From: Agrococcus sp. Marseille-Q4369 | GTDB lineage: Bacteria; Actinomycetota; Actinomycetes; Actinomycetales; Microbacteriaceae | Reading direction: 5' to 3' | DNA: 64,000 nucleotides | Assembly: GCF_018308945.1 (NCBI RefSeq) | Contig: NZ_CP070501.1 | Location: 1,116,001 to 1,180,000 of the forward strand | Part shown: one piece after another, positions 1-64,000 of the stretch | Layout of the letters: each line of letters begins with the position of its first letter | Numbering within the stretch: position 1 is the first letter of the stretch | Program-made: the position numbers and the translations under genes | The notes under the pieces: generated by a model | What the model was told of the DNA's origin: nothing | The model's input: the letters and a program-made list of their open reading frames with translations, nothing else | Databases searched by the model: none

Positions 1-327
1 GAGGAAGATGCGCACGCCGGCCTTGTGGCGCTCCTCGGTCGTGCGGATGAAGTCGTCGTTCGCGATGTTGAGCAGCTCGAGCTGCGGCTTCCACGCGGTC
101 TCGACGAGCCGGTCGGTCCACTCCTGCGGGCTCACGCCGTTCGCGGCCGCGGTGCGCATGATCTTCTGCCCGTGCTCGTCGGTGCCCGTGAGCATCCACG
201 TGTCGTCGCCGCGCATGCGGTGCCAGCGGGCGAGGACGTCGGTGGCGACCTCGTTGTAGGCATGGCCGATGTGGGGTACGTCGTTGACGTAGTAGATCGG
301 CGTCGTCACCGTGAAGCGCTCAGACAT
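1..327 (-). CDS. metG: Methionyl-tRNA synthetase, N-terminal part (truncated by window edge)
   Basis: Charges tRNA-Met with methionine in the cytosol. The visible 109 residues begin MSERFTVTTPIYYVNDVPHIGHAY. This carries the class I HIGH motif (residues 19-22) and the IYYVND strand typical of MetG, followed by the TGTDEHGQKI segment of the catalytic domain. The remainder lies before position 1. A TAGACT box (335-340, read on the minus strand) ends 7 bases before the ATG, so the transcript may be leaderless. It sits beside rsmI in the usual actinobacterial order. Confidence 0.96.
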   Translation of the reverse strand, partial: MSERFTVTTPIYYVNDVPHIGHAYNEVATDVLARWHRMRGDDTWMLTGTDEHGQKIMRTAAANGVSPQEWTDRLVETAWKPQLELLNIANDDFIRTTEERHKAGVRIFL

Positions 328-377
328 GGGGTCAAGTCTAGGAGCCGCCGGCTCCTCCGACCGCCGGTCGCGGGCGC

Positions 378-1196
378 TCAGGCGGGTGGATGCGCCAGGG
401 CGGCCTGATACAGCGCGTTCCGCGGGTGCCCGGTCGCCTCCGCGACCTCCGCCGCGGCGTCCTTCAGCCGCATCCCGCTCTCCTTGAGGCGCAGCACCTG
501 TGCGACGGCGGCGTCGAGGTCGGCGAGCACCGGCGCCGCGCCCTCGACGACGATCACGATCTCGCCCTTCACGCCCGCGCGGGCCCAGTCGAGCAGCTCG
601 GCGGCCGTGCCGCGCCGCACCTCCTCGAAGCGCTTCGTGAGCTCGCGCGCGACGGCGATGCGCCGGCCGGGCATGGCGCGGTCGATCGCCTCGACCGACT
701 CGGCGAGCCGGTGGGGCGCTTCGAAGAGCACGACGGTGCGCTCCTCGCGAGCGATGGAGGCGAGCATGCGGTCGCGCTCCCCCGCCTTCCGCGGCAGGAA
801 GCCGTCGAACGCGAAGCGGTCGGTGGGCAGGCCCGAGAGCGCGAGTGCCGTGAGCACCGCGGAGGGCCCGGGCAGGCACGACACCTCGACGCCCGCGGCG
901 ACGGCGGCCTGCACGAGCCGGAAGCCGGGGTCGCTCACGGTCGGCATGCCGGCGTCGGTGAGCACGAGCACGTCGCCCTCGCGAGCGCGCTCGACGAGCG
1001 CGGGCGAAGCGGCCTCCTCGTTGTGCTCGTGGAGCGCGACGAGCTGCGGCTGCGCGTCGATGCCGAGGGCGCGGAGGAGCTGGCGGGCCGTGCGGGTGTC
1101 CTCGGCGGCGATGACCGGCACCGTGGCGAGCGCTTCGCGCAGCCGCCCGCTCGCATCGCCGAGGTTGCCGATGGGCGTCGCCCCGAGGATGATCAC
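378..1196 (-). CDS. rsmI: 16S rRNA (cytidine(1402)-2'-O)-methyltransferase RsmI
   Basis: SAM-dependent 2'-O methylation of C1402 in the decoding centre of 16S rRNA. The 272-residue product starts MIILGATPIGNLGDAS, then has AEDTRTARQLL, LVLTDAGMPTVSDPGFRLV and CLPGPSAVLTALALSGLP, all diagnostic tetrapyrrole-methylase/RsmI motifs. Length is normal for the family. The GTG start at 1196 lies 6 bases after a TAGCCT -10-like box (1203-1208), suggesting a leaderless transcript. It is divergent from the mannosyltransferase gene at 1273. Confidence 0.95.
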   Translation of the reverse strand: MIILGATPIGNLGDASGRLREALATVPVIAAEDTRTARQLLRALGIDAQPQLVALHEHNEEAASPALVERAREGDVLVLTDAGMPTVSDPGFRLVQAAVAAGVEVSCLPGPSAVLTALALSGLPTDRFAFDGFLPRKAGERDRMLASIAREERTVVLFEAPHRLAESVEAIDRAMPGRRIAVARELTKRFEEVRRGTAAELLDWARAGVKGEIVIVVEGAAPVLADLDAAVAQVLRLKESGMRLKDAAAEVAEATGHPRNALYQAALAHPPA

Positions 1197-1272
1197 CCGG
1201 CCAGGCTAGCCCGCGGCGACCGCCAGGCTTCGACACGCTCAGCCACCGAGGAGCGATGCGACAATCGGGCGT

Positions 1273-2973
1273 GTGACCCTGCCCCGCACCGCCGACGACG
1301 CCGACGGCGTCGACGACCGCGACGACGTCGAGGCGGCGGCCGAGCCCGCGCCCTCGCGCCGATCCGGCCGGGCCGGCGGGCGGCTCACCGCCGCGTACGC
1401 CTCCGTCGAGCGGCGCTTGCTCGAGCCGGGCATCCGTCGCCGCGTCGAGATCGGCGCGCCAGTCGCCATCCTCGCGCTCGCCGCGCTCGTGCGGCTCACG
1501 AACCTCGGCCACCCGGGTGTGCTCGTCTTCGACGAGACGTACTACGTCAAGGAGGGCTGGTCGACCTGGCAGCTCGGCTACGAGGGCGAGTGGGTCGAGG
1601 GCAGCGACGAGCGCTTCGAGGCGGGCGACCCCGGCGGCCTCACCGACGAGCCGGACTACGTCGTGCACCCGCCGCTCGGCAAGTGGATCATCGGCATGGC
1701 GATGGCCGTGTTCGGCATGGCCGACCCGTTCTGGTGGCGGCTGCCGAGCGCCCTCGCCGGCATCGCCGTCGTCGGCCTGACCTACGCGGTCGCGCGCGGG
1801 CTGCTGCGCTCGGTCGCGTTCGCGAGCCTCGCGGGCTTCCTCGTGGCGATCGACGGGCTCGCGATCGTCATGAGCCGCACGGCGCTGCTCGACGGGGTGC
1901 TCGCGATGTTCGTGCTCGCGGGCGCTGGCGCGCTGCTCATCGACCGGCGCGGCTCCCCCGCGCGCACCGTGCGCGCCCTCGCCGACCGGCCGCAGCGCAT
2001 CCTCGCCGCCTTCTGGAACCGGCCGTGGATCATCGTCGCCGGAGTGCTGCTCGGCGCCGCGTGCGCGACGAAGTGGTCGGGCGCCGCCTTCCTCGCCGCG
2101 TTCGGCCTGTGGACCGTGGCTCTCGACGCGCTCGACCGGCGCCGCGCCGGCTACCGCTCCCCGTGGCTCGGCACGCTGCTCTCGCAAGCGCCGGCGAGCT
2201 TCGTGCTGCTGTGCGGGCCGGCGCTCGTCGTCTACGTCGCGAGCTACGCCGGCTGGTTCGACGGCGGCTGGGGCTCGCAGCTCATGCTCGAGCGCGCCGA
2301 CCTGCGCTGGGGCGGGCTGCTCGCGTGGGTGCCGCTCGGCCTGCAGTCGCTGTGGCAGTACCACGTGCAGCAGTTCGGCTTCCACGTCGGCCTCACGAAC
2401 GACCACAGCTACCAGTCGCCGGCGTTCGAGTGGTTCTACCTCGGCCGCCCGACGGGCTTCGAGATGGTCTCGGGCGCGGAGGGCACCTGGTGGGTGACCG
2501 CGCTGCCGAACCTGCTCGTCTGGTACGCCTCGGTCGTCGCGCTCGGCGTGCTGCTGTTCCACTTCGGCCGCTCGCTCGACCGCCGCGCGGGCTTCCTGCT
2601 CGTCGCCGTCGCGGCCGGCTACCTGCCGTGGCTGCTCGTGCCCGAGCGCACGATCTTCTTCTTCTACGCCATCGTCATGCTGCCGTTCATGGTGATCGGG
2701 CTCGCCCACGCGCTGCAGCTGCTCGTGGGGCCGCGGCGGGTGGCGGCGGATGCGTCGACCCGGCTCGAGGTGGACGTCGCCGTCGCCGTCGCGCCGCCCG
2801 CGGGGATCGACGACGGCGCCGAGCGGCGAGCGGCGGGCTGGGCCGTCGTCGTCGTGATCGTGGTCGTCGCGATCGCGGTCTCGCTGTGGTTCATGCCGGT
2901 CTGGTACGGCATCCAGCTGGAGTCGGACCTCATCCGGCTGCGCTACTGGCCGCCGACGTGGCCGGGCCGCTGA
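1273..2973 (+). CDS. Dolichyl-phosphate-mannose-protein mannosyltransferase (Pmt family)
   Basis: Membrane GT39 enzyme expected to transfer mannose from polyprenyl-phosphate-mannose to secreted proteins. The 566-residue protein has a charged N-terminal tail of about 55 residues, a first membrane helix (VAILALAALVRLTNL), then the conserved FDETYYVKEGW loop with the catalytic Asp-Glu pair. About ten further hydrophobic segments and the C-terminal WFMPVWYG end follow. The GTG start is the first in frame after the divergent rsmI promoter region. The pmt-rsmI-metG neighbourhood is common in Actinobacteria. The likely substrates in this window are the Ala/Pro/Thr-rich surface proteins, which is an inference. 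Confidence 0.9.
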   Translation: MTLPRTADDADGVDDRDDVEAAAEPAPSRRSGRAGGRLTAAYASVERRLLEPGIRRRVEIGAPVAILALAALVRLTNLGHPGVLVFDETYYVKEGWSTWQLGYEGEWVEGSDERFEAGDPGGLTDEPDYVVHPPLGKWIIGMAMAVFGMADPFWWRLPSALAGIAVVGLTYAVARGLLRSVAFASLAGFLVAIDGLAIVMSRTALLDGVLAMFVLAGAGALLIDRRGSPARTVRALADRPQRILAAFWNRPWIIVAGVLLGAACATKWSGAAFLAAFGLWTVALDALDRRRAGYRSPWLGTLLSQAPASFVLLCGPALVVYVASYAGWFDGGWGSQLMLERADLRWGGLLAWVPLGLQSLWQYHVQQFGFHVGLTNDHSYQSPAFEWFYLGRPTGFEMVSGAEGTWWVTALPNLLVWYASVVALGVLLFHFGRSLDRRAGFLLVAVAAGYLPWLLVPERTIFFFYAIVMLPFMVIGLAHALQLLVGPRRVAADASTRLEVDVAVAVAPPAGIDDGAERRAAGWAVVVVIVVVAIAVSLWFMPVWYGIQLESDLIRLRYWPPTWPGR

Positions 2974-2977
2974 CCGC

Positions 2978-4744
2978 TCAGTAGCGCTCGGGGAGCTCGC
3001 ACACGAACGCCTCGCAGCGGTAGGCGCCCGGCTCGGTCTTGCCCTCGAAGAGCGAGAAGCCTGCGGCAGCGAGCTCGACCGCTTGCGCGGGCGATGCGAT
3101 GACCGCGCCGGGCTCGCGCCGGTGCTCGATCGGCGGCTCGCCGACGAGCACGGTCGTGCGCGGCGGCTCTGCGAGCAGCGCCGCGACCCGCAAGGAGGCG
3201 GCGCCGGCGAGCGGGTTGCGCATCGCGAGGCTCGCGTCGAGCACGCGCTGCGCGTGCTCGAGGTGGGCCGCGTCGCCCGTGAGCGCGTAGAGCTGCTGCA
3301 GCGCGCCGGCGAGCGCGGAGCGGCCCGAAGGGGCATCGCCGTCGGAGTCCGGCCCGCGCTCGAGCGCCGGCCCCTGCCCCGTCGGCGCGGCGGGGTCGGG
3401 TGCCGCCGCGAGGATCGCCCGCGCGGCGACCGCCCAGCGCGCCTCGCCGGTCGCGGCGGTGAGCGCGAGGAGCCCCGAGGCGAGGCAGCCGGCGTCGGCG
3501 GCCGTGGCCGAGGCACGCGAGGGACGGCCCTCGAGGCTCGCGTGCACGAGCGCGGCGGGGTCGGCCGCGTGGTGCTCGAGCAGGAACTCGGCGGCGCCCC
3601 GGGCGAGCTCGAGCGCGCGCTCGTCGTCGTCGCGGAGCGCTCGGATCGCGAGCGCCTCGACCGCGAGCCCGTTCGCCGCGGTGACGACGAGCCGATCGAG
3701 CGGAGGCCGCTCGACGCCGGGCGCGTCGGGATCGGCCGCGAGGTGCCAGCCGCCCTCGACGCGCTCGCCGGCGACCGTCGACTCGGCATCCTCGGCGATC
3801 GCGAACGCGCCGCCCGGCAGTCGCAGCACGTCGCCGAGGAAGCCGACGATGCCGGTGGCGACGCGCTCTCGGCCGAGCAGCGTCGCGGCGTGCAGCAGCT
3901 GCGCGTTGTCGACGAGCATCCGCTCGAAGTGCGGCACCGTCCAGTCGCGCTGCGTCGCGTAGCGGAAGAAGCCGCCGTCGCGGCCGCGGAGGCTCGAGTA
4001 GCCGCCCGTCGCGACCACGTCGTCGCCACCCGCAGCCGCGTCGAGCAGCCGCTCCGCGAGCCCCGGTGCGAGCGCGGCCGTGCGCGGCTCGGCGAGCGCG
4101 ACGATGAGACCCGGCTGCGGGAACTTCTGCCCCTCGCCGAGGCCGCCGTGCCACGTGTCCTCGACCGACTCGACGGAGGCGAGCGCAGCGCGCGCCTCCT
4201 CGGCGCTCGGCGCCTCCCCGCCGGCGCCGCGAGCCGCGTCCCGAAGCGCCTCCTGCACGCGCGCCGCGGTCGCGAGCACGGCATCCGACTGCTCGCGGTA
4301 CGCCTGCCCGATCGCCGTGAGCAGCTCGCCGAAGCCCGGCAAGCCCTGCCGACTCGTGGGCGGGAAGTAGGTGCCGGCGAAGAAGGGCAGCCCGTCGGGC
4401 GTGAGGAAGACGCTCAGCGGCCAGCCGAGGTTGCGCGTGAAGGCGCTCGCGGCGCTCATGAGGGCAGCGTCGACGTCGGGCCGCTCCTCGCGGTCGACCT
4501 TGATGGCGACGAACCCCTCGCGCAGCCGCTGCCCGATCTCGGGGTCGGCGAACGACTCGCGCGCCATGACGTGGCACCAGTGGCACGTCGCGTAGCCGAC
4601 CGAGGCGAACACGGGCACGCCGCGCTCGCGCGCCTCGGCGAACGCCTCCTCGCCCCATTCGCGCCAGTCGACGGGGTTGTCGGCGTGCAGCCGCAAGTAC
4701 TCGCTCGCCGCGTGCGCGAGCCGGTTGTCGACGGGTCGCTCCAT
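2978..4744 (-). CDS. DUF255 thioredoxin-like domain protein (YyaL/SSP411 family)
   Basis: 588 residues. The N-terminal thioredoxin-like DUF255 domain begins [20 protein letters not shown] and has the C-x-x-C site CHWC at residues 54-57, then [12 protein letters not shown] and [20 protein letters not shown]. The C-terminal part resembles an alpha/alpha-barrel glycosidase-like region ([21 protein letters not shown]). The molecular activity of the family is not settled; a redox or sugar-related role is proposed for relatives. The stop lies 4 bases from the end of the convergent mannosyltransferase gene. Confidence 0.88.
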
Positions 4745-4873
4745 GCGCGGGACGCTACTCCGCGAGGCTGGGCGCCGCGTGCTCGCGAAGGCGCTCGATC
4801 GCGCCGGCGCCGGCGCTGCGGCCGCTCGCGTCCGCGACCACCGGCGGCCCGCGCGGCCGCCCCTCGCCGCCGC

Positions 4874-5293
4874 TCACCATCGCCCGCGCCGGATCATCCG
4901 ATGCCAGTTGCGGCACGGCTGCGTCGAGCCGCGCCGCACGCCGAGGCACGGCGGCATCGACTCGGGCGGCTCGGCCTCGAGCACGATCGTGCGCCCGTCG
5001 ACCTCGATCTCGCGGCTGGTCGACCACAGGTGCCACGCCGGCTGCATCGCGTTGACGAGCACCTCGCAGTCGCAGTACCCGCCGGCGGATTCCAGCCGTG
5101 CGAGCAGCGCCGTCGCGCGCGGCGCGACGAGGTCGCGGTAGCGCTCGGCGAAGCGCAGGTCGCCGTCGCAGCCGCCGCCCTCGAGCGCGCGGTCGAGGTA
5201 GCAGGCGATGCACTCGCCCGGCTGGGGCACGGCCCACTCCTCGAGCAGTCCGTGCAGGTAGGACTCCGCCTCGTCGGCGATCGATGGCTCCAT
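4874..5293 (-). CDS. DUF2695-like small cysteine-containing protein
   Basis: 139 residues starting MEPSIADEAESYLHGLLEEW. Cysteines occur as ECIACY near the N-terminus and as GGYCDCEVLVNAMQP in the middle. The YCDCEVL motif near a C-terminal CxxW-type region resembles actinobacterial DUF2695 proteins. No function is known. The ATG at 5293 was chosen because homology-like sequence begins there and no upstream in-frame segment looks coding. It is divergent from the hydrolase gene at 5378. Confidence 0.6.
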   Translation of the reverse strand: MEPSIADEAESYLHGLLEEWAVPQPGECIACYLDRALEGGGCDGDLRFAERYRDLVAPRATALLARLESAGGYCDCEVLVNAMQPAWHLWSTSREIEVDGRTIVLEAEPPESMPPCLGVRRGSTQPCRNWHRMIRRGRW

Positions 5294-5377
5294 GCGGCGC
5301 AGGGTGGCAGGCTCCCCGTCCTGCGTGTGCGACGCATCCGCCTGCCTGTGGAGAGCGAGGCGTGCGAGGCTCGATGC

Positions 5378-6049
5378 ATGGACGCCCACACCCTCGACGA
5401 GACCAGCATCGTGCCCGTCGCGATCGAGCACCCGACCGTGCCGCACGTCGACGCGATCGTCGAGCTCCCGCGCGACCCGTGGGCGAGCCTCGTGCTCATG
5501 CACGGCGCGGGCGGCTCGGCGACGAGCCCGTGGATGGTCGGCGCGGCGCGCGGGCTCGTGGCTGCCGGCGTCGCCGTCGCGCGCGCGAGCTTCCCGAACG
5601 CGCAGGCCGGCAAGCGCCAGCCCGAGCGCGAGCCGAGCGCGATCGCGACGTGGATCGCGGTGATGGATGCGGTGGCACCGCTGCTCCCGCACGCCCCGTG
5701 GGCGGGCGGCAAGTCGTTCGGCGGCCGCATGGCGGCAGCGGCGGTCGCGGGCGGCATGCCGGCGGCGGGGCTCCTCTACCTCGGCTACCCGCTGCACTCG
5801 CCCGGCAAGCCGGAGCGGCTCAAGGACGCGCACCTCGACGCGATCGCGCTGCCCCAGCGGTTCCTGCAGGGCACGAACGACCCGTTCCAGTCGGGCGACC
5901 TGCTCGATCGGCTCGTCGAGCGGCTGCCGGACGCGCGCGTCGACTGGGTGGCCGGCGGCGACCACTCGTTCCTCGTCGCGAAGGGTGACCGCGACCAGCA
6001 GCGTGTCGCCGAGGCCCTCGGCCCGCGCATCGCGGCGCTGCTGCGCTGA
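5378..6049 (+). CDS. Alpha/beta hydrolase, KANL3/Tex30-like
   Basis: 223-residue single-domain hydrolase. The oxyanion-hole segment is LVLMHGAGGSATSPWM, the nucleophile elbow is GGKSFGGRMAA (Ser in GKSFGG), and the late histidine is in GGDHSFLV, with an acidic residue in LQGTNDPF. These are the hallmarks of the KANL3/Tex30 dienelactone-hydrolase-like group. The substrate is unknown. It is a stand-alone gene: divergent from the DUF2695 gene and convergent with the aldo/keto reductase across repeat copy A. Confidence 0.8.
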   Translation: MDAHTLDETSIVPVAIEHPTVPHVDAIVELPRDPWASLVLMHGAGGSATSPWMVGAARGLVAAGVAVARASFPNAQAGKRQPEREPSAIATWIAVMDAVAPLLPHAPWAGGKSFGGRMAAAAVAGGMPAAGLLYLGYPLHSPGKPERLKDAHLDAIALPQRFLQGTNDPFQSGDLLDRLVERLPDARVDWVAGGDHSFLVAKGDRDQQRVAEALGPRIAALLR

Positions 6050-6052
6050 GCC

Positions 6053-6183
6053 GCGACGCGACCCGTTCGCAGCGACTCGACCGCTTCCCGCCGACCCGAC
6101 CCTGCCCGCGGACGAGCCGACCCCTCCCCGCCGACTCGACCCGTTGCAAGGGGTCGAGTCGGCGAGAAGGGGTCGGGTCGCGG
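6053..6183. repeat. Dispersed intergenic repeat, copy A
   Basis: Fills the gap between two convergent genes. It holds about five degenerate units of the form GACTCGACCCCTTCCCGCC, then a hairpin (6130-6163, arms GCCGACTCGACCC / GGGTCGAGTCGGC), then the 17-base core GTCGGCGAGAAGGGGTC (6158-6174). The same core recurs at 26229 and 27412. No reading frame is evident. The hairpin could also serve as a terminator, but no T-run follows. Confidence 0.75.
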
Positions 6184-6197
6184 TGGGGCGCCGCGCG

Positions 6198-8184
<1,987 letters not shown>

Positions 8185-8359
8185 GGTGCTCCTAGGTCGA
8201 GTGGCGGGAACCGCAACCGACTCTAGGGCACGGTCGCTCAGAACTCGTTCGCCGAGCGAACGAGGTGCGCGATGCCGAGGCGCCGCCTCTTGACGGCCGC
8301 CGAGCGCCGGTGCACCATCGACGTGTGCGCTCTCCCGCACACGTCCTCCGAGGAGCGAG

Positions 8360-9208
8360 ATGACCCAGCACGACGCCGTGTGGTCGGCGCTCTCGCACCC
8401 CGCGCGCCGCCGCATCCTCGATGCGCTCCGCGAGCGTCCCGCATCGACCGGCCGCCTCCACGAGGCGATCGCCCAGGCGGGCCTCTCTCCCAGCCGATTC
8501 GCGACGCAGCGGCACCTGCAGGTGCTGCGCGACGCCGAGCTCGTGCTCGTCACCGACCGGGGCCGCGAGCGCGAGAACGCCCTCAACGCATCCGCCCTCT
8601 ACCAGGCCACCATCGGGTGGCTCGACCCGACGAGCGCGCGCACCGCGCACTCGCTCGACAGCGTGCGGCGCCTCGCCGAGGCGCCCGCGCGGGAGGAGAC
8701 CGACATGAACGAGTTCCACGTCCGCCAGGCGATCGACATCGCCGCCCCGGTCGAGCGCGTCTGGCAGGCGCTCGTCGACGAGCCGCACCGCTGGTGGGGC
8801 TCGCCCTACCTCATGCTCGAGGGCACCGGCCAGCAGCTCGAGTTCCCGCAGCGCGCGGGCGGCGCCGTGCTCGAGCGGCGCGGCGACGCGACCGCGCTGT
8901 GGGGCATCGTCACCGCGTGCGAGCCCGGTCGCGCCTACGCCTGGGCGGGGCAGATGGGCATGGGCCCCGCCTACACGGGCGAGGCGCGCTACGAGCTCGA
9001 GGCGACGGATGCCGGCACGCGCGTCACGCTCGAGCACGACGCGATGCGCTTGTGGGGCGACGACGACGTCAAGGGCACCGGGTCGGGCTACGACTACGGC
9101 TGGGCCGACCTCAACGCGCGGCTCAAGGCCTTCGTCGAGGACGGCGCCGAGCACGGCACGACCGGCGCGAACGCGGAGCCGGAGTTCGAGTTCGCGCCGT
9201 CGACCTAG
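8360..9208 (+). CDS. ArsR-type HTH fused to SRPBCC (AHSA1) ligand domain
   Basis: 282 residues. Residues 1-105 form a winged-helix domain: SALSHPARRRILDALRERP, then the recognition region SPSRFATQRHLQVLRDAELV. From about residue 118 an SRPBCC/AHSA1 domain follows (VRQAIDIAAPVERVWQALVD, ending GYDYGWADLNARLKAFVEDG). HTH and AHSA1 proteins are more often encoded as adjacent genes; here an internal Met (EETDMNEFHVRQ) marks the junction, consistent with fusion of such a pair. Likely a ligand-responsive repressor. It is divergent from the citrate synthase gene. Confidence 0.82.
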   Translation: MTQHDAVWSALSHPARRRILDALRERPASTGRLHEAIAQAGLSPSRFATQRHLQVLRDAELVLVTDRGRERENALNASALYQATIGWLDPTSARTAHSLDSVRRLAEAPAREETDMNEFHVRQAIDIAAPVERVWQALVDEPHRWWGSPYLMLEGTGQQLEFPQRAGGAVLERRGDATALWGIVTACEPGRAYAWAGQMGMGPAYTGEARYELEATDAGTRVTLEHDAMRLWGDDDVKGTGSGYDYGWADLNARLKAFVEDGAEHGTTGANAEPEFEFAPST

Positions 9209-9212
9209 GGCG

Positions 9213-9266
9213 CGCGCGACGGCGCCGCTGCCGGACGCGCTCCTCCCGGAGTGGCGCCGCCGCGCG
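9213..9266. terminator. Long inverted repeat between convergent genes
   Basis: Arms CGCGCGACGGCGCC (9213-9226) and GGCGCCGCCGCGCG (9253-9266) pair at 13 of 14 positions around a 26-base loop. The repeat lies exactly between the stops of two convergent genes, so a bidirectional terminator is likely. There is no U-tract. Confidence 0.5.
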
Positions 9267-11174
9267 CTACGCGGCCGCTCGCGCGTGTGCTCGACGCGCG
9301 AGGCGCGGCGCGAGGAGGGCCGCGCCGCCGAGCACGAGCAGGCTCAGCCCGAGCGCGAGCGCGGGCGAAGCGGTGGCCCCGGTCCGCGGCAGCTCCGCCG
9401 TGGATGCCGCGCCGATCGACACGGGCTGGATGGCGATCGCGCCGAGCTCCGCGAACTCGAGGATCAGGTGGTGCTCGCCCGCAGGCACGCGCGCGAGGTC
9501 GAACGCCCCCGTGCCTGTGCCGCGATCCCAGTGCACCGTGCCGAGCGGCACAGGCTCCGACCGCACCGTGCCGATGACCCTCGAGCGCGCGGCTGCGAGC
9601 AGCTGCTCGTGCGCCGAGAGCACGGCGGCGGCCCGATCTTCGTCGCTCAGGAGCTCCTCGACCTCCCCCATGGCGCCCTGCTGGCTCGCGCGGGACGCCT
9701 CCATCTGCGCCGCGAGCGCCGCCGCCTGCTCGCGGGCCTCGGCGAGCCGATCCTCGGGTTCGCCGGCCAGCAGCGAATGGTCGACACCCGCGGCCAGCAG
9801 CGCCCGTGCCGCCTCCGAGAGCGCATCGGGCGTGGGCGACCCGACGTAGGCGGCGAGCGCCGCCTCGGCATCGACCTCGAGGCCCAGCTGGGCGCTGCCC
9901 GCATTGAGCGCAGCGATCAGGGCCTGGAGCTCGGAGTCGCTGGCCCCGGCGAGCGCGGCCGCGTCGAGCAGGGCGCGAATGTCGAGGATCCACAGCGGCG
10001 GGCCAGCCGCCTCGGGCGGACGCTTGAAGAACGCCAGGTAGGGGCGCGAGAGAGCGTTGGGCTCATCGATCAGCCCGACGCCGACGGTCGCGCCCTGCGC
10101 ATCGACGACCCACCCCGCGAGGGCGGGCGACGAATCGTCCGCCCTCTGGAAGAGCGCAGTGAGCATCGTCTGGACGGTCGACGCGGAGCCACCGGCGAGC
10201 AGCTCGCCGAGGCTGGCGCCATCGCCGATCACGACCTGCGCGGCGGACGGGAGGTGCGGCCCGGGCGTCGGCTCGACCGGGTCGGATGGGACGAGCGGCT
10301 CCGAGGGATCGACCGGCGTCGGGACAGGCGACTCCGTCGGCACCGGCGACTCGGTCGGCACCGGCGACTCCGTCGGCACCGGCGACTCCGTCGGCACCGG
10401 CTCGGGAGCGGCACCGTCGCTCATGAGGGCGAATGAGCGCTCGATCGCGACGACCGACGGGCTCGAGCCGCCGAACGGGAGCGCGAACGGCGCGTTCTCG
10501 GCGGGCTGGCCCGGCGCGAGGACGAGGCCGGCCGGCGGGACGAGCGAGACGCTCGTGGCCGTCTCCCAGCTCGTCGGCAGCGCGGCCGAGACGAACGAGC
10601 CGTCGGCGGCGAGCGGCACTCGCTGCACCGTCACACCCCCACTCGCGACCTCGATCGCTGCGCCGCTGAGATCGAGGAGCGGCTCGCCGTCGACCGTCGC
10701 CGCGACAGTGCCGTCGACCACCGCGAAGCTGCCCCACAGCACGACGTCGACCGGCTCGCCGCGGGAGACGACGAACTCGCTCCGGCCGACGCCGGGATCC
10801 TCGAGGTCGCCGCGATCGCCCGGCCACTCCGCCTCGGCGAAGTAGAAGTCGGCCGTGCCGTCGACCTCGAGCTCGAGCGAGCCGTCGAGCCCGCTCACCC
10901 CGCTCGCGACGAGCACCTGCTCGCCGCTCGCCTCGCGCACAGTGACGTGCGCGCCGGCGATCGGCGCGGTTGCGGTGCCGTCGTCGACGCGGACGGCGAT
11001 CACGACGGGCGACGGCGCGGGCTCGGCGCTCGCCATGGGCGGCACCGCCATGAGCAGCAGCCCGGCGACGACGGCGACGGCACCCGCCCCGCGCGCTCGA
11101 CTGTCGATGGCGCCAGCACGCGCGCGGAGGCGCGTGCGGGGATTTCGCGGGTGGGGATGCTGGGGACGCGACAT
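9267..11174 (-). CDS. Secreted LPxTG-like wall-anchored surface protein
   Basis: 635 residues. After a basic N-terminus there is a signal peptide (AVAVVAGLLLMAVPPMASA). An N-terminal half rich in short beta-sandwich-like segments follows, then a Pro/Thr/Ser stalk with four tandem VPTESP units (DNA repeat about 10328-10400), then a helical Ala-rich region (residues about 420-540). The end is a sorting signal: ELPRTG, a hydrophobic helix and RLARRAHARAAA. The ATG at 11174 has GAGAGG upstream. It is likely sortase-anchored; function unknown. It is divergent from a TetR gene that may control it. Confidence 0.75.
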   Translation of the reverse strand: MSRPQHPHPRNPRTRLRARAGAIDSRARGAGAVAVVAGLLLMAVPPMASAEPAPSPVVIAVRVDDGTATAPIAGAHVTVREASGEQVLVASGVSGLDGSLELEVDGTADFYFAEAEWPGDRGDLEDPGVGRSEFVVSRGEPVDVVLWGSFAVVDGTVAATVDGEPLLDLSGAAIEVASGGVTVQRVPLAADGSFVSAALPTSWETATSVSLVPPAGLVLAPGQPAENAPFALPFGGSSPSVVAIERSFALMSDGAAPEPVPTESPVPTESPVPTESPVPTESPVPTPVDPSEPLVPSDPVEPTPGPHLPSAAQVVIGDGASLGELLAGGSASTVQTMLTALFQRADDSSPALAGWVVDAQGATVGVGLIDEPNALSRPYLAFFKRPPEAAGPPLWILDIRALLDAAALAGASDSELQALIAALNAGSAQLGLEVDAEAALAAYVGSPTPDALSEAARALLAAGVDHSLLAGEPEDRLAEAREQAAALAAQMEASRASQQGAMGEVEELLSDEDRAAAVLSAHEQLLAAARSRVIGTVRSEPVPLGTVHWDRGTGTGAFDLARVPAGEHHLILEFAELGAIAIQPVSIGAASTAELPRTGATASPALALGLSLLVLGGAALLAPRLARRAHARAAA

Positions 11175-11201
11175 GAAGGGCCTCTCGTGCTGGGGACCTC
11201 T

Positions 11202-11213
11202 ATAGTGGACTAT
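11202..11213. promoter_or_regulatory. Inverted repeat ATAGT-GG-ACTAT, candidate TetR operator
   Basis: Perfect 5-bp arms around GG in the 83-base gap between the LPRTG gene and the divergent TetR gene. It overlaps an AT-rich stretch that would serve as the promoter. It is a reasonable operator for the adjacent TetR protein; no second copy was seen. Confidence 0.4.
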
Positions 11214-11257
11214 GTGCAAACTTTGACGCAAGCCACGTTCTGCGATGTGATGTCCGG

Positions 11258-11875
11258 ATGACAGGGCTACGAGAACGGAAGCGACGGGAGTCGCGGCGCG
11301 CCATGGAGTCGGCGGCGGTCGAGATCGCCTACGCCGAAGGCATCGACGCGGTGACCGTCGGTCGCGTGTGCGAGTCGGCCGGCGTCTCGCGCAGCACCTT
11401 CTTCAACTACTTCTGGTCGATCGAGCAAGCGATCTTCGGCACCACCATCGCGTACGACGCCGAGCTGACCGAGCGCATCCTCACCGAGCACGCCGACGAC
11501 CTCGTGCTCGCGGCAGGGCTCATCGCGGTGGAGCACGTGCGCCGCGCCGACGGGGACCCCGACCTCGGCCGCCGTCGCTTCGCCCTGTTCGTGCGTGAGC
11601 CAGGCATGAGCAGCGCCGTGTCGGCGCGCAGCCGCGCGAGCCGCGACGCGCTGGTCGGGGTGGTCGAGCGCTGGCTCGAGCAGCACCCCGAGCACGCCCG
11701 ACTGCCGGCGACCGACCGCGGCGCCGAAGCCCGGTTCGCGGTCGCCCTCTCGATCGCACTCGGCGACGAGGCGCTGCAGCACCTGCCGGAGGTGGACGGC
11801 GACCACCCCGTCGACCTCGCGGTGCTCCGCGCGGCACGTACGCGACTGGCCGCAGTCGGCGCGGTCGCCGGCTGA
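11258..11875 (+). CDS. TetR/AcrR family transcriptional regulator
   Basis: 205 residues. The N-terminal HTH reads MTGLRERKRRESRRAMESAAVEIAYAEGIDAVTVGRVCESAGVS (split here by residue), with the helix pair VGRVCESAGVSRSTFFNYFW. The C-terminal ligand domain is not recognised. It is divergent from the LPRTG surface protein with an inverted repeat in the gap, so it may regulate that gene and itself. It is convergent with the acyl-CoA dehydrogenase gene. Confidence 0.85.
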   Translation: MTGLRERKRRESRRAMESAAVEIAYAEGIDAVTVGRVCESAGVSRSTFFNYFWSIEQAIFGTTIAYDAELTERILTEHADDLVLAAGLIAVEHVRRADGDPDLGRRRFALFVREPGMSSAVSARSRASRDALVGVVERWLEQHPEHARLPATDRGAEARFAVALSIALGDEALQHLPEVDGDHPVDLAVLRAARTRLAAVGAVAG

Positions 11876-11884
11876 CGCGCGGGC

Positions 11885-13048
11885 TCAGGCCAGCCCGAGC
11901 GCCCTCGCCACGACGAGCAGCTGCACCTCGCTCGTGCCCTCGCCGATCTCGAGGATCTTCGAGTCGCGGTAGTGCCGAGCGACGGGGTACTCGTTCATGA
12001 AGCCGTTGCCGCCGAAGATCTGCGTCGCGTCGCGCGCGTTGTCCATCGCCGCCTCGCTCGAGACGAGCTTCGCGATCGCGGCCTCCGTCTTGAACGGCTT
12101 GCCCGCATCCCGCAGCCTCGCCGCGTGGTGCCACGCGAGCCGGGCGCCGTGCACGCGCGCCTGCATGCGCGCGATGACGAACTGCACGTTCTGGCGCGTC
12201 GCGAGCGGCTCGCCGAAGACGGTGCGCTGCTTGGCGTAGTCGATCGACGCCTCGAGACAGCCTTCGGCCGCGCCCGTCGCGAGCGCCGCGATCGCGATGC
12301 GCCCCTCGTCGAGGATGTGCAGGAAGCCCGCGAAGCCGCGACCCCGCTGCCCGAGCAGGTTGCCGGCTGGCACGCGCGCGTCGCGGAAGGTGAGCGGATG
12401 CGTGTCGGAGGCGTGCCAGCCGACCTTGTCGTAGGGCGCCTCGACCGTGAAGCCCGGCGTGCCGTTCGGCACGATGATGGTCGAGATCTCCTTGCGGCCG
12501 TCCCGCTCCCCCGTGACGGCGGTGACCGTCACGAAGCGCGTGATGGGCGTGCCGGAGTTCGTGATGAACTGCTTCGCGCCGTTGATGACCCACTCGTCGC
12601 CCTCGAGCCGCGCGGTCGTGCGCGTCGCACCGGCGTCGGAGCCCGCCTCGGGCTCGGTGAGGCCGAAGCCCGCGAGCGCGCGCCCCTCGAGCAGGTCGGG
12701 CAGCAGCTCGGCCTTCTGCTCGTCGGTGCCGAAGAGGTGGATCGGCATCGCGCCGAGGCTCACGCCCGCCTCGAGCGTGATCGCGATCGACTGGTCGACG
12801 CGCGCGAGCGCCTCGATCGCGAGGCCGAGCGTGAAGTAGTCGCCGCCCTGGCCGCCGTGCTCCTCGGGGAACGGGATGCCGAACAGGCCGAGCTCGCCCA
12901 TCTGCGCGACGACGTCCATCGGCAGCGTCTTCGTGCGGTCGGCCTCGTACGAGGCGGGCGCGACGACCTTGTCGGCGAAGTCGCGCACCGCGCGCGCGAG
13001 GTCGAGCTCCTCGTCGCTCAAGGCGTAGGTGGTCAGGTCGATCGTCAT
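11885..13048 (-). CDS. Acyl-CoA dehydrogenase
   Basis: 387-residue FAD enzyme introducing the 2,3-double bond in acyl-CoA. Motifs: FGLTEPEAGSDAGA (FAD/substrate region), KQFITNSGTP, a catalytic Glu expected in the C-terminal QIFGGNGFMNEYPVARHYRDSKILEIGEGTSEVQ block, and YAKQRTVFGEPLATRQ. Full length for the family. The ATG at 13048 begins MTIDLTTYALSDEELDLARAV. It is divergent from mazEF with a 157-base gap. Chain-length specificity cannot be told. Confidence 0.92.
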   Translation of the reverse strand: MTIDLTTYALSDEELDLARAVRDFADKVVAPASYEADRTKTLPMDVVAQMGELGLFGIPFPEEHGGQGGDYFTLGLAIEALARVDQSIAITLEAGVSLGAMPIHLFGTDEQKAELLPDLLEGRALAGFGLTEPEAGSDAGATRTTARLEGDEWVINGAKQFITNSGTPITRFVTVTAVTGERDGRKEISTIIVPNGTPGFTVEAPYDKVGWHASDTHPLTFRDARVPAGNLLGQRGRGFAGFLHILDEGRIAIAALATGAAEGCLEASIDYAKQRTVFGEPLATRQNVQFVIARMQARVHGARLAWHHAARLRDAGKPFKTEAAIAKLVSSEAAMDNARDATQIFGGNGFMNEYPVARHYRDSKILEIGEGTSEVQLLVVARALGLA

Positions 13049-13181
13049 GCCGGCTCCTCGTTCTGGAAGGGGACCGCCCTTCGTGCGCGAGGAGCCGTGG
13101 GTCGGATCGCGACCCGCTCGGCTGCGCTCCGCGCTGAGCAGTCGTCCAGCACTGTACGGCACGCGCCTCTGGAGTGCCGCG

Positions 13182-13198
13182 GTATGACCGGTTATACT
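13182..13198 (+). promoter_or_regulatory. mazEF promoter with overlapping near-palindromic operator
   Basis: GTATGACCGGTTATAC (13182-13197) is palindromic at 14 of 16 positions around ACCGGT. It overlaps a TATACT -10 box (13193-13198). The antitoxin ATG begins 7 bases later, so the message is probably leaderless. An operator covering the -10 box fits autorepression by the ribbon-helix-helix antitoxin. Confidence 0.6.
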
Positions 13199-13205
13199 CG
13201 ACGGC

Positions 13206-13451
13206 ATGAAGACCGCGATCTCGATCCCGGACGGAGAGTTCGAGCGCTTCGAGCGGATCGCCGCTCGGCACGGGATGAACCGCTCGGAGTTCTATCGGCG
13301 CGCCGGCCGCAGGCTCGCCGACGAGCTCGAGGGTGCGGCAGAGCTCACCGCGCAGGCCGAAGCGGTCATCGCCCGAGTCGGCCAGCCGTCCGCCGACAGC
13401 CCGATTCTCCGGGAATCCGAGCGCATCATCGGCGAGGGCACCGACTGGTGA
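13206..13451 (+). CDS. Ribbon-helix-helix antitoxin (MazE-like)
   Basis: 81 residues. The N-terminus MKTAISIPDGEFERFERIAARHGMNRSEFYRRAG has the beta-strand plus two-helix pattern of a MetJ/Arc/CopG-type DNA-binding domain. The acidic C-terminus (ESERIIGEGTDW) is the expected toxin-binding tail. The stop overlaps the toxin start by 4 bases (GTGA), so translation is coupled. It should neutralise the downstream MazF and repress the operon. Confidence 0.85.
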   Translation: MKTAISIPDGEFERFERIAARHGMNRSEFYRRAGRRLADELEGAAELTAQAEAVIARVGQPSADSPILRESERIIGEGTDW

Positions 13452-13792
13452 TCGCCCACGGGGACGTGGTGTGGGTCGACTTCGGGTCGCCGCGCGGCTC
13501 GGAACCGGCGAAGCGGCGCCCTGCGGTGGTGCTGCAGGAGGACTGGCTGCTCGCCACCGCGATCGCCACGGTGCTCGTCGTGCCGCTGACCTCCAACGTC
13601 GCGCTCGAGGCCTTCCCCGGGAACGTGATCGTGCCCCTCGATGCCTCGGGTCTCGATCGCGACTCGGTCGCCGTCGTCTCGCAGCTCGGGCCGGTGAGCC
13701 GGGAGTTCATCGACCCGTACCCCGTCGGTCGAGTGCCGGCCTACGTGCTCTCGAAGATCGCCGACGGGGTCCGCCTCGTCACCGGCGTCTGA
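13448..13792 (+). CDS. MazF/PemK-type endoribonuclease toxin
   Basis: 114 residues. The start VIAHGDVVWVDFGSPRGSEPAKRRPAVVLQ carries the conserved G-x-x-x-x-x-x-x-R-P-A-V-V block of MazF, followed by VVPLTSN and QLGPVSREFIDP. The family cleaves mRNA at short sequence motifs. The GTG start overlaps the antitoxin stop. It ends 8 bases before the end of the convergent flavin oxidoreductase. Confidence 0.9.
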   Translation: MIAHGDVVWVDFGSPRGSEPAKRRPAVVLQEDWLLATAIATVLVVPLTSNVALEAFPGNVIVPLDASGLDRDSVAVVSQLGPVSREFIDPYPVGRVPAYVLSKIADGVRLVTGV

Positions 13793-13800
13793 ACCGTCCG

Positions 13801-14895
13801 CTAGACCAGCCGCGCCCGCGTGTACTGCGGAGGCCAGACGGATGCGTGTGGGCCGTCGGCGGGGAGCTCGCCGTCGAGCACGACCTCGGCCTCGAGCGCC
13901 CAGTGCGGGTTGCGCAGCCACGGGCGCGCGAGCATGACCGCGTCGGCGTCGCCGGCGGCGAGCACCCGCTCGGCGCGCTCGGGCTCGTCGATGAGGCCGA
14001 CCGCGTTGACCTTCACCCCGGTCGCCTCCCGCACGGCGCGCGCGAACGGCACCTGGTAGCCGGGCTCGAGCGGGATCTCCTGCCGCGGGTCGAGCCCGCC
14101 AGAGGAGAGGTCGAACCAGTCGGCGCCCGCGGAGGCTGCGGCCCGCACGTGCTCGATCGTCCGCGCGGTGTCGATGCCGCCCTCGACCCAGTCGGAGGCG
14201 CTCAGCCGCACCAGGAGCGCCGCGTCGGGCGCGGCCTCGCGGACGGCCTCGACGACGAGCCGGAGGAGCCTCGTCGAGAGGGCCGCCGCATCCGGCCCCC
14301 ACTCGTCGGCGCGTGCGTTGGTGATCGGCGAGAGGAACTGGTGGAGGAGGTAGCCGTGAGCGGCGTGCACCTCGAGCGCCTCGAAGCCCGCGGAGACAGC
14401 GCGACGGGCGGCGTCGGCGAACGCCTGCGGCAGCTGCGCGACCTCGTCGGTGGCGAGCGCTCGCGGCGGCGCGAAGCGGCCGAACGCATCCGACCCCGCA
14501 CCGACGCTCTGCCAGCCGCCCTCAGCGGCGGGCACGGAGCCGCGCCCGCTCCACGCGCGATACGTCGACGCCTTGCGGCCCGCGTGGGCGAGCTGCATCG
14601 CGGGCACGGCGCCGTGGGCGCGGATGCGCGCGGCGATCGGCGCCCACGCCTCGGCTTGCGCGTCGTTCCAGATGCCCACGTCCTGCGGCGAGATGCGGCC
14701 CTCGGGCACGACCGCGGCGGCCTCGGTCATGACGAGGCCAGCGCCGCCGCGCGCGAACGACGCGAGGTGCTCGTGGTGCCAGTCGTTCGGCATGCCGTCC
14801 TGCTGCTCGCAGGAGTACTGGCACATCGGCGAGACCCACGCGCGGTTGCGCGCCTCGAGCGGCCCGACCGCGACGGTCGAGAAGAGCAGGCTCAC
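13801..14895 (-). CDS. Old-yellow-enzyme family NADH:flavin oxidoreductase (YqjM-like)
   Basis: 364-residue TIM-barrel FMN enzyme reducing activated C=C bonds. Motifs: SPMCQYSCEQQDGMPNDWH (Cys and Tyr typical of the thermophilic-like/YqjM class), LAHAGRKAS, EVHAAHGYLLHQFLSPITN and the FMN-phosphate segment. The GTG start overlaps the prpB stop by 4 bases, making it the last gene of the tctCBA-prpDB operon. Its place in a methylcitrate pathway is not explained by known biochemistry. Confidence 0.9.
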   Translation of the reverse strand: MSLLFSTVAVGPLEARNRAWVSPMCQYSCEQQDGMPNDWHHEHLASFARGGAGLVMTEAAAVVPEGRISPQDVGIWNDAQAEAWAPIAARIRAHGAVPAMQLAHAGRKASTYRAWSGRGSVPAAEGGWQSVGAGSDAFGRFAPPRALATDEVAQLPQAFADAARRAVSAGFEALEVHAAHGYLLHQFLSPITNARADEWGPDAAALSTRLLRLVVEAVREAAPDAALLVRLSASDWVEGGIDTARTIEHVRAAASAGADWFDLSSGGLDPRQEIPLEPGYQVPFARAVREATGVKVNAVGLIDEPERAERVLAAGDADAVMLARPWLRNPHWALEAEVVLDGELPADGPHASVWPPQYTRARLV

Positions 14896-15818
14896 TCGCT
14901 CGTGCCCGTCGGCACGTCGAAGTTGAACACGCCCTCGTCGAACGCGTTGTAGGCCGCGTAGTCGTTGAGCTCGTAGAGCCGCGCGCGCGTCTGCATGCGC
15001 TCGACGGCACCGTCGAGCGTGCCCGTCTCCTTGAGCAGGCGCAGCTCGCGCTCGATCGCGCCCATCGCGATGCGCAGCAGCGACACCGGGTGGATGGCGA
15101 TGTTGACGCCGACATCCTCGAGCTGCTGGTGCGTGAACAGCGCGCTCTTGCCGAACTCCGTCATGTTGGCGAGGATCGGCACGTCGACGGCATCCCGGAT
15201 GGCGGCGAACTCCTCGAGCGAGGCCATCGCCTCGGGGAAGATCGCGTCGGCGCCGGCGGCCTCGAGGGCCTTCGCGCGGTCCTTCGCCGCCTCGAGGCCG
15301 GCCTCCCCGGAAGCGCCGACGCCGCGGATGTCGGTGCGCGCCATGATGACGAGGTCGCTGTCGCGGCGCGCGCTCGCGGCCGCGGCGATGCGCTGCACCG
15401 CCTTGTCGAGCGAGACGACCTCCTTGCCGTCGAGGTGGCCGCACCGCTTGGGGTTGACCTGGTCCTCGAGGTGGAGGCCCGCGACGCCGGCGTCCTCGAG
15501 CTCGTGCACCGCGCGCGCGACGTTCATCGCCTCGCCGAAGCCGGTGTCGGCGTCGATGAGCGTCGGCAGGTCGGTCATGCGCGAGATCTGCCGGCCGCGC
15601 TCGGCGACCTCCGTGAGCGTCGTGAGGCCGATGTCGGGCAGCCCGAGCTCGGCCGACATGACGGCGCCCGAGATGTATGCGCCCTCGAAGCCGAGCTGCT
15701 GGATGAGCGGCGCGGTGAGCGGCGTGAACGCCCCCGGGAAGCGCTGGATGCGCCCGGAGGCGAGCCCTGCCCGGAACGCCTTGCGCTTCTCGTTCGGGGT
15801 GACGGAGCTCGAGAGCAC
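14892..15818 (-). CDS. prpB: 2-methylisocitrate lyase
   Basis: 308 residues, isocitrate-lyase superfamily. It splits 2-methylisocitrate to pyruvate and succinate. The metal-binding LIDADTGFGEAMN, the signature NPKRCGHLDGKEV (catalytic Cys in KRCGH) and IMARTDIRGVGA are present. The GTG start is embedded in the prpD stop (CTAGTG). The upstream prpD gene supports methylisocitrate rather than isocitrate as substrate. Confidence 0.93.
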   Translation of the reverse strand: MLSSSVTPNEKRKAFRAGLASGRIQRFPGAFTPLTAPLIQQLGFEGAYISGAVMSAELGLPDIGLTTLTEVAERGRQISRMTDLPTLIDADTGFGEAMNVARAVHELEDAGVAGLHLEDQVNPKRCGHLDGKEVVSLDKAVQRIAAAASARRDSDLVIMARTDIRGVGASGEAGLEAAKDRAKALEAAGADAIFPEAMASLEEFAAIRDAVDVPILANMTEFGKSALFTHQQLEDVGVNIAIHPVSLLRIAMGAIERELRLLKETGTLDGAVERMQTRARLYELNDYAAYNAFDEGVFNFDVPTGTSE

Positions 15819-17323
15819 TAGAAGATGCCCTGCGTCGTGCCGGCGTCCACCGTGCCGGCGGGGGCGCGGAGGTTGAGCTCGCGCACCTCCGCAGGCGTCA
15901 GCTCGGGCAGGCGCTCGACGAGGCCGAGGAAGCGGTCGAGCTCGGCGTCGTCGATGATGCCCTGGGCGAGCGTGCGGAGCTTCTGCACGTACTCCGCACG
16001 GCCGAACGGGCGCGCCCCGGCCGGGTGCGCATCCGCCACCGAGATCTCGTCCTCGATCGTCTCGCCCGACGTGAGGGTGATGACGATGCGGCCGCCGAAC
16101 GCCTTCTTGTCGGGGTCGGGGTCGTGGTAGCGCTCGGTCCACACCGGGTCCTCGAGCGTGGAGATCTTGTTCCACAGCTCGACGGTGTCGGGGCGCTGCG
16201 CGCGCTCGGGCGCGTAGGAGTCGACGTGGTGCCAGCCGCCGTCCTGCAGCGCGACCGCGACGATGTACGGGATCGAGTGGTCGAGCGTCTCGCGGCTCGC
16301 GGTCGGGTCGTACTTCTGCGGGTCGTTCGCGCCCGAGCCGATCACGTAGTGCGTGTGGTGGCTCGTGTGCAGCACGATCGAGGCGATGTTCGACGGGTCG
16401 CGCAGCTCGGGGCGCTCGGTGCCGAGGCGGCGGGCGAGGTCGATCCACGCCTGCGCCTGGTACTCGGCCGAGTGCTCCTTCGTGTAGGTGTCGAGGATCG
16501 CGCGCTTCGGCTCGCCCGGTGCGGGCAGCGGCACGTGGTAGACGCCCTCCCAGCCGTCGAGCAGCCAGGCGATGAAGCCGTCCTCGCCCTCGTAGATCGG
16601 CACGGGGCTCGTCTGGCCGCGCATCGCGCGGTCGACCGACTCGACCGCCATCTTGCCCGCGAAGGCCGGCGCGTGCGCCTTCCACGTGGAGATCTCGCCC
16701 TTGCGCGACTGGCGCGTGGCGGTCGTCGTGTGGAGCGCCTGGCCGACGGCCTGGAAGATCGTCTCGGCCTCGAGGCCGAGCATCGTGCCGATGCCGGCGG
16801 CGGCCGACGGGCCGAGGTGCGCGACGTGGTCGATCTTGTGCTTGTGCAGGCTGATCGCGCGCACGAGGTCGACCTGGATCTCGTAGCCGGTCGCGAGACC
16901 GCGCACGAGCGCGGCGCCGTCGCAGCCGAGGTGCTGCGCGACCGCGAGGATCGGCGGGATGTTGTCGCCGGGGTGCGAGTAGTCGGCCGCGAGGAAGGTG
17001 TCGTGGAAGTCGAGCTCGCGCACGGCGACGCCGTTCGCCCACGCCGCCCACTCCGGGCTCACGCGGTCGTCGACGCCGAAGATGGCCGCGCCGGGCGTGT
17101 AGGGGTGGCGCTGGGCCTGCTCGCGGGCCGAGACGACCGGCGCGCGGTTGAGGCTCGCGACCGCGACGGCCGCGTTGTCGATGATGCGGTTCGCGATCAT
17201 CTCGACGACCTGACCCTCGACCTCCACGGGGTCGACCGCGACCTGGGCGATCTTCCACGCGAGCTGCTCCTCGCGGGGCAGGTTCTCGGCGGACTTCCGG
17301 GCGCGTACCTCGTGGTGGATCAT
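15818..17323 (-). CDS. prpD: 2-methylcitrate dehydratase (MmgE/PrpD family)
   Basis: 501 residues, close to the usual PrpD length. It dehydrates 2-methylcitrate to 2-methyl-cis-aconitate. It starts [26 protein letters not shown] and has [52 protein letters not shown] and [17 protein letters not shown], all characteristic blocks. A good AAGGAG site precedes the ATG, which overlaps the tctA stop by 4 bases. An aconitase-type hydratase for the next step is not in the operon. Confidence 0.93.
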
Positions 17324-18909
17324 GGCGTCTCCTTCGTTCGGTTCTGTGCGGGCGCGGACGACTCGAGGTCGCGCTCGCCGTCGATCTGCACGGTGTCAAG
17401 CATGGTGGTTCTCGTGAGGCGGCGCTTGTTGAGGCGCCGGATGAGGCTCGGCAGCAGCAGCACGAGCGCGAGCGTGATGTAGACGACGAGCGAGAACGGC
17501 GAGCTCACGAGGGTGAGCGGGTCGCCCGCGGAGATGTCGAGCGCTCGGCGCAGCTGGAGCTCGGCGAGCGGCCCGAGGATGGCGCCGACGACGACGGGCG
17601 CGATCGGGAAGCCGAAGCGGCGCAGCAGGTAGCCCACGACGCCGAACGCGATGAGCAGCAGCACGTCGAACGACGCGCCGTTGACCGCGTAGGCGCCGAG
17701 CAGCGCGAAGGTCGCGATGCCCGCGAACAGGTAGGGCTTCGGGATCTTCAGCAGCTTCACCCACACGCCGACGAACGGCAGGTTGAGGATGAGCAGCATC
17801 AGGTTGCCGATCAGCAGGCTCGCGATGAGGCCCCAGACGAGGTCGGCCTCGTTCTCGAGCAGCGCGGGACCCGGCTGGAGCCCGTACTGCTGGAACGCGA
17901 CGAGGATGATGGCCGCGGTCGCGGAGGTCGGGATGCCGAGCGTCAGCAGCGGCACCATCGTGCCCGCGGCGTTCGCGTTGTTGGCCGCCTCGGGACCGGC
18001 GACGCCCTCGATGGCGCCCTTGCCGAACTCCTCCTTGCGCGCACCCTTCGCGAGCTTCTTCTCGAGCGAGTACGAGAGGAACGTCGGGATCTCGCTGCCG
18101 CCGGCGGGGATGACGCCGAGCGGGAAGCCGATCGCCGTGCCGCGCAGCCACGGCTTCCACGAGCGGCGGAAGTCGGTGCCGGTCATCCACTTCTGGCCCT
18201 TGATGGATGCGACGGCGTACTTCGACGAGGTCTGGTGCGCGACGACGTAGAGCACCTCGCCAATCGCGAAGAGCGCGACGATGAGCACGACGGTGTCGAT
18301 GCCGTCGAGCAGGCGCGGCATGCCGAAGGTCAAGCGGTCCTGGCCCGACTGGAAGTCGATGCCGACGAGCCCGATCGTGAGCCCGAGCGCGAGCGAGATG
18401 AGTCCCCGCAGCGGTGAGCCGCCGACGAGCGCGCCGACGGTCAGGAAGGCGACCACCATGAGCGCGAAGTAGTCGGCCGCGCCGAGCTGCACCGCGACGT
18501 CGACGATCGCCGGCGCGAACATCGCCACGAGCACGGTCGCGATCGTGCCGGCGATGAACGAGCCGATGGCCGCCGTCGCGAGCGCTGCGGCGCCGCGCCC
18601 CGCGCGGGCCATCGCGTTGCCGTCGATCGCGGCGACGATCGAGCCCGACTCGCCGGGCGTCTTCAGCAGGATGGAGGTCGTCGAGCCGCCGTACATCGCG
18701 CCGTAGTAGATGCCGGCGAAGAGGATGAACGCGCTCGCGACCGGCATGCCGTAGGTCATCGGGAGCAGCAGCGCGATCGTGAGCGCCGGGCCGATGCCCG
18801 GCAGCACGCCGATCATCGTGCCGACGAAGGCGCCGAGCAGGGCGAAGAGCAGGTTCTGGAGCGTGAACGCGACCGAGAACCCGTGGAGGAGTCCCTCGAG
18901 GCCTTCCAT
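17320..18909 (-). CDS. tctA: Tripartite tricarboxylate transporter, large membrane subunit TctA
   Basis: 529 residues, many transmembrane helices. The family block [25 protein letters not shown] lies near the N-terminus, with [20 protein letters not shown] and the second half [21 protein letters not shown]. It forms the transport channel with TctB and receives substrate from TctC. A GGGAG site precedes the ATG. The charged C-terminal tail ends ...AQNRTKETP and overlaps prpD. Confidence 0.94.
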
Positions 18910-18925
18910 CAGAGCACTCCCATGA

Positions 18926-19480
18926 TCAGAGGATCCCGGTCAGGATGCCCGCGGGCAGCTGGATGCGTAGCGCGAGCGTGAAGAGGTAGAAGATGCCGAG
19001 CGAGAGCACGACGGCGATGGCGCTCGTGACGAGCCACCGACGGGCGCCCGTCGCGACCGCGACGGCGATGAACGTGAGCGCCGCGGCGATCGGGTAGCCG
19101 AGCACCTCGACGGTGAGCGCGAAGCCGATCATCGCCGCGGCGGAGAGCGCGAGCTGCCACCAGTGCATCGTGCGGACGTCGAGGTCTCCCTCGGCGGCGT
19201 CGGGGTGGCCGAGGCGGCCGCGCAGCACCTGCACGAGGAGCACGGCGCCGAGCGCTGCGGTGATGGTGCCGACGATGATCGGGAACTGCCCCGCGCCCAG
19301 GCCGGAGGCCGAGCGCGAGACGGGCTGACCCATCCCGTCGATGATCGTGATCGCGCCGATCGCGACCACGGCAACCGCGAGCAGCAGCTCGGGCCAGCGT
19401 CGGGTGTCGGGAACGGGGCTCGCCCCGGGGGCGGCCGCAGGTGCGGCCGCTCCCGAGGCGAGCGGAGCGTCGGTCGTCAC
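18926..19480 (-). CDS. tctB: Tripartite tricarboxylate transporter, small membrane subunit TctB
   Basis: 184 residues with four hydrophobic segments (for example [15 protein letters not shown] and [21 protein letters not shown]), the usual TctB topology. The N-terminal 30 residues are Ala/Pro-rich and cytosolic. The GTG start overlaps the tctC stop by 4 bases. It is identified mainly by size, topology and position between tctC and tctA. Confidence 0.88.
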
Positions 19481-20502
19481 TGGACGACGAGGCCGAGCTG
19501 CGAGAGCACGCCCTCGACGCGGGTGTTCTCGGTAGTGAGCCAGTCGGCGAACTCGTCGCCGGCGAGGAACAGGTCGGCCCAGTCGTTCGTCTCGAGCAGC
19601 TCCGCCCACTCGTCGGAGGCGGCGACCTCGGTGATGACGTCGACGTACTGCTGGCGCAGCTCGTCGTCGAGGTCGGCCGGCGCCATGACCGAGCGCCAGT
19701 TGGCGAACTCAAGGTCGGCTTGGTCGATGTCGGCGACCGTCGGGATGTCGAGGCCCTCGATGGGCTCGGCGGTCGAGAGCAGCAGGCCGCGCAGCTCGCC
19801 GGTCTCGATCTGCTGGCGGAACTCGCCGATGCCCGAGATGCCGGCGCTCACCTGGTTGCCGAGCAGCGCGGTCGTCGCCTCGCCGCCGCCCGAGTAGGGA
19901 ACGTAGTTGAGGTCGCTCGGGGCGATGTCGTACTGCTCGGCGAGCAGGCCGAGGAAGACGTGGTCGGCGCTGCCGGCGGAGCCGCCGGCGATCGGCACGC
20001 CCGCGGGGTTCTCGGCGATCGCGGCGAGCAGGTCGTCGACCGTCTCGAACTCGGAGGCAGCGGGAACGACGATGACCTCGGCCTCGCCGATGAGGCGCGC
20101 GATCGGCGTGACGTCGTCGAGGCTCACGCCGGTGTCATTCGTGAGCACGCCGCTCATCATGGCGAGGCCGGAGGCCATCAGCACGCCGTCGCGGCCCGGG
20201 TTGCCGGCGATCTGCGCGAGGGCGACGGTGCCGGACGCTCCGGGCACGTTGGTCACGGTGACGGACTCGGCGAGCTCGGTCCCCTCGAGGGCGCTGGCGA
20301 GCGCGCGAGCCGTCTGGTCCCAGCCGGAGCCGGGGTTGGCAGGAGCTATGATCTCGATGCGGCCGAGGCTCTCGGCGGCGACGGGACCCTCGGAGCCGGC
20401 CGGCTCCTGGCTGGCGCTCGGCTGCTGCGTCGCGGTGGTGCAGCCGGTCAGCACGAGGGCTGTGGCGCCCACGACCGCGGCGAGCTTCCAGTGGTTCTTC
20501 AC
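19477..20502 (-). CDS. tctC: Tripartite tricarboxylate transporter, substrate-binding lipoprotein TctC
   Basis: 341 residues. Signal peptide with lipobox LVLTGC, then the periplasmic-type Bug/TctC fold: IIAPANPGSGWDQTARALASAL, VTNVPGASGTVALAQIAGNPG and IAGGSAGSADHVFLGLLAEQ. GTG at 20502 was preferred over the GTG two codons earlier because the AAGGAG site is 5 bases upstream of it. It is first gene of the operon and binds the imported acid, presumably citrate- or methylcitrate-like. Confidence 0.92.
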   Translation of the reverse strand: MKNHWKLAAVVGATALVLTGCTTATQQPSASQEPAGSEGPVAAESLGRIEIIAPANPGSGWDQTARALASALEGTELAESVTVTNVPGASGTVALAQIAGNPGRDGVLMASGLAMMSGVLTNDTGVSLDDVTPIARLIGEAEVIVVPAASEFETVDDLLAAIAENPAGVPIAGGSAGSADHVFLGLLAEQYDIAPSDLNYVPYSGGGEATTALLGNQVSAGISGIGEFRQQIETGELRGLLLSTAEPIEGLDIPTVADIDQADLEFANWRSVMAPADLDDELRQQYVDVITEVAASDEWAELLETNDWADLFLAGDEFADWLTTENTRVEGVLSQLGLVVQ

Positions 20503-20550
20503 GTTCACTCCTTCGTGGCGTTGTCGGGCCGAACTGCGGCCCTCGGCGAG

Positions 20551-20605
20551 ACTCGCACATCTGCATGCAGATAAGCAAGTGCGAGTATCCGTGGCACACT
20601 GTGCC
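20551..20605. promoter_or_regulatory. Nested inverted repeats between tctC and the GntR gene
   Basis: Three dyads in 55 bases. A perfect 14-bp palindrome ATCTGCATGCAGAT (20559-20572) is bracketed by ACTCGCAC (20551-20558) and GTGCGAGT (20579-20586). A separate GGCACA-C-TGTGCC (20593-20605) ends 2 bases before the regulator's ATG. The position fits control of both divergent units by the GntR/FCD protein. Confidence 0.6.
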
Positions 20606-20607
20606 CC

Positions 20608-21270
20608 ATGGACGATCGTGGGCGACGTCGCGACCACGGCGCGTCGACGTACGAGCAGCTGCGCTCGCTCATCGTCGAGCGCCGGCTCGAGCCGGGCATG
20701 CCGCTGTCGGCGCCGGAGCTCGCCGAGCAGCTCGGCGTCTCCCGCACGCCCGTGCGGGAGGCGATGGCCACGCTCGTGATGGAGGGGCTCGCGGTGCGGT
20801 CCGGCTCGAACAGGACGATGGTCGCGCCCGTGTCGGTCGAGGAGCTCGGCCACGTGCTCGACACGCGTGCTCGGCTCGAGGGGCTCATCGCCTCCGACGC
20901 GGCCCGGCGGGTGACCGACGCCGACGTCGAGATCCTCGAGCGGCAGATCTTGCTCATGGACCGCTTGCGCGACGACTACACGCAAGTGGTGCGCTTCGGC
21001 GCCGAGTTCCACGACGAGCTGCAGCGCATCAGCGGCAACGTGCTCGCCGAGAACCTGCTGCGCATCGTGCGCGGGCACGTGGACCGCTACCGCTCGCTCA
21101 CGTCGGCGAGACCGGGTCGCGCGTCCGACGCGACCGATGAGCACAAGGCCGTGTTCGAGGCGGTCGTCTCGCGCGACCCCGAGCGGGCCGAGGCCGTCAT
21201 GCGCGCCCACATCGACTCGGCGAAGGCCGTCGCCATCTCGCTCATGCTCGAGCACGACGCCGACGCCTGA
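20608..21270 (+). CDS. GntR family regulator, FadR/FCD subfamily
   Basis: 220 residues. N-terminal winged helix: STYEQLRSLIVERRLEPGMPLSAPELAEQLGVS (through GVSRTPVREAM), the standard GntR motif. The C-terminal all-helical FCD domain has metal-ligand positions in FHDELQRISGN and DEHKAVFEAV. FCD proteins sense organic acids, so it probably governs the adjacent tctCBA-prpDB operon in response to a tricarboxylate or product. Its stop codon lies in a 16-bp tandem repeat. Confidence 0.92.
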   Translation: MDDRGRRRDHGASTYEQLRSLIVERRLEPGMPLSAPELAEQLGVSRTPVREAMATLVMEGLAVRSGSNRTMVAPVSVEELGHVLDTRARLEGLIASDAARRVTDADVEILERQILLMDRLRDDYTQVVRFGAEFHDELQRISGNVLAENLLRIVRGHVDRYRSLTSARPGRASDATDEHKAVFEAVVSRDPERAEAVMRAHIDSAKAVAISLMLEHDADA

Positions 21271-21309
21271 GCCGGCCGACGCCTGAGCCGGCCCACGCCT
21301 GAGCCGGAT
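21262..21309. repeat. Three 16-bp tandem units across the end of the GntR gene
   Basis: GACGCCTGAGCCGGCC is repeated at 21262 and 21278, with a diverged third unit at 21294. The first unit contains the GntR stop codon, so copy number changes would only alter the 3' flank. Confidence 0.6.
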
Positions 21310-21453
21310 GGTCCTCCCGCTCGGCCGCGCTTGAGGCGCACCTGCGCGAATCGACGCGGGATCGTGACCGCGATCGGGCGCCGGTGCGAGGACACTGGAG
21401 GTCACCGCGTCACGGCCGAGCGGCCGCCGGTGCGCATGCCGAAGGAGCGCATG

Positions 21454-22017
21454 ATGCCTCGGACGAGTCCCGTCACCGCTGCAGCGACTCGGGTGCGCGA
21501 CAGCGCGGCCCTCGCGCTCGCGCTGCTCGCGCTCGCGGCGTGCAGCGGCGCGGAGCACGGCGGCCATGACGCCGGAACCGCGGGCGCGCCGTCGGCGGCT
21601 GCCGAGATGATCTGCGCCGGGCAGGTGCAGACCGCGATCGCCTCGCTGCTGCAGCTCGAGCGCGCCGTCGAACCCGTCGCCTCGTGGGATGCCCCGGACT
21701 ACTCGTGCTCGTACGACATCGAGGGCGCACCGCTCGTGCTCACCGTGCACGACTCGACCGATGTCGCGGTCGGCGAGGAGCACTTCGCCGAGGTGCAGCG
21801 CAGCCTCGACGCGACCGCGATCGAGGGGATGCTCGCGCTCGGGCTGCCGTCGTTCTCCACCGGCGACGGCATCGTCGGCTTCCTGCGCGACGGCAAGACG
21901 CTCGTCGTCGACGCGACCGCGCTGCCCGAGTCGCTCGCTGGCGGCGCGCTGACCCGCGACGGCGCCGCGTATGCGGTCGCCTCGGCCGTGCTCGTCTGCT
22001 GGGTCGAGCACGACTGA
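21454..22017 (+). CDS. Putative lipoprotein
   Basis: About 187 residues. Signal peptide SAALALALLALAAC gives a lipobox (LAAC), followed by a His/Gly/Ala linker and a globular domain with cysteines at MICAGQV, YSCSYD and VLVCWV. No family was recognised. AAGGAG at 21442-21447 favours ATG 21454 (6-base gap) over the adjacent ATG 21451. It is a stand-alone gene and probably a surface-exposed membrane-anchored protein. Confidence 0.65.
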   Translation: MPRTSPVTAAATRVRDSAALALALLALAACSGAEHGGHDAGTAGAPSAAAEMICAGQVQTAIASLLQLERAVEPVASWDAPDYSCSYDIEGAPLVLTVHDSTDVAVGEEHFAEVQRSLDATAIEGMLALGLPSFSTGDGIVGFLRDGKTLVVDATALPESLAGGALTRDGAAYAVASAVLVCWVEHD

Positions 22018-22038
22018 GCGCTGGAGCCAGCGCTGGAG

Positions 22039-23844
22039 TCAGCGCCGGTCGACGAGCCGGCGGAGGTAGTGGATGCGGTCCCGCAGCTGCTGCATCGACG
22101 CCTGCGCCACGGGCGGCCCGCCGCACACCCGCCGGGCCTCGGCGTGCACGAGCGCGTGCGCCTCGCCGCGCCGCTTCGCGACGATCGCGACGAGCGAGTT
22201 GAGCAGCTGCCGCTCCTCGCGCATGTTGCGGTAGAGCGGCTCCGGCGCCTCCTGCGCCGGCGGCCGGTCGCGGATGCGCGCCGCCTGCCGGGCGTGCCTG
22301 CGCTTCAGCAGGTCGGAGATCTCCTCCGCGTCGAGGATGCCCGGGATGCCGATGAAGTCCATCTCCTCCTCGGTCGCCGGCTCGACGAGCTGCCCGAACT
22401 CCGCGTCGCCGAAGAGCACGCGGTCGAAGGTCGCGCTCGACTCGAGCGGCTCCCATGTGAAGGGCGCGGGCTCCCGGTCGTCCTTGTCGCCCCGCTCGGC
22501 CGCGGCCATGAGGTCGTCGTCGAGCAGCTGGTCGTCGGGCTGCTCGCGGTCGAGCGCGTGGTCGCGCTGCCGCTCGAGCTCGGCCGCGAGCGTGAGCAGC
22601 GGCGGCACCGACGGCAGGAAGACGGTCGCGACCTCGCCGCGGTGGCGGGATCGCACGAAGCGGCCGATCACCTGCGCGAAGAACAGCGGCGTCGCCGAGC
22701 TCGTCGCGTAGACCCCCACCGCGAGCCGCGGCACGTCGACGCCCTCCGAGACCATCCGCACCGCGACCATCCACCGCTGCGTGCCCTTCGAGAACGCCTC
22801 GATCCGATCCGAGCCGCCCGGGTCGTCAGACAGCACGACGGTCGGCTCCTCGCCCGAGATGCCGCGCAGCAGCTGCGCGTACTGCCTCGCCTGGGCCTGG
22901 TCGGTCGCGATCACGAGACCGCCCGCATCCGGCACCGCCTGGCGCACGTGCGTCAGCCGCACGTCGGCCGAGCGCAGCACCTGCTGGATCCACTCGCCGC
23001 CCGGGTCGAGCGCGGTGCGCCACGCGCCGTTCGTGATGTCCTTCGTGTCGCCGTGGCCGAGCGTCGCCTTCATCTCGTCGCCCATCGACGTGCGCCACTG
23101 CATCGTGCCGGCGTAGGCCATGAAGAGCACGGGCCGGACGACGCCGTCGCGCAGCGCGTGCTCGTAGCCGTATGCGTAGTCGGTCTGGCTGAGCCGCACG
23201 CCGCGCTCGTCGCGCACGTACTCGACGAACGGGATGGGCGAGGTGTCGCTGCGGAACGGCGTGCCCGTGAGCGAGAGGCGGCGGGTCGCGGGCCCGAACG
23301 CCTCGAGCACCGCGTCGCCCCAGCTGAGCGCGTCGCCCGCGTGGTGCACCTCGTCGAGGATGATGAGGCTCGGCGCGGAGCGGGTGATGCGCTCGTGCAC
23401 GGATGCGCGGGCGGCGACCTGCGCGTACGTCACGACGACCCCGTGGTACTGCCGCGGGTAGTCGCCGTCGGCGTTCGCGAAGTCGGGGTCGAGGCGGATG
23501 CCGGCCTTGTGCGCGGCGTCGGCCCACTGCTGCTTGAGGTGCTCGGTGGGGGCGACGACGGTGATGCGGCGCACCGTGCCGCGGCGCAGCAGCTCGGAGG
23601 CGAGCCGGAGCGCGAAGGTCGTCTTGCCGGCGCCGGGCGTCGCGGCCGCGAGGAAGTCGCGCGGCTCGGTCTCGAAGTACTGGGTGAGCGCCTCCTGCTG
23701 CCACGCGCGGAGCGGCTGCGCCGTGCCCCACGGGGCGCGATCGGGGTAGAGCGGCGGCAGGTTGTCGGCCGCCCACGAGCCGAAGTGGCCGCCGTCTGCG
23801 GGGCCCTCGGGGCGCGCGATCGGCTGGCTGGTCACTCGCTCCAT
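22039..23844 (-). CDS. Superfamily II DEAD/DEAH-like helicase
   Basis: 601 residues. Q-like AWQQEALTQYF, Walker A TPGAGKTTFALRLASELL (about residues 68-76), motif II DEVHHAGD, motif III SLTGTPFRSD, then a helicase C-terminal domain with VRMVSEGVDVPRLAVGVYAT and QVIGRFVRSR. This pattern matches actinobacterial stand-alone SF2 helicases of the restriction-enzyme/Ski2-like type; substrate unknown. The C-terminal third is charged and helical. No partner gene suggests a defence system. Confidence 0.85.
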   Translation of the reverse strand: MERVTSQPIARPEGPADGGHFGSWAADNLPPLYPDRAPWGTAQPLRAWQQEALTQYFETEPRDFLAAATPGAGKTTFALRLASELLRRGTVRRITVVAPTEHLKQQWADAAHKAGIRLDPDFANADGDYPRQYHGVVVTYAQVAARASVHERITRSAPSLIILDEVHHAGDALSWGDAVLEAFGPATRRLSLTGTPFRSDTSPIPFVEYVRDERGVRLSQTDYAYGYEHALRDGVVRPVLFMAYAGTMQWRTSMGDEMKATLGHGDTKDITNGAWRTALDPGGEWIQQVLRSADVRLTHVRQAVPDAGGLVIATDQAQARQYAQLLRGISGEEPTVVLSDDPGGSDRIEAFSKGTQRWMVAVRMVSEGVDVPRLAVGVYATSSATPLFFAQVIGRFVRSRHRGEVATVFLPSVPPLLTLAAELERQRDHALDREQPDDQLLDDDLMAAAERGDKDDREPAPFTWEPLESSATFDRVLFGDAEFGQLVEPATEEEMDFIGIPGILDAEEISDLLKRRHARQAARIRDRPPAQEAPEPLYRNMREERQLLNSLVAIVAKRRGEAHALVHAEARRVCGGPPVAQASMQQLRDRIHYLRRLVDRR

Positions 23845-23887
23845 CGTAGGCGCGACCGCCGACGCGGGCGCCGTCGCGCGTGTCGCG

Positions 23888-24508
23888 TCAGGGCGCCGGG
23901 AGCAGCTCGACGGAGTCGGCGACCGCGTCGAGCTCGGCGTCGTCGACCTCGGCCTCGCCGCCCGAGTAGGCGATCGCGATCGCGTGGCCGTCGCGGTCGT
24001 CGACCGCCACGACCCACATGCCGTCGGAGGCGGCGTCGCCGCTCCCGAACGTGAAGTCGACCCGCACGGCGCTCGACGCGCCGGGCACCTCGATGTCCTC
24101 CTGCGAGAGGATGCGGAAGTCCTCGATCTCGGTCTGCGCTTGCGCGATGAAGATGGAGACGCCGGCGCGGGCGCCGTGGAAGCTGCCGAAGCCGTCGGAG
24201 ATCGCGATCGCCTCGTAGGTCGGGGTGTCCGTCGCGGCGTAGCGGAGCGTGAAGGTCTGGTCGCCGCCCGTCCGCTCCCACCCCTCCGGCACCGTGACGG
24301 ATGCGCGGCCGAGCACGCCGCGCTCGCTCGGCTGGGCGGGGACGGGGGCGACGCTCGGCTCCGCCGCTTCCGCAGACGCGGTGACCTCGGTCACCGCGGT
24401 CGGCTCGGCGCTCGGCGATGGCGCGGGCGGGGGCTGCACGCAGCCCGTCAGCAGCAGCGCCGCTCCCAGCGTCGTCGCGATCGTCGTGCGGCCCCGGCTC
24501 GTCAGCAT
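23888..24508 (-). CDS. Putative lipoprotein
   Basis: 206 residues. Signal peptide with lipobox LLLTGC, a Pro/Ala/Glu-rich spacer of about 45 residues, then a globular domain (ASVTVPEGWERTGGDQTFTLRYAATD) typical of small actinobacterial lipoproteins of unknown role. The ATG at 24508 precedes LTSRGRTTIATTLGAALLLTG. Function not recognised. Confidence 0.7.
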   Translation of the reverse strand: MLTSRGRTTIATTLGAALLLTGCVQPPPAPSPSAEPTAVTEVTASAEAAEPSVAPVPAQPSERGVLGRASVTVPEGWERTGGDQTFTLRYAATDTPTYEAIAISDGFGSFHGARAGVSIFIAQAQTEIEDFRILSQEDIEVPGASSAVRVDFTFGSGDAASDGMWVVAVDDRDGHAIAIAYSGGEAEVDDAELDAVADSVELLPAP

Positions 24509-24615
24509 CGTCGGCGCTCCCCTCGTCCCCCATGACGGTAGCCCCGCATCCGCCGTGTCCGCTCGACTCGCAGGCACCCCGTGCCATCTCAGGCGAGCGC
24601 GCCTAGGCTGACCGC

Positions 24616-25521
24616 ATGCACTACCTGCTCGGATTGGCTGCCCTCCTGATCGGCGTCGTGATCGCGACCCGCCGCACGCGGCCCACGTGGTTCGTCGTGC
24701 TCACCGCCGTGCTCATCGGCATCGGCGCGCTGCTCGCGGTGCTGAGCTACGCGCGCGTCACCGACTCGCTCGGCCTCGTCGCCAACAACGTGCTCGGCTG
24801 GACGTACGTCGGCCTCTCGATCATCACGATGCTCTCGGCGGTGTTCGTGCTCGAGCGGCGCGGCGAGTTCGGCGAGGAGCTGCCGCCGCTCATCGGCGAC
24901 AACCCGCTCGACGGCGACACCGACGACAGCGACGACCTGCCGCCCGGCCAGCCGCACCCCGACTTCGCAGATGCCGCCGCGGAGCGCGCGCGGCAGCAGG
25001 CGGAGGCTCGCAGCCGCGCCGAGGCGCGCGGCTCGGCTGGCCTCTCGGCCGGGGTCGCCGGTGGCGCGGGCGCTGCGGCGGCGACGGCCGCGGCGTTCGG
25101 CGACGGCGTCGTGCCGACGGCCGACGAGCTCGGCTCCGACCCGGCCGCGAACCGCGGCGGCACGCTCGCGAGTGACGCGGTCGCGGGCGAGTCGACCGGC
25201 GCGGGCGCGGCGCAGCCGGAGGCCGGCACGCGCGGCGGCACCATCCCCGAGGTGCACCCGGGCGACACCGAGGCGCCGCGCGGCTACTCCCCCGCGCCCG
25301 AGGAGGGCCACCAGGGGCGCGATGAGGACGCCGCAGACGCGGGCGCCGGCTACCGGCCCGGGCCGAGCGAGGACGCGCAGGACGGCACCGCCGTCATCGG
25401 CGCCGACCCCGACATCCACACGCCCGCTGACGAGACCGACGTCGAAGCGGCGCCCGAGGGCCGCGCCGACGACGCGGCCCAGCACGGCGAGCGCGAGACG
25501 GACGCGCCCGAGCGCGACTGA
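24616..25521 (+). CDS. Membrane protein with long disordered acidic tail
   Basis: 301 residues. Three hydrophobic helices lie in the first 80 residues (YLLGLAALLIGVVIA, FVVLTAVLIGIGALLAVLSY, YVGLSIITMLSAVFVL). About 220 residues of Ala/Gly/Asp/Glu-rich low-complexity sequence follow, ending in ERETDAPERD. A TAGGCT box 6 bases before the ATG suggests a leaderless mRNA. No known family; the tail is probably cytosolic and unstructured. Confidence 0.7.
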   Translation: MHYLLGLAALLIGVVIATRRTRPTWFVVLTAVLIGIGALLAVLSYARVTDSLGLVANNVLGWTYVGLSIITMLSAVFVLERRGEFGEELPPLIGDNPLDGDTDDSDDLPPGQPHPDFADAAAERARQQAEARSRAEARGSAGLSAGVAGGAGAAAATAAAFGDGVVPTADELGSDPAANRGGTLASDAVAGESTGAGAAQPEAGTRGGTIPEVHPGDTEAPRGYSPAPEEGHQGRDEDAADAGAGYRPGPSEDAQDGTAVIGADPDIHTPADETDVEAAPEGRADDAAQHGERETDAPERD

Positions 25522-25540
25522 CGCATCCGCCCGTCTTCCG

Positions 25541-25588
25541 CAGACAGCACGACGCCCGCCGGAGCTCCGGCGGGCGTCGTGCTGTCTG
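25541..25588. terminator. 48-bp perfect palindrome, bidirectional terminator
   Basis: Two 24-base arms meet at the centre GGAG|CTCC with no loop and no mismatch. The left arm begins CAGACAGCACGACGCCC. It lies 19 bases after the stop of the plus-strand gene and 7 bases before the stop of the minus-strand cupin gene, an ideal place for shared termination. Confidence 0.8.
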
Positions 25589-25595
25589 GAAGAGG

Positions 25596-26066
25596 CTAGG
25601 CCGTCTCCTCGCCCTTCTCGTCGACCTCCTCGACCCACGAGGGCGGCTCGTCGCGGCCGGCCTCCTCGTCCTCCTCGGCCTGCTCGGCGGTCTCCTGCAC
25701 GATGCCCTGCGCGTGGTGCGTCGGCGCGTAGATCGCGTAGAGCCGCAGCGGCTCGTCGCCGGTGTTCTCGACGTCGTGCCACGTGCCCTCGGGCACCTGG
25801 ATGCTCCAGCCGTCGCTGACCTCGGTCTCGGTCAGGTCGTCCTTGGTGGGGCCCATCTTGGCGACGCCCTTGCCCTGGTCGATGCGCAGGAACTGGTCGG
25901 TGCCCTTGTGCACCTCGAGCCCGATCGAGTCGCCCGGCTCGATCGACATGAGCGTGACCTGGAGGTGCTTGCCCGTCCAGGCGACGTGGCGGTATGCCCC
26001 GTTCTCGACCGTGGCGGTCTCGATGTCGAAGACGTTCGGGTTGGGTCCGTTGTCCTTGATGTCCAT
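25596..26066 (-). CDS. Cupin-domain protein
   Basis: 156 residues. Single cupin barrel: GDSIGLEVHKGTDQFLRIDQGKG (first motif, with Gln where Glu is usual) and VPEGTWHDVENTG (second motif), then YAPTHHAQGIV and an acidic tail. Close relatives are small mannose-6-phosphate-isomerase-like cupins with no proven substrate. ATG 26066 was preferred; an ATG three codons upstream is possible. Confidence 0.85.
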   Translation of the reverse strand: MDIKDNGPNPNVFDIETATVENGAYRHVAWTGKHLQVTLMSIEPGDSIGLEVHKGTDQFLRIDQGKGVAKMGPTKDDLTETEVSDGWSIQVPEGTWHDVENTGDEPLRLYAIYAPTHHAQGIVQETAEQAEEDEEAGRDEPPSWVEEVDEKGEETA

Positions 26067-26138
26067 GCTCCGCATCCTGCCTGCGGAGGCTGGGAGGCGG
26101 CAGGGCGGAGCCGCCTTCCCGGCCTAGCTCCACCCGGC

Positions 26139-26290
26139 TCGGCGACTCGACCCCTTTCCGTCGAGTGGACCCCTCTGCCGAACGGAGCGGACCCTTTCTC
26201 GCTGACGCGACCCGCTGAAACGGCTCGAGTCGGCGAGAAGGGGTCAACTGGAGCTGGACGACGTGTCGCATCGACGAGAAGCGGTCGCCT
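26139..26290. repeat. Dispersed intergenic repeat, copy B
   Basis: Degenerate GACTCGACCCCTT units (26143, 26167, 26188, 26204) precede the shared core GTCGGCGAGAAGGGGTC at 26229-26245. A further partial unit (GACGAGAAGCGGTC, 26274) follows. It occupies most of the gap between the cupin gene and the AbiEi-like gene. No reading frame is visible. Confidence 0.7.
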
Positions 26291-26296
26291 CGAGCG

Positions 26297-27253
26297 TCAG
26301 CAGCCGTCGAAGCCGAGGAGCGGCGGCCGCTCGCGCTGCAGGCCGTGCCCGGTGAGGATCGCGTCAAGCCGCGAGGGGCGCATGAGGTCGTCCCAGATCC
26401 AGCGCGCGAAGTCGTTCTCGAAGCGCAGGTCGTCCTCGCGGGCCTTCTCGTCGGCGAGCGCCTGAGCGCCGGCGATGCCGGCTTCGTTTGCGAGGACGCC
26501 GTACTTCATGGCGCCGTCGAACTCGCCCAGCAGTGGCCGATCGCCGCGCTGTGCCCAGCGCATGTCGGTCCGGTATTCCTTGCCGCTCAGCCCGTTCACG
26601 CGGGGCTGCAGCTCCGGTGCCGGGAACCCGAGCTGGTGAACCCGCACCCGGCTGTACGACTCTCCGACCGACTCGGCATCGGCGTCGGCGAACTCGACGC
26701 TCCATGCCGCCCGTCGCCGGCCTCGCGGCCCCTGGCGCGAGAGCGCGTCGAGGACCTCGTCGCGCGTGACCAGCTGTGCGCGCAACGCCGCGTCGAGGGC
26801 GGCCACGCCGACGAGCGGATCTCGACGGCGGGCGACGTCTGCGAGCGCGTACGCCGCCGAGCACACCAGCAGCTCGCCGACCTGCACGACGTCGGCCTCG
26901 TCCAGAGCCACCGGCGAGTGGCAGACCCCGGCCTTGATGCCTGCCGTGCGAGCGCCTCCTGCGGTGAAGACGTGATCGGGCTCGAGGCCGAACGGCAGCT
27001 CGTGGACGGCGAGCGCCGACTCGCGCGCGAAGATGGGCTGGTCGCGCATGAGCGCGACGGCTTGGATGCGGCTGAGGTACCTCGTGCGGCGGTCGGCCTG
27101 CTTCAGCTCCTCCGCCGGGGCGTAGACGCCGCGACGCACGCGCGCGAGCGACGCATCGCGGTCCGGCTGGGCGGAGGGGTCGAGGCCGACGAGCGCGCGT
27201 CGCCGGCGCACCTCGACGAGATCGCCAGCCGTTGCGGAGGTCACTGCGGTCAT
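26297..27253 (-). CDS. AbiEi/DUF559-like protein (possible antitoxin or nuclease-fold protein)
   Basis: 318 residues. The N-terminus resembles the AbiEi winged-helix antitoxin domain of actinobacterial proteins (LARVRRGVYAPAEE, then SALAVHELPFG). The C-terminal third looks like a DUF559/very-short-patch-repair nuclease fold: LLGEFDGAMKYG, KAREDDLR and FARWIWDDLMRP. No partner toxin gene adjoins it; the neighbours are repeat copies B and C. Possibly an orphan antitoxin; function uncertain. Confidence 0.6.
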   Translation of the reverse strand: MTAVTSATAGDLVEVRRRRALVGLDPSAQPDRDASLARVRRGVYAPAEELKQADRRTRYLSRIQAVALMRDQPIFARESALAVHELPFGLEPDHVFTAGGARTAGIKAGVCHSPVALDEADVVQVGELLVCSAAYALADVARRRDPLVGVAALDAALRAQLVTRDEVLDALSRQGPRGRRRAAWSVEFADADAESVGESYSRVRVHQLGFPAPELQPRVNGLSGKEYRTDMRWAQRGDRPLLGEFDGAMKYGVLANEAGIAGAQALADEKAREDDLRFENDFARWIWDDLMRPSRLDAILTGHGLQRERPPLLGFDGC

Positions 27254-27319
27254 GTGGGCGACTGTCCCAGCAGTCGTGGCTCCCCGATCGGTGCCAGGCA
27301 GCCGGCTGTGGACGGAGCC

Positions 27320-27440
27320 GCCCCCTCGACCCGACCCCTTCGCGCCGATCCGACCGCTTCCGGCAGCGACTCGACCCCTTCCCTCCGACTAGAGCCGATG
27401 CAGCAGGTCCCGTCGGCGAGAAGGGGTCGAGTCGGCGCCG
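27320..27440. repeat. Dispersed intergenic repeat, copy C
   Basis: Units resembling GACTCGACCCCTTCC (27327, 27346, 27368) lead to the shared core GTCGGCGAGAAGGGGTC at 27412-27428, followed by GAGTCGGC. It lies in the divergent gap between the AbiEi-like gene and hrpA, so it is not simply a terminator. Confidence 0.7.
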
Positions 27441-27528
27441 GCCGAGCCGAATCGGTCTCGTGAAGCCTCTGAGTGGGCGGATGCGCTGCGCGCGCGGGTG
27501 CAGAGGCGCACTGCGGGAGAATGGTCGC

Positions 27529-30500
27529 GTGCGCATCGAGTACCCGGCTGAGCTGCCCGTCAGCGACGCGCGCGACGAGATCATGGCGGCGATCCGCGAC
27601 CACCAGGTGGTGATCGTCGCGGGCGCGACCGGCTCGGGCAAGACGACCCAGCTGCCGAAGATGTGCCTCGAGCTCGGCCGCACCAGGATCGGCCACACGC
27701 AGCCCCGCCGGCTCGCGGCCCGCACGATCGCCGAGCGCATCGCCGAGGAGCTCGGCACAGAGCTCGGGCAGGAAGTCGGCTACAAGGTGCGCTTCACCGA
27801 CCAGGTGAGCGCCGACACCCGCGTCAAGGTCATGACCGACGGCATCCTGCTGGCCGAGATGCACCGCGACAAGGACCTCAAGGCCTACGACACGATCATC
27901 ATCGACGAGGCCCACGAGCGCAGCCTCACGATCGACTTCCTCATCGGCTACCTGCAGCGCCTGCTCCCCCGCCGCCCCGACCTCAAGGTCATCGTCACGA
28001 GCGCGACGATCGACCCGGAGTCGTTCAGCCGCCACTTCGGCGGTGCGCCGATCATCGAGGTCTCCGGCCGCACGTTCCCCGTCGACATCCGCTACCGGCC
28101 GCTCGTCGCCGAGGCCCAGCGCGTCGGCGCGCAGGACGCCGACGACGACGGCGAGCCCGACGAGCCCGCCGCCGACCTCGACCCGATCGAGGGCATCGAG
28201 GCGGCCCTCAAGGAGATCGCGCGCGACGACTCCGGCGACGTGCTCGTGTTCTTCCCGAGCGAGGCCGACATCCGCGACGCGCAGGACCAGCTGCAGGGCA
28301 AGCTCGGCCCGACCACCGAGATCCTGCCGCTCTACGGCCGCCTGAGCGCCGCCGACCAGCACCGCGTCTTCGAGCGCTCGACCCGGGCGGGCATCCGTCG
28401 TCGGGTCGTGCTCGCCACCAACGTGGCCGAGACGAGCCTGACGGTGCCGGGCATCCGGCACGTCATCGACACCGGCACCGCCCGCATCTCGCGCTACTCC
28501 GCGCGCAGCAAGGTGCAGCGCCTGCCCATCGAGGCGATCAGCCAGGCGAGCGCCAACCAGCGCTCGGGCCGCGCCGGCCGCGTCGCGCCCGGCATCGCGA
28601 TCCGCCTCTACTCCGAGGAGGACTTCGACCGCCGCCCCGAGTTCACCGACCCCGAGATCCTGCGCACCAACCTCGCGGCGGTCATCCTGCAGGCCGCGTC
28701 GCTCGGCCTCGGCCCGCTCGAGGAGTTCCCCTTCCTGCAGCCGCCAGACCCGCGCGGCATCAAGGACGGCCGCGACCTGCTGCGCGAGCTCGGCGCCATC
28801 AGCCGGAAGGGCGACATCACGCGCGTCGGCCGCGAGCTCGCGCGGCTGCCGGTCGACCCGAGGTTCGGGCGGATGGCCCTGGCCGGCCGGGAGGCGGACG
28901 TCGCCCACGAGGTCATCGCGATCGTCGCGGGGCTCACGATCCAGGACCCGCGCGAGCGACCGCTCGAGCGCCGCGAGGAGGCGGACCGCATGCACGCGCG
29001 GTTCGTCGACCCGAAGAGCGACTTTATCACGCTGCTCGCGCTGTGGCGCTACCTGCAGGAGCAGCAGGCGACGCTCTCGGGCAACCAGTTCCGCAAGCTC
29101 TGCAAGGCCGAGCACCTCAGCTTCCTGCGCGTGCGCGAGTGGCAGGACGTCGTGCGGCAGCTGACGCGCGCGCTGGGCCTGAAGCGGGAGGTCCTTTCGG
29201 ACCTCCCGCGGCCCGCCAGCGCCGACGCCCGTCCCGGGCGTCGGGGATCGGCTGACCCGAGCGCGAAGCCCGACGCGCAGACCGCGCGACCCGTCGCAGT
29301 CGACGCCGACGCCGTCCACAAGGCGCTGCTCTCGGGGCTCCTCGGCCGCATCGGCCGCCTCGACGAGGCGCAGAAGGCGCAGCACCCGCGGCCCGGCGAG
29401 CCGGGTTCGAAGCGACGGATGCGTCCCCGCCCCGAGTACGTCGGCGCACGCGGCGCGCGGTTCCAGATCTTCCCCGGCTCCGGCCTCGCCAAGAACCCCC
29501 CTCGCGCCGTCATGGCCGCCGAGCTCGTCGAGACGAGCCGCCTGTTCGCCCGCACCGTCGCATCCGTCGACCTCGCCTGGGCCGAGCCGCTCGCGGGTGA
29601 CCTCGCGAAGCGGCAGGTGAGCGAGCCGCACTGGGAGCGCAAGCAGGGCGCCACCGTCGCCTTCGAGAAGGTGACGCTCTTCGGCGTCACGATCGTCGAG
29701 CGCCGGCGCGTGCAGTACGCGCGCTTCGACCCGGAGCACGCGCGGGAGCTCTTCATCCGCCACGCGCTCGTCGAGGGCGAGTGGGACAGCCCGCAGGACT
29801 TCGACCGCAAGAACCGCGAGCTGCGGCGCGAGATCGAGCGGCTCGAGGAGCGCCAGCGGCGCCGCGACCTGCTCGTCGGCGACGAGGCGGTCTTCGAGTT
29901 CTTCGACGCGCGGATCCCCGCCGACGTCGTCTCGACCCGCAGCTTCGAGGGCTGGTGGCGCAAGGCGCGCGAGGAGACGCCCGATCTGCTGACGATGACG
30001 CGCCGCGACCTCACCGGCGAGGAGCCGCAGGTCGACTCGCGCGCGTTCCCGACGAAGTGGCAGCACGGCGAGCAGCGGCTGCGGCTCAGCTACCGCTTCG
30101 AGCCGGGCGCCGCCGACGACGGCCTCACGGTGCACGTGCCGCTCGCGGTGCTGCCGAGGCTCAGCCCCGAGGGCTTCGACTGGCTCGTGCCCGGCATGCG
30201 CGAGGAGCTGCTCACCGCGATGATCAAGAGCCTGCCGAAGCACGTGCGCAAGCACGTCGTGCCGGCGGGCGACTGGGCGCGCGGCATGCTCGCCGAGCTC
30301 CCCGACGAGCCGGCGGGCGGCGAGCGCGCGAAGTCGCTCTCGGAGGTGCTCGCTGCGCGCATCTCCCGCACCGCCTACGTGCAGGCGGCAGCGACCGACG
30401 TCGACTGGGGACGCATCCCCGACCACTTGAAGCCGACGTTCGCGGTGGAGGACGCCCGCGGCCGAAGGCTCGGGCAAGACAAGGACCTCGAGGCCCTCAA

Positions 30501-31455
30501 GCGGCGATTCGCCGGGCAGGCGCGCACGCAGGTCGCGAAGGTCGCCGTGAAGGTGACGAGCGACCTCGAGCGCGACGAGGTCGCGGGCTTCGACACCGAC
30601 CTGCCCGAGCACATCGACGTGCGGCAGGGCGGCAACACGGTGCGCGCCTACCCGGGCTACGCGGTGACGGGCAAGGGCACGGTCGGCATCCGGCTCGCGT
30701 CGACGCGCGAGGCGCAGCAGCGCGATCAGCGGGCGGCGGTGCGGCAGCTGCTGCTGCGGCAGGTGCCGAGCCCCGCGCCCTACGTGCAGTCGAACCTCAC
30801 GAGCGCCGAGAAGCTCGCGCTCGGCGCCTCGCCCTACCCCTCGACCGACCGGCTCTTCGACGACCTCATGCTCGCGATCATCGACGCCGAGCTCGGCGCG
30901 CGGCCGCCCGCGACGGTCGCCGAGTTCCAGGCGCTCCGCGCGCGGGTCGCCGACGGGCTCGTCGACCGCATGTTCGCGCTCGCGAGCCAGGTGGCGCGCA
31001 TCCTCACGAGCGCCCGGCTCGCCGATCGCGCGATCCGCGACGGCGCGAGCCTCGCCCACATGGCGGCGCTCGCCGATGCGCGCGCGAACCTCGAGCAGCT
31101 CGTCTTCGACGGCTTCGTGAGCCGCACCGGGCTCGAGCGGCTCGGCCGGCTCGAGGTCTACGTGCGCGCGATCGAGCACCGCGTGAAGCGGCTGCCCGAG
31201 ACCGCCAACCGCGACCGCGCGTGGATGACCGAGGTCGAGCAAGCGACGGCCCTCTACACGGCGGCGGGCGGCACGCTGCCGCTGCCGCCCTCGGTGACGG
31301 ATGCGGTGGCGGGCGCCGACGAGACCGGCAAGGCCGAGCGGCTGGTCACCGCACGTTGGCTGCTGGAGGAGCTGCGCGTGAGCCTCTTCGCGCAGCAGCT
31401 CGGCACCGCCGGACCCGTCAGCCTCCAGCGCGTGAAGAAGGCGCTCGCGGCGTGA
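27529..31455 (+). CDS. hrpA: ATP-dependent RNA helicase HrpA
   Basis: 1308 residues, matching the usual HrpA length of about 1300. Walker A GATGSGKTT (32-40), DEAH box IIIDEAHERS (126-129), motif III VTSAT, motif VI NQRSGRAGRVAPG, then HA2 and OB-fold regions and the C-terminal DUF3418 block (ELFIRHALVEGEW, SYRFEPGAADDGLTVHVPL). GTG at 27529 was chosen because homology begins RIEYPAELPVSDARDEI and GGGAGA lies upstream. A non-conserved insert of about 40 residues around 552-592 contains two perfect DNA hairpins. Confidence 0.95.
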   Translation: MRIEYPAELPVSDARDEIMAAIRDHQVVIVAGATGSGKTTQLPKMCLELGRTRIGHTQPRRLAARTIAERIAEELGTELGQEVGYKVRFTDQVSADTRVKVMTDGILLAEMHRDKDLKAYDTIIIDEAHERSLTIDFLIGYLQRLLPRRPDLKVIVTSATIDPESFSRHFGGAPIIEVSGRTFPVDIRYRPLVAEAQRVGAQDADDDGEPDEPAADLDPIEGIEAALKEIARDDSGDVLVFFPSEADIRDAQDQLQGKLGPTTEILPLYGRLSAADQHRVFERSTRAGIRRRVVLATNVAETSLTVPGIRHVIDTGTARISRYSARSKVQRLPIEAISQASANQRSGRAGRVAPGIAIRLYSEEDFDRRPEFTDPEILRTNLAAVILQAASLGLGPLEEFPFLQPPDPRGIKDGRDLLRELGAISRKGDITRVGRELARLPVDPRFGRMALAGREADVAHEVIAIVAGLTIQDPRERPLERREEADRMHARFVDPKSDFITLLALWRYLQEQQATLSGNQFRKLCKAEHLSFLRVREWQDVVRQLTRALGLKREVLSDLPRPASADARPGRRGSADPSAKPDAQTARPVAVDADAVHKALLSGLLGRIGRLDEAQKAQHPRPGEPGSKRRMRPRPEYVGARGARFQIFPGSGLAKNPPRAVMAAELVETSRLFARTVASVDLAWAEPLAGDLAKRQVSEPHWERKQGATVAFEKVTLFGVTIVERRRVQYARFDPEHARELFIRHALVEGEWDSPQDFDRKNRELRREIERLEERQRRRDLLVGDEAVFEFFDARIPADVVSTRSFEGWWRKAREETPDLLTMTRRDLTGEEPQVDSRAFPTKWQHGEQRLRLSYRFEPGAADDGLTVHVPLAVLPRLSPEGFDWLVPGMREELLTAMIKSLPKHVRKHVVPAGDWARGMLAELPDEPAGGERAKSLSEVLAARISRTAYVQAAATDVDWGRIPDHLKPTFAVEDARGRRLGQDKDLEALKRRFAGQARTQVAKVAVKVTSDLERDEVAGFDTDLPEHIDVRQGGNTVRAYPGYAVTGKGTVGIRLASTREAQQRDQRAAVRQLLLRQVPSPAPYVQSNLTSAEKLALGASPYPSTDRLFDDLMLAIIDAELGARPPATVAEFQALRARVADGLVDRMFALASQVARILTSARLADRAIRDGASLAHMAALADARANLEQLVFDGFVSRTGLERLGRLEVYVRAIEHRVKRLPETANRDRAWMTEVEQATALYTAAGGTLPLPPSVTDAVAGADETGKAERLVTARWLLEELRVSLFAQQLGTAGPVSLQRVKKALAA
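29184..29244. repeat. Two adjacent perfect hairpins inside hrpA
   Basis: Hairpin 1: arms GCGGGAGGTCC (29184-29194) and GGACCTCCCGC (29199-29209) with loop TTTC. Hairpin 2: arms CCGACGCCCG (29222-29231) and CGGGCGTCGG (29235-29244). Both are in frame and encode part of a linker (EVLSDLPRPASADARPGRRG) that the HrpA family lacks. Confidence 0.65.
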
Positions 31456-31486
31456 TCCCCGCCCGCACGGCGTAGGTTGGGATGCG

Positions 31487-31834
31487 ATGACCTCCGACCG
31501 CTACGGCCCCACCTTCCAGCGCAACGCGCTCGCGCCCGGCATCCTGCTGGCCGTCGTGCTCGTCGTCGCGCTGCTGCTGCTCGAGAGCGAGTGGTACGGC
31601 ACGCTCCGCTTCGTCATCTCGGTGCTGGCGCTCATCATCGGCTGGTTCGCGCTGCAGGCGAAGCACTGGTGGTGGGTCCCGGTGTTCCTCGTCATCGCGA
31701 TCGCTTGGAACCCGGTCATCCCGTTCGATCTGGCTGGCCAGGCGTGGGCGCTCGCGCACATGGCCGCCGTGCTGCTCTCGCTCGTCGCCGGCGTGCTCAT
31801 CAAGAGCCCGCGCGTCGGCGACGGCAAGAGCTGA
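31487..31834 (+). CDS. Small membrane protein (DUF6804-like)
   Basis: 115 residues with about four hydrophobic segments (GILLAVVLVVALLLL, FVISVLALIIGWFAL, WVPVFLVIAIAWNPVIPF and LAHMAAVLLSLVAGVLI). The central WNPVIPF motif resembles DUF6804. A TAGGTT box lies 8 bases before the ATG. Function unknown. Confidence 0.6.
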   Translation: MTSDRYGPTFQRNALAPGILLAVVLVVALLLLESEWYGTLRFVISVLALIIGWFALQAKHWWWVPVFLVIAIAWNPVIPFDLAGQAWALAHMAAVLLSLVAGVLIKSPRVGDGKS

Positions 31835-31868
31835 GCTCGACGGCGCCCCCGCCCGCGCGGCGTTCGGC

Positions 31869-32069
31869 TCAGGCGCTCTGCTTCGCGAGCTCGACGATCC
31901 ACGGCTCCGTCTCGATGCCGCGGATCTCGTCGGCCACGATGCGCGCCCGCGCCGCAGCGATGCGCTCCGCTTGCGACACGACCCGCCCGGTGATCCGCGA
32001 GCGGTAGACCGTCCGGCGCGGCGCCGACGCCGTCTCGCCGGAGGCTTCCTCGGCACCCTCTTCAGCCAT
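31869..32069 (-). CDS. Small charged protein, unknown function
   Basis: 66 residues: acidic N-terminus MAEEGAEEASGETASAP, then a basic strand RRTVYRSRITGRVVSQAERI and a helical end. The segment RRTVYRSRITGRVVS resembles small actinobacterial proteins seen next to membrane proteins, but none is characterised. The start lies in an ATGATG that overlaps the upstream gene's stop; AGGAGG sits 5 bases before the second ATG. Translation is likely coupled to the gene at 32069-32440. Confidence 0.6.
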   Translation of the reverse strand: MAEEGAEEASGETASAPRRTVYRSRITGRVVSQAERIAAARARIVADEIRGIETEPWIVELAKQSA

Positions 32070-32440
32070 CATCGCCTCCTGCTCCCATTGTGCCTCGCTC
32101 CGGCGGAGGCTCCGTCGCGGGCGACCTGCGTGAGCGCCCATTCCGCCCTCGCCCACCACTGCTCCTTCCGCCGCTGCCGCTCGAGCTGCCGCCGGTCCTC
32201 CTCCGCCTGCCGCCGGGTGGAGCGCGCGCCGTACGCGGCGGCCGCGAACGCGATGAGCGCGGCCGCGACCGCCGCAGCGCCGCCGAAGCCGGCCGAGGTG
32301 AGGAACGTCGACCACGCGAGCGCGTCGCCGAGCAGCGCGACCGAGAGCGCACCGACGATGAGGCCGACGATGACGCCGAGCGCCGCCGACAGCACGGCGA
32401 GCGCCCGCCGGTCACCCAGCTCGTCCGCCCTCCTCGCCAT
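32069..32440 (-). CDS. Small membrane protein with coiled-coil tail
   Basis: 123 residues. Two hydrophobic segments (ALAVLSAALGVIVGLIVGAL and FGGAAAVAAALIAFAAAAYG) are followed by a basic/acidic helix (RRQAEEDRRQLERQRRKEQW) likely to form a coiled coil. It is divergent from the MFS gene at 32597. Family not recognised. Confidence 0.6.
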   Translation of the reverse strand: MARRADELGDRRALAVLSAALGVIVGLIVGALSVALLGDALAWSTFLTSAGFGGAAAVAAALIAFAAAAYGARSTRRQAEEDRRQLERQRRKEQWWARAEWALTQVARDGASAGARHNGSRRR

Positions 32441-32596
32441 GCGCGGATCGTACGCGGCGAGCGCCCGACCGCACCACGGGAGATCGCGACCCTGTGGAGG
32501 AGCGCGCGCTGCAGCATCCGCCCCCCGACCCCGAGCGGCGAGACACCGCACTCCGGCATGCACGGCCGCAGACCGCTTCCCTCCTAGGCTGTCCTG

Positions 32597-33799
32597 GTGC
32601 GTCTATACGGTGAGGTGCTGAGGGTCCCGGGGCTCGCGCGCATCATGCTCGCGCAGCTCATCGCGCGCTTCCCGGCCGGCATGTACTCGCTCGGCATCCT
32701 CATGCACATGGAGCAGCAGCACGGCTCCTACACGGCAGCCGGTCTCGTGCTCGCGGCCTTCTCGGTCGGCATGGCGGCCGCCGGTCCGTTCGTCTCGCGC
32801 CTGATGAGCCGCTTCGGCACCGTCGGGGTGCTGCTGACGACCACCGTCGTCTCGATCGCGGCGCTCACGTCGATCGCGATCTTCGACCTGCCGCTCTGGG
32901 CGGATGTGCTCGCCGGCATCGTCGCTGGCGCCGCGATGCCGCCCGTCGTGCCGACGGTGCGCACGCTCTACCCGCGCATGGTGCAGCAGCGGCTGCTCGC
33001 GCCCCTCTTCTCGTTCGACGCGGCGCTGCAGGAGATCATCTGGGTCTTCGGCCCGGTGCTGCTGACGATGCTCGTCTCGTTCCTCGGCACCGGCACGGCG
33101 ATGCTCGTCACGATCGCGATCCAGCTGGTCGGCGGGCTCTTCTTCCTGCTCTCGCCGGAGGTGCGGCGCCTGCGCATCCCGCCGACGACCCGCAAGCTCG
33201 GCCGCGTGCTGCGCAAGCCCCCGGTGCTCCTGTCTGTGATCGTCTCGTCGATGTTCATCGGCGGCTTCGCGGCCGTGGAGGCGGGCGTGGTCGCGACGTT
33301 CGATCACGGCTCGCTCGAAGCGGGCATCGTGCTCGGCGTCTCGGCGCTCGGCTCGCTCGTCGGCGGCTTCGCGCTCGGAACGCGAGCGATCACGCCGTGG
33401 TCGGTCGCGATCCGGCTCGGGATCGTGCTGCTCGGCATGGCGATCGCGCTGCCGATGACCGATGTCGTCGGGCTCTCGATCGCCCTCTTCATCGCTGGCA
33501 TCGGCACCGCCCCCGCGCTCGCCGCCTTCTCGGCGATCGTCGCCGGCACCGTGAAGTTCGCCGACACCCCTGAGGCCTACGCCTGGATCGGCACCGGCCA
33601 GCTGCTCGGCGCCGCGCTCGGCTCGGCGATCGCGGGCGTCGCGATCGACGCGAACGGCGGCGTCGGCGGCGTCTGTGTCGCGGTCGTCATGGTCGCCATC
33701 GCGGCGGCGATCGCGGCGATCTTCCGCCGCCATCAGCCCGACCTGCGGCAGGGCATCGGCGAGCCGCCCGACACGGCACCGGTCGAGCTGCCCCGCTGA
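32597..33799 (+). CDS. Major facilitator superfamily transporter
   Basis: 400 residues, 12 predicted helices in two halves. It starts MRLYGEVLRVPGLARIMLAQLIARFPAGMYSLG and has the MFS loop SRLMSRFGTVGVLL between helices 2 and 3. The GTG start lies 6 bases after a TAGGCT box (leaderless). Substrate unknown. The last 153 bp (33647-33799, encoding the final helix and tail) recur with 4 mismatches at 34899-35051 beyond the DUF3800 gene, so this gene is the host of an insertion. Confidence 0.9.
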   Translation: MRLYGEVLRVPGLARIMLAQLIARFPAGMYSLGILMHMEQQHGSYTAAGLVLAAFSVGMAAAGPFVSRLMSRFGTVGVLLTTTVVSIAALTSIAIFDLPLWADVLAGIVAGAAMPPVVPTVRTLYPRMVQQRLLAPLFSFDAALQEIIWVFGPVLLTMLVSFLGTGTAMLVTIAIQLVGGLFFLLSPEVRRLRIPPTTRKLGRVLRKPPVLLSVIVSSMFIGGFAAVEAGVVATFDHGSLEAGIVLGVSALGSLVGGFALGTRAITPWSVAIRLGIVLLGMAIALPMTDVVGLSIALFIAGIGTAPALAAFSAIVAGTVKFADTPEAYAWIGTGQLLGAALGSAIAGVAIDANGGVGGVCVAVVMVAIAAAIAAIFRRHQPDLRQGIGEPPDTAPVELPR

Positions 33800-33823
33800 G
33801 CGAGGCACCACGCCGGTGACCGG

Positions 33824-34735
33824 TCACATCCCGGGCTGTCGACGTTTCTGGGCGCCAGCGCGGAGCTTCCGAAGCGCCGCGTCAGGGATGCTCGATCCGA
33901 GGAGCTGACCGTCCGGAGTCGGATGGAGCGGACGCTCGGAGCGGAAGACTTCCGAGTGGTTGAGGTCCGGCACCGACCGCTTCCACAGTCGAAGCTTGGA
34001 CTCGCGCGTGAATGAGCCGCGCACTGCGTCGACGGCCTTAGGTCCGGTCACCCAACGGTAGGGCGAGTCGCGGATCTGGAACTCGATGGCGCGCGTCACG
34101 CAGGCGGAGACCCAGTCGGCGAACTGGATGTTCGCGCTCAGGACGCTGTCGACGTGCATCGGGGGCTCGATGATGCGGCGCATCTCCGGATGACTGCTCG
34201 CGCGCCCGAGGATGTGTGCGTACATGTTCGGCACTCTCTCGGACCGCTGATTCTCATTGATCTGGTCGATCATGACCATGAGGTTTGAGCCGTCCTGCGA
34301 CTCCGAGTGCCTCGCTAGTCGGTTGAGCGTCTCTTGCATCGCAGCGGTCTCGCGCTGCGCGGTGTCCAAACGCGTCTGCGCAGGGGTGCCGATGGGCTTC
34401 TCGTCCGCATAGTAGAAGAGGCTTCCGCCCAAGGCGCGAAGCGTCCGAACCAGGCCGTTGAACACTCGGATCTGCTGCGGGAACTTGGCCATCGTGTCTG
34501 GCCTGAAGATCGAGGACCCCTTGCGCTCCCACTGGCCGGGATTGGCTGCGCGCTCGATCTCTGTCTTGAAGACGCGCCGCTTCTCCTCGGTGAAGGCAGT
34601 GCCGAACCGACGTGCGTTGGTCTCGGGGATGACGAAGCCTGCGTAACCGAACGCTGGACTCGTGTTGAAGCGGGCGTGGTCTCGTGCAACGAACGCACCG
34701 GGCTCACCGATCTCATCGATGTAGGCCAGCAGCAC
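33824..34735 (-). CDS. DUF3800 domain protein (insert cargo)
   Basis: About 303 residues. It begins LLAYIDEIGEPGAF, the conserved first-strand Asp-Glu motif of DUF3800, a family with an RNase-H-like fold and suspected nuclease role often found in mobile or defence contexts. Later it has FNGLVRTLRALGGSLFYYADE, VMIDQINENQRS and an Asp-rich region (IQFADWVSACVTRAIEFQ). The start is uncertain: GTG 34735 best fits the family; GTG 34750 and 34783 are alternatives and none has a clear ribosome site. GC is low for the window (58% at 34201-34260). It is flanked by the MFS 3'-end direct repeats. Confidence 0.8.
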   Translation of the reverse strand: MLLAYIDEIGEPGAFVARDHARFNTSPAFGYAGFVIPETNARRFGTAFTEEKRRVFKTEIERAANPGQWERKGSSIFRPDTMAKFPQQIRVFNGLVRTLRALGGSLFYYADEKPIGTPAQTRLDTAQRETAAMQETLNRLARHSESQDGSNLMVMIDQINENQRSERVPNMYAHILGRASSHPEMRRIIEPPMHVDSVLSANIQFADWVSACVTRAIEFQIRDSPYRWVTGPKAVDAVRGSFTRESKLRLWKRSVPDLNHSEVFRSERPLHPTPDGQLLGSSIPDAALRKLRAGAQKRRQPGM

Positions 34736-34769
34736 ACCGAGATTGTGCACCGAACCGCTGACGCAACGC

Positions 34770-34798
34770 AGAAACCCACGCACAGGGCGTGGGCTTCT
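34770..34798. promoter_or_regulatory. Hairpin upstream of the DUF3800 gene
   Basis: Arms AGAAACCCACGC and GCGTGGGCTTCT pair at 11 of 12 positions around a 5-base loop. It lies in or next to the 5' leader of the DUF3800 gene and overlaps the GTG at 34783. It may act in attenuation or as a boundary structure of the insert. Confidence 0.35.
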
Positions 34799-34895
34799 CG
34801 AATCGGCGCGCCGGAGACTTTCTCACTCCTCGCTACCGCCTTCAAGAATAGTCGCCCCGGCTTCGGGCGGCAATCGGCTGCGCTCCCGAGGGTGG

Positions 34896-35051
34896 ATGGA
34901 CGCGAACGGCGGCGTCGGCGGCGTCTGGGTCGCCGTCGTCATGGTCGCCATCGCGGCGTCGATCGCGGCGATCTTCCGCCGCCACCAGCCCGACCTGCGG
35001 CAGGGCATCGGCGAGCCGCCCGACACGGCACCGGTCGAGCTGCCCCGCTGA
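34896..35051 (+). pseudogene. 3'-end remnant of the MFS transporter gene
   Basis: Encodes MDANGGVGGVWVAVVMVAIA and on to the same DTAPVELPR stop as the MFS gene at 32597-33799. Over 153 bp (34899-35051 against 33647-33799) there are 4 mismatches. No promoter or 5' part exists. It marks the far edge of the DUF3800 insertion. Confidence 0.9.
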
Positions 35052-35118
35052 CCCGACCCCCCGCACTCTCCCCCGCGCGACGGACGACGCCGCGCACCCC
35101 GCCTGCGATGATCGACGC

Positions 35119-35943
35119 GTGCCCCATTCCCTCGAGCTCAACGACGGCAGCACGCTGCCCGCGCTCGGCTTCGGGCTCTACAAGGTGCCGCCGGCCGAGA
35201 CGGCCGACGTCGTCGCCGCGGGCCTCGCCGCCGGCTACCGGCTCATCGACGGGGCCGAGCTCTACGGCAACGAGCGCGAGCTCGGCGAGGCACTGCGGCG
35301 AGCGGATGCGTCGGGTCTCGACCGCGAAGACCTCACGGTCACGAGCAAGTTCTGGGGCGAGGCGTCGCAGGAGCCCGCCGCAGTGCGCGCCGCGTTCGAC
35401 GCGAGCGAGCGGGCGCTCGGCCGGATCGACGTCTACATGATCCACTGGCCCAGGCCGGCCCGCGACCGCTACGTCGACGTCTGGCGCACGCTCGTGGAGC
35501 TGCAGGCCGAGGGACGCGTGCGCACGATCGGCGTCAGCAACTTCACCGAGGAGCACCTCCGCCGCATCATCGGCGAGACGGGCGTCACCCCGGCGATCAA
35601 CCAGGTCGAGTCGCACCCGTGGCTGCCGCAGCGCGAGCTCCGTGAGGCGCACGCAGCGATGGGGATCGTCACCCAGGCGTGGAGTCCGCTCGGCCGCGCC
35701 CGGGTGCTCGAGGACCCGGCCATCGAGCGCATCGCCGCCGCGCACGGCGTGACGCCCGCGCAGGCGATCATCCGCTGGCACCTGCAGACCGGTGGTGCCC
35801 TCGTGCCGAAGTCGACGCATCCGCATCGCTTGCAGGAGAACCTCGACGTCGACGGCTTCAGCCTCAGCGACGCCGACCTCGCCGCGATCGCGGCGCTCGA
35901 GACCGGCGAGCGCACCGGCACGCACCCCGACGACCGCAACTAG
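35119..35943 (+). CDS. Aldo/keto reductase
   Basis: 274 residues, same family as the gene at 6198. Tetrad visible: Asp and Tyr in LIDGAELYGNE, Lys in VTSKFWG and His in MIHWPRP; GVSNF and VPKSTHPHRLQEN follow. The GTG start begins PHSLELNDGSTLPALGFGLYKV. Before the DUF3800 insertion it would have followed the MFS gene directly. Substrate unknown. Confidence 0.9.
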   Translation: MPHSLELNDGSTLPALGFGLYKVPPAETADVVAAGLAAGYRLIDGAELYGNERELGEALRRADASGLDREDLTVTSKFWGEASQEPAAVRAAFDASERALGRIDVYMIHWPRPARDRYVDVWRTLVELQAEGRVRTIGVSNFTEEHLRRIIGETGVTPAINQVESHPWLPQRELREAHAAMGIVTQAWSPLGRARVLEDPAIERIAAAHGVTPAQAIIRWHLQTGGALVPKSTHPHRLQENLDVDGFSLSDADLAAIAALETGERTGTHPDDRN

Positions 35944-35978
35944 CGACACGACACGACACGACACGACACGACACGAGA
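35944..35978. repeat. CGACA pentanucleotide tandem repeat
   Basis: Six perfect CGACA units (35944-35973) and one imperfect unit fill the 45-base gap between the aldo/keto reductase stop and the TetR ATG at 35989. Being outside the reading frames, changes in unit number would alter promoter or ribosome-site spacing. Confidence 0.85.
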
Positions 35979-35988
35979 CGCGACACCC

Positions 35989-36960
35989 ATGACGAGCATC
36001 GGCAGCCACGACGATTCCCCGCAGCTCCCGCACGCGCATGCCCTCACGTGGGGCGTCGCCGCGCTCCCGCACCGCGGCCCGAAGCGCGAGCTCAGCACCG
36101 AGCGCATCGTCGAGGCCGCGATCGAGATCGCCGACGCCGACGGGCTCGAGGCGGTCAGCATGGGCAAGGTCGCGGCGGCCGTCGGCGTCGCGCCGATGTC
36201 GCTCTACCGCTACGTCACCGGCAAGGACGACCTGCTGCTGCTCATGTTCGACGCCGCGAGCGAGGTGACGGTGCCGAGCACGGGCGGCACGTGGCGCGAG
36301 CGGGTGAAGCAGTGGGCGCTGTTCGTGCGCGCGACCTACGAGGCGCATCCGTGGCTCGCCGACATCCCGCCGAGCTCGACGCCCACGACCCCCAACCGGC
36401 TCGCGCTCATCGAGGCGGGCCTCGTCGCGCTCGAGGACGTGCCCGCGCCCGACCGCATGAAGCTGCCGACGCTGCTGCTGCTGCTCGGCTACATCGCCCT
36501 CTACTCGCGCGCCTCGAGCAACGCCGACGTCGACGACGCGATCCTGCATGCGCTGCCCGAGCTCGTCACCGACGAGCGCTTCCCGCTGCTCGCGCCGGCG
36601 GTGCGGGAGGGCATCTTCGCCGCGCCCGAGACCGACCCGGGCCGCGGCTTCGGCTTCGGCCTCTCGCGCATCCTCGACGGCATCGAGCGCTGGGTCGAGC
36701 GCAACGAGCCCGACGACGACTTCGAGCGCATGCCCGCGGCGATCGTCGCCGACAAGCAGGTGCGGGAGGCGGCGAAGGCGGTCGCGGAGGCGCGCGAGCA
36801 GCTGCGGCGCGCGGAGTCGAAGGCGGCGTATGCGGTGACGAAGGCGACCGAGCGGCTGCGGGCGGTCGAGGCCAAGACCGAGGCCGCCGAGGCGAAGGCC
36901 GCCGCGAAGGCCGACGCGAGGGCGGCGAAGGCGGAGGCGAAGCGCTCGAAGCGCGATTGA
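35989..36960 (+). CDS. TetR family transcriptional regulator
   Basis: 323 residues. The HTH starts near residue 35 (LSTERIVEAAIEIADADGLEAVSMGKVAAAVGVAPMSLYRYV, given in pieces), with GKVAAAVGVAPMSLYRYVTG as recognition region. The C-terminal ligand domain belongs to the large actinobacterial type (WALFVRATYEAHPWLADIPP). The final 60 residues are a Lys/Ala/Glu-rich coiled tail (AEAKAAAKADARAAKAEAKR). No ribosome site is obvious because the tandem repeat precedes the ATG. Confidence 0.88.
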   Translation: MTSIGSHDDSPQLPHAHALTWGVAALPHRGPKRELSTERIVEAAIEIADADGLEAVSMGKVAAAVGVAPMSLYRYVTGKDDLLLLMFDAASEVTVPSTGGTWRERVKQWALFVRATYEAHPWLADIPPSSTPTTPNRLALIEAGLVALEDVPAPDRMKLPTLLLLLGYIALYSRASSNADVDDAILHALPELVTDERFPLLAPAVREGIFAAPETDPGRGFGFGLSRILDGIERWVERNEPDDDFERMPAAIVADKQVREAAKAVAEAREQLRRAESKAAYAVTKATERLRAVEAKTEAAEAKAAAKADARAAKAEAKRSKRD

Positions 36961-37052
36961 CCCGTCGCTCGGCCCGCGCATCGGAAGCGCAGCCTGGAGA
37001 CTGCTCGCGCACCGTGCCAGAATGTCGGAGTACGCCGACATCGGAGGGACGA

Positions 37053-37541
37053 ATGCTCGACAGCAAGAGTCTTGGCATGCGTCTCCGCGCGCTGCGAACC
37101 AGTCGAGGCCTCTCCCAGCGCGAGCTCGCACAGCGCGCCGGCATCGCTCGCTCGAGCATCATCGACCTCGAGCAGGGCAAGCAGACGCTCGAGCTCCGCA
37201 CGCTCATCGCCGCGCTGAACGCGCTCCGTCACGACGTCGATCTCGTCTCGGATGTGCGTCCGTCCGAGATCCTCGCGGAACGAAAGCAAGACATCCTGCA
37301 GGCCGCAGCCGCGCACCGCATCAGCGATGTACGCGTCTTCGGGTCCACGGCGCGCGGCGACGACGATCGCGAGAGCGACATCGACCTCCTCGTCCACACC
37401 CCCGACGACATGCACCCGGGCGAGCTCGCCGCGTTCGAGGCCGAGATCGAGCGTCTGACCGGGATCGACGTCGACGTGCTGTCCGACAAGCTCGCGGGCG
37501 CGAAGTACGACGAGATCCGCGCGTCGGCGGTACCGCTGTGA
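37053..37541 (+). CDS. XRE HTH fused to minimal nucleotidyltransferase (MNT/MntA-like antitoxin)
   Basis: 162 residues. Residues 1-65 are an XRE/HipB-like HTH (LRALRTSRGLSQRELAQRAG, then IARSSIIDLEQGKQTLELRT). Residues 85-162 are an MNT domain with the GSx10DxD site (GSTARGDDDRESDIDLL) and a third carboxylate candidate in GIDVDVLSD. MntA antitoxins AMPylate their HepT partner; the extra HTH could supply operon repression. GGAGGG precedes the ATG. It overlaps the HepT gene by 4 bases. Confidence 0.88.
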   Translation: MLDSKSLGMRLRALRTSRGLSQRELAQRAGIARSSIIDLEQGKQTLELRTLIAALNALRHDVDLVSDVRPSEILAERKQDILQAAAAHRISDVRVFGSTARGDDDRESDIDLLVHTPDDMHPGELAAFEAEIERLTGIDVDVLSDKLAGAKYDEIRASAVPL

Positions 37542-37918
37542 ATCGAGAGGCGCGCGAACGAGGCCGACGAAGCGCCGCGGTGCGGGCCGCTGCATGCGAG
37601 CGGATCATCGCTGCCATCGACGACATCGAGACCGTGATCCGAGGCCAGACGCAGGCGGACTTCTTCGCGGAGGACTTCGATGCGCGCACTCGGCGCAAGG
37701 CCTGCGAGCTCGACGTCGTCAGGATCGCGAACGATGTCGCCGAAGCCGGGATCGAGGACGACCTGCCCACGCTCGCCCGGGACGGGCTGAGGAAGCAGCG
37801 GTCGATCGCGGCGCACTCGTACGTCGCGATGGACCCCGACATGCTGTGGCGTGGCCTGCACGGCCTCGACGAGGTGAAGCGCGCAGCCGAGGCCGCGCTG
37901 AGGGCACTCGGCGCGTAG
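37538..37918 (+). CDS. HepT-like HEPN ribonuclease toxin
   Basis: 126 residues, all helical. It carries the full toxin signature R-x4-H-x-Y as RSIAAHSY, the site where HEPN RNases cleave and where MntA AMPylates the Tyr in characterised pairs. It also has ERIIAAIDDIETVIRGQT at the first helix. The GTG start overlaps the antitoxin stop (GTGA), so the two are coupled. Confidence 0.88.
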   Translation: MNREARERGRRSAAVRAAACERIIAAIDDIETVIRGQTQADFFAEDFDARTRRKACELDVVRIANDVAEAGIEDDLPTLARDGLRKQRSIAAHSYVAMDPDMLWRGLHGLDEVKRAAEAALRALGA

Positions 37919-37998
37919 TCGCGCATCGAGACTCCAGACGCCCAACTCACGAGAAAGGTTGGGCTGTGCTTCTCGCGCCAGCGAAGCACGCTGGAAGC

Positions 37999-38898
37999 AT
38001 GACCCGCAGACTCGCTCCGATGGCCGGCATCCTCATCGCCGGCGCCGTCCTCCTCACCGGCTGCGGCGCCAGCGGCGCCTCGACCGGCTCCCCGATCATG
38101 CCGACGACCGATCGGGGCGGCTTCCCCGAGTCGGCGCCCGACTTCGAGGAGTCGGCCGGCGGCGACAGCGGCGGCCTCCCCGAGCAGGACGCCGAGAACG
38201 ACCGCGACGTCATCATCACCGGCGCCGTGTCGATGCGCGCCGAGGATCCGATCACGACGGCGGATGCGGTGGCCGACGCCGTCGAGGCACGTGACGGCTC
38301 GATCGACGCGCGCTCCGAGGGCGCGTCGACCGACTTCGAGCCCGCGTGGGCGACGCTCACCGTGCGGGTGCCGGCCCCACAGGTCGAGGACCTGCTCACC
38401 GCGATCCGCGGCCTCGGCGACGTGACCGCGGTCGACACGGAGGAGCAGCGCGTCGGCGCGCAGGTGCGCGACCTCGAGGTGCGCGTCAACGCGGCGCGAG
38501 CGTCGGTCGAGCGCCTCACCGAGCTGCTCGGCACCGCCGCGAACACCGACATCCTGCTCGACGTCGAGGCGCAGCTGACGCAGCGCACGTCCGAGCTCGA
38601 GCAGCTCCTCTCGCAGCAGCGCTCGCTCGCCGACCAGGTCGCGATGTCGACGATCGACGTGAGCATCCGCGCGACGACCGTCGAGGGGCCGACGGGCACG
38701 CCGAGCTTCTGGGACGGCCTCGTCGCCGGCTGGGGCGCTTTCCTCGCGTGGGGCGCCGCGTTCCTCTTCGGCCTCGGCCAGGCGGTGCCGACGCTCGTGG
38801 TCCTCGCGCTGCTCGCGCTCGTCGCCTTCTTCATCGTGCGCAGGGTCATGAAGCGGATGCCGTCCCGCAAGACCCCGACTTCCCCGCTCGTCGAATAG
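37999..38898 (+). CDS. DUF4349 domain lipoprotein
   Basis: 299 residues. Lipobox LLTGCG, a Gly/Asp/Glu linker, then DUF4349: DVIITGAVSMRAEDPITTAD, LTVRVPAPQVEDLLTAIRGL and VSIRATTV. A coiled coil (about residues 160-220, including SELEQLLSQQRSLADQ) and a C-terminal membrane helix (VLALLALVAFFIVRRVMK) complete it. Known only as an envelope protein family. Intergenic dyads CCAAC/GTTGG and CCAGCG/CGCTGG precede it. Confidence 0.85.
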   Translation: MTRRLAPMAGILIAGAVLLTGCGASGASTGSPIMPTTDRGGFPESAPDFEESAGGDSGGLPEQDAENDRDVIITGAVSMRAEDPITTADAVADAVEARDGSIDARSEGASTDFEPAWATLTVRVPAPQVEDLLTAIRGLGDVTAVDTEEQRVGAQVRDLEVRVNAARASVERLTELLGTAANTDILLDVEAQLTQRTSELEQLLSQQRSLADQVAMSTIDVSIRATTVEGPTGTPSFWDGLVAGWGAFLAWGAAFLFGLGQAVPTLVVLALLALVAFFIVRRVMKRMPSRKTPTSPLVE

Positions 38899-39062
38899 GG
38901 CCGCAGGGCCGCATCGCGACGGAGTGGCCGGTCTCGATGCGCGCCCCCGGCGCTGCTCGACCTGCGGGCGGGAACCGGAAGCTCTAGCCGAGGTTGAACC
39001 CCTCCGCTACGCTCATCGTGGCCCCAGCCTGTTCCGATACTCCGACCGTCACGAGGTCTGCT

Positions 39063-40754
39063 TTGTCCCGCCGCCGCTCCCTGCTCTATGCCGCCCTGGC
39101 CACGCTCGGGCTCAGCACCGCGCTCATCGTCGCCCCGAGCGGCGCGCCCGCGGCCGTCTCCTCCGAGCAGCTCGCGCTGACGCAAGAGGCGCACCTCGCG
39201 GTCATCGACGACATCTCGATGTGGGATGCGCGCTCGCCGCACCCGCGCATCGGCGCGGTCTCGGGTGACCCGGTCGCCGGCACGATCCAGATCGGCTGGG
39301 CGGGTCCGGTCCCCTCCGAGGTGCGGGCCATGGCCGACGCCGCCGCCACCCGCGGCATCGACATCACGTTCGTGCCGCAGGAGGCGAGCGAGGCCGAGCT
39401 GGTCGAGCTCGCGCACGCGCTCGCCGCATCCATGCCCGCCGACGGCGCGTTCGCGATCGGCATCGGCGCCGACTCCCTCTCGGTCGAGGTCCCGACGCCC
39501 GAGGCCGCCGAGGCCGCCGGCACGGAGCCGATCGCGCTCGAGGGCGAGGTGCTCGACGTCATCGACGAGACCGAGCGGGCCGCCGAGCAGCTCGGCGCGA
39601 GCCTCACGGTCGAGGAGACCGATACCGTCCCGAGCACCACCGCCGCGACCGAGCTCGCGCAGGGCCAGCCGGTCGACGCATCCGCCGCCCTCTTCACCGG
39701 CCGCTCGAACGACTCGACCGAGGTATCGGGCGGGCTGCGCGTGCAGACCCAGTTCGCGAACGGCACCTTCGTGGGCTGCACGTCGGGCTTCACGGGCTTC
39801 CACGGCCACCAGCCGGTCATCATCACCGCGGCGCACTGCAGCGACTTCCGCGACGACCGGGCGGTGCGGAACGCGGCCGGCACCCGCATCGGCACCTCCG
39901 ACCTCGTCGCCGAGCTCAACGACGGTGCACGGCCGTACGACCTCGGCGCGATCGCCCTCTCGTACGACACCCGCACGCTGCCGCGCATCTACACCGGCGA
40001 GACCTCGACGGTGAACATCACCGACACCCAGCTCTCGTTCCCGCCCGCCGGCTACCAGCTGTGCTCGTCGGGCCAGGTGACGGGCTGGAAGTGCAACATG
40101 ACGACGGGCGCCGCCTACGTCGCCTGCTACGGCACCGAGTGCATGAACGTGCAGGAGGTCACCGCGAGCAGCGGCAACGCCTTCTGCCGCGGCGACTCCG
40201 GCGGCCCGGTCGTCAGCACGCCCAGCTCGGGCGGCGCGATCGCGGTCGGTGTCGTCTCGGGCCTCCGCGGCAACAACGTCACGTGCTCGGCGCGCGGCCT
40301 CATCGCGCCGATGTCGCAGCTCATGGCGACGCTCCCCGGGCTGCAGCTGCACACCGTCAGCGGCACCGTCGCGGGCGACGCCCCCATCGCGATCCTCGAC
40401 CGCATCAACCGCGAGCGCAGCGCCGCGGGCCTCGGTCCGCTGTCGCAGGACGGCTGCCTGAGCAGCATGGCGCAGGGCTGGTCGGCCACGATGGCCGCGA
40501 CGTCGGCGCTCGGCAGCGCGCACAACCCGAACCTCAACGCGCAGGCACGCGGATGCGGCATGGCCGGCTGGGGCGACAACGTCGGGCGCACCTCCGGCTC
40601 GGCCGTCTCGCCGAACGGGATCATGGACGCCTGGATGGCCTCCCCCGCCCACCGCGCCAACCTGCTGAGCACTTCGTTCACGCACGTCGGCGTCGGGGTC
40701 GAGCGGGGCGCGAACGGCTTCTGGTACTATGTGCTCGACTTCGGGCGCCGCTGA
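39063..40754 (+). CDS. Secreted trypsin-like protease fused to a CAP/SCP domain
   Basis: 563 residues. Signal peptide (SLLYAALATLGLSTALIVAP...APA), an inhibitor/pro-like region to about residue 215, then an S1 serine protease domain with TAAHC (His 258), YDLGAIAL (Asp) and GDSGGP (377-382). From about residue 440 a CAP domain follows (ILDRINRERSAAGLGPLSQD, WMASPAHRANLLSTSFTHVG, ending WYYVLDFGRR). TTG at 39063 was chosen for its GAGG site and immediate signal peptide; TTG 38994 is an alternative. Confidence 0.82.
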   Translation: MSRRRSLLYAALATLGLSTALIVAPSGAPAAVSSEQLALTQEAHLAVIDDISMWDARSPHPRIGAVSGDPVAGTIQIGWAGPVPSEVRAMADAAATRGIDITFVPQEASEAELVELAHALAASMPADGAFAIGIGADSLSVEVPTPEAAEAAGTEPIALEGEVLDVIDETERAAEQLGASLTVEETDTVPSTTAATELAQGQPVDASAALFTGRSNDSTEVSGGLRVQTQFANGTFVGCTSGFTGFHGHQPVIITAAHCSDFRDDRAVRNAAGTRIGTSDLVAELNDGARPYDLGAIALSYDTRTLPRIYTGETSTVNITDTQLSFPPAGYQLCSSGQVTGWKCNMTTGAAYVACYGTECMNVQEVTASSGNAFCRGDSGGPVVSTPSSGGAIAVGVVSGLRGNNVTCSARGLIAPMSQLMATLPGLQLHTVSGTVAGDAPIAILDRINRERSAAGLGPLSQDGCLSSMAQGWSATMAATSALGSAHNPNLNAQARGCGMAGWGDNVGRTSGSAVSPNGIMDAWMASPAHRANLLSTSFTHVGVGVERGANGFWYYVLDFGRR

Positions 40755-40800
40755 CCCACGCCGGCAGAAGTCTCACAACGCTCCCCACGAACGCGGGGTC

Positions 40801-41427
40801 TCATTCGTCGAGGGGCCGCGTCCCGATGAAGTCGGGGAGCGCTCGGGGATCGCGAGAGCGGTCATATTCCCGCAGCAGATCGATGTACTGCTGCTTGTCG
40901 ACCTGCCAGTCGTAGATCTCCGCCTCCGGCGAATCCTGCGCGATGGCGAACACGCCATCTGCGAGCAGTCGCGTCGTCCTGCCATTGCCGTCCGTGAAGG
41001 GATGGATCCTGACGATCTCGGCGTGAACCGCGATTCCGAGTTCACGAGCGGTCCAGTCCTCGGTGTACTTCCAGCGATGACAGATCGTGTCGATTGCGCT
41101 TCGCACCTCGATCGCTATCTGTTCCGGCGCGACGCCGATGTTGATCTCCCGCTTCCGGTAGAAGCCGGCCCACGACCAGACATCTCCGTACAGCCGTTCG
41201 TGCAATCGCCGGACGAAGAGATCATCGAGGACCTCATCGAGCGTCAGAGCTCCTTCGTAGGCGCTGAGCAACAGTTCTTCCGCGACCTGTTCCTGCAGCG
41301 CTTGCTCGAGGTCGTAGACGGCTACCTTCGAGATGGGCTCGCCAAGGATGCGCTTCGCTTCGCAGGTGAGCGCGTCGAGCTCTTCGTCCGGAACGGGCGT
41401 CTCGCCGTACTCCGGCGCGAGTGACAT
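40801..41427 (-). CDS. Fic domain protein
   Basis: 208 residues. The complete Fic motif IHPFTDGNGRTTR supports AMP-transferase-like activity, and WSWAGFYRKREINIG forms the target-docking flap region. The N-terminus resembles mobile mystery protein B. No internal (S/T)xxxE(G/N) inhibitory helix was seen, so an external antitoxin is expected, perhaps the overlapping small upstream gene. GC is about 53% at 40861-40920, far below its neighbours, suggesting transfer. It lies opposite to the protease and maltokinase genes. Confidence 0.9.
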   Translation of the reverse strand: MSLAPEYGETPVPDEELDALTCEAKRILGEPISKVAVYDLEQALQEQVAEELLLSAYEGALTLDEVLDDLFVRRLHERLYGDVWSWAGFYRKREINIGVAPEQIAIEVRSAIDTICHRWKYTEDWTARELGIAVHAEIVRIHPFTDGNGRTTRLLADGVFAIAQDSPEAEIYDWQVDKQQYIDLLREYDRSRDPRALPDFIGTRPLDE

Positions 41428-41582
41428 CAGCCGCGTTGGCGGCGCTCTGCCAGGAAGCGCGTCACTCGGGGCGAGCGCACGTGGGTCGACGGAACGGTGC
41501 GGCGTTCGAGCTGCGCCGACGCCTTCGTCGAACGCACGACGGCGCGCTGCACTGCGACCCTGCTCACGACGCGGCGTTCCAT
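41427..41582 (-). CDS. Small Arg-rich protein upstream of fic (possible antitoxin)
   Basis: 51 residues starting MERRVVSRVAVQRAVVRSTK, very basic. Its stop overlaps the fic ATG (TGATG), as expected for a coupled toxin-antitoxin pair. It does not resemble a known Fic antitoxin, so the call rests on position only. A GAAGG site lies about 9 bases upstream of the ATG. It could instead be non-coding leader. Confidence 0.35.
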   Translation of the reverse strand: MERRVVSRVAVQRAVVRSTKASAQLERRTVPSTHVRSPRVTRFLAERRQRG

Positions 41583-41735
41583 GATCTGCACCTTCGGATT
41601 CGGTGTTGTGTGCGGTCCGACTCTACCGCTGGTCTGCGGTCCCGTCACTGAGCGATCCCGCGTACGAACACTCGACGTCCGACTGCTCGGTCCCCACTCT
41701 GCCAACGCTCAACCAGCGACGGCAGACTGACCCGC

Positions 41736-43058
41736 ATGAGCGCTCCCCTCTCCTTCGACGCTCCGGAGGTCACCGACGCCATCGCGGCCTGGATGCCCGA
41801 CGCCCGCTGGTACCCGCTGAAGGGCCAGGAGGCCGACGTCACCCTCGCGCACAGCTACGAGCTGGGCGACGCGGCGATCCTGCTCATGCGCGCCGGCGAC
41901 ACGCTGCTCCAGGTCCCCGTCGCGTGGCGCTCCGAGCCGGGCGCCGCCCCCATCGCGCAGCTCGGCGAGCGCTGGCTCGTCGACGCGTCCTCCGATCCGG
42001 ATGCGGTGCAGACCCTCATCGAGATCGCCGCCGGCACGAGGGCGGTCCCGGGCCTCGAAGGCGACGCGACGAAGCCGCCCGGGCCCGCGGGCGCGATCCG
42101 CGTCATCGGCGGCGAGCAGTCGAACACCTCCATCATCGGCGGCGACGGCAGCTGGATCGCGAAGGTGTTCCGCGTCGTCCACCCCGGCGACAACCCCGAC
42201 GTCGTCGTCACCGGGGCCCTCACGCGCGCCGGCTCCGAGCCCGTGCCGGCGCTCCTCGCGTCGATCCGCGCGACGTGGCCCGCCGGGGATGCGACCGTCA
42301 CCGGGCACCTGCTCGCGGTCTCCGAGTTCGTGAACGGCGCGGAGGACGCGTGGGAGCTCTACCGCCAGCACGCCCTCGCGACGCTCCGCGGCGAGCAGCA
42401 CGAAGCGCCCGACGCCCGCGCGCTCGGGGCGGCCGTCGCGACGGTGCACCGCGACCTCGCGGCGGCGCTCGGCACCGCCGAGGCGAGCGAGGCCGACTCG
42501 CACAGCTTCATCAGCGGCCTCGAGCAGCGGCTCGGCTGGGCGCGCGAGCAGGCGGCCGAGGCGCTCGCCGACCTCGACGCCGCGCTCGGCCGCGCCAAGG
42601 AGCAGCTGGGCGAGATCCGCTCGATTGGCGAGCTGCAGCACATCCACGGCGACCTGCACCTCGGGCAGGTGCTGCGCTCGAGCGACGGCGACTGGCTGCT
42701 GCTCGACTTCGAGGGTGAGCCGCTGCGCCCCATGCACGAGCGGTCGGTCCGCGAGCCGCGCCTGCGCGACGTCGTCGGCATGCTCCGCTCGTTCGACTAC
42801 GCCGCCGGCTCAGCGCAGCAGCAGCTGCCCGACGCCGACCCGGCGGTCGCCGACGACTGGGTGCAGCAGCGCCAGCAGGAGTTCCTGGCGGGATACGCGG
42901 ATGCTTCGGGTCCGGTCGACGAGCGCGACCCCGTCTTCCGCGCCCTCCTGCTCGACAAGGCGCTCTACGAGGTCGTCTACGAGGTGCGCAACCGCCCGGA
43001 TTGGCTGCAGGTGCCCCTCGAGGCAGTGAAGGCGCTCTTGGCTCCCTCCACTCGTTGA
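41736..43058 (+). CDS. Maltokinase-like aminosugar/maltose kinase
   Basis: 440 residues, phosphotransferase fold. Catalytic loop HIHGDLHLGQVLR and metal site LLLDFEGEPLRP; N-terminal cap region AWMPDARWYPLKGQ. These match actinobacterial maltokinases (Mak/Pep2) that make maltose-1-phosphate for the GlgE glucan pathway; no treS or glgE is visible here. Positions 42762-42982 recur with 17 mismatches at 49003-49223, past the Lsr2-galU-adhesin block. The stop codon lies in a terminator-like dyad. Confidence 0.85.
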   Translation: MSAPLSFDAPEVTDAIAAWMPDARWYPLKGQEADVTLAHSYELGDAAILLMRAGDTLLQVPVAWRSEPGAAPIAQLGERWLVDASSDPDAVQTLIEIAAGTRAVPGLEGDATKPPGPAGAIRVIGGEQSNTSIIGGDGSWIAKVFRVVHPGDNPDVVVTGALTRAGSEPVPALLASIRATWPAGDATVTGHLLAVSEFVNGAEDAWELYRQHALATLRGEQHEAPDARALGAAVATVHRDLAAALGTAEASEADSHSFISGLEQRLGWAREQAAEALADLDAALGRAKEQLGEIRSIGELQHIHGDLHLGQVLRSSDGDWLLLDFEGEPLRPMHERSVREPRLRDVVGMLRSFDYAAGSAQQQLPDADPAVADDWVQQRQQEFLAGYADASGPVDERDPVFRALLLDKALYEVVYEVRNRPDWLQVPLEAVKALLAPSTR

Positions 43059-43122
43059 GCCGGTCTGCGCGCAGCGCTCAGACCGGCTCGAAACGCGAGA
43101 CGCGCCGCCCATCGGGCGGCGC
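43057..43122. terminator. Two hairpins between maltokinase and lsr2
   Basis: Hairpin 1 has arms GAGCCGGTCTG (43057-43067) and CAGACCGGCTC (43079-43089) and overlaps the maltokinase stop. Hairpin 2 has arms GCGCCGCCC (43102-43110) and GGGCGGCGC (43114-43122). They lie between convergent genes and probably terminate both. Confidence 0.65.
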
Positions 43123-43139
43123 CTCTCGGAATGGATCGA

Positions 43140-43490
43140 TCAGCGGTTCTTGTACCGCTCCACGACATCCGCCGGAATGCGTCCGCGCGAGGCTACCTTC
43201 AGCCCCTGCGACTCCGCCCACTCGCGAATGGCGGCCGTATCGCTGCTGCTGCCGCCGCTGCTGCGCCGATTGCTGCTGCCCGAGGTGCGGCCGCGGCTGC
43301 GCCCGGAGACGCGGCGCGACGCGCGCACATAGCGCTCGAGCGTGCTCGAGAGCTCTTCGATGTTCTCGTTGCTGAGGTCGATCTCGTACTCAGCGCCGTC
43401 GAATGCGAATCGCACCGTGCGACCGGTGCCATCCTCGATGGGCTCGCCCGTGAAGTCGTCGACGAGCTTGGTGAAAGTCTGCTTTGCCAT
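43140..43490 (-). CDS. lsr2: Lsr2 nucleoid-associated xenogeneic silencer
   Basis: 116 residues. N-terminal dimerisation domain AKQTFTKLVDDFTGEPIEDG and RFAFDGAEYEIDLSNENIE; Ser/Arg/Gly linker; C-terminal DNA-binding domain IREWAESQGLKVASRGRIP with the AT-hook-like RGR. Lsr2 bridges and silences AT-rich foreign DNA. It lies inside an insert that also carries lower-GC genes, so it may be mobile cargo rather than the sole chromosomal copy. Confidence 0.95.
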   Translation of the reverse strand: MAKQTFTKLVDDFTGEPIEDGTGRTVRFAFDGAEYEIDLSNENIEELSSTLERYVRASRRVSGRSRGRTSGSSNRRSSGGSSSDTAAIREWAESQGLKVASRGRIPADVVERYKNR

Positions 43491-43576
43491 GTCACGCAAT
43501 ATAGACGATCGTCCGATGAGCGCAACACAGGAATCGAAAGCGAGAGAATGTTCGCCTTCTCGGAATGTACCCCGGC

Positions 43577-44479
43577 CTAAGCCGGCTGCTCGGAGAAGTG
43601 CTCCACATACTCGCGAAGCCATTCTCGAAGGCCCGGGCCGAGATCATCCCTTTCGCACGCGAGCATGACGTTCGCCTTGATGTAGTCGAGCCTGTCGCCC
43701 GTGTCATAGCGGCGGCCCCGGAAGATGACGCCGTGCGCCCCGCCCTCTGCATCGTCCTCCGCCATGGTGAGGAGCGCGTCCGTCAATTGGATCTCTCCGC
43801 CGCGACCGGGCGCCGTCTGCTCGAGCACCGGGAAGATCTCGGGCTTGAGCACATAGCGGCCGACGATCGCGAGATTCGAGGGCGCCGTGCCCGGCTCGGG
43901 CTTCTCGACGAGGCCGCGCACGCGCACGACGTCATCCTCCTCGGTCGCGTCGACGGTGGCGATGCCGTAGAGGTGCGCTTGCGCCGGGTCGACCTCCATG
44001 AGCGCGACGACGCACGTGTCGCGCTGGTCGTGCACCTGCAGCATGCGCTCGAGCAGGTGGTCGCGGGCGTCGATGATGTCGTCGCCGAGCAGCACCGCGA
44101 AAGAGTCGCCGTTGACGTGCGCCTTCGACCGCAGCACCGCGTGCCCGAGCCCGAGCGGGTCGCCCTGCCGCACGTAGTGCACGTTGGCGAGACCCGTGGA
44201 TTCGGCCACCTTCTGCAGGCGGTCGGCATCACCCTTGCGAGTGAGGATCTGCTCGAGCTCAGTAGCGCGATCGAAGTGGTTCTCGAGCGCATTCTTGTTC
44301 CGACCGGTGACGAAGAGCACATCAGGCAGGCCCGCCCGCACGGCTTCTTCGACGACGTACTGAATCGCCGGCTTGTCGACGACCGGCAACATCTCCTTCG
44401 GAAGCGCTTTCGTAGCCGGGAGGAATCGCGTGCCGAGTCCTGCCGCAGGAATGACAACCTTCGTGACGGAATGCCGCAT
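43577..44479 (-). CDS. galU: UTP-glucose-1-phosphate uridylyltransferase
   Basis: 300 residues; makes UDP-glucose. VVIPAAGLGTRFLPATKALPKE is the nucleotide-binding signature (AGxGTR), followed by PAIQYVVEEA, VLLGDDIID, GLVEKPEPG and GRYVLKPEIF. The ATG at 44479 gives full length. The gene has about 60% GC around 44221-44280, lower than the galE gene at 50118. UDP-glucose could feed galE and surface glycans. Confidence 0.95.
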   Translation of the reverse strand: MRHSVTKVVIPAAGLGTRFLPATKALPKEMLPVVDKPAIQYVVEEAVRAGLPDVLFVTGRNKNALENHFDRATELEQILTRKGDADRLQKVAESTGLANVHYVRQGDPLGLGHAVLRSKAHVNGDSFAVLLGDDIIDARDHLLERMLQVHDQRDTCVVALMEVDPAQAHLYGIATVDATEEDDVVRVRGLVEKPEPGTAPSNLAIVGRYVLKPEIFPVLEQTAPGRGGEIQLTDALLTMAEDDAEGGAHGVIFRGRRYDTGDRLDYIKANVMLACERDDLGPGLREWLREYVEHFSEQPA

Positions 44480-44565
44480 GAGGGTCAGAGTAGCCGGATG
44501 AACCCGTGCGACGACGCTCGGGCCGCCAGAGTGGCGGCGGCCCGAGCGTCGCTGCGGTCGGTCGC

Positions 44566-47500
44566 CTACGCCTCGCTGCGACGCCTGCCCGCTGCCAGCA
44601 CGAGCACCGCGCCGAGCAGCAGCAGCACGGCGGCGAGCGACAGCACGACCGCCTGCGCCTGCCCCAGCTCCGCGCCGGTCCGGGGCAGCTCGCGGGCGTC
44701 GATGCCGTTGACGAGCTCGATGGATGCCGTAGCGGCCCCGAGCGTCACGGTCGCCCCGGTCGTGCCGTCGAGCGGCACGACGGTCGTGTCGGCGAGCGAT
44801 GTCCACTCCGCACCGGTCCAGGTGGTGCCTGCCGGCAGCTCCCGCTCGTCCTCGACGATGCGGATCGGCACGCCGACCGGCACTTGCTCGAGCGTGACCG
44901 CTGCACCCGCGGCGACCTCGGTCTCGAGCGTGCGCTCCTCGCCCATGAGGTCGGTCCACGACGCGACGATCGGGAACGTCGTCCCCTCCGGCACGTCGCT
45001 CGCGCCAGAGCCCTCGAGCTCCTTCGAGACCGCGAGCGAGCCGACCTCGGCGATCGCCGTGTTCGTCAGGAGCACGGCCGAGTCGGTCGCGGCACCGATC
45101 GTGACGACGGCGACCGCCGCCTCGCCGTGCTCGACGTCGTCACCGCTCCAGCGAGGCGCGTCCCATCGGAACGCCGGCGTCGAAGCCGGCATGGCCTCGC
45201 TGAGGGTCACCTCGGTGCCGTAGGGCAGCTCGCCGCCGAACGGCGTCGGGGTGCCGTCGGTCGCAACGTCGAGCTCGCACTGCTCGGTGCCGTACGCGGT
45301 GGTCCACGTCGCCATCACCGTCACCGACGCGGGCGCGTCGGCGTGCCCGAGCGCGATGCCCTCGAGCTGCTTGGTGATGGTGAAGGTGCCCGGCGCCCAG
45401 GTGGCCTCGTTCACGACCGTCACGAGCGTCGAGTCGCCCTGCAGGTCGGAGACGACCACGGTCGCGCTGCCGTCACCGGCATCGGTCACGTCCTCGCCGC
45501 TGATCACGATCGAGCCCCAGTCGACGGTCGGCAGCTCCGGCCGCTCCCCCTCGGTCACCGTCACGACGGTGCCCGCAGGCAGCTCCACGCCCAGCGGGGT
45601 CGGCTCGCTCGCCGAGATCTCCAGCTCGCGCGAGCGCTCGACCCCATCCGCGTCGACCCAGCTCGCGGTGATCGGGAACGTCGCACCCGCAGGCACGTCC
45701 TCCGCCGCCTCGCCCGCGATGCCCTTGACGAAGCTCAGCCCCGCCGTCGACGTCGCCGCGTGGTTCTCCAGCGACACGAGCGCGTCAGCATCGCGGCCGA
45801 TCGTCACGATCGCCGACGAGCCCGACACCTCCACCCCATCGCCCGACCACACCGGCGCACCCCACGCGATGCTCGAGCCGTCCACCAGCGGAGCCTCCGT
45901 CAGCGACACCTCCGTGCCGATCAGCAGCGCATGCCCCAGCGGCACCGGCGTGCCATCCGTCGGCACCTCCAGCTCCACCGAACCCGGCACACCCTCCTGC
46001 ACCCACGACGCCGTCACCGACACCGACTCCGGCACCGCAGCCGAACCCGCCTGCGCTCCGGTGACCAGCTTGGACAGCGAGAAGGTGCCGACCGTGCGCT
46101 CGACGTGGTTGGTCACGGTGATGGTCGACGGCTCGCTCGAGTGCCCGGGCGTGATGAGCACGCCGTTCGGCTCGATGCTCGGCTCACCCCACGTGAAGGC
46201 GTCGTCGTCGACGAGCGGCGACTCCGAGAGGGTCACGGTCGCACCGATCGGGAGGTCGTCGAGCACGACAGGCTCTCCGGCCACGAGCGTGAACTCGCGA
46301 TCCGGCTGCGCCGGGAAGCCGGCGCCGAGGGCCGAGACGTCGATCGACGCCGTCATCGCGTACTCACGCTCCGCGTCCACGAGACCCGCCGCGCCGCCCT
46401 CGACCGCCTTCACGACCTCGAGCGAGCCGAGCAGCGCGGTGTTCGTCAGCGTCACGCCGATGTTCAGCGCGGGCGTGATGGTCGCGATGGCAGTCGTGCC
46501 GTCGGCGCTGACCTGGAGCCCCTCGGACGGCTCGAAGCGAGGCGCGCCGAACGTGACGCCGGGCACCGACGGGAAGCGGGGCTCCGAGAGCTCCATGGTC
46601 CAGCCGCGGCCGCGCGGGTTGGGGCCGCTCACGGGCTCGCCGTCGAGCGGCACTCGCAGGTCGTACTCGGCCTGCACGGTGCCGCGCGGGTCGCGCTCGC
46701 GCACGTGCACGGTGAACGCCGCGCCCTCGGGCACGAACGCCGCGCCCGGGGTGGTCTCGAGCGCCTTGTCGATCGAGACGGAGCCGCGCGTGACGCCCTG
46801 GCCCGTGCCGCTGCCGCTCAGGCGCTGCTCGACCGTGCGGGTGAAGCGCAGGCCCTCGACGCGTGCGTCGTTGCCGTACTCGGTGCCGGGCGCATCCATG
46901 CCCCCGCTCCTCGTGCAGGTCGTGTAGCGCACGACGTACTGGTACTCGTGGCTGAAGCCCTCGACCGCCTGGCCGTCGACTCCCGGCAGCGTCGGGCGCG
47001 GCACGGTGATGGTGATGGTCGAGCCGTCGAGCGTCGCGGTCGCGCTCTCGCTCAGGTCGACGGTGCGGAGCCCGCCGTCCTGGATCTGGTCGCGCGCCTC
47101 GACGCGGAGGCCGAGCCGGTCGGCGACGTCCCCGCCCGAGCCGACGCACACCTCGTGATCGTCCGAGAGGACGTCGGTGATCGTGAGGTCCGTTTCGACC
47201 TCGGCGATCTCCTGGCCCGGCAGGGTGATCTGCCAGCCGAGGGTGGTCTGCGGCAGGTACGTGACGCCGTCGAGCTCGACGTTCGAGCCGTTGATCTGGC
47301 CGTTCTTGCCGACCGTGCGGCTCGGCACGGTCGCGGTCGCGCCATCCGTGACGCCGGCGATCGTCGCCCTGTTGCCGAACTCGGTGCCGGATGCCGGCAG
47401 GCCGTCCGTCGTCGCGCACGTCTGGTAGCGGATGACGTACATGTAGTCGTTCCCCTGGAAGGCGAAGTCGCCTTGCGTGGCGAGCTCGACCTTGAACTCC

Positions 47501-48795
47501 TCGGCTTCTGCCTGTGTCGTCGTCAGGCGCAGCTCGCTGGCCGGGATGGTGCGCTGGCGGCTGCCGCTCGGCCCGTATCGCTCGAGCACCGTGAGGCCTC
47601 GCACCTCGGGCGCGCCGTCGGCGTTCGTGCACAGCGCGTGGAGACCTTCGAGCGCCTCGCTGAGCGTGACGGTGTCGCGGCCGACGAGGTGATCGCCCGC
47701 GACGGTCACGGCCCACTGGATGACGCCGTTCCGGTCGGCGCGACCGAGCACCGAGCCGGTCTTGTCGACAAGCGCGGTGATGGCCCAGTCCTGGCGCACG
47801 CCGATGCCGCCGGACGACTCGCCCCAGACGTCGACGATCGCCTCGTTGGTGTAGACGGTGCCCTGCGCGTCGATCTCGCGGTCGGGGGTGCACGTGTCGT
47901 AGCGGACGCGGTAGGTCACGTTCGCGTCGAAGCCGCCCTCGGGCGCCGTCAGCACGATCGAGAAGGCGTCGCCTGCCTCGACTCCGTCGGCCGTCGAGCC
48001 GATCGATGTCACGTTGACGACGGTCGAGCCGCGCACGGTCTCGATGCGGAGGTTGGAGGGCGTGCAGAGCTCATGGTTGTCGCTCACGCGCTCGCGGATC
48101 GTCACGACCTCGTGCGCTGCGAGCCGGCTGCCGGGCAGCTCGATCGTCCAGCGCATCGACCACTTGTCGGCGTTGAGCGCGCCGGTCTTCGTCCAGCCCG
48201 TGGGCAGCGTGATGCCGTCGTCGATGCCCCCGATGCCAGGCAGGTCGACGCTCGTCAGCTTCCCGTTGAGGTCGAGCACGACGGACTCCTCGGTCGTCGC
48301 CTCGACTGCCTCGATCTGGAGCTCGAACGTGCCGAACACGAGCTCGGGGAACTCCACGACCGCGTCGGTGAGCGTGCAGGTGAGCGTGTCCGTCGCCGGG
48401 TCGGTGAGGCAGTTGCCCCAGACGGTTCCGTCGGCCCCGCTCAGCTGGAACGGCAGCGCCGCGGGGAAGCCGAGCTCGGCAGGCAGCCCAACCGTGAAGA
48501 CGTCGCCCGCGTGCGGGTCGGCATCGGTGGCGTCCCACGTGCCGCTGAGCGTCATCGCCTCGCCGATCGTCGCCGGCTCACCGTCGACCGTCGTGATCGT
48601 GACGTCGCGCACCACGATGTTCGGGTTCTGCGCTGCGTGCGCCGTCGTCGGCGCGGCGATCAGCGTCGCCACGGTGATGAGCGCGGCGAGGCCTGCCGCA
48701 GCGGCGCGGCGCATTGCGGCACGGGGTCCGGAGGTCAGTAGCGACAGGGCAGCAGAACCTTGCGGCTCGGGCGGACGGCGCGGTGTGCGGTGCAT
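44566..48795 (-). CDS. Large LPxTG-like wall-anchored adhesin with repeated DUF5979-type domains
   Basis: 1409 residues. Signal peptide near residues 28-55 (AGLAALITVATLIAAPTTAHA). The N-terminal third has adhesin-like domains with paired cysteines (WGNCLTD, LTCTLTD; VRYDTCTP; IRYQTCATT; VRYTTCTRS). The C-terminal half has seven or so DUF5979-like repeats, each opening like SLSKLVTG or TITKQLEG and ending VTLSEAP. The sorting signal ELPRTG, a membrane helix and GRRRSEA end it. It is probably a sortase substrate for adhesion. ATG 48795 was chosen; an inner Met before RRAAAAGLAAL is possible. Confidence 0.85.
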   Translation of the reverse strand: MHRTPRRPPEPQGSAALSLLTSGPRAAMRRAAAAGLAALITVATLIAAPTTAHAAQNPNIVVRDVTITTVDGEPATIGEAMTLSGTWDATDADPHAGDVFTVGLPAELGFPAALPFQLSGADGTVWGNCLTDPATDTLTCTLTDAVVEFPELVFGTFELQIEAVEATTEESVVLDLNGKLTSVDLPGIGGIDDGITLPTGWTKTGALNADKWSMRWTIELPGSRLAAHEVVTIRERVSDNHELCTPSNLRIETVRGSTVVNVTSIGSTADGVEAGDAFSIVLTAPEGGFDANVTYRVRYDTCTPDREIDAQGTVYTNEAIVDVWGESSGGIGVRQDWAITALVDKTGSVLGRADRNGVIQWAVTVAGDHLVGRDTVTLSEALEGLHALCTNADGAPEVRGLTVLERYGPSGSRQRTIPASELRLTTTQAEAEEFKVELATQGDFAFQGNDYMYVIRYQTCATTDGLPASGTEFGNRATIAGVTDGATATVPSRTVGKNGQINGSNVELDGVTYLPQTTLGWQITLPGQEIAEVETDLTITDVLSDDHEVCVGSGGDVADRLGLRVEARDQIQDGGLRTVDLSESATATLDGSTITITVPRPTLPGVDGQAVEGFSHEYQYVVRYTTCTRSGGMDAPGTEYGNDARVEGLRFTRTVEQRLSGSGTGQGVTRGSVSIDKALETTPGAAFVPEGAAFTVHVRERDPRGTVQAEYDLRVPLDGEPVSGPNPRGRGWTMELSEPRFPSVPGVTFGAPRFEPSEGLQVSADGTTAIATITPALNIGVTLTNTALLGSLEVVKAVEGGAAGLVDAEREYAMTASIDVSALGAGFPAQPDREFTLVAGEPVVLDDLPIGATVTLSESPLVDDDAFTWGEPSIEPNGVLITPGHSSEPSTITVTNHVERTVGTFSLSKLVTGAQAGSAAVPESVSVTASWVQEGVPGSVELEVPTDGTPVPLGHALLIGTEVSLTEAPLVDGSSIAWGAPVWSGDGVEVSGSSAIVTIGRDADALVSLENHAATSTAGLSFVKGIAGEAAEDVPAGATFPITASWVDADGVERSRELEISASEPTPLGVELPAGTVVTVTEGERPELPTVDWGSIVISGEDVTDAGDGSATVVVSDLQGDSTLVTVVNEATWAPGTFTITKQLEGIALGHADAPASVTVMATWTTAYGTEQCELDVATDGTPTPFGGELPYGTEVTLSEAMPASTPAFRWDAPRWSGDDVEHGEAAVAVVTIGAATDSAVLLTNTAIAEVGSLAVSKELEGSGASDVPEGTTFPIVASWTDLMGEERTLETEVAAGAAVTLEQVPVGVPIRIVEDERELPAGTTWTGAEWTSLADTTVVPLDGTTGATVTLGAATASIELVNGIDARELPRTGAELGQAQAVVLSLAAVLLLLGAVLVLAAGRRRSEA

Positions 48796-48966
48796 GGCTG
48801 TGGTGCTTTCCGTTCGACGGCGCGACGAAGTCGAGGAGGTCGCTAGCCCCGAGACTATGCGTATGCAGTGAACAGAACAGCGTTCACGATCAGGCCGCGC
48901 GAAAGCGTTGCTCAGCATCGCCTTAGCAAGGCAGCCACTGGTTCCATTGACCGCGAACAGCGCCAC
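48796..48966. other. Intergenic: adhesin upstream region and right edge of insert
   Basis: Carries GTGAAC-N8-GTTCAC (48867-48886), a candidate operator, and a moderately AT-rich stretch near 48850-48920 suited to a promoter for the adhesin. No gene was found. The maltokinase remnant starts at its right edge. Confidence 0.35.
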
Positions 48967-49222
48967 CCGGAACCTGCGTTGGACGAACGCTCCGCCGTCG
49001 CACTGCGCGACGTCGTCGGCATGCTCCGGTCGTTCGACTACGCCGCCGGCTCCGCGCAGCAGGAGCTGCCCGACGCCGACCCGGCGGTCGCCGACGAGTG
49101 GGTGCGGCAGCGACAGCGGGAGTTCCTGGCGGGATACGCCGATGCGTCGAACCTGGTCGACGAGCACGACCCCGTCTTCCGCGCGCTATTGCTCGACAAG
49201 GCGCTCTACGAGGTCGTCTACG
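48967..49222 (+). pseudogene. 3'-end remnant of a maltokinase gene
   Basis: Encodes EPALDERSAVALRDVVGMLR and on through DPVFRALLLDKALYEVVYDV, parallel to residues about 338-415 of the maltokinase at 41736-43058. The best block, 49003-49223 against 42762-42982, has 17 mismatches in 221 bp, mostly silent or conservative. The catalytic loop and the true C-terminus are missing. It is a diverged allele fragment bounding the Lsr2-galU-adhesin insert. Confidence 0.88.
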
Positions 49223-49339
49223 ATGTCGTCGCCAGTCACCGGCGTCCGCGCCGCGATCGCGGGTGGAGCGGCCGTGCTGCTGTACCTGCAGCTCCGACGC
49301 ATCTGGCGCCGACGACGGCGACGGCCGCCCGCAGAGTGA
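49223..49339 (+). CDS. Possible 38-residue membrane peptide
   Basis: MSSPVTGVRAAIAGGAAVLL, then a Tyr/Leu stretch and an Arg-rich tail (RIWRRRRRRPPAE). It has one membrane helix with positive-inside tail. It starts at the end of the maltokinase remnant with GAGG about 9 bases upstream. It may be a real small gene once following maltokinase or a chance frame. Confidence 0.3.
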   Translation: MSSPVTGVRAAIAGGAAVLLYLQLRRIWRRRRRRPPAE

Positions 49340-49352
49340 CGGGACCGCCAGG

Positions 49353-50027
49353 TCAGCGACCGTCGGCGAGCCGACGCAAGCCGCCGACGAGGCGGTCGAC
49401 GCTCTCGGCGACCGACTCCGCGGAGCGGCGGTAAACCTCCGCCTCGAACCGGTACGGGTCTTCGATGTCGAGCTCTAGCGGCGAGGCCGGCAGCGGCATG
49501 AGCCCCCGCACCGTCGCGGCGGCACGCACCACCTGCCGCAGCCACGCGGCGACGCCCTGCTCGTCCCGCGGCGCCACCGGCGCGTCGACCGCACCGCCGG
49601 CGAGCGCGTCGACGATGCGAGCGAGCTCGACCAGCGTGAACGCCCGAGACTGCGCGACCGGCGCGAGCGACGCCGCCGCCGATCGGTGCTCTCGAGCCAT
49701 CGCGAGGATGAGGTCGGCGTCGGCGACGTGCCGCTCGAGCAGGCGTCGCGCGCGGTGGTCGCCACCGCCGGCCGCTCCGAGCCGCAGCGACTCGCGCGCA
49801 GCGAGCGGATCCATCGGGTCGTCGTCGAACGCGCGCGTGCCGGCGCTCGAGACGAGCAGCTCCGGCAGCTCGTCGACCCCGAACGCACGCGGCAGTCGCG
49901 CCCGCAGCAGCTGCTCGGCCAGCGGCGACCGGCACAGGTTGCCCGTGCACACCGTCAGGACGCGGATCGTCGCGTCGTCCCGCACCGCAGTCGCGGTGGG
50001 GTGCGAGCGGAGCCTCGGCAGCGGCAT
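49353..50027 (-). CDS. Low-molecular-weight protein-tyrosine phosphatase
   Basis: 224 residues. P-loop Cx5R as VCTGNLCRSPLAEQLLRARL, and the general-acid Asp in DIEDPYRF near the C-terminus. Relatives regulate exopolysaccharide kinases or arsenate reduction; next to galE and galU a polysaccharide role is more likely. The start used (ATG 50027) gives an 18-residue lead; a later GTG before RDDATIRVLTV is possible. Confidence 0.88.
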   Translation of the reverse strand: MPLPRLRSHPTATAVRDDATIRVLTVCTGNLCRSPLAEQLLRARLPRAFGVDELPELLVSSAGTRAFDDDPMDPLAARESLRLGAAGGGDHRARRLLERHVADADLILAMAREHRSAAASLAPVAQSRAFTLVELARIVDALAGGAVDAPVAPRDEQGVAAWLRQVVRAAATVRGLMPLPASPLELDIEDPYRFEAEVYRRSAESVAESVDRLVGGLRRLADGR

Positions 50028-50117
50028 GCGCTCACGGTAGCGGCGCGGGCAGTGCGCCGCACGAGGAGCGCTCCCGCACGCCTCTACCCTGGTCAGGATC
50101 CCCGACCTAGGAGTGCC

Positions 50118-51128
50118 ATGCGCGTGCTGCTCACCGGCGGAGCCGGCTTCATCGGCTCCCACACCGCCATCGCGCTCGTGAAGCACGGGCACGATGTCGT
50201 CATCCTCGACGACCTCTCGAACGCGAGCGAGGAGGCGGTGCGCCGCGCGGAGCGGCTCGCGGGCGCCGCGATGCCGCTCGTCGTCGGTGATGCGGGCGAC
50301 GCCGAGCTCGTCGGCCGCGTGCTTGCCGAGCACTGCATCGACGCGGTCATCCACTTCGCCGGGCTCAAGGCGGTCGGCGAGTCGGTCGAGCGGCCCCTCA
50401 CCTACTACCGCGTCAACCTCGGCACCGCGATCGCGACCCTCGAGGCCATGGCGACCCACGGCATCCGCCGCTTCGTCTTCTCGTCGTCGGCGACCGTCTA
50501 CGAGCAGCCGGGCGAGCTGCTGCGCGAAGATGCGCCCGTCGGCATCGACCTGCCCAACCCCTACGGCCGCACGAAGGCGATGATCGAGGCGATCATCGCC
50601 GACGCGGCCGCCGCCGACCCCGCGCTCGAGGCGGCGGTGCTGCGCTACTTCAACCCGGTCGGCGCGCACCCCTCGGGCGACATCGGCGAGGACCCGAAGG
50701 GCATCCCCAACAACCTCATGCCGTTCATCGCGCAGGTCGCGGCGGGCGAGCGCGAGCGGCTGCGCGTCTTCGGCGACGACTACCCCACCGTCGACGGCAC
50801 GGGCGTGCGCGACTACATCCACGTGCTCGACCTCGCCGAGGGGCACGTCGCCGCGCTCGAGGCGCTGGAGCCCGGCGTGCTCACCGTCAACCTGGGCACG
50901 GGCCGCGGAGCGTCGGTGCTCGAGGTGCTGCGCGCGTTCGAGCGGGCCGTCGGGCGGGAGCTGCCCTTCGAGGTCGTCGAGCGCCGCGTCGGCGACGCGG
51001 GCGTCTCGACCGCCGACCCGACGCTCGCGCACGAGCGGCTCGGCTGGCGCGCGACCCGCTCGCTCGACGACGCGGTGACGGATGCGTGGCGCTGGCAGGA
51101 GCGCAACCCGCGCGGCTACCGCGCCTGA
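50118..51128 (+). CDS. galE: UDP-glucose 4-epimerase
   Basis: 336 residues, SDR fold. NAD site LLTGGAGFIGSHTAIALVK, catalytic YGRTK with Ser in SSSATVYEQ, and RYFNPVGAHPSGDIGEDP and GTGVRDYIHVLDLAEGH, all classic GalE. GGAG precedes the ATG. It interconverts UDP-glucose and UDP-galactose for wall polysaccharides, linking with galU at 43577. Confidence 0.96.
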   Translation: MRVLLTGGAGFIGSHTAIALVKHGHDVVILDDLSNASEEAVRRAERLAGAAMPLVVGDAGDAELVGRVLAEHCIDAVIHFAGLKAVGESVERPLTYYRVNLGTAIATLEAMATHGIRRFVFSSSATVYEQPGELLREDAPVGIDLPNPYGRTKAMIEAIIADAAAADPALEAAVLRYFNPVGAHPSGDIGEDPKGIPNNLMPFIAQVAAGERERLRVFGDDYPTVDGTGVRDYIHVLDLAEGHVAALEALEPGVLTVNLGTGRGASVLEVLRAFERAVGRELPFEVVERRVGDAGVSTADPTLAHERLGWRATRSLDDAVTDAWRWQERNPRGYRA

Positions 51129-51155
51129 CCTCGACCGGGGGCCGTGCTGCCAGGG

Positions 51156-51557
51156 TCAGAGCGATGCCAGCTCTGTCAGCCGATGGGCAGCTCTCTCGGC
51201 TCGCGTGAGATCGGTATCGCTCAAGGGGTCGTGGCCATAGCCGGCTCGTGTCTTCATCGCGAGCAGGACGCTCAAGGCCTTCGCCGCCGACGGGTCGACC
51301 GTGTCGAGCAGTGCGATGGCCTCGTCGTGATCCTGCCCCTTCGCATGCTTCCCGAGCGCTCCAGCGCACAGCGCGTCGGTCGCGGCGATGCCGGCGTGGA
51401 CGTAGAGCGTCACCGCTGCATCGGCAACGCCGTCGCGGTCAGCGAGCTCCCGCGCCTCGTCCGCCACGCGAAGGAACTGCTTCGCCTTCGCGAGCCGACC
51501 CTGCCGCACCGACCTGTCGGCGGGAACGGTCCTGTGATCGCGCTGCTTCGGCGTCAC
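51156..51557 (-). CDS. HEPN-domain protein (toxin of second MNT/HEPN pair)
   Basis: 133 residues, helical. HEPN catalytic R-x4-H is present as RAGYGH, but the next residues are DP, so the Tyr of the HepT R-x4-H-x-Y motif is absent. The first helices read RQGRLAKAKQFLRVADEARE and VTLYVHAGIAATDALC. The GTG start overlaps the upstream MNT stop by 4 bases. Probably an RNase toxin neutralised differently from HepT. Confidence 0.78.
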   Translation of the reverse strand: MTPKQRDHRTVPADRSVRQGRLAKAKQFLRVADEARELADRDGVADAAVTLYVHAGIAATDALCAGALGKHAKGQDHDEAIALLDTVDPSAAKALSVLLAMKTRAGYGHDPLSDTDLTRAERAAHRLTELASL

Positions 51558-52174
51558 GCTCGAACCCCTTCGCGCAGGCGCCGACGGAGCCACGAAGGCT
51601 CACCGGCGATCTCGACCCCGTCGCGGAGGATGGACTCGAAGATGCTCGCTGGCTCGATCTCGCGGTCACTGTAGACGAGCGGCCTCACGTCGTTGCCCGT
51701 CCATGCCGCGGCACGGGCGACGAGCTGGTGCACCAGCTCGTGAGAGAGGTCGTCCGGCGCATCGTCCGGGAACACGAAGAGCAGATCGATGTCACTGTCG
51801 GATCGCATCTCGTTGCGCGCCGCCGACCCGAACATCACGACGCTGAGGGGACGCAACGGCCATGCCGCGACGGCGTCGCGCAGCCGTGCCAGGAACTCCT
51901 GCTTGGCTCGGCTGATCGACGCGATCGCGTCCGCCAGCAGGTGCTCTCGGTTGATGCCGTACGCGCGACTGCGCCCGGCCACACGCTCTCGCACCGTGCC
52001 TTGCTCGAGGAGCCTCTCGACCGAGTTGCGCACCCCCTGCAACGAGCCGCGCTCCGGCAGCAGCTGCTGAATCTGATGTACCGAGAGGAACTGCTCAACG
52101 CGCGCCAGCACGGTAAGCACCTGGGAGTCGATGCCCGAGGGGGCGAGCACGGCGAACGGATTCTGCAGACGCAT
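51554..52174 (-). CDS. Winged-helix plus nucleotidyltransferase (MNT) antitoxin
   Basis: 206 residues. Residues 1-85 form a winged helix (VLTVLARVEQFLSVHQIQQL, then VRNSVERLLEQGTVRERVAG). Residues 105-170 are an MNT domain with GSx10DxD as GSAARNEMRSDSDIDLL. The usual third acidic position is not obvious (GNDVRPLVYSDRE). The ATG at 52174 begins RLQNPFAVLAPSG. It probably represses its own promoter at the direct repeats just upstream. Confidence 0.82.
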   Translation of the reverse strand: MRLQNPFAVLAPSGIDSQVLTVLARVEQFLSVHQIQQLLPERGSLQGVRNSVERLLEQGTVRERVAGRSRAYGINREHLLADAIASISRAKQEFLARLRDAVAAWPLRPLSVVMFGSAARNEMRSDSDIDLLFVFPDDAPDDLSHELVHQLVARAAAWTGNDVRPLVYSDREIEPASIFESILRDGVEIAGEPSWLRRRLREGVRA

Positions 52175-52201
52175 GCTGACCTCCTTCGACGGTCGATCAT
52201 C

Positions 52202-52228
52202 CCACGAATGTGGACGGATAGCCACGAA
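52202..52228. promoter_or_regulatory. Direct repeats CCACGAA, 20 bp apart, upstream of the MNT gene
   Basis: CCACGAATGT (52202-52211) and CCACGAAAGT (52222-52231) are spaced two helical turns, 28 bases before the wHTH-MNT start. A candidate autoregulatory site in the divergent gap with the FMN reductase gene. Confidence 0.4.
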
Positions 52229-52296
52229 AGTTGGCGTCGCCGCCTGACTGGTTCCGCGCTCTCGACACTCTCAGCAGCCGGGGCCATGCTGGCGCC

Positions 52297-52905
52297 ATGG
52301 CTGAGACGTACCACCACGAACCCCCGTACACGATCGGCGTCATCTGCGGCAGCATCTCCGCGTCGTCGATCAACCGCCGGCTCGCCCGGGCGCTCATCAA
52401 GCTCGCGCCCGACGACCTGCAGTGCTCGTTCATCGAGATCGACAAGCTCGACCTCTACGACCACGACCGGGACGGCGACTACCCGCCCGAGGCCCTCGAG
52501 CTCAAGCGGCAGATCAGGGGGGCCGACGGCATCCTGATCGTCACGCCCGAGTACAATCGCTCGGTGCCCGGCGCGCTCAAGAACGCGATCGACTGGGCCT
52601 CGCGGCCCTACGGCGAGAACGCGCTGTCGCGGAAGCCCGTCGGCATCATCGGCACCTCCCCCGGCGCGATCGGCACGGCCGTCGGGCAGCAGCACCTGAA
52701 GACGATCATGTCGTTCTGCAACGCGCCGCTCATGAACGAGATCGAGGCGTACGTGCAGTACACGGATGGGCTGGTCGACGACGACGACGACATCACCGTG
52801 GAGTCGACGAAGGAGTTCCTCTCGACCTACATGCGCGCGCTCGACGACTTCGTGCGGCGGGTGCTGACGGTGATCCCGAAGCCCGACGGGTCGACCGCGG
52901 CCTGA
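52297..52905 (+). CDS. NADPH-dependent FMN reductase (chromate/azoreductase-like flavoprotein)
   Basis: 202 residues, flavodoxin-like. GVICGSISASSINRRLARAL binds FMN phosphate; VTPEYNRSVPGALKNAIDW is the family signature, followed by GIIGTSPGAIGTAVGQQHL. Reduces flavin or quinones using NAD(P)H. A CATGCT box 6 bases before the ATG suggests a leaderless transcript. It sits beside the HEPN/MNT module by position only. Confidence 0.93.
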   Translation: MAETYHHEPPYTIGVICGSISASSINRRLARALIKLAPDDLQCSFIEIDKLDLYDHDRDGDYPPEALELKRQIRGADGILIVTPEYNRSVPGALKNAIDWASRPYGENALSRKPVGIIGTSPGAIGTAVGQQHLKTIMSFCNAPLMNEIEAYVQYTDGLVDDDDDITVESTKEFLSTYMRALDDFVRRVLTVIPKPDGSTAA

Positions 52906-53044
52906 GCGGCGGTGCGCGAGGGCACGTTCCAGGCATGACGCCGCCTCGCTCCCGACCGGAACGCCGGCGCGACGCGGAGCGCCGGCTCGCCGACGACGTC
53001 GACGTCTGGGTCGCGACCGCAGCTGAAGGCCTGAAGCTGCTCGG

Positions 53045-53260
53045 TCAGTGGCCGCGGCGCGACGCGCGCTGCGCGGCGAGGTCGTCGAGGGCGCGGCGCA
53101 AGCTGCGCGACTGCGCGGGCGTCAGCGTGTCGGGATCGAGCTCGTCGATGAAGCCGGCTTCGTCGACGGCGGCCGAGGACGGCGCCGCCTCGCGGTCGCC
53201 CGCGGGGAGCGGGATGGGCTGTGCGGGGGCGGCGGGCCGGTGCCGGGCGGCGAACGACAT
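53045..53260 (-). CDS. Small hypothetical protein
   Basis: 71 residues: MSFAARHRPAAPAQPIPLPAG, then EAGFIDELDPDTLTPAQSRS and a helical LRRALDDLAAQR end. The acidic TPAQSRSLRRAL segment looks protein-like, but no family is recognised and no ribosome site is clear. It lies between the FMN reductase and MFS genes on the opposite strand. Confidence 0.5.
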   Translation of the reverse strand: MSFAARHRPAAPAQPIPLPAGDREAAPSSAAVDEAGFIDELDPDTLTPAQSRSLRRALDDLAAQRASRRGH

Positions 53261-53386
53261 GCTTCGGACCATAGGACGGATTCGCGCCGCAGAACCGGGT
53301 CTGCACACTCTCCTGGGCCGGTCTTGAGGATTCGTCGGCCCGCTATCGGCGGGGACTGCACAGCCTCCGTCACGGAGGATGCCCCC

Positions 53387-54835
53387 ATGAGGCGATCGCC
53401 CGACCAGCCCGCGACCTTGCGGGACGACGGCTCGCATGCGCAGCCGAAGCGCCGCTGGCTCGCGCTCGCCGTGCTGCTGCTGCCGACGGCGCTCACGCTC
53501 ATGAGCGTCACGAGCATCAACGTGGCGCTGCCGTCGATCCGCGAGAGCCTCGGTGCCGGGCCGGTTGAGCAGACGCTCATCCTGACCTCCTACACGATCG
53601 CGTTCGCGCTCGTGCTGCTGCCAGCCGGGCGGCTCGGCGACCGCTACGGGCACAAGCGCGTCTTCATCGTCGGCGTCGCCGTCTTCACGCTCGCGAGCGC
53701 GTGGTGCGCGCTCGCGCCCGACCCGACGCAGCTCATCCTCGGCCGCGTGCTCTCGGGCGTCGCGGGCGGGCTCGTGCTCACGCCGCTCAACGCGCTCATC
53801 CAGCTGCTCTACTCGGGGCGGGAGCGGGCGCGGCCCTTCGCGATCATGGGCGCCGTCTTCGGCGCCGCGAGCGCGGTCGGCCCGATGCTCGGCGGGCTGC
53901 TGCTCGAGGTGGGCGGCGAATCGGGCTGGCACCTCGTCTTCTGGGTCAATGTGCCCTTCGGGGTCGTCGCGGCGATCGCGGCGGCGCTCGTCATCCCGCG
54001 CGGCACGCCGCTGGGCGTGCGCGGCCGGGACCCGCTCGGGCTGCTGCTGTTCAGTCTCGGCATCACTGCGCTCGTGCTGCCCTTCTCGCTCGGCAGCGGC
54101 GTGACGCCCGCGAACCTCGGCGTGCTCGCGACCGGGCTCGCACTGCTCGCGGGCTTCGCGCTGTGGGAGCGGGCGCGGGAGCGCGGCGAGCGCTTCGCGA
54201 TCGTGCCGCTGCGGCTCTTCCGGCAGCGGGCGCTGCCGATCGGCATCATCACAACCTTCCTCGGCTTCGCGAGCTTCACCGCGTCGTTCCTCATGCTCGC
54301 GCTGCTGTGGATCGACGCGCTCCGCAACGCACCGCTCGAGGCGGGAATCGTCGTCACGCCGTTCGCGCTCGGCTCGGTGACCGGGGCGCTCGTCTCGCAG
54401 CGGCTGAGCCGGCGCTTCGGCGTGCGCACCGTCACCTTCGGGCTCGCGCTCGTCGGCGGCAGCCTCGCGGTCGTCGGAGTGCTCCTCGTCGCGCTGCCGC
54501 CCGCGGCCATCACGCTGCCGGTCATGGCAGCGCCGCTGCTCGCGATCGGACTCGGCGTCGGCCTCTTCGTCGGCCCCAACACCAACGCGGCGTTCGTGCA
54601 GACCGAGCCGCGCGACGCGGGCATCGCCTCCGCGCTCATCACCGCGGCGCAGCGCACCGGCACGGCCGTCGGCATCGGCGTCATCTCGGCGCTCTACGCG
54701 CTCGGTCCCGGCGGCTCGAGCGAGGTGGTGAACCACGCCGCCGCGACTTTCACGACTGCCGCGATCGCGGGTGCGGCCGTCGCCGTGATGGTCCTGAGTC
54801 GACGGAGTCGGCTCGAGGTGCCGGAGCGGCGCTGA
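53387..54835 (+). CDS. MFS drug-exporter-like transporter (DHA2/EmrB type)
   Basis: 482 residues, 13-14 predicted helices. Motif A GRLGDRYGHKRVFIVGVAVF between helices 2 and 3, motif C-like GAASAVGPMLGGLLLE in helix 5, and SVTSINVALPSIRESL in helix 1, typical of 14-TM H+ antiporters. The N-terminal 22 residues are charged. Substrate unknown. Followed by a 193-base gap with no gene and then a Phd/RelE pair. Confidence 0.92.
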   Translation: MRRSPDQPATLRDDGSHAQPKRRWLALAVLLLPTALTLMSVTSINVALPSIRESLGAGPVEQTLILTSYTIAFALVLLPAGRLGDRYGHKRVFIVGVAVFTLASAWCALAPDPTQLILGRVLSGVAGGLVLTPLNALIQLLYSGRERARPFAIMGAVFGAASAVGPMLGGLLLEVGGESGWHLVFWVNVPFGVVAAIAAALVIPRGTPLGVRGRDPLGLLLFSLGITALVLPFSLGSGVTPANLGVLATGLALLAGFALWERARERGERFAIVPLRLFRQRALPIGIITTFLGFASFTASFLMLALLWIDALRNAPLEAGIVVTPFALGSVTGALVSQRLSRRFGVRTVTFGLALVGGSLAVVGVLLVALPPAAITLPVMAAPLLAIGLGVGLFVGPNTNAAFVQTEPRDAGIASALITAAQRTGTAVGIGVISALYALGPGGSSEVVNHAAATFTTAAIAGAAVAVMVLSRRSRLEVPERR

Positions 54836-55017
54836 CGCGGACGCCCGTCAGCCGGCGTTGGGATCGAGCGCGTTCGCCCCGTACCGACTGAAGTCACGAT
54901 CGCTCAGCCCGTCGACCTTGTGGCTCTGCAGCCCCGTGTCTAGGCGCGCTCGTCTCGGTACGAAGCCGCAGCCAGGAGAGGCGTGCACAAAGGCGTACGC
55001 ATTCGCGCACGCATCGG

Positions 55018-55023
55018 TATGAT
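55018..55023 (+). promoter_or_regulatory. -10 box of the Phd/RelE operon
   Basis: TATGAT ends 5 bases before the antitoxin ATG at 55029, implying a leaderless transcript. No convincing -35 box was seen. Confidence 0.45.
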
Positions 55024-55028
55024 TAAGC

Positions 55029-55316
55029 ATGTCAAAATATGCGCCTCAGATCGTCAGGACGAGTCGCGAGGCTCGAGAAGAGCTCGGTGACTTGGTGCGT
55101 CAGTTCCGCGAGCGAGGGGCGGGCGCCGCGCCGCTGATCTTCGGAGCGCACCGTCGCCCAGAGGCGGCCATCATCCCGTTCGATCTGTACAGAGAGATCG
55201 TGCCGGTGCTCGAGGATCTCGAGATCGCGCGGATCGCACGAGCACGTCTGGCGAGCGGCGAGACGGAGTCGCTCGATGAGCTCGCCACGGAGCTCGGCGT
55301 GGCGCTGCCGCAATAG
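55029..55316 (+). CDS. Phd/YefM-like antitoxin
   Basis: 95 residues. SREAREELGDLVRQFRERGA, then RRPEAAIIPFDLYREIVPVL, follows the Phd/YefM pattern of a DNA-binding fold with a central strand and a C-terminal helical toxin-binding tail (SLDELATELGVALPQ). Its stop overlaps the toxin start by one base (TAGTG). Confidence 0.8.
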   Translation: MSKYAPQIVRTSREAREELGDLVRQFRERGAGAAPLIFGAHRRPEAAIIPFDLYREIVPVLEDLEIARIARARLASGETESLDELATELGVALPQ

Positions 55317-55660
55317 TGGCGCTCAAGCTCGTCGCGGCTCCTGGTTTTCAGCAGGACGTCTACGACCTTCCGACGCTCGCGTTGCGGAAACGAGTGACGG
55401 AGCTGTTGGCGAGCGTCGCGAACGGCGAGCTTCACGGCATGCCGCTCGATCGTCGAGTGGCGACCGGCGACCTCTCGGACTGCCGCAAGCTGTACTTCGA
55501 CGAGGACCCTCGCAACCAGAAGTCGAACTACCGACTTGTGTACCGCTTGACCCCGGACGAGACGACAGCAGTCGCGGCGCAGGCGGTCGCCGTCGGCGAA
55601 CGGTTCGAGCTCGACGCGTACCTGCCCGCCCAGCGCAACCTCGGGCGGGACGGCGCATAG
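55316..55660 (+). CDS. RelE/ParE-superfamily toxin
   Basis: 114 residues. LKLVAAPGFQQDVYDLPTLALR is the first strand-helix; DLSDCRKLYFD and NYRLVYRLT are the beta-sheet core with basic residues; AVAVGERFELDAYLPAQRNL ends it. Family members cleave ribosome-bound mRNA or poison gyrase; which applies cannot be told. Coupled to the antitoxin; 22 bases before cydDC. Confidence 0.8.
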   Translation: MALKLVAAPGFQQDVYDLPTLALRKRVTELLASVANGELHGMPLDRRVATGDLSDCRKLYFDEDPRNQKSNYRLVYRLTPDETTAVAAQAVAVGERFELDAYLPAQRNLGRDGA

Positions 55661-55682
55661 CGAGCGATGAGATCCTGGGTTG

Positions 55683-58600
55683 GTGACCCCCGCGGAATCT
55701 GACATTGCCGCATCGACGGATCGCGACCTCTCGACCAACGATGCTGTGGCCGACGATGCCCCGGCCACGAGCGTCGACCCGTGGATCCTCGAGGCCGAGC
55801 GCAGCGCATCCGCACCCCGGTTCCGCCCGCCCGCGCTCGGTCCGGTACCGAAGGGGCCGGTCTACCTGCTGGGACTGCTCGCGGCCCTGCGTGCAGCCGG
55901 GCTCGTGCTCGTCGCCGAGGCGATCGCGCGCGGCATCGGCGCGCTCGCGGCGGGCGACCTCGCGGCCGAGACCACGCGGCTCATCGTCGTGCTCGGCATC
56001 GCCGGCGCGCTGCTGCGCGCGGGCGCCGAGTGGGCGACGTCGGTCGTCGCGCGGCGCATCGCGACGTCGGTGAAGCAGCGCATCCGCGGGCGGCTGTGGC
56101 GGCAGATCGCGGCGGGCGACGCCACGGGCGGCGGCACCGCCGTGCTCGCCGCCGACGGGCTCGACGACCTCGACGACTACTACGTGCAGTCGCTGCCGGC
56201 GACGATCGCGGCAGCCGTCGTGCCGCTGCTCGTCGGCGTGCGCGTGCTCGGCGCCGACTGGCTGAGCGCCGTCATCATCGTCGTGACGATCCCGCTCATC
56301 CCCTTCTTCATGATCCTCATCGGCCACCACACCCAGCAGCGCACCGACGAGGCGCTCACGGCGCTCACCCGCCTCGCCGACCACCTCGCCGAGCTCGCGC
56401 GCGGCCTGCCGGTGCTCGTCGGCCTCGGCCGCGTCGACGAGCAGGCGAAGGCGCTCGAGCAGCTGCAGGGCCGCTACCGCGAGCGCACGCAAGAGACGCT
56501 CCGCTGGGCTTTCCTCTCGGCGCTCGCGCTCGAGCTCGTCGCGACCATCTCGGTCGCGATCGTCGCCGTCTTCCTCGGCTTGCGGCTCCTCAACGGCACC
56601 ATGGAGCTCGAGCCCGCCCTCGTCGCGCTCATCCTCGCCCCCGAGGCGTACGCGGCGCTGCGGCAGGTGGGCACCGCCTTCCACGCCTCGCAGGACGGCC
56701 TCTCGGCGCTCGACCGCTCGCGGGAGATCCTCGAACGGCCCGCGCCCGCCGACGTGCGTGCCGCATCCGACTCCGGCCCCATCCGCCTCGAGTCGCTCTC
56801 GGTGCAGTACGCCGGCCGCGACGCCCCGACCCTCGCGGGCATCAGCGCCGAGCTCACCGGCATCGTGTCCATCGCGGGACCCTCCGGCGCCGGCAAGTCG
56901 ACCCTCCTCGGCGCGCTCGCGGGCGCGCTGCCCGCCGACGCCGTCGTCAGCGGCCGCGTGCACGGCGTGGGGGCGGATGCGGTGGGCTGGGCCCCGCAAG
57001 CACCTCGCGCGTTCGCCCGCTCGCCCCGCGCCGAGCTCGCGCTCTACGGCGCCGATCCGCTCGCCGCGCTCGACGAGCTGGGGCTGGGTCACGTCGCCGA
57101 CGCGGCCGTCGCGGAGCTCAGCCCCGGCGAGCAACGGCGCCTCGCCGTCGCGCGGGCGCTCGCGCGAGTCGATGCCGGAGCCCGACTGCTCGTGCTCGAC
57201 GAGCCGACCGCGCACCTCGACCGCGCCTCGGCCGAGCGGGTGCGCGCGGCGATCCTGCGACGCGCCGACCGCGCCGTCGTGGTGCTCGCGAGCCATGAGC
57301 CCGAGACGACGGCGCTCGCGACGATGACCGTGCCGGTCGGCGCCTCTCCGCTGGCTGTCCCTCCGCTCGCTGAGGAGCGGGCGGCCGCCCTCCCGCTGGC
57401 TGAGGAGCGCGCAGCCGCAGGCCGCGTGCGTCTCGAAGCCATTGCTGCCGCGGACGGTCTCGATACGCCCAGCGAGAAGCGTGGGCCGCGCCTCACCATC
57501 CGCTCCCTCATCCGCCCGCACTTCGCATCGTGGGCCGGCTCGATCGCGATGGCGGTCATCGCCGTCTCGATGGGTCTCGCGCTCACGGCCGTCTCGGGCT
57601 GGCTCATCGTGCGGGCGAGCATCGAGGAGCACATCATGATGCTGCTGCTCGCGATCGTGGGCGTGCGCGCGTTCGGCATCTTCCGCTCGGTCGGCCGCTA
57701 CGCCGAGCGCCTCCTGACGCACGACGCCGCCTTCAAGGTCGTCGACCTGCTGCGCGTGCGGCTCTGGCGGTCGATCGCGGCGCGCGGCGCGGGCTCCCGG
57801 CGGCTGCTCGAGGGCGGCGCGCCGCTCGACTACCTCGTGACGCTCGCCGACGAGCTGCGCGACCAGCTGCCGCGCGTGCTGCCTCCCATCGCGGTCGGCG
57901 TGCTCGTGATCGCCGGCACCGGCGTGACGACGGCCTTCACCGCGCCGCAGCTCACGTGGATCGTCGTGGCGACGCTCGCGATCGCGACGACCGTGGCGTC
58001 GGCGCTCGCCATCTGGTCCGAGCGCGGCGCTGCCGCCGCTCGCGTCGGCGCCAAGTCGCGGATCGTGCGCGGCACCGCTGCGCTCGCCTCCGCCACCCCG
58101 GACTTGCGCGGCAACGGCGTCGAGGGCGCGGCGCTCGCGCAGCTCGACGACGCGAGCGCCGCGCTCTCGACCGCCGAGCGGCGCGGCGCGTGGGCCGCGG
58201 GCCTCGGCTCGGCCGTCGTCACCGCCGCGCTGGCGGCGCTCGCGTGCCTCGTGCCCGTGCTGGCTCCGACGTTGACGGCCGAAGCCGCATCCGTCATCGC
58301 CCTGCTCACGCTCGCGCTGCTCGAGCCGCTCGGCGACCTCGTCGCCGCCGCGCACCGCGTGCCGGCGCTGCGCGCCGCGCTCGCGCGACTCGCGCCCGTG
58401 CTTCGGCCCGCGCCGCAGCCGGAGTGGGGCGACGCCGAGCCGCCTTCGCCCATCGCCGCGGTCGAGCTCGACGAGGTGAGCGTGCGCTACCCCGGCATGT
58501 CGCACCCCGCCGTCGCCGACGTCTCGGGCCGCGCGGAGCGGGGCCGCTGGCTCGTGCTCGACGGCCCCTCGGGCTCGGGCAAGTCGACGCTGCTCTCGGC

Positions 58601-59270
58601 GATCATGGGTGCGCTGCCGGTGGAGCGCGGCGCCGTGCGCGCCGCTGCCACCGCCACCGCCTCCGCCACCGCCTCCGCCACCGCCTCCCCCGCCGCGCCC
58701 GCCACCGTCTCCCCCACCGCCTCCGCCTCCCCCACCGCAGATGTAGGGCGAGTCGCTGACATGGCGGACGCTTCGCAGCGACACGCCCTATACGCGGCTG
58801 CGAGCGCGGCGGGCGGCGTGCCGCTCACCGAGCTCGACGAGCGCGCGTGGCGCTCGCGCGTCAGCTGGTGCCCGCAGGACGCTTACGTCTTCGACTCGAC
58901 GCTCCGCGGCAACCTGCTGCTCGCCCGCACGCGCGATGATGCGCCCGACGAGGCCGCGATGCGCGCGGCGCTCGAGCAGGCCGGGCTCACGCGGCTTGTC
59001 GACTCGCTCGGCGACGGCCTCGACACGCGCGTCGGCGCGGGCGGCTCGGCGCTCTCGGGCGGCGAGCGCCAGCGGCTCGCGGTCGCCCGGGCGCTGCTGA
59101 CCCGCGCGGACGTCATCCTGCTCGACGAGCCGACCGCCCACCTCGACGCTCCGACGGCCGCGGCGATGATGGCCGACGTGCGCGAGGCGACCGCCGATCG
59201 CGTCGTGGTGCTCGTCTCGCACCGCCACGACGACCGCTCCCCGGTCGACGCGGTCGTCACGCTCGCGTGA
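55683..59270 (+). CDS. cydDC: Fused CydDC ABC exporter for cytochrome bd assembly
   Basis: 1195 residues combining CydD and CydC, which export thiols needed to assemble cytochrome bd. First half: six helices (YYVQSLPATIAAAVVPLL), Walker A GPSGAGKSTLL near 400, LSPGEQRRLAVARAL and LLVLDEPTAHLD. Second half: WLIVRASIEEHIMML, Walker A GPSGSGKSTLL near 961, LSGGERQRLAVARALL and VILLDEPTAHLD. Between halves lies a repeat-derived linker (57361-57420), and after the second Walker A an Ala/Thr/Ser insert (58641-58790). GTG 55683 was taken as start; TTG 55680 is possible. The last 101 bp are partly duplicated at 60605. Confidence 0.93.
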   Translation: MTPAESDIAASTDRDLSTNDAVADDAPATSVDPWILEAERSASAPRFRPPALGPVPKGPVYLLGLLAALRAAGLVLVAEAIARGIGALAAGDLAAETTRLIVVLGIAGALLRAGAEWATSVVARRIATSVKQRIRGRLWRQIAAGDATGGGTAVLAADGLDDLDDYYVQSLPATIAAAVVPLLVGVRVLGADWLSAVIIVVTIPLIPFFMILIGHHTQQRTDEALTALTRLADHLAELARGLPVLVGLGRVDEQAKALEQLQGRYRERTQETLRWAFLSALALELVATISVAIVAVFLGLRLLNGTMELEPALVALILAPEAYAALRQVGTAFHASQDGLSALDRSREILERPAPADVRAASDSGPIRLESLSVQYAGRDAPTLAGISAELTGIVSIAGPSGAGKSTLLGALAGALPADAVVSGRVHGVGADAVGWAPQAPRAFARSPRAELALYGADPLAALDELGLGHVADAAVAELSPGEQRRLAVARALARVDAGARLLVLDEPTAHLDRASAERVRAAILRRADRAVVVLASHEPETTALATMTVPVGASPLAVPPLAEERAAALPLAEERAAAGRVRLEAIAAADGLDTPSEKRGPRLTIRSLIRPHFASWAGSIAMAVIAVSMGLALTAVSGWLIVRASIEEHIMMLLLAIVGVRAFGIFRSVGRYAERLLTHDAAFKVVDLLRVRLWRSIAARGAGSRRLLEGGAPLDYLVTLADELRDQLPRVLPPIAVGVLVIAGTGVTTAFTAPQLTWIVVATLAIATTVASALAIWSERGAAAARVGAKSRIVRGTAALASATPDLRGNGVEGAALAQLDDASAALSTAERRGAWAAGLGSAVVTAALAALACLVPVLAPTLTAEAASVIALLTLALLEPLGDLVAAAHRVPALRAALARLAPVLRPAPQPEWGDAEPPSPIAAVELDEVSVRYPGMSHPAVADVSGRAERGRWLVLDGPSGSGKSTLLSAIMGALPVERGAVRAAATATASATASATASPAAPATVSPTASASPTADVGRVADMADASQRHALYAAASAAGGVPLTELDERAWRSRVSWCPQDAYVFDSTLRGNLLLARTRDDAPDEAAMRAALEQAGLTRLVDSLGDGLDTRVGAGGSALSGGERQRLAVARALLTRADVILLDEPTAHLDAPTAAAMMADVREATADRVVVLVSHRHDDRSPVDAVVTLA
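57361..57420. repeat. Two 30-bp tandem units read as the CydD-CydC linker
   Basis: Units at 57361 and 57391 share CGCT(C/G)GCTGAGGAGCG and encode PPLAEERAAA and LPLAEERAAA. A CGTCTCGAAGCC tail follows. The pattern resembles intergenic REP-like elements of high-GC Microbacteriaceae (compare TTCGACACGCTCAGCC at 1229-1244), apparently captured as coding linker. Confidence 0.5.
58641..58790. repeat. Low-complexity tract plus hairpin inside the second CydDC ATPase domain
   Basis: 58641-58740 is built of GCCACCGCCTCC-like units encoding (A/T/S/P)n. It is followed by an inverted repeat: TAGGGCG-AG-TCGCTG (58744-58758) against CAGCGA-CA-CGCCCTA (58776-58790). The segment sits between Walker A and the Q-loop (WCPQDAYVF), where the family has no such insert. 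Confidence 0.65.
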
Positions 59271-59295
59271 AGCGTCGCCAGCGCGACGGGGTGCC

Positions 59296-59970
59296 TCAGA
59301 AGGGACGCAATCCGAACGCGTCAGCTACCGCCTGCAACTCGGGATCCTCCAGTCGGATCGGCTGGCGCTCCCGCTCCGCAATCGCAGTACCGTCGAAGAT
59401 GGCGAAGCACTCTCCGCCGGCGATCCTCGACTCGTAGCGGATGCCGCCGTACAGCGGGCCTTCGTCGTCACTTGCGCCATAGGCCCACGCGGCAATGAGC
59501 CGCGTCACTCGACGGTCGCGCCCGCGCACAGTGCCGAGGTCGAGATCAGGCACGTCGAGGGCAGCCAGCTCTGTCGCGAGCTCGCGCTGCAGCGCCTGAT
59601 GGGTCCTGATGGCATCCGCGTCGACGAACGGAAGCGGGTCGATCAGCTCGAACCTCACGATCGAGCGCTGTGCGCGCCAGTCTCCCGGGACTCCGCCGAC
59701 AACCATGAAGCTCGCGTCCTCGCGCTGCATCCTGGCGAGGATGCCGGTGGAGGGCCTGAACCTCGCGAGCGTCTCTTCGAAGCAGGTTCGCAGTTCGGTC
59801 GATGCGTAGAGGACTCCGCCGCCGGGCACGTCGAATCGATTGCCGCTTGACGAGCTCAACGCGTCGATGGGATCGAGCCTCGAGAACCTGAGAGGGTCGG
59901 CGGACCGCCCGATCCTGACGAGCGCGCGGCTGGCGACTTCGACGAGCGCCGGCGCTGAGGGATCAGCCAC
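59296..59970 (-). CDS. RES-domain NAD+-degrading toxin
   Basis: 224 residues. LVRIGRSADPLRFSRLDPID, then GNRFDVPGGGVLYASTELRT and CFEETLARFRP hold the Arg-Glu-Ser residues that name the RES fold; IRYESRIAGGECFAIFD follows. RES toxins hydrolyse or phosphorylyse NAD+. The GTG start lies 8 bases inside the antitoxin's end. Located between cydDC and its 3' remnant, opposite strand. Confidence 0.87.
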   Translation of the reverse strand: MADPSAPALVEVASRALVRIGRSADPLRFSRLDPIDALSSSSGNRFDVPGGGVLYASTELRTCFEETLARFRPSTGILARMQREDASFMVVGGVPGDWRAQRSIVRFELIDPLPFVDADAIRTHQALQRELATELAALDVPDLDLGTVRGRDRRVTRLIAAWAYGASDDEGPLYGGIRYESRIAGGECFAIFDGTAIAERERQPIRLEDPELQAVADAFGLRPF

Positions 59971-60331
59971 CCTGCACGAAGGCTCGGGCTGCCGCGATGG
60001 CGTCGCGCGACCGATCGTCCGCAATGGCCTCGGCAGGCGACAGGTCGTCGAGCTGCGGGTTCATGCCCATGAACCACGCGCGCACGGTCGCCGGCGCCTC
60101 GACCTCCGCGACGACCTGCCAGACGGCGTAGGCGGCGAGAAGTCGACGCTCTGGGGCGAGCTGCGGCTTCGACGTGCCCCTCGCCCAGCGATCGACGCTG
60201 CTCGGGTCAGCGCCGACGGTGATTGCCAGCAATTGCCGCCCGAGGTGCTCCGCGAGGAACCCCGCCGCCTCCTGCGCCGTGACAGCTGCCGCTCGAGCCG
60301 CCGTCGACCGGTGCGTGGCCTTGATGTTCAT
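59963..60331 (-). CDS. Xre/MbcA/ParS-like antitoxin of the RES pair
   Basis: 122 residues. HTH-like EHLGRQLLAITVGADPSSVD and RWARGTSKPQL, then a C-terminal toxin-binding region AWFMGMNPQLDDLSPAEAIA ending ARAFVQGG, the usual MbcA/ParS terminus that inserts into the RES active site. Overlaps the toxin gene by 8 bases. Confidence 0.85.
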   Translation of the reverse strand: MNIKATHRSTAARAAAVTAQEAAGFLAEHLGRQLLAITVGADPSSVDRWARGTSKPQLAPERRLLAAYAVWQVVAEVEAPATVRAWFMGMNPQLDDLSPAEAIADDRSRDAIAAARAFVQGG

Positions 60332-60604
60332 CCTGACCCCCTCGTCGTCGTTCCCTCAGTCTACGTCTCTTCTGCGCGCTCGGTGCGCGTTTTTTGCCGC
60401 TATGAACGTCAACGCTGTTCGCGCGATGCAACTGCGCCGGACAACGTGCCGCGATACCGAGGTACCGAATTGTCACCTGCCGTCGCTCCGAGCGGCACAT
60501 CGGTACTACCCAAGGGGATGGGTGGTACCAATCTGTCGCATGACGCGCCCGTCAAGCGACCATTCGGCGCCACCCTGCCGAGCGCAGCCGCCCTAGCGCA
60601 TCCG
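60332..60604. other. Intergenic between RES-Xre operon and cydC remnant
   Basis: Contains a hairpin with arms CGCGC/GCGCG followed by TTTTTT (about 60378-60401, plus strand), a plausible terminator or attenuator. It also holds a dyad GGTACTACCC (60502-60511) / GGGTGGTACC (60520-60529), 9 of 10 paired, with another GGTACC at about 60461. The dyads may be Xre operators or recombination boundary structure. No gene was found. Confidence 0.45.
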
Positions 60605-60705
60605 TGGCCGATGTGCGCGAGGCGACCGCCGATCGCCTGGTCGTGCTCGTCTCGCACCGCCATGACGACCGCACCTCCGACCACACGGCGCTGCGCCTGC
60701 GCTGA
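60605..60705 (+). pseudogene. 3'-end remnant of a cydC gene
   Basis: Encodes VADVREATADRLVVLVSHRH, then DDRTSDHTALRLR and stop, in register with the last 33 residues of CydDC at 59170-59270. The first 68 bp have 5 mismatches; the final 11 codons diverge but end at the same distance. It is an allele fragment stranded past the RES-Xre insert. Confidence 0.85.
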
Positions 60706-60913
60706 CCCGCGCGTCGCAACGATGTGCACGGTGCTGCGGTCGGCCCCGCCTCGAAGCCGCAAGAGCGTGCACATCGAAGTTCGAGGCTGGTCGCGAGCCG
60801 CAGCCATGTGCACCGACGTGCGGGCTGCGGCGCGTCCGAGCCGCAAGAGCCTGCACACGGATGCGCGGGCCGGTGCGCCGGCAGCTGGGCGCCCGCAGCT
60901 GCGCGGCAACGCC
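60706..60913. repeat. Repeat-bearing gap between cydC remnant and M56 gene
   Basis: Inverted repeat CGATGTGCAC (60720-60729) / GTGCACATCG (60767-60776). The segment GCCGCAAGAGC occurs at 60756 and again at 60840, 84 bp apart, each followed by (G/C)TGCACA. It looks like two diverged copies of an 84-bp hairpin unit. No gene was found. Confidence 0.5.
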
Positions 60914-61729
60914 CTACGCGACGAGCCGCTTGAAGCGATCGCTCCCCCGCGACGAGCCGGTCGCATCGACCTCGGCGCCCGGCACGCCGCTCGCGCCGAC
61001 GTGCAGGATCGCCCGCGCGAGCACCTCGTCGCGCACCTCGCGGCGCGCGTGGTCGTCGGCGAGCATCTCGACGAGCGCGGCGACCTCGGCGTCGGCGAGC
61101 GCCGCGACCGGGAACCACGGCAGCGCCGAGCGCCACGCGCGGAACGCGAGCAGCAGCAGGTCGTGCCGCTGCTCGACGTGCGCCCGCTCGTGCGCGATCA
61201 CCGCGACGAGCTCGTCGGCGTCGAGCCGGTCGAGCAGCCCCTGCGAGAGCACCGTCACCGAGCCGGCGCCGCGCGGCAGGCAGTAGGCGACCGGCACCGC
61301 ATCGTCGAGCACGCGGGTGCGCGCCCGGGTCGGGTGCGGCGACGAGAGCATGTCGAGCAGCTGCAGGTGGCGGCGGCGCTGCGCGGTGACCTGCACGATC
61401 GTCACCGCGAGGTGCGAGAGCAGGTAGATCGTGAAGACCGCCGCCGGGATCGCCGCGAACCACGGCTGCCCCGGCGCGATCGCGAAGCCGGTGAGCGCGA
61501 GCGCGCCGATCATCGACAGCCCTCCCGCGAGGCCCACGGCCTGCCACACGAGCAGCGCGATGACGGGCGCGCGCATCGGCCACGCCGCGCGCGAGAGCCA
61601 CACCGGCACGGGCCACGCGAGCATGAGCGCGACGAGCCACAGCATCGCCGCACCCCAGACGATCGCGCCGTGCGGGATCACGAGGGCACCGCCGGGCACC
61701 GCGGCAGCGGCGATCGGCGGCACGGGCAC
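60914..61729 (-). CDS. M56 family membrane metallopeptidase (BlaR1-like sensor protease)
   Basis: 271 residues. Four hydrophobic segments, and a cytosolic zinc site HERAH at residues 180-184 with downstream EMLADDHARRE supplying the third ligand. It lacks the extracellular penicillin-binding sensor domain of BlaR1, as do many actinobacterial M56 proteins. GTG at 61729, 11 bases after the blaI stop, so the two are co-transcribed. Presumed to relieve BlaI repression by proteolysis. Confidence 0.88.
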   Translation of the reverse strand: MPVPPIAAAAVPGGALVIPHGAIVWGAAMLWLVALMLAWPVPVWLSRAAWPMRAPVIALLVWQAVGLAGGLSMIGALALTGFAIAPGQPWFAAIPAAVFTIYLLSHLAVTIVQVTAQRRRHLQLLDMLSSPHPTRARTRVLDDAVPVAYCLPRGAGSVTVLSQGLLDRLDADELVAVIAHERAHVEQRHDLLLLAFRAWRSALPWFPVAALADAEVAALVEMLADDHARREVRDEVLARAILHVGASGVPGAEVDATGSSRGSDRFKRLVA

Positions 61730-61740
61730 GAGCGGTCCGC

Positions 61741-62109
61741 TCAGCTGTCGCCGCGGAGGAGCTTGCGCAGCACGGCCGCATCCTCTTCCGACACCGCGCC
61801 GACGAAGCGCTCGAGCACGGCCATCCGGTCGCGCGACTCGCCCAGCACCTCGTGCATGAGCTCGGCGACGTGGTCGGCGCGCGAGGCGACCGGCGAGTAG
61901 CGGTAGGGCCGCACCGTGCGGTCGGAGGCGACGAAGCCCTTCTTCTCGAGCCGCGAGAGCACCGTCAGCAGCGTCGTCGCCGCGAGCGGGCGGCCGGCAG
62001 CTTCGAGCTGCTGCTGCACGTCATACGCCGAGAGGGCCTCCGTCGAGTCCCAGACGGCGTCCATCACGACGCGCTCGAGCTCGCCGAGCGCGGGCATGTT
62101 CTTCCGCAT
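61741..62109 (-). CDS. blaI: BlaI/MecI/CopY family repressor
   Basis: 122 residues. Winged helix LGELERVVMDAVWDSTEALS, then YDVQQQLEAAGRPLAATTLL and TVLSRLEKKGFVASDRT, and a C-terminal dimer helix. GGGAGG precedes the ATG. Divergent from cydA across three regularly spaced operators, so it likely represses both its own operon and cydAB. Known BlaI proteins are inactivated by M56 partners. Confidence 0.92.
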   Translation of the reverse strand: MRKNMPALGELERVVMDAVWDSTEALSAYDVQQQLEAAGRPLAATTLLTVLSRLEKKGFVASDRTVRPYRYSPVASRADHVAELMHEVLGESRDRMAVLERFVGAVSEEDAAVLRKLLRGDS

Positions 62110-62151
62110 CGTGCCTCCCGGCCCAGTGTGACGCATCCGTCGTGATTCCGA

Positions 62152-62168
62152 TTCTACAACGAGTCGAA
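62152..62168. promoter_or_regulatory. BlaI-type operator 1 (TTCTAC-N5-GTCGAA)
   Basis: One mismatch to the consensus TTCTAC-N5-GTAGAA seen at site 3. It overlaps a TAGAAT box usable by blaI on the minus strand. Centre at 62160. Confidence 0.65.
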
Positions 62169-62172
62169 CTTC

Positions 62173-62189
62173 TTCTATGCTGTGTAGAA
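62173..62189. promoter_or_regulatory. BlaI-type operator 2 (TTCTAT-N5-GTAGAA)
   Basis: One mismatch to TTCTAC-N5-GTAGAA, same 5-base spacer. Centre at 62181, exactly 21 bp from sites 1 and 3. It overlaps a TATGCT -10-like box for cydA. Confidence 0.68.
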
Positions 62190-62193
62190 GAGG

Positions 62194-62210
62194 TTCTACG
62201 CGCCGTAGAA
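62194..62210. promoter_or_regulatory. BlaI-type operator 3 (TTCTAC-N5-GTAGAA, perfect)
   Basis: Perfect dyad, extended to GGTTCTAC / GTAGAACC. Centre at 62202, 26 bases before the cydA start. It would block the cydA transcription start or early leader. Confidence 0.72.
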
Positions 62211-62235
62211 CCCAGCGCAGCAGAGGAGAGCCGGC

Positions 62236-63825
62236 GTGGAAGCGCTCGACATCGCCCGATGGCAGTTCGGCATCACGACCGTCTACCACTTCATGCTCGT
62301 GCCGCTCACCCTCGGGCTCGGCATGGCGATCGCCGTCATGCAGTCGATCTGGGTGCGCACCGGCGACGAGAAGTTCCTGCGCATGGTGAAGTTCTGGGGG
62401 AAGCTCTACCTCATCAACTTCATCCTCGGCGTAGCCACCGGCCTCGTGCAGGAGTTCCAGTTCGGCATGGCGTGGAGCGAGTACTCGCGCTTCGTCGGCG
62501 ACGTCTTCGGCGCCCCGCTCGCGCTCGAGGGGCTGCTCGCGTTCTTCGCCGAGTCGACCTTCCTCGGCATCTGGATCTTCGGCTGGGGGCGCCTCCGCAA
62601 GGGCCTGCACCTCGCGGCGCTCTGGTGCGCGGTGATCGGCTCGTGGCTCTCGGCCTACTTCATCATCGTCGCGAACTCGTGGATGCAGCACCCCGTCGGC
62701 GTCGAGATGACCGCCGAGGGCCGCCCGGTCATGACCGACATCTGGGCGGTGCTGACGAACAACACGGCGATCGCCGCCTTCACCCACACCATCTTCGGCG
62801 CCCTCATCGTCGCCGGCATGTTCCTCATCGGCATCTCCTGGTACCACTTGTGGCGGCGCCGCCACGACGGGATCGACACGACGGATGCGTCGGGTCGCGT
62901 CATCGTCGGCGAGGCGGCCTCGGTGCCGGGTCGCGACCGCACCGACCACGGGGTGTGGCTCTGGTCGCTGCGCGCCGGCGCGGTCGTCGCGATCGTCGCC
63001 TTCGGCGGCACCGCGCTCACGGGCGACTGGCAGGGCAAGCTCATGTACGAGCAGCAGCCGATGAAGATGGCCTCCGCCGAGGCCGCCTGCCACACCGGCT
63101 CGTCGTTCTCGGTGCTCTCGATCGGCGACCCCGGCACGACCGATTGCCGCGACGTCATCACGCTCATCGAGATCCCCGGCGTGCTCGGCTTCCTCGGCAC
63201 CGGCGAGTGGGGCGCCGACATGCCCGGCATCGTCGACCTCGAGCCGCAGTACATCGACCAGTACGGCGAGACGATCCCCGACGACGAGCTCTACGGCTCG
63301 TTCGCGGGCACCGAGGTGAAGTACGTGCCGCCGATGTGGGTGACCTACTGGGGCTTCCGGCTCATGATCGGGCTCGGCGGCATCACCGCCTTCGGCGCGC
63401 TCGTCGCCCTGTGGCTCACGCGCCGCGGCACCGTGCCGTCGTCGCCGTGGATCATGCGGCTCGCGATCCTCGGGATCCTCGCGCCGTTCGCCGGCAACAT
63501 CGCCGGCTGGATCTTCACCGAGATCGGCCGCCAGCCGTTCGTCGTCGCGCCGAACCCCGACCCCTCGGGCATCGACGGGGTGTTCATGTTCACTGCCGCA
63601 GCTGTCTCCCCCGGCGTCACGGTCGGCGAGCTGCTCTTCTCCGTCATCACGCTCACCGCGGTCTACGCCGTGCTCATGGTGGTCGAGATCTTCCTGCTCG
63701 TGAAGTACGTGCGCGGCGGGGTCGCGAGCGCCATGCCCGAGCTCGCGCCGCGGCACGACCGCGGCGACGACCCGAGCGACCGACCTGGCGGCGAGCGGGA
63801 CGACGTGCTCGCCTTCGCCTACTGA
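62236..63825 (+). CDS. cydA: Cytochrome bd oxidase subunit I
   Basis: 529 residues; haem-bearing subunit that oxidises quinol and reduces oxygen. It starts MEALDIARWQFGITTVYHFM, with the haem-ligand His in YHFM, LVQEFQFGMAWSEYSRFVGD, ESTFLGIWIFGWGRL and a quinol loop in GTALTGDWQGKLMYEQQPMK. The Q-loop is of the short type usual in Actinobacteria. GAGGAGA precedes the GTG. First gene of cydAB, downstream of the BlaI operators. Confidence 0.96.
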   Translation: MEALDIARWQFGITTVYHFMLVPLTLGLGMAIAVMQSIWVRTGDEKFLRMVKFWGKLYLINFILGVATGLVQEFQFGMAWSEYSRFVGDVFGAPLALEGLLAFFAESTFLGIWIFGWGRLRKGLHLAALWCAVIGSWLSAYFIIVANSWMQHPVGVEMTAEGRPVMTDIWAVLTNNTAIAAFTHTIFGALIVAGMFLIGISWYHLWRRRHDGIDTTDASGRVIVGEAASVPGRDRTDHGVWLWSLRAGAVVAIVAFGGTALTGDWQGKLMYEQQPMKMASAEAACHTGSSFSVLSIGDPGTTDCRDVITLIEIPGVLGFLGTGEWGADMPGIVDLEPQYIDQYGETIPDDELYGSFAGTEVKYVPPMWVTYWGFRLMIGLGGITAFGALVALWLTRRGTVPSSPWIMRLAILGILAPFAGNIAGWIFTEIGRQPFVVAPNPDPSGIDGVFMFTAAAVSPGVTVGELLFSVITLTAVYAVLMVVEIFLLVKYVRGGVASAMPELAPRHDRGDDPSDRPGGERDDVLAFAY

Positions 63826-63853
63826 CCGCCCGACCGCACTGGAGGCATCCGCC

Positions 63854-64000
63854 ATGGAACCGCTCACCATCACCTGGTTCGTGCTCATCGCCGTGCTCTG
63901 GATCGGCTACCTGCTGCTCGAGGGCTTCGATCTCGGCGTCGGCATGCGCATGCTGTTCGCCTCGCGCGACGAGCGCGAGCGCCGCGTCATGCTCAACACC
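63854..64000 (+). CDS. cydB: Cytochrome bd oxidase subunit II, N-terminal part (truncated by window edge)
   Basis: 49 residues visible: MEPLTITWFVLIAVLWIGYL, then LLEGFDLGVGMRMLF, the signature first helix of CydB. It lies 28 bases after cydA and is co-transcribed with it. The rest is beyond the window. Confidence 0.95.
   Translation, partial: MEPLTITWFVLIAVLWIGYLLLEGFDLGVGMRMLFASRDERERRVMLNT

Follow-up and report, generated by a model that had tools for sequence, protein, structure and literature searches.

The genome of Agrococcus sp. Marseille-Q4369 (G000) was studied over a window of 64,000 nucleotides and compared with those of 23 relatives, including A. pavilionensis (G011), A. lahaulensis (G010) and A. 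baldri (G001). Self-comparison of the window revealed three direct repeats: 33643-33799 and 34895-35051 at locus 1 (97% over 157 bp; E-value 1e-69), 42762-42985 and 49003-49226 at locus 2 (92% over 224 bp; 1e-88), and 59170-59253 and 60605-60688 at locus 3 (87% over 84 bp; 7e-22). These are the sole pairs within 15 kb having a length of at least 50 bp and an identity of at least 76% and, with such E-values, are not attributable to chance. The mismatch counts of the first-pass annotation were nearly right: 5 of 157 sites differ at locus 1 (4 within the 153 counted there), 18 of 224 at locus 2, and 6 in the first 70 columns at locus 3. The repeat search also listed weaker repeats elsewhere in the window.

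Locus 1 contains the following features:

32597..33799, plus strand: MFS transporter gene, the intact host gene (Pfam MFS_1; match in 22 of 23 relatives)
33643..33799, plus strand: 3' end of the MFS gene, repeated downstream (97% over 157 bp)
33824..34783, minus strand: cargo, DUF3800 protein (Pfam PF12686)
34895..35051, plus strand: MFS 3' remnant, in frame to the stop codon, read as the resident allele (repeat; post-remnant flank matches G011)
35119..35943, plus strand: aldo/keto reductase gene, ancestral right neighbour of the MFS gene (Pfam PF00248; adjoins the MFS gene in G011)

The DUF3800 gene is present in only two of the 24 genomes, this one and A. lahaulensis. In the latter it is split into two frames and occupies the same site, and no MFS stub accompanies it, the arrangement expected of a donor. 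The uninserted site is found in A. pavilionensis, in which 72 bp lie between the MFS and reductase genes. The sequence following the remnant matches this empty site (96% over 51 bp), and no match to it was found in the flank of the full MFS gene. In 16 relatives, a protein search of the corresponding gap (shorter than 500 bp in 8 of them) revealed no second MFS copy. A DNA search of the MFS gaps in relatives yielded no more than a scatter of weak matches 20-61 bp long.

Locus 3 has the same layout:

55680..59270, plus strand: fused cydDC ABC transporter gene, the intact host gene (Pfam ABC_tran and ABC_membrane; cydDC is the first-pass name)
59170..59270, plus strand: cydC 3' end with a downstream repeat (its first 84 bp at 87%)
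59296..59970, minus strand: cargo, RES-domain protein (Pfam PF08808)
59963..60331, minus strand: cargo, Xre-like partner (first-pass label; no Pfam family at E 0.001)
60605..60705, plus strand: cydC 3' remnant, in frame to the stop codon, read as the resident allele (repeat; post-remnant flank matches G011)

The RES-domain protein had only a distant match among the 23 relatives (34% in G012), and its Xre-like partner is matched at 98% identity by a copy at this locus in A. lahaulensis. That genome shares the cydC remnant, which there carries a TAG, and the cydDC insertion is an event common to both. In A. pavilionensis the site is uninserted, with about 0.2 kb from cydC to the next conserved gene. 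The post-remnant flank aligned with it over 223 bp at 77%, and the flank after the full cydDC gene gave no match. Over the final 32 columns of the cydC tail, the stubs of G000 and G010 share 28 identities and their full genes 24, the stubs share 23 and 26 with G011, and full gene and stub within one genome share 15 and 14. In the first 70 columns the full gene of G000 shares 64 and 67 identities with the stubs and 62 with G011, a pattern suggestive of crossover within the repeat or of subsequent gene conversion. A second cydDC 3' end was present in only one of 11 relatives, A. lahaulensis, which has the same insertion. Weaker matches to inner parts of cydDC were seen in G001, G010 and G015. 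A cydC fragment in G017, considered as a stub in a genome lacking cydDC, was rejected as a contig end.

Judged from the sequence alignments, the remnant is the resident gene end at the MFS and cydDC loci, because what follows the stop codon in A. pavilionensis continues as the flank of the remnant and not as that of the full gene. Inside the genes the copies are equally close to the references, so that only the flanks reveal the resident copy: over the MFS repeat the full gene and the stub match G011 at 147 and 146, and G010 at 148 and 147, of 157 sites. The comparison with the uninserted allele proposed in the first-pass annotation thus favours the remnant by its flanks and neither copy by its bases. 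That annotation had suggested a homology anchor in the host gene, an illegitimate join opposite and a resident 3' end left behind, which the A. pavilionensis flanks support at loci 1 and 3.

These two loci are probably the scars of one-sided homologous insertion, either by homology-facilitated illegitimate recombination (HFIR) or by single crossover of a recircularised fragment. The incoming DNA, probably from another Agrococcus, would have comprised the 3' part of the host gene and, after it, the cargo. On the left, homologous recombination would have run through the shared gene, and the full gene is indeed continuous there at both loci. On the right, the DNA would have been closed, without extended homology, at a point within the resident copy of that gene; the remnant starts within the gene and runs into the ancestral flank. 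The product would be a full hybrid gene, the cargo, and a resident 3' stub with its original flank. A linear fragment could have entered by HFIR, or a fragment may have been trimmed and recircularised before a single crossover, giving the same product. The first-pass alternative, integration of a circular element by single crossover, would likewise yield it. The partial duplication of the anchor gene expected of the latter route does flank the inserts. Joining was perhaps performed by Ku end joining; we infer this joining step, as well as the donor, the way in which the DNA entered and the place of the crossover. The observed basis comprises the repeats, the A. pavilionensis empty sites, the continuity of the remnants with their flanks, the restricted cargo, the lack of a nearby integrase or resolvase, and mirrored 5' cases elsewhere.

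Several observations count against one-sided insertion. The equal closeness of the two MFS copies to both references is one. About 40 bp at locus 1 (34855-34894) resemble, by eye, neither side. Over the last 32 columns of the cydC tail the full gene and the stub of G000 each share 23 identities with G011, and the full gene of G010 shares 20. The MFS gap exceeds 400 bp in 9 of 16 relatives, with an MFS stub in none and a reductase stub in one, so most inserted gaps are stubless. No donor genome was found.

Locus 2 is differently built:

41736..43058, plus strand: maltokinase-like gene, the intact host gene (Pfam Mak_N_cap, APH)
42762..42985, plus strand: internal maltokinase segment, about codons 343-417 of 440, repeated (92% over 224 bp)
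43140..43490, minus strand: Lsr2, ordinary neighbour (Pfam; synteny in relatives)
43577..44479, minus strand: galU-like nucleotidyltransferase, ordinary neighbour (Pfam NTP_transferase; synteny in relatives)
44566..48795, minus strand: adhesin-like surface protein with DUF5979 repeats (Pfam)
49003..49226, plus strand: internal maltokinase fragment, not reaching the gene's stop codon (repeat)
49227..49340, plus strand: small membrane-type ORF truncated at the junction, 3' part only (longer homologue in G011)

Lsr2 and galU had been taken for cargo, and both turned out to be ordinary genus neighbours. In 16 of 17 relatives Lsr2 is found downstream of the maltokinase gene, on the other strand, within the stretch compared; in the 17th (G011) it is 11 kb away. 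In 9 of the 17, galU and Lsr2 are no more than about 2 kb apart. The adhesin-like protein, with no match in the 23 relatives, is the only locus 2 gene that they lack. A single layout, described earlier for all three loci, therefore applies to loci 1 and 3 only; there the fragments keep the frame and the stop codon, and at locus 2 the fragment is internal and the gene end is absent. The longer G011 homologue of the truncated ORF lies about 45 kb downstream of the maltokinase gene, and maltokinase and cydDC, about 52 kb apart in G011, are separated by 12.6 kb in this genome. An internal fragment joined to so distant an ORF means that a deletion is also needed; under one-sided insertion, this would be an additional deletion of tens of kb ending inside the fragment. 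The same two features, together with the shortened distance, fit a reading limited to this locus, in which the fragment is filler DNA at a large-deletion junction and not an insertion left-over. We regard it as a real contender at somewhat less than an even chance: 18 differences from the local gene in 224 positions are too many for a fresh local copy, and the adjoining adhesin is absent from relatives.

Related arrangements were found in other species. In G015 a 537-bp fragment of the maltokinase 5' end abuts the last 189 bp of the gene normally upstream, followed by about 2.1 kb of other sequence and then the full maltokinase gene, a mirrored case. The 189-bp piece is of another type (78% identity to G015's own copy, 88% to A. 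baldri), and at most about 3 bp are shared at the join. In a sliding comparison of the G015 maltokinase gene with A. baldri, donor and resident parts were indistinguishable. A second mirrored case, in G004, is a stub of the reductase gene start with upstream DNA in the MFS gap (59 bp at 88%). In G011 a gene with an altered tail is followed by 0.9 kb of other sequence and a decayed 3' stub.

Another reading is a tandem duplication within a single genome, in which the two copies of the gene end were afterwards separated by cargo and drifted apart. It would suit locus 1, where just 5 sites in 157 distinguish the copies and changes occur on both sides. It is nevertheless quite improbable. Cargo-free relatives have no second copy, and the decayed tandem paralogues without cargo that could have overturned the first-pass model did not appear (MFS, 0 of 16 relatives; cydDC, only the inserted A. 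lahaulensis of 11). In the locus 3 tail, full gene and stub are each nearer to their G010 counterpart than to each other, and the extra upstream-gene piece of G015 is nearer to another species than to G015's own copy.

The genome has five Phage_integrase hits, the nearest 293 kb from the window, and a single Resolvase hit more than 1 Mb from it. Pfam analysis of ten proteins of the three loci showed no transposase and no integrase, in agreement with the earlier annotation. Site-specific integration at gene 3' ends, by an element that makes the gene whole again with a copy it carries and subsequently loses its integrase, would give the right layout at loci 1 and 3 with homology ending at the stop codon, but is very improbable given the distance of the nearest integrase, the lack of a common attachment core (the three host genes are unrelated, and the repeats, 84 to 224 bp long, have unrelated starts), the mirrored cases at gene 5' ends (G015, G004) and a G015 insert that starts with a piece of a neighbouring chromosomal gene.

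Both mechanisms of one-sided insertion have already been published; in the present case an uninserted relative shows which piece is old. According to the cited passages, HFIR is known from S. pneumoniae, A. baylyi, P. stutzeri and E. coli conjugation, and in the laboratory generally deletes about 1 kb of recipient DNA, mostly with 3-10 bp of microhomology (PMC3240628). The Agrococcus loci resemble it in having homology at one end only, an illegitimate join at the other and small foreign inserts, and differ in that the resident gene end stays at loci 1 and 3. For crossover of recircularised fragments in E. coli, the same source gives 56 of 60 Lac- clones with a PCR product for partial duplication of the homologous gene, 14 sequenced duplications measuring 109-950 bp (PMC3240628); the window repeats and the G015 fragment (84-537 bp) are comparable. 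That system is laboratory plasmid conjugation with cutting enzymes, whereas the Agrococcus events are natural and unobserved. In V. cholerae, T6SS effector genes are displaced one after another, for which an HFIR-like process was proposed; orphan Rhs 3' regions are cited there (PMC5361080). In that system, too, the new module is anchored in a shared region and the old 3' end is shifted downstream, but one effector gene replaces another, while in Agrococcus the transport and metabolic genes stay whole. HFIR was likewise proposed for T6SS effector swapping in P. aeruginosa (PMC11751169), where the breakpoint likewise falls at a shared gene's 3' end (vgrG); it differs in that effector genes are replaced and, in the passages cited, no gene-end stub is described. 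Small variable segments in the genomes of E. coli, S. aureus and S. pyogenes have been attributed to illegitimate, partly homology-assisted recombination (PMC2884548), again with no gene-end stub described in the passages cited, unlike the Agrococcus loci. A literature search for Agrococcus with illegitimate recombination found nothing.

One-sided capture leaving a gene-end stub is not frequent. Samples totalling 1.6 Mb from three genomes yielded one clear further case, which gives no support to the earlier suggestion of a general route. Looser repeat settings gave more short or tandem matches, which were left out of the case count, as were two inverted hits in G000 and, in the G004 sample, 6 direct and 5 inverted hits that appear from their first letters and spacing to be dispersed or within-gene repeats. 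Hit L190 (76 bp) was rejected as intergenic and L211 as a tandem repeat. L209 in G015, two pieces of one protein beside masked letters, is only a possible case. L148 in G000, where a second whole NYN/LabA-like gene copy lies 9.5 kb downstream, preceded by pieces of two upstream genes, was rejected as a clean example, being a mosaic.

The Ku gene is present in 21 of 24 genomes, this one included. ComEC is present in 23 of 24 and says little about competence, since it also occurs in 10 of the 14 control genomes, including E. coli. That Ku end joining and DNA uptake form a standing route in Agrococcus, adding relatives' accessory genes beside intact core genes at either gene end, with the stubs as a directional record of resident and incoming alleles, is a speculative and rather unlikely proposition. 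Stub counts across bacteria could show whether Ku-bearing lineages are richer in stubs. Where gene-end stubs and an uninserted relative are both available, the direction of gene gain can be read without an integrase, and small accessory genes can enter beside metabolic or transport genes via a shared neighbour gene.

Self-comparison of the window revealed three direct repeats (157 bp at 97%, 224 bp at 92% and 84 bp at 87% identity), lying where the first-pass annotation had placed them; no further pair within 15 kb reached both 50 bp and 76% identity. They had been described as host genes followed by an in-frame copy of their own 3' end. This holds at locus 1 (an MFS gene with DUF3800 cargo) and locus 3 (which we take to be cydDC, with RES- and presumably Xre-like cargo), where each duplicated segment is the 3' end of a gene and keeps its stop codon in frame, but not at locus 2, where an internal piece of the maltokinase gene (approximately codons 343–417 of 440) stops short of the stop codon. 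The Marseille-Q4369 genome (G000), a single contig of 2,737,735 bases, was compared with 23 relatives within the genus Agrococcus, and Pfam was applied to ten proteins, all from the window.

In A. pavilionensis (G011) the MFS gene is followed after 72 bp by an aldo/keto reductase gene, and the next conserved gene lies approximately 0.2 kb beyond cydC. The 51 bp preceding this reductase gene are 96% identical to the sequence following the locus 1 remnant (the downstream partial copy, or stub), and the region 3' of the cydC remnant aligns with G011 over 223 bp (77%). The sequences 3' of both full genes gave no match in G011. Since the G011 flanks match only the post-remnant sequence, the remnants of loci 1 and 3 are the resident gene ends, with their old flanks. 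Gene-internal bases contribute little to telling the resident copy from the incoming one. At locus 1, the full gene and the stub are identical to G011 at 147 and 146 of 157 sites. Over the last 32 columns of locus 3, the stubs of G000 and A. lahaulensis (G010) share 28 bases and their full genes 24, full gene and stub within one genome share 15 and 14, and identities to G011 are 23 and 26 for the stubs and 23 and 20 for the full genes; both G000 copies, at 23 of 32, are therefore equally distant from G011.

The locus 3 insertion, stub included, is common to G000 and G010, the stub of the latter containing a TAG. The gene adjoining cydC is RES in G000, whereas G010 has a different ORF there; the cargo has therefore turned over. 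At the locus 1 position the DUF3800 gene of G010 is broken across two frames, and no MFS stub was found at this site; the expected donor arrangement would look like this. Behind the split gene and before the reductase gene (stretch L116), a sequence resembling, by eye, the C-terminal end of another ORF was noted, perhaps the stub of a different gene.

Within the fused gene (window 58630–58800), the CydC portion contains a low-complexity linker of Ala, Thr and Ser in which 12-bp repeats occur, then an in-frame inverted-repeat-like sequence; several relatives align poorly here. Repeated motifs around GCAAGAGCGTGCACA lie 3' of the cydC remnant or gene (window 60706–60900; stretches L092, 6224–6450, and L093, 4844–4988), arranged in G010 and G011 as 84-bp spaced units. 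In another Agrococcus, G004, the cydDC match is broken into three pieces (L097, 11224–12525), in a stretch where several direct repeats of 67–370 bp also occur.

At locus 2, Lsr2 and galU had been listed as cargo. In 16 of 17 relatives Lsr2 falls within the same retrieved stretch as maltokinase, downstream of it and oppositely oriented (in the 17th, G011, it is 11 kb away), and galU lies within approximately 2 kb of Lsr2 in nine of 17; both are ordinary neighbors. The adhesin was absent from all 23 relatives. The maltokinase fragment abuts, without a gap, the 3' portion of a small ORF; in G011 the homolog of this ORF is longer and lies approximately 45 kb downstream of maltokinase, past Lsr2-galU. 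Either of two histories may account for this: an insertion and a later deletion, or a deletion whose junction took up filler DNA.

Comparable arrangements were found in other genomes. In strain KRD186 (G015) the order is mirrored: its own upstream genes, a 537-bp segment spanning the maltokinase start (88.6% identical to the full-length copy), directly adjoined by the last 189 bp of the gene usually found upstream, approximately 2.1 kb of other sequence, and the full maltokinase. The 189-bp piece is 78% identical to G015's own copy and, across 180 bp, 88% identical to A. baldri G001, in which maltokinase and its usual upstream gene are approximately 50 bp apart. The MFS gap of G004 holds a 59-bp stub comprising the reductase gene start and upstream DNA. 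In G011 a gene that is presumably NYN/LabA-like has an altered tail, beyond which come 0.9 kb of other sequence and then a 3' stub that has decayed; in G000 this gene has a second copy, which is a mosaic. The sequences inserted behind this gene differ (L148, 5038–15663, in G000; L227, 2384–3962, in G011), with what we take to be IS-like and methylase-like ORFs in the former and a short ORF in the latter.

Such events are of low frequency. Further copies of gene ends were sought in 20-kb stretches: 800 kb of G000 gave one clear case (L148, itself a mosaic), 400 kb of G015 one possible case (L209), and none was recognised in 400 kb of G004. Cases are denser in the window, which was picked for that appearance. 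An MFS protein search of the gaps matched in 0/16 relatives, a strong maltokinase fragment occurred in 1/16 (G015; weak matches to inner parts in G004 and strain HG114), and a cydDC 3' stub in 1/11 (G010, in common with G000; inner parts of the gene matched weakly in G001, G010 and G015).

The data fit one-sided homologous insertion. The first-pass model, in which foreign DNA anchors by homology in the host gene and joins illegitimately at its far side, leaving the resident 3' end behind, stands at two loci and by half at locus 2. The route might be homology-facilitated illegitimate recombination of linear DNA, or a fragment might recircularise and enter by single crossover; both would give the same final map. 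The portion of an E. coli study bearing on this (PMC3240628) describes a product indicating partial duplication of the homologous gene in 56 of 60 clones (109–950 bp among 14 sequenced), ascribed there to the recircularised-fragment route. No integrase or resolvase was found near the insertions in G000. Ku was present in 21/24 Agrococcus genomes and 1/14 controls (Bacillus subtilis alone), and ComEC in 23/24, but in 10/14 controls as well. Ku acts in end joining and ComEC in DNA uptake; end joining is thus possible in Agrococcus, and uptake may be. Counted against the model are that no donor genome was found, the undecided gene-internal bases and the few cases. In principle it is already known, and part of a V. 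cholerae paper (PMC5361080) models the old effector gene's 3' end as shifted back. The value of the Agrococcus loci lies in the empty sites, an event common to two species and the mirrored cases.
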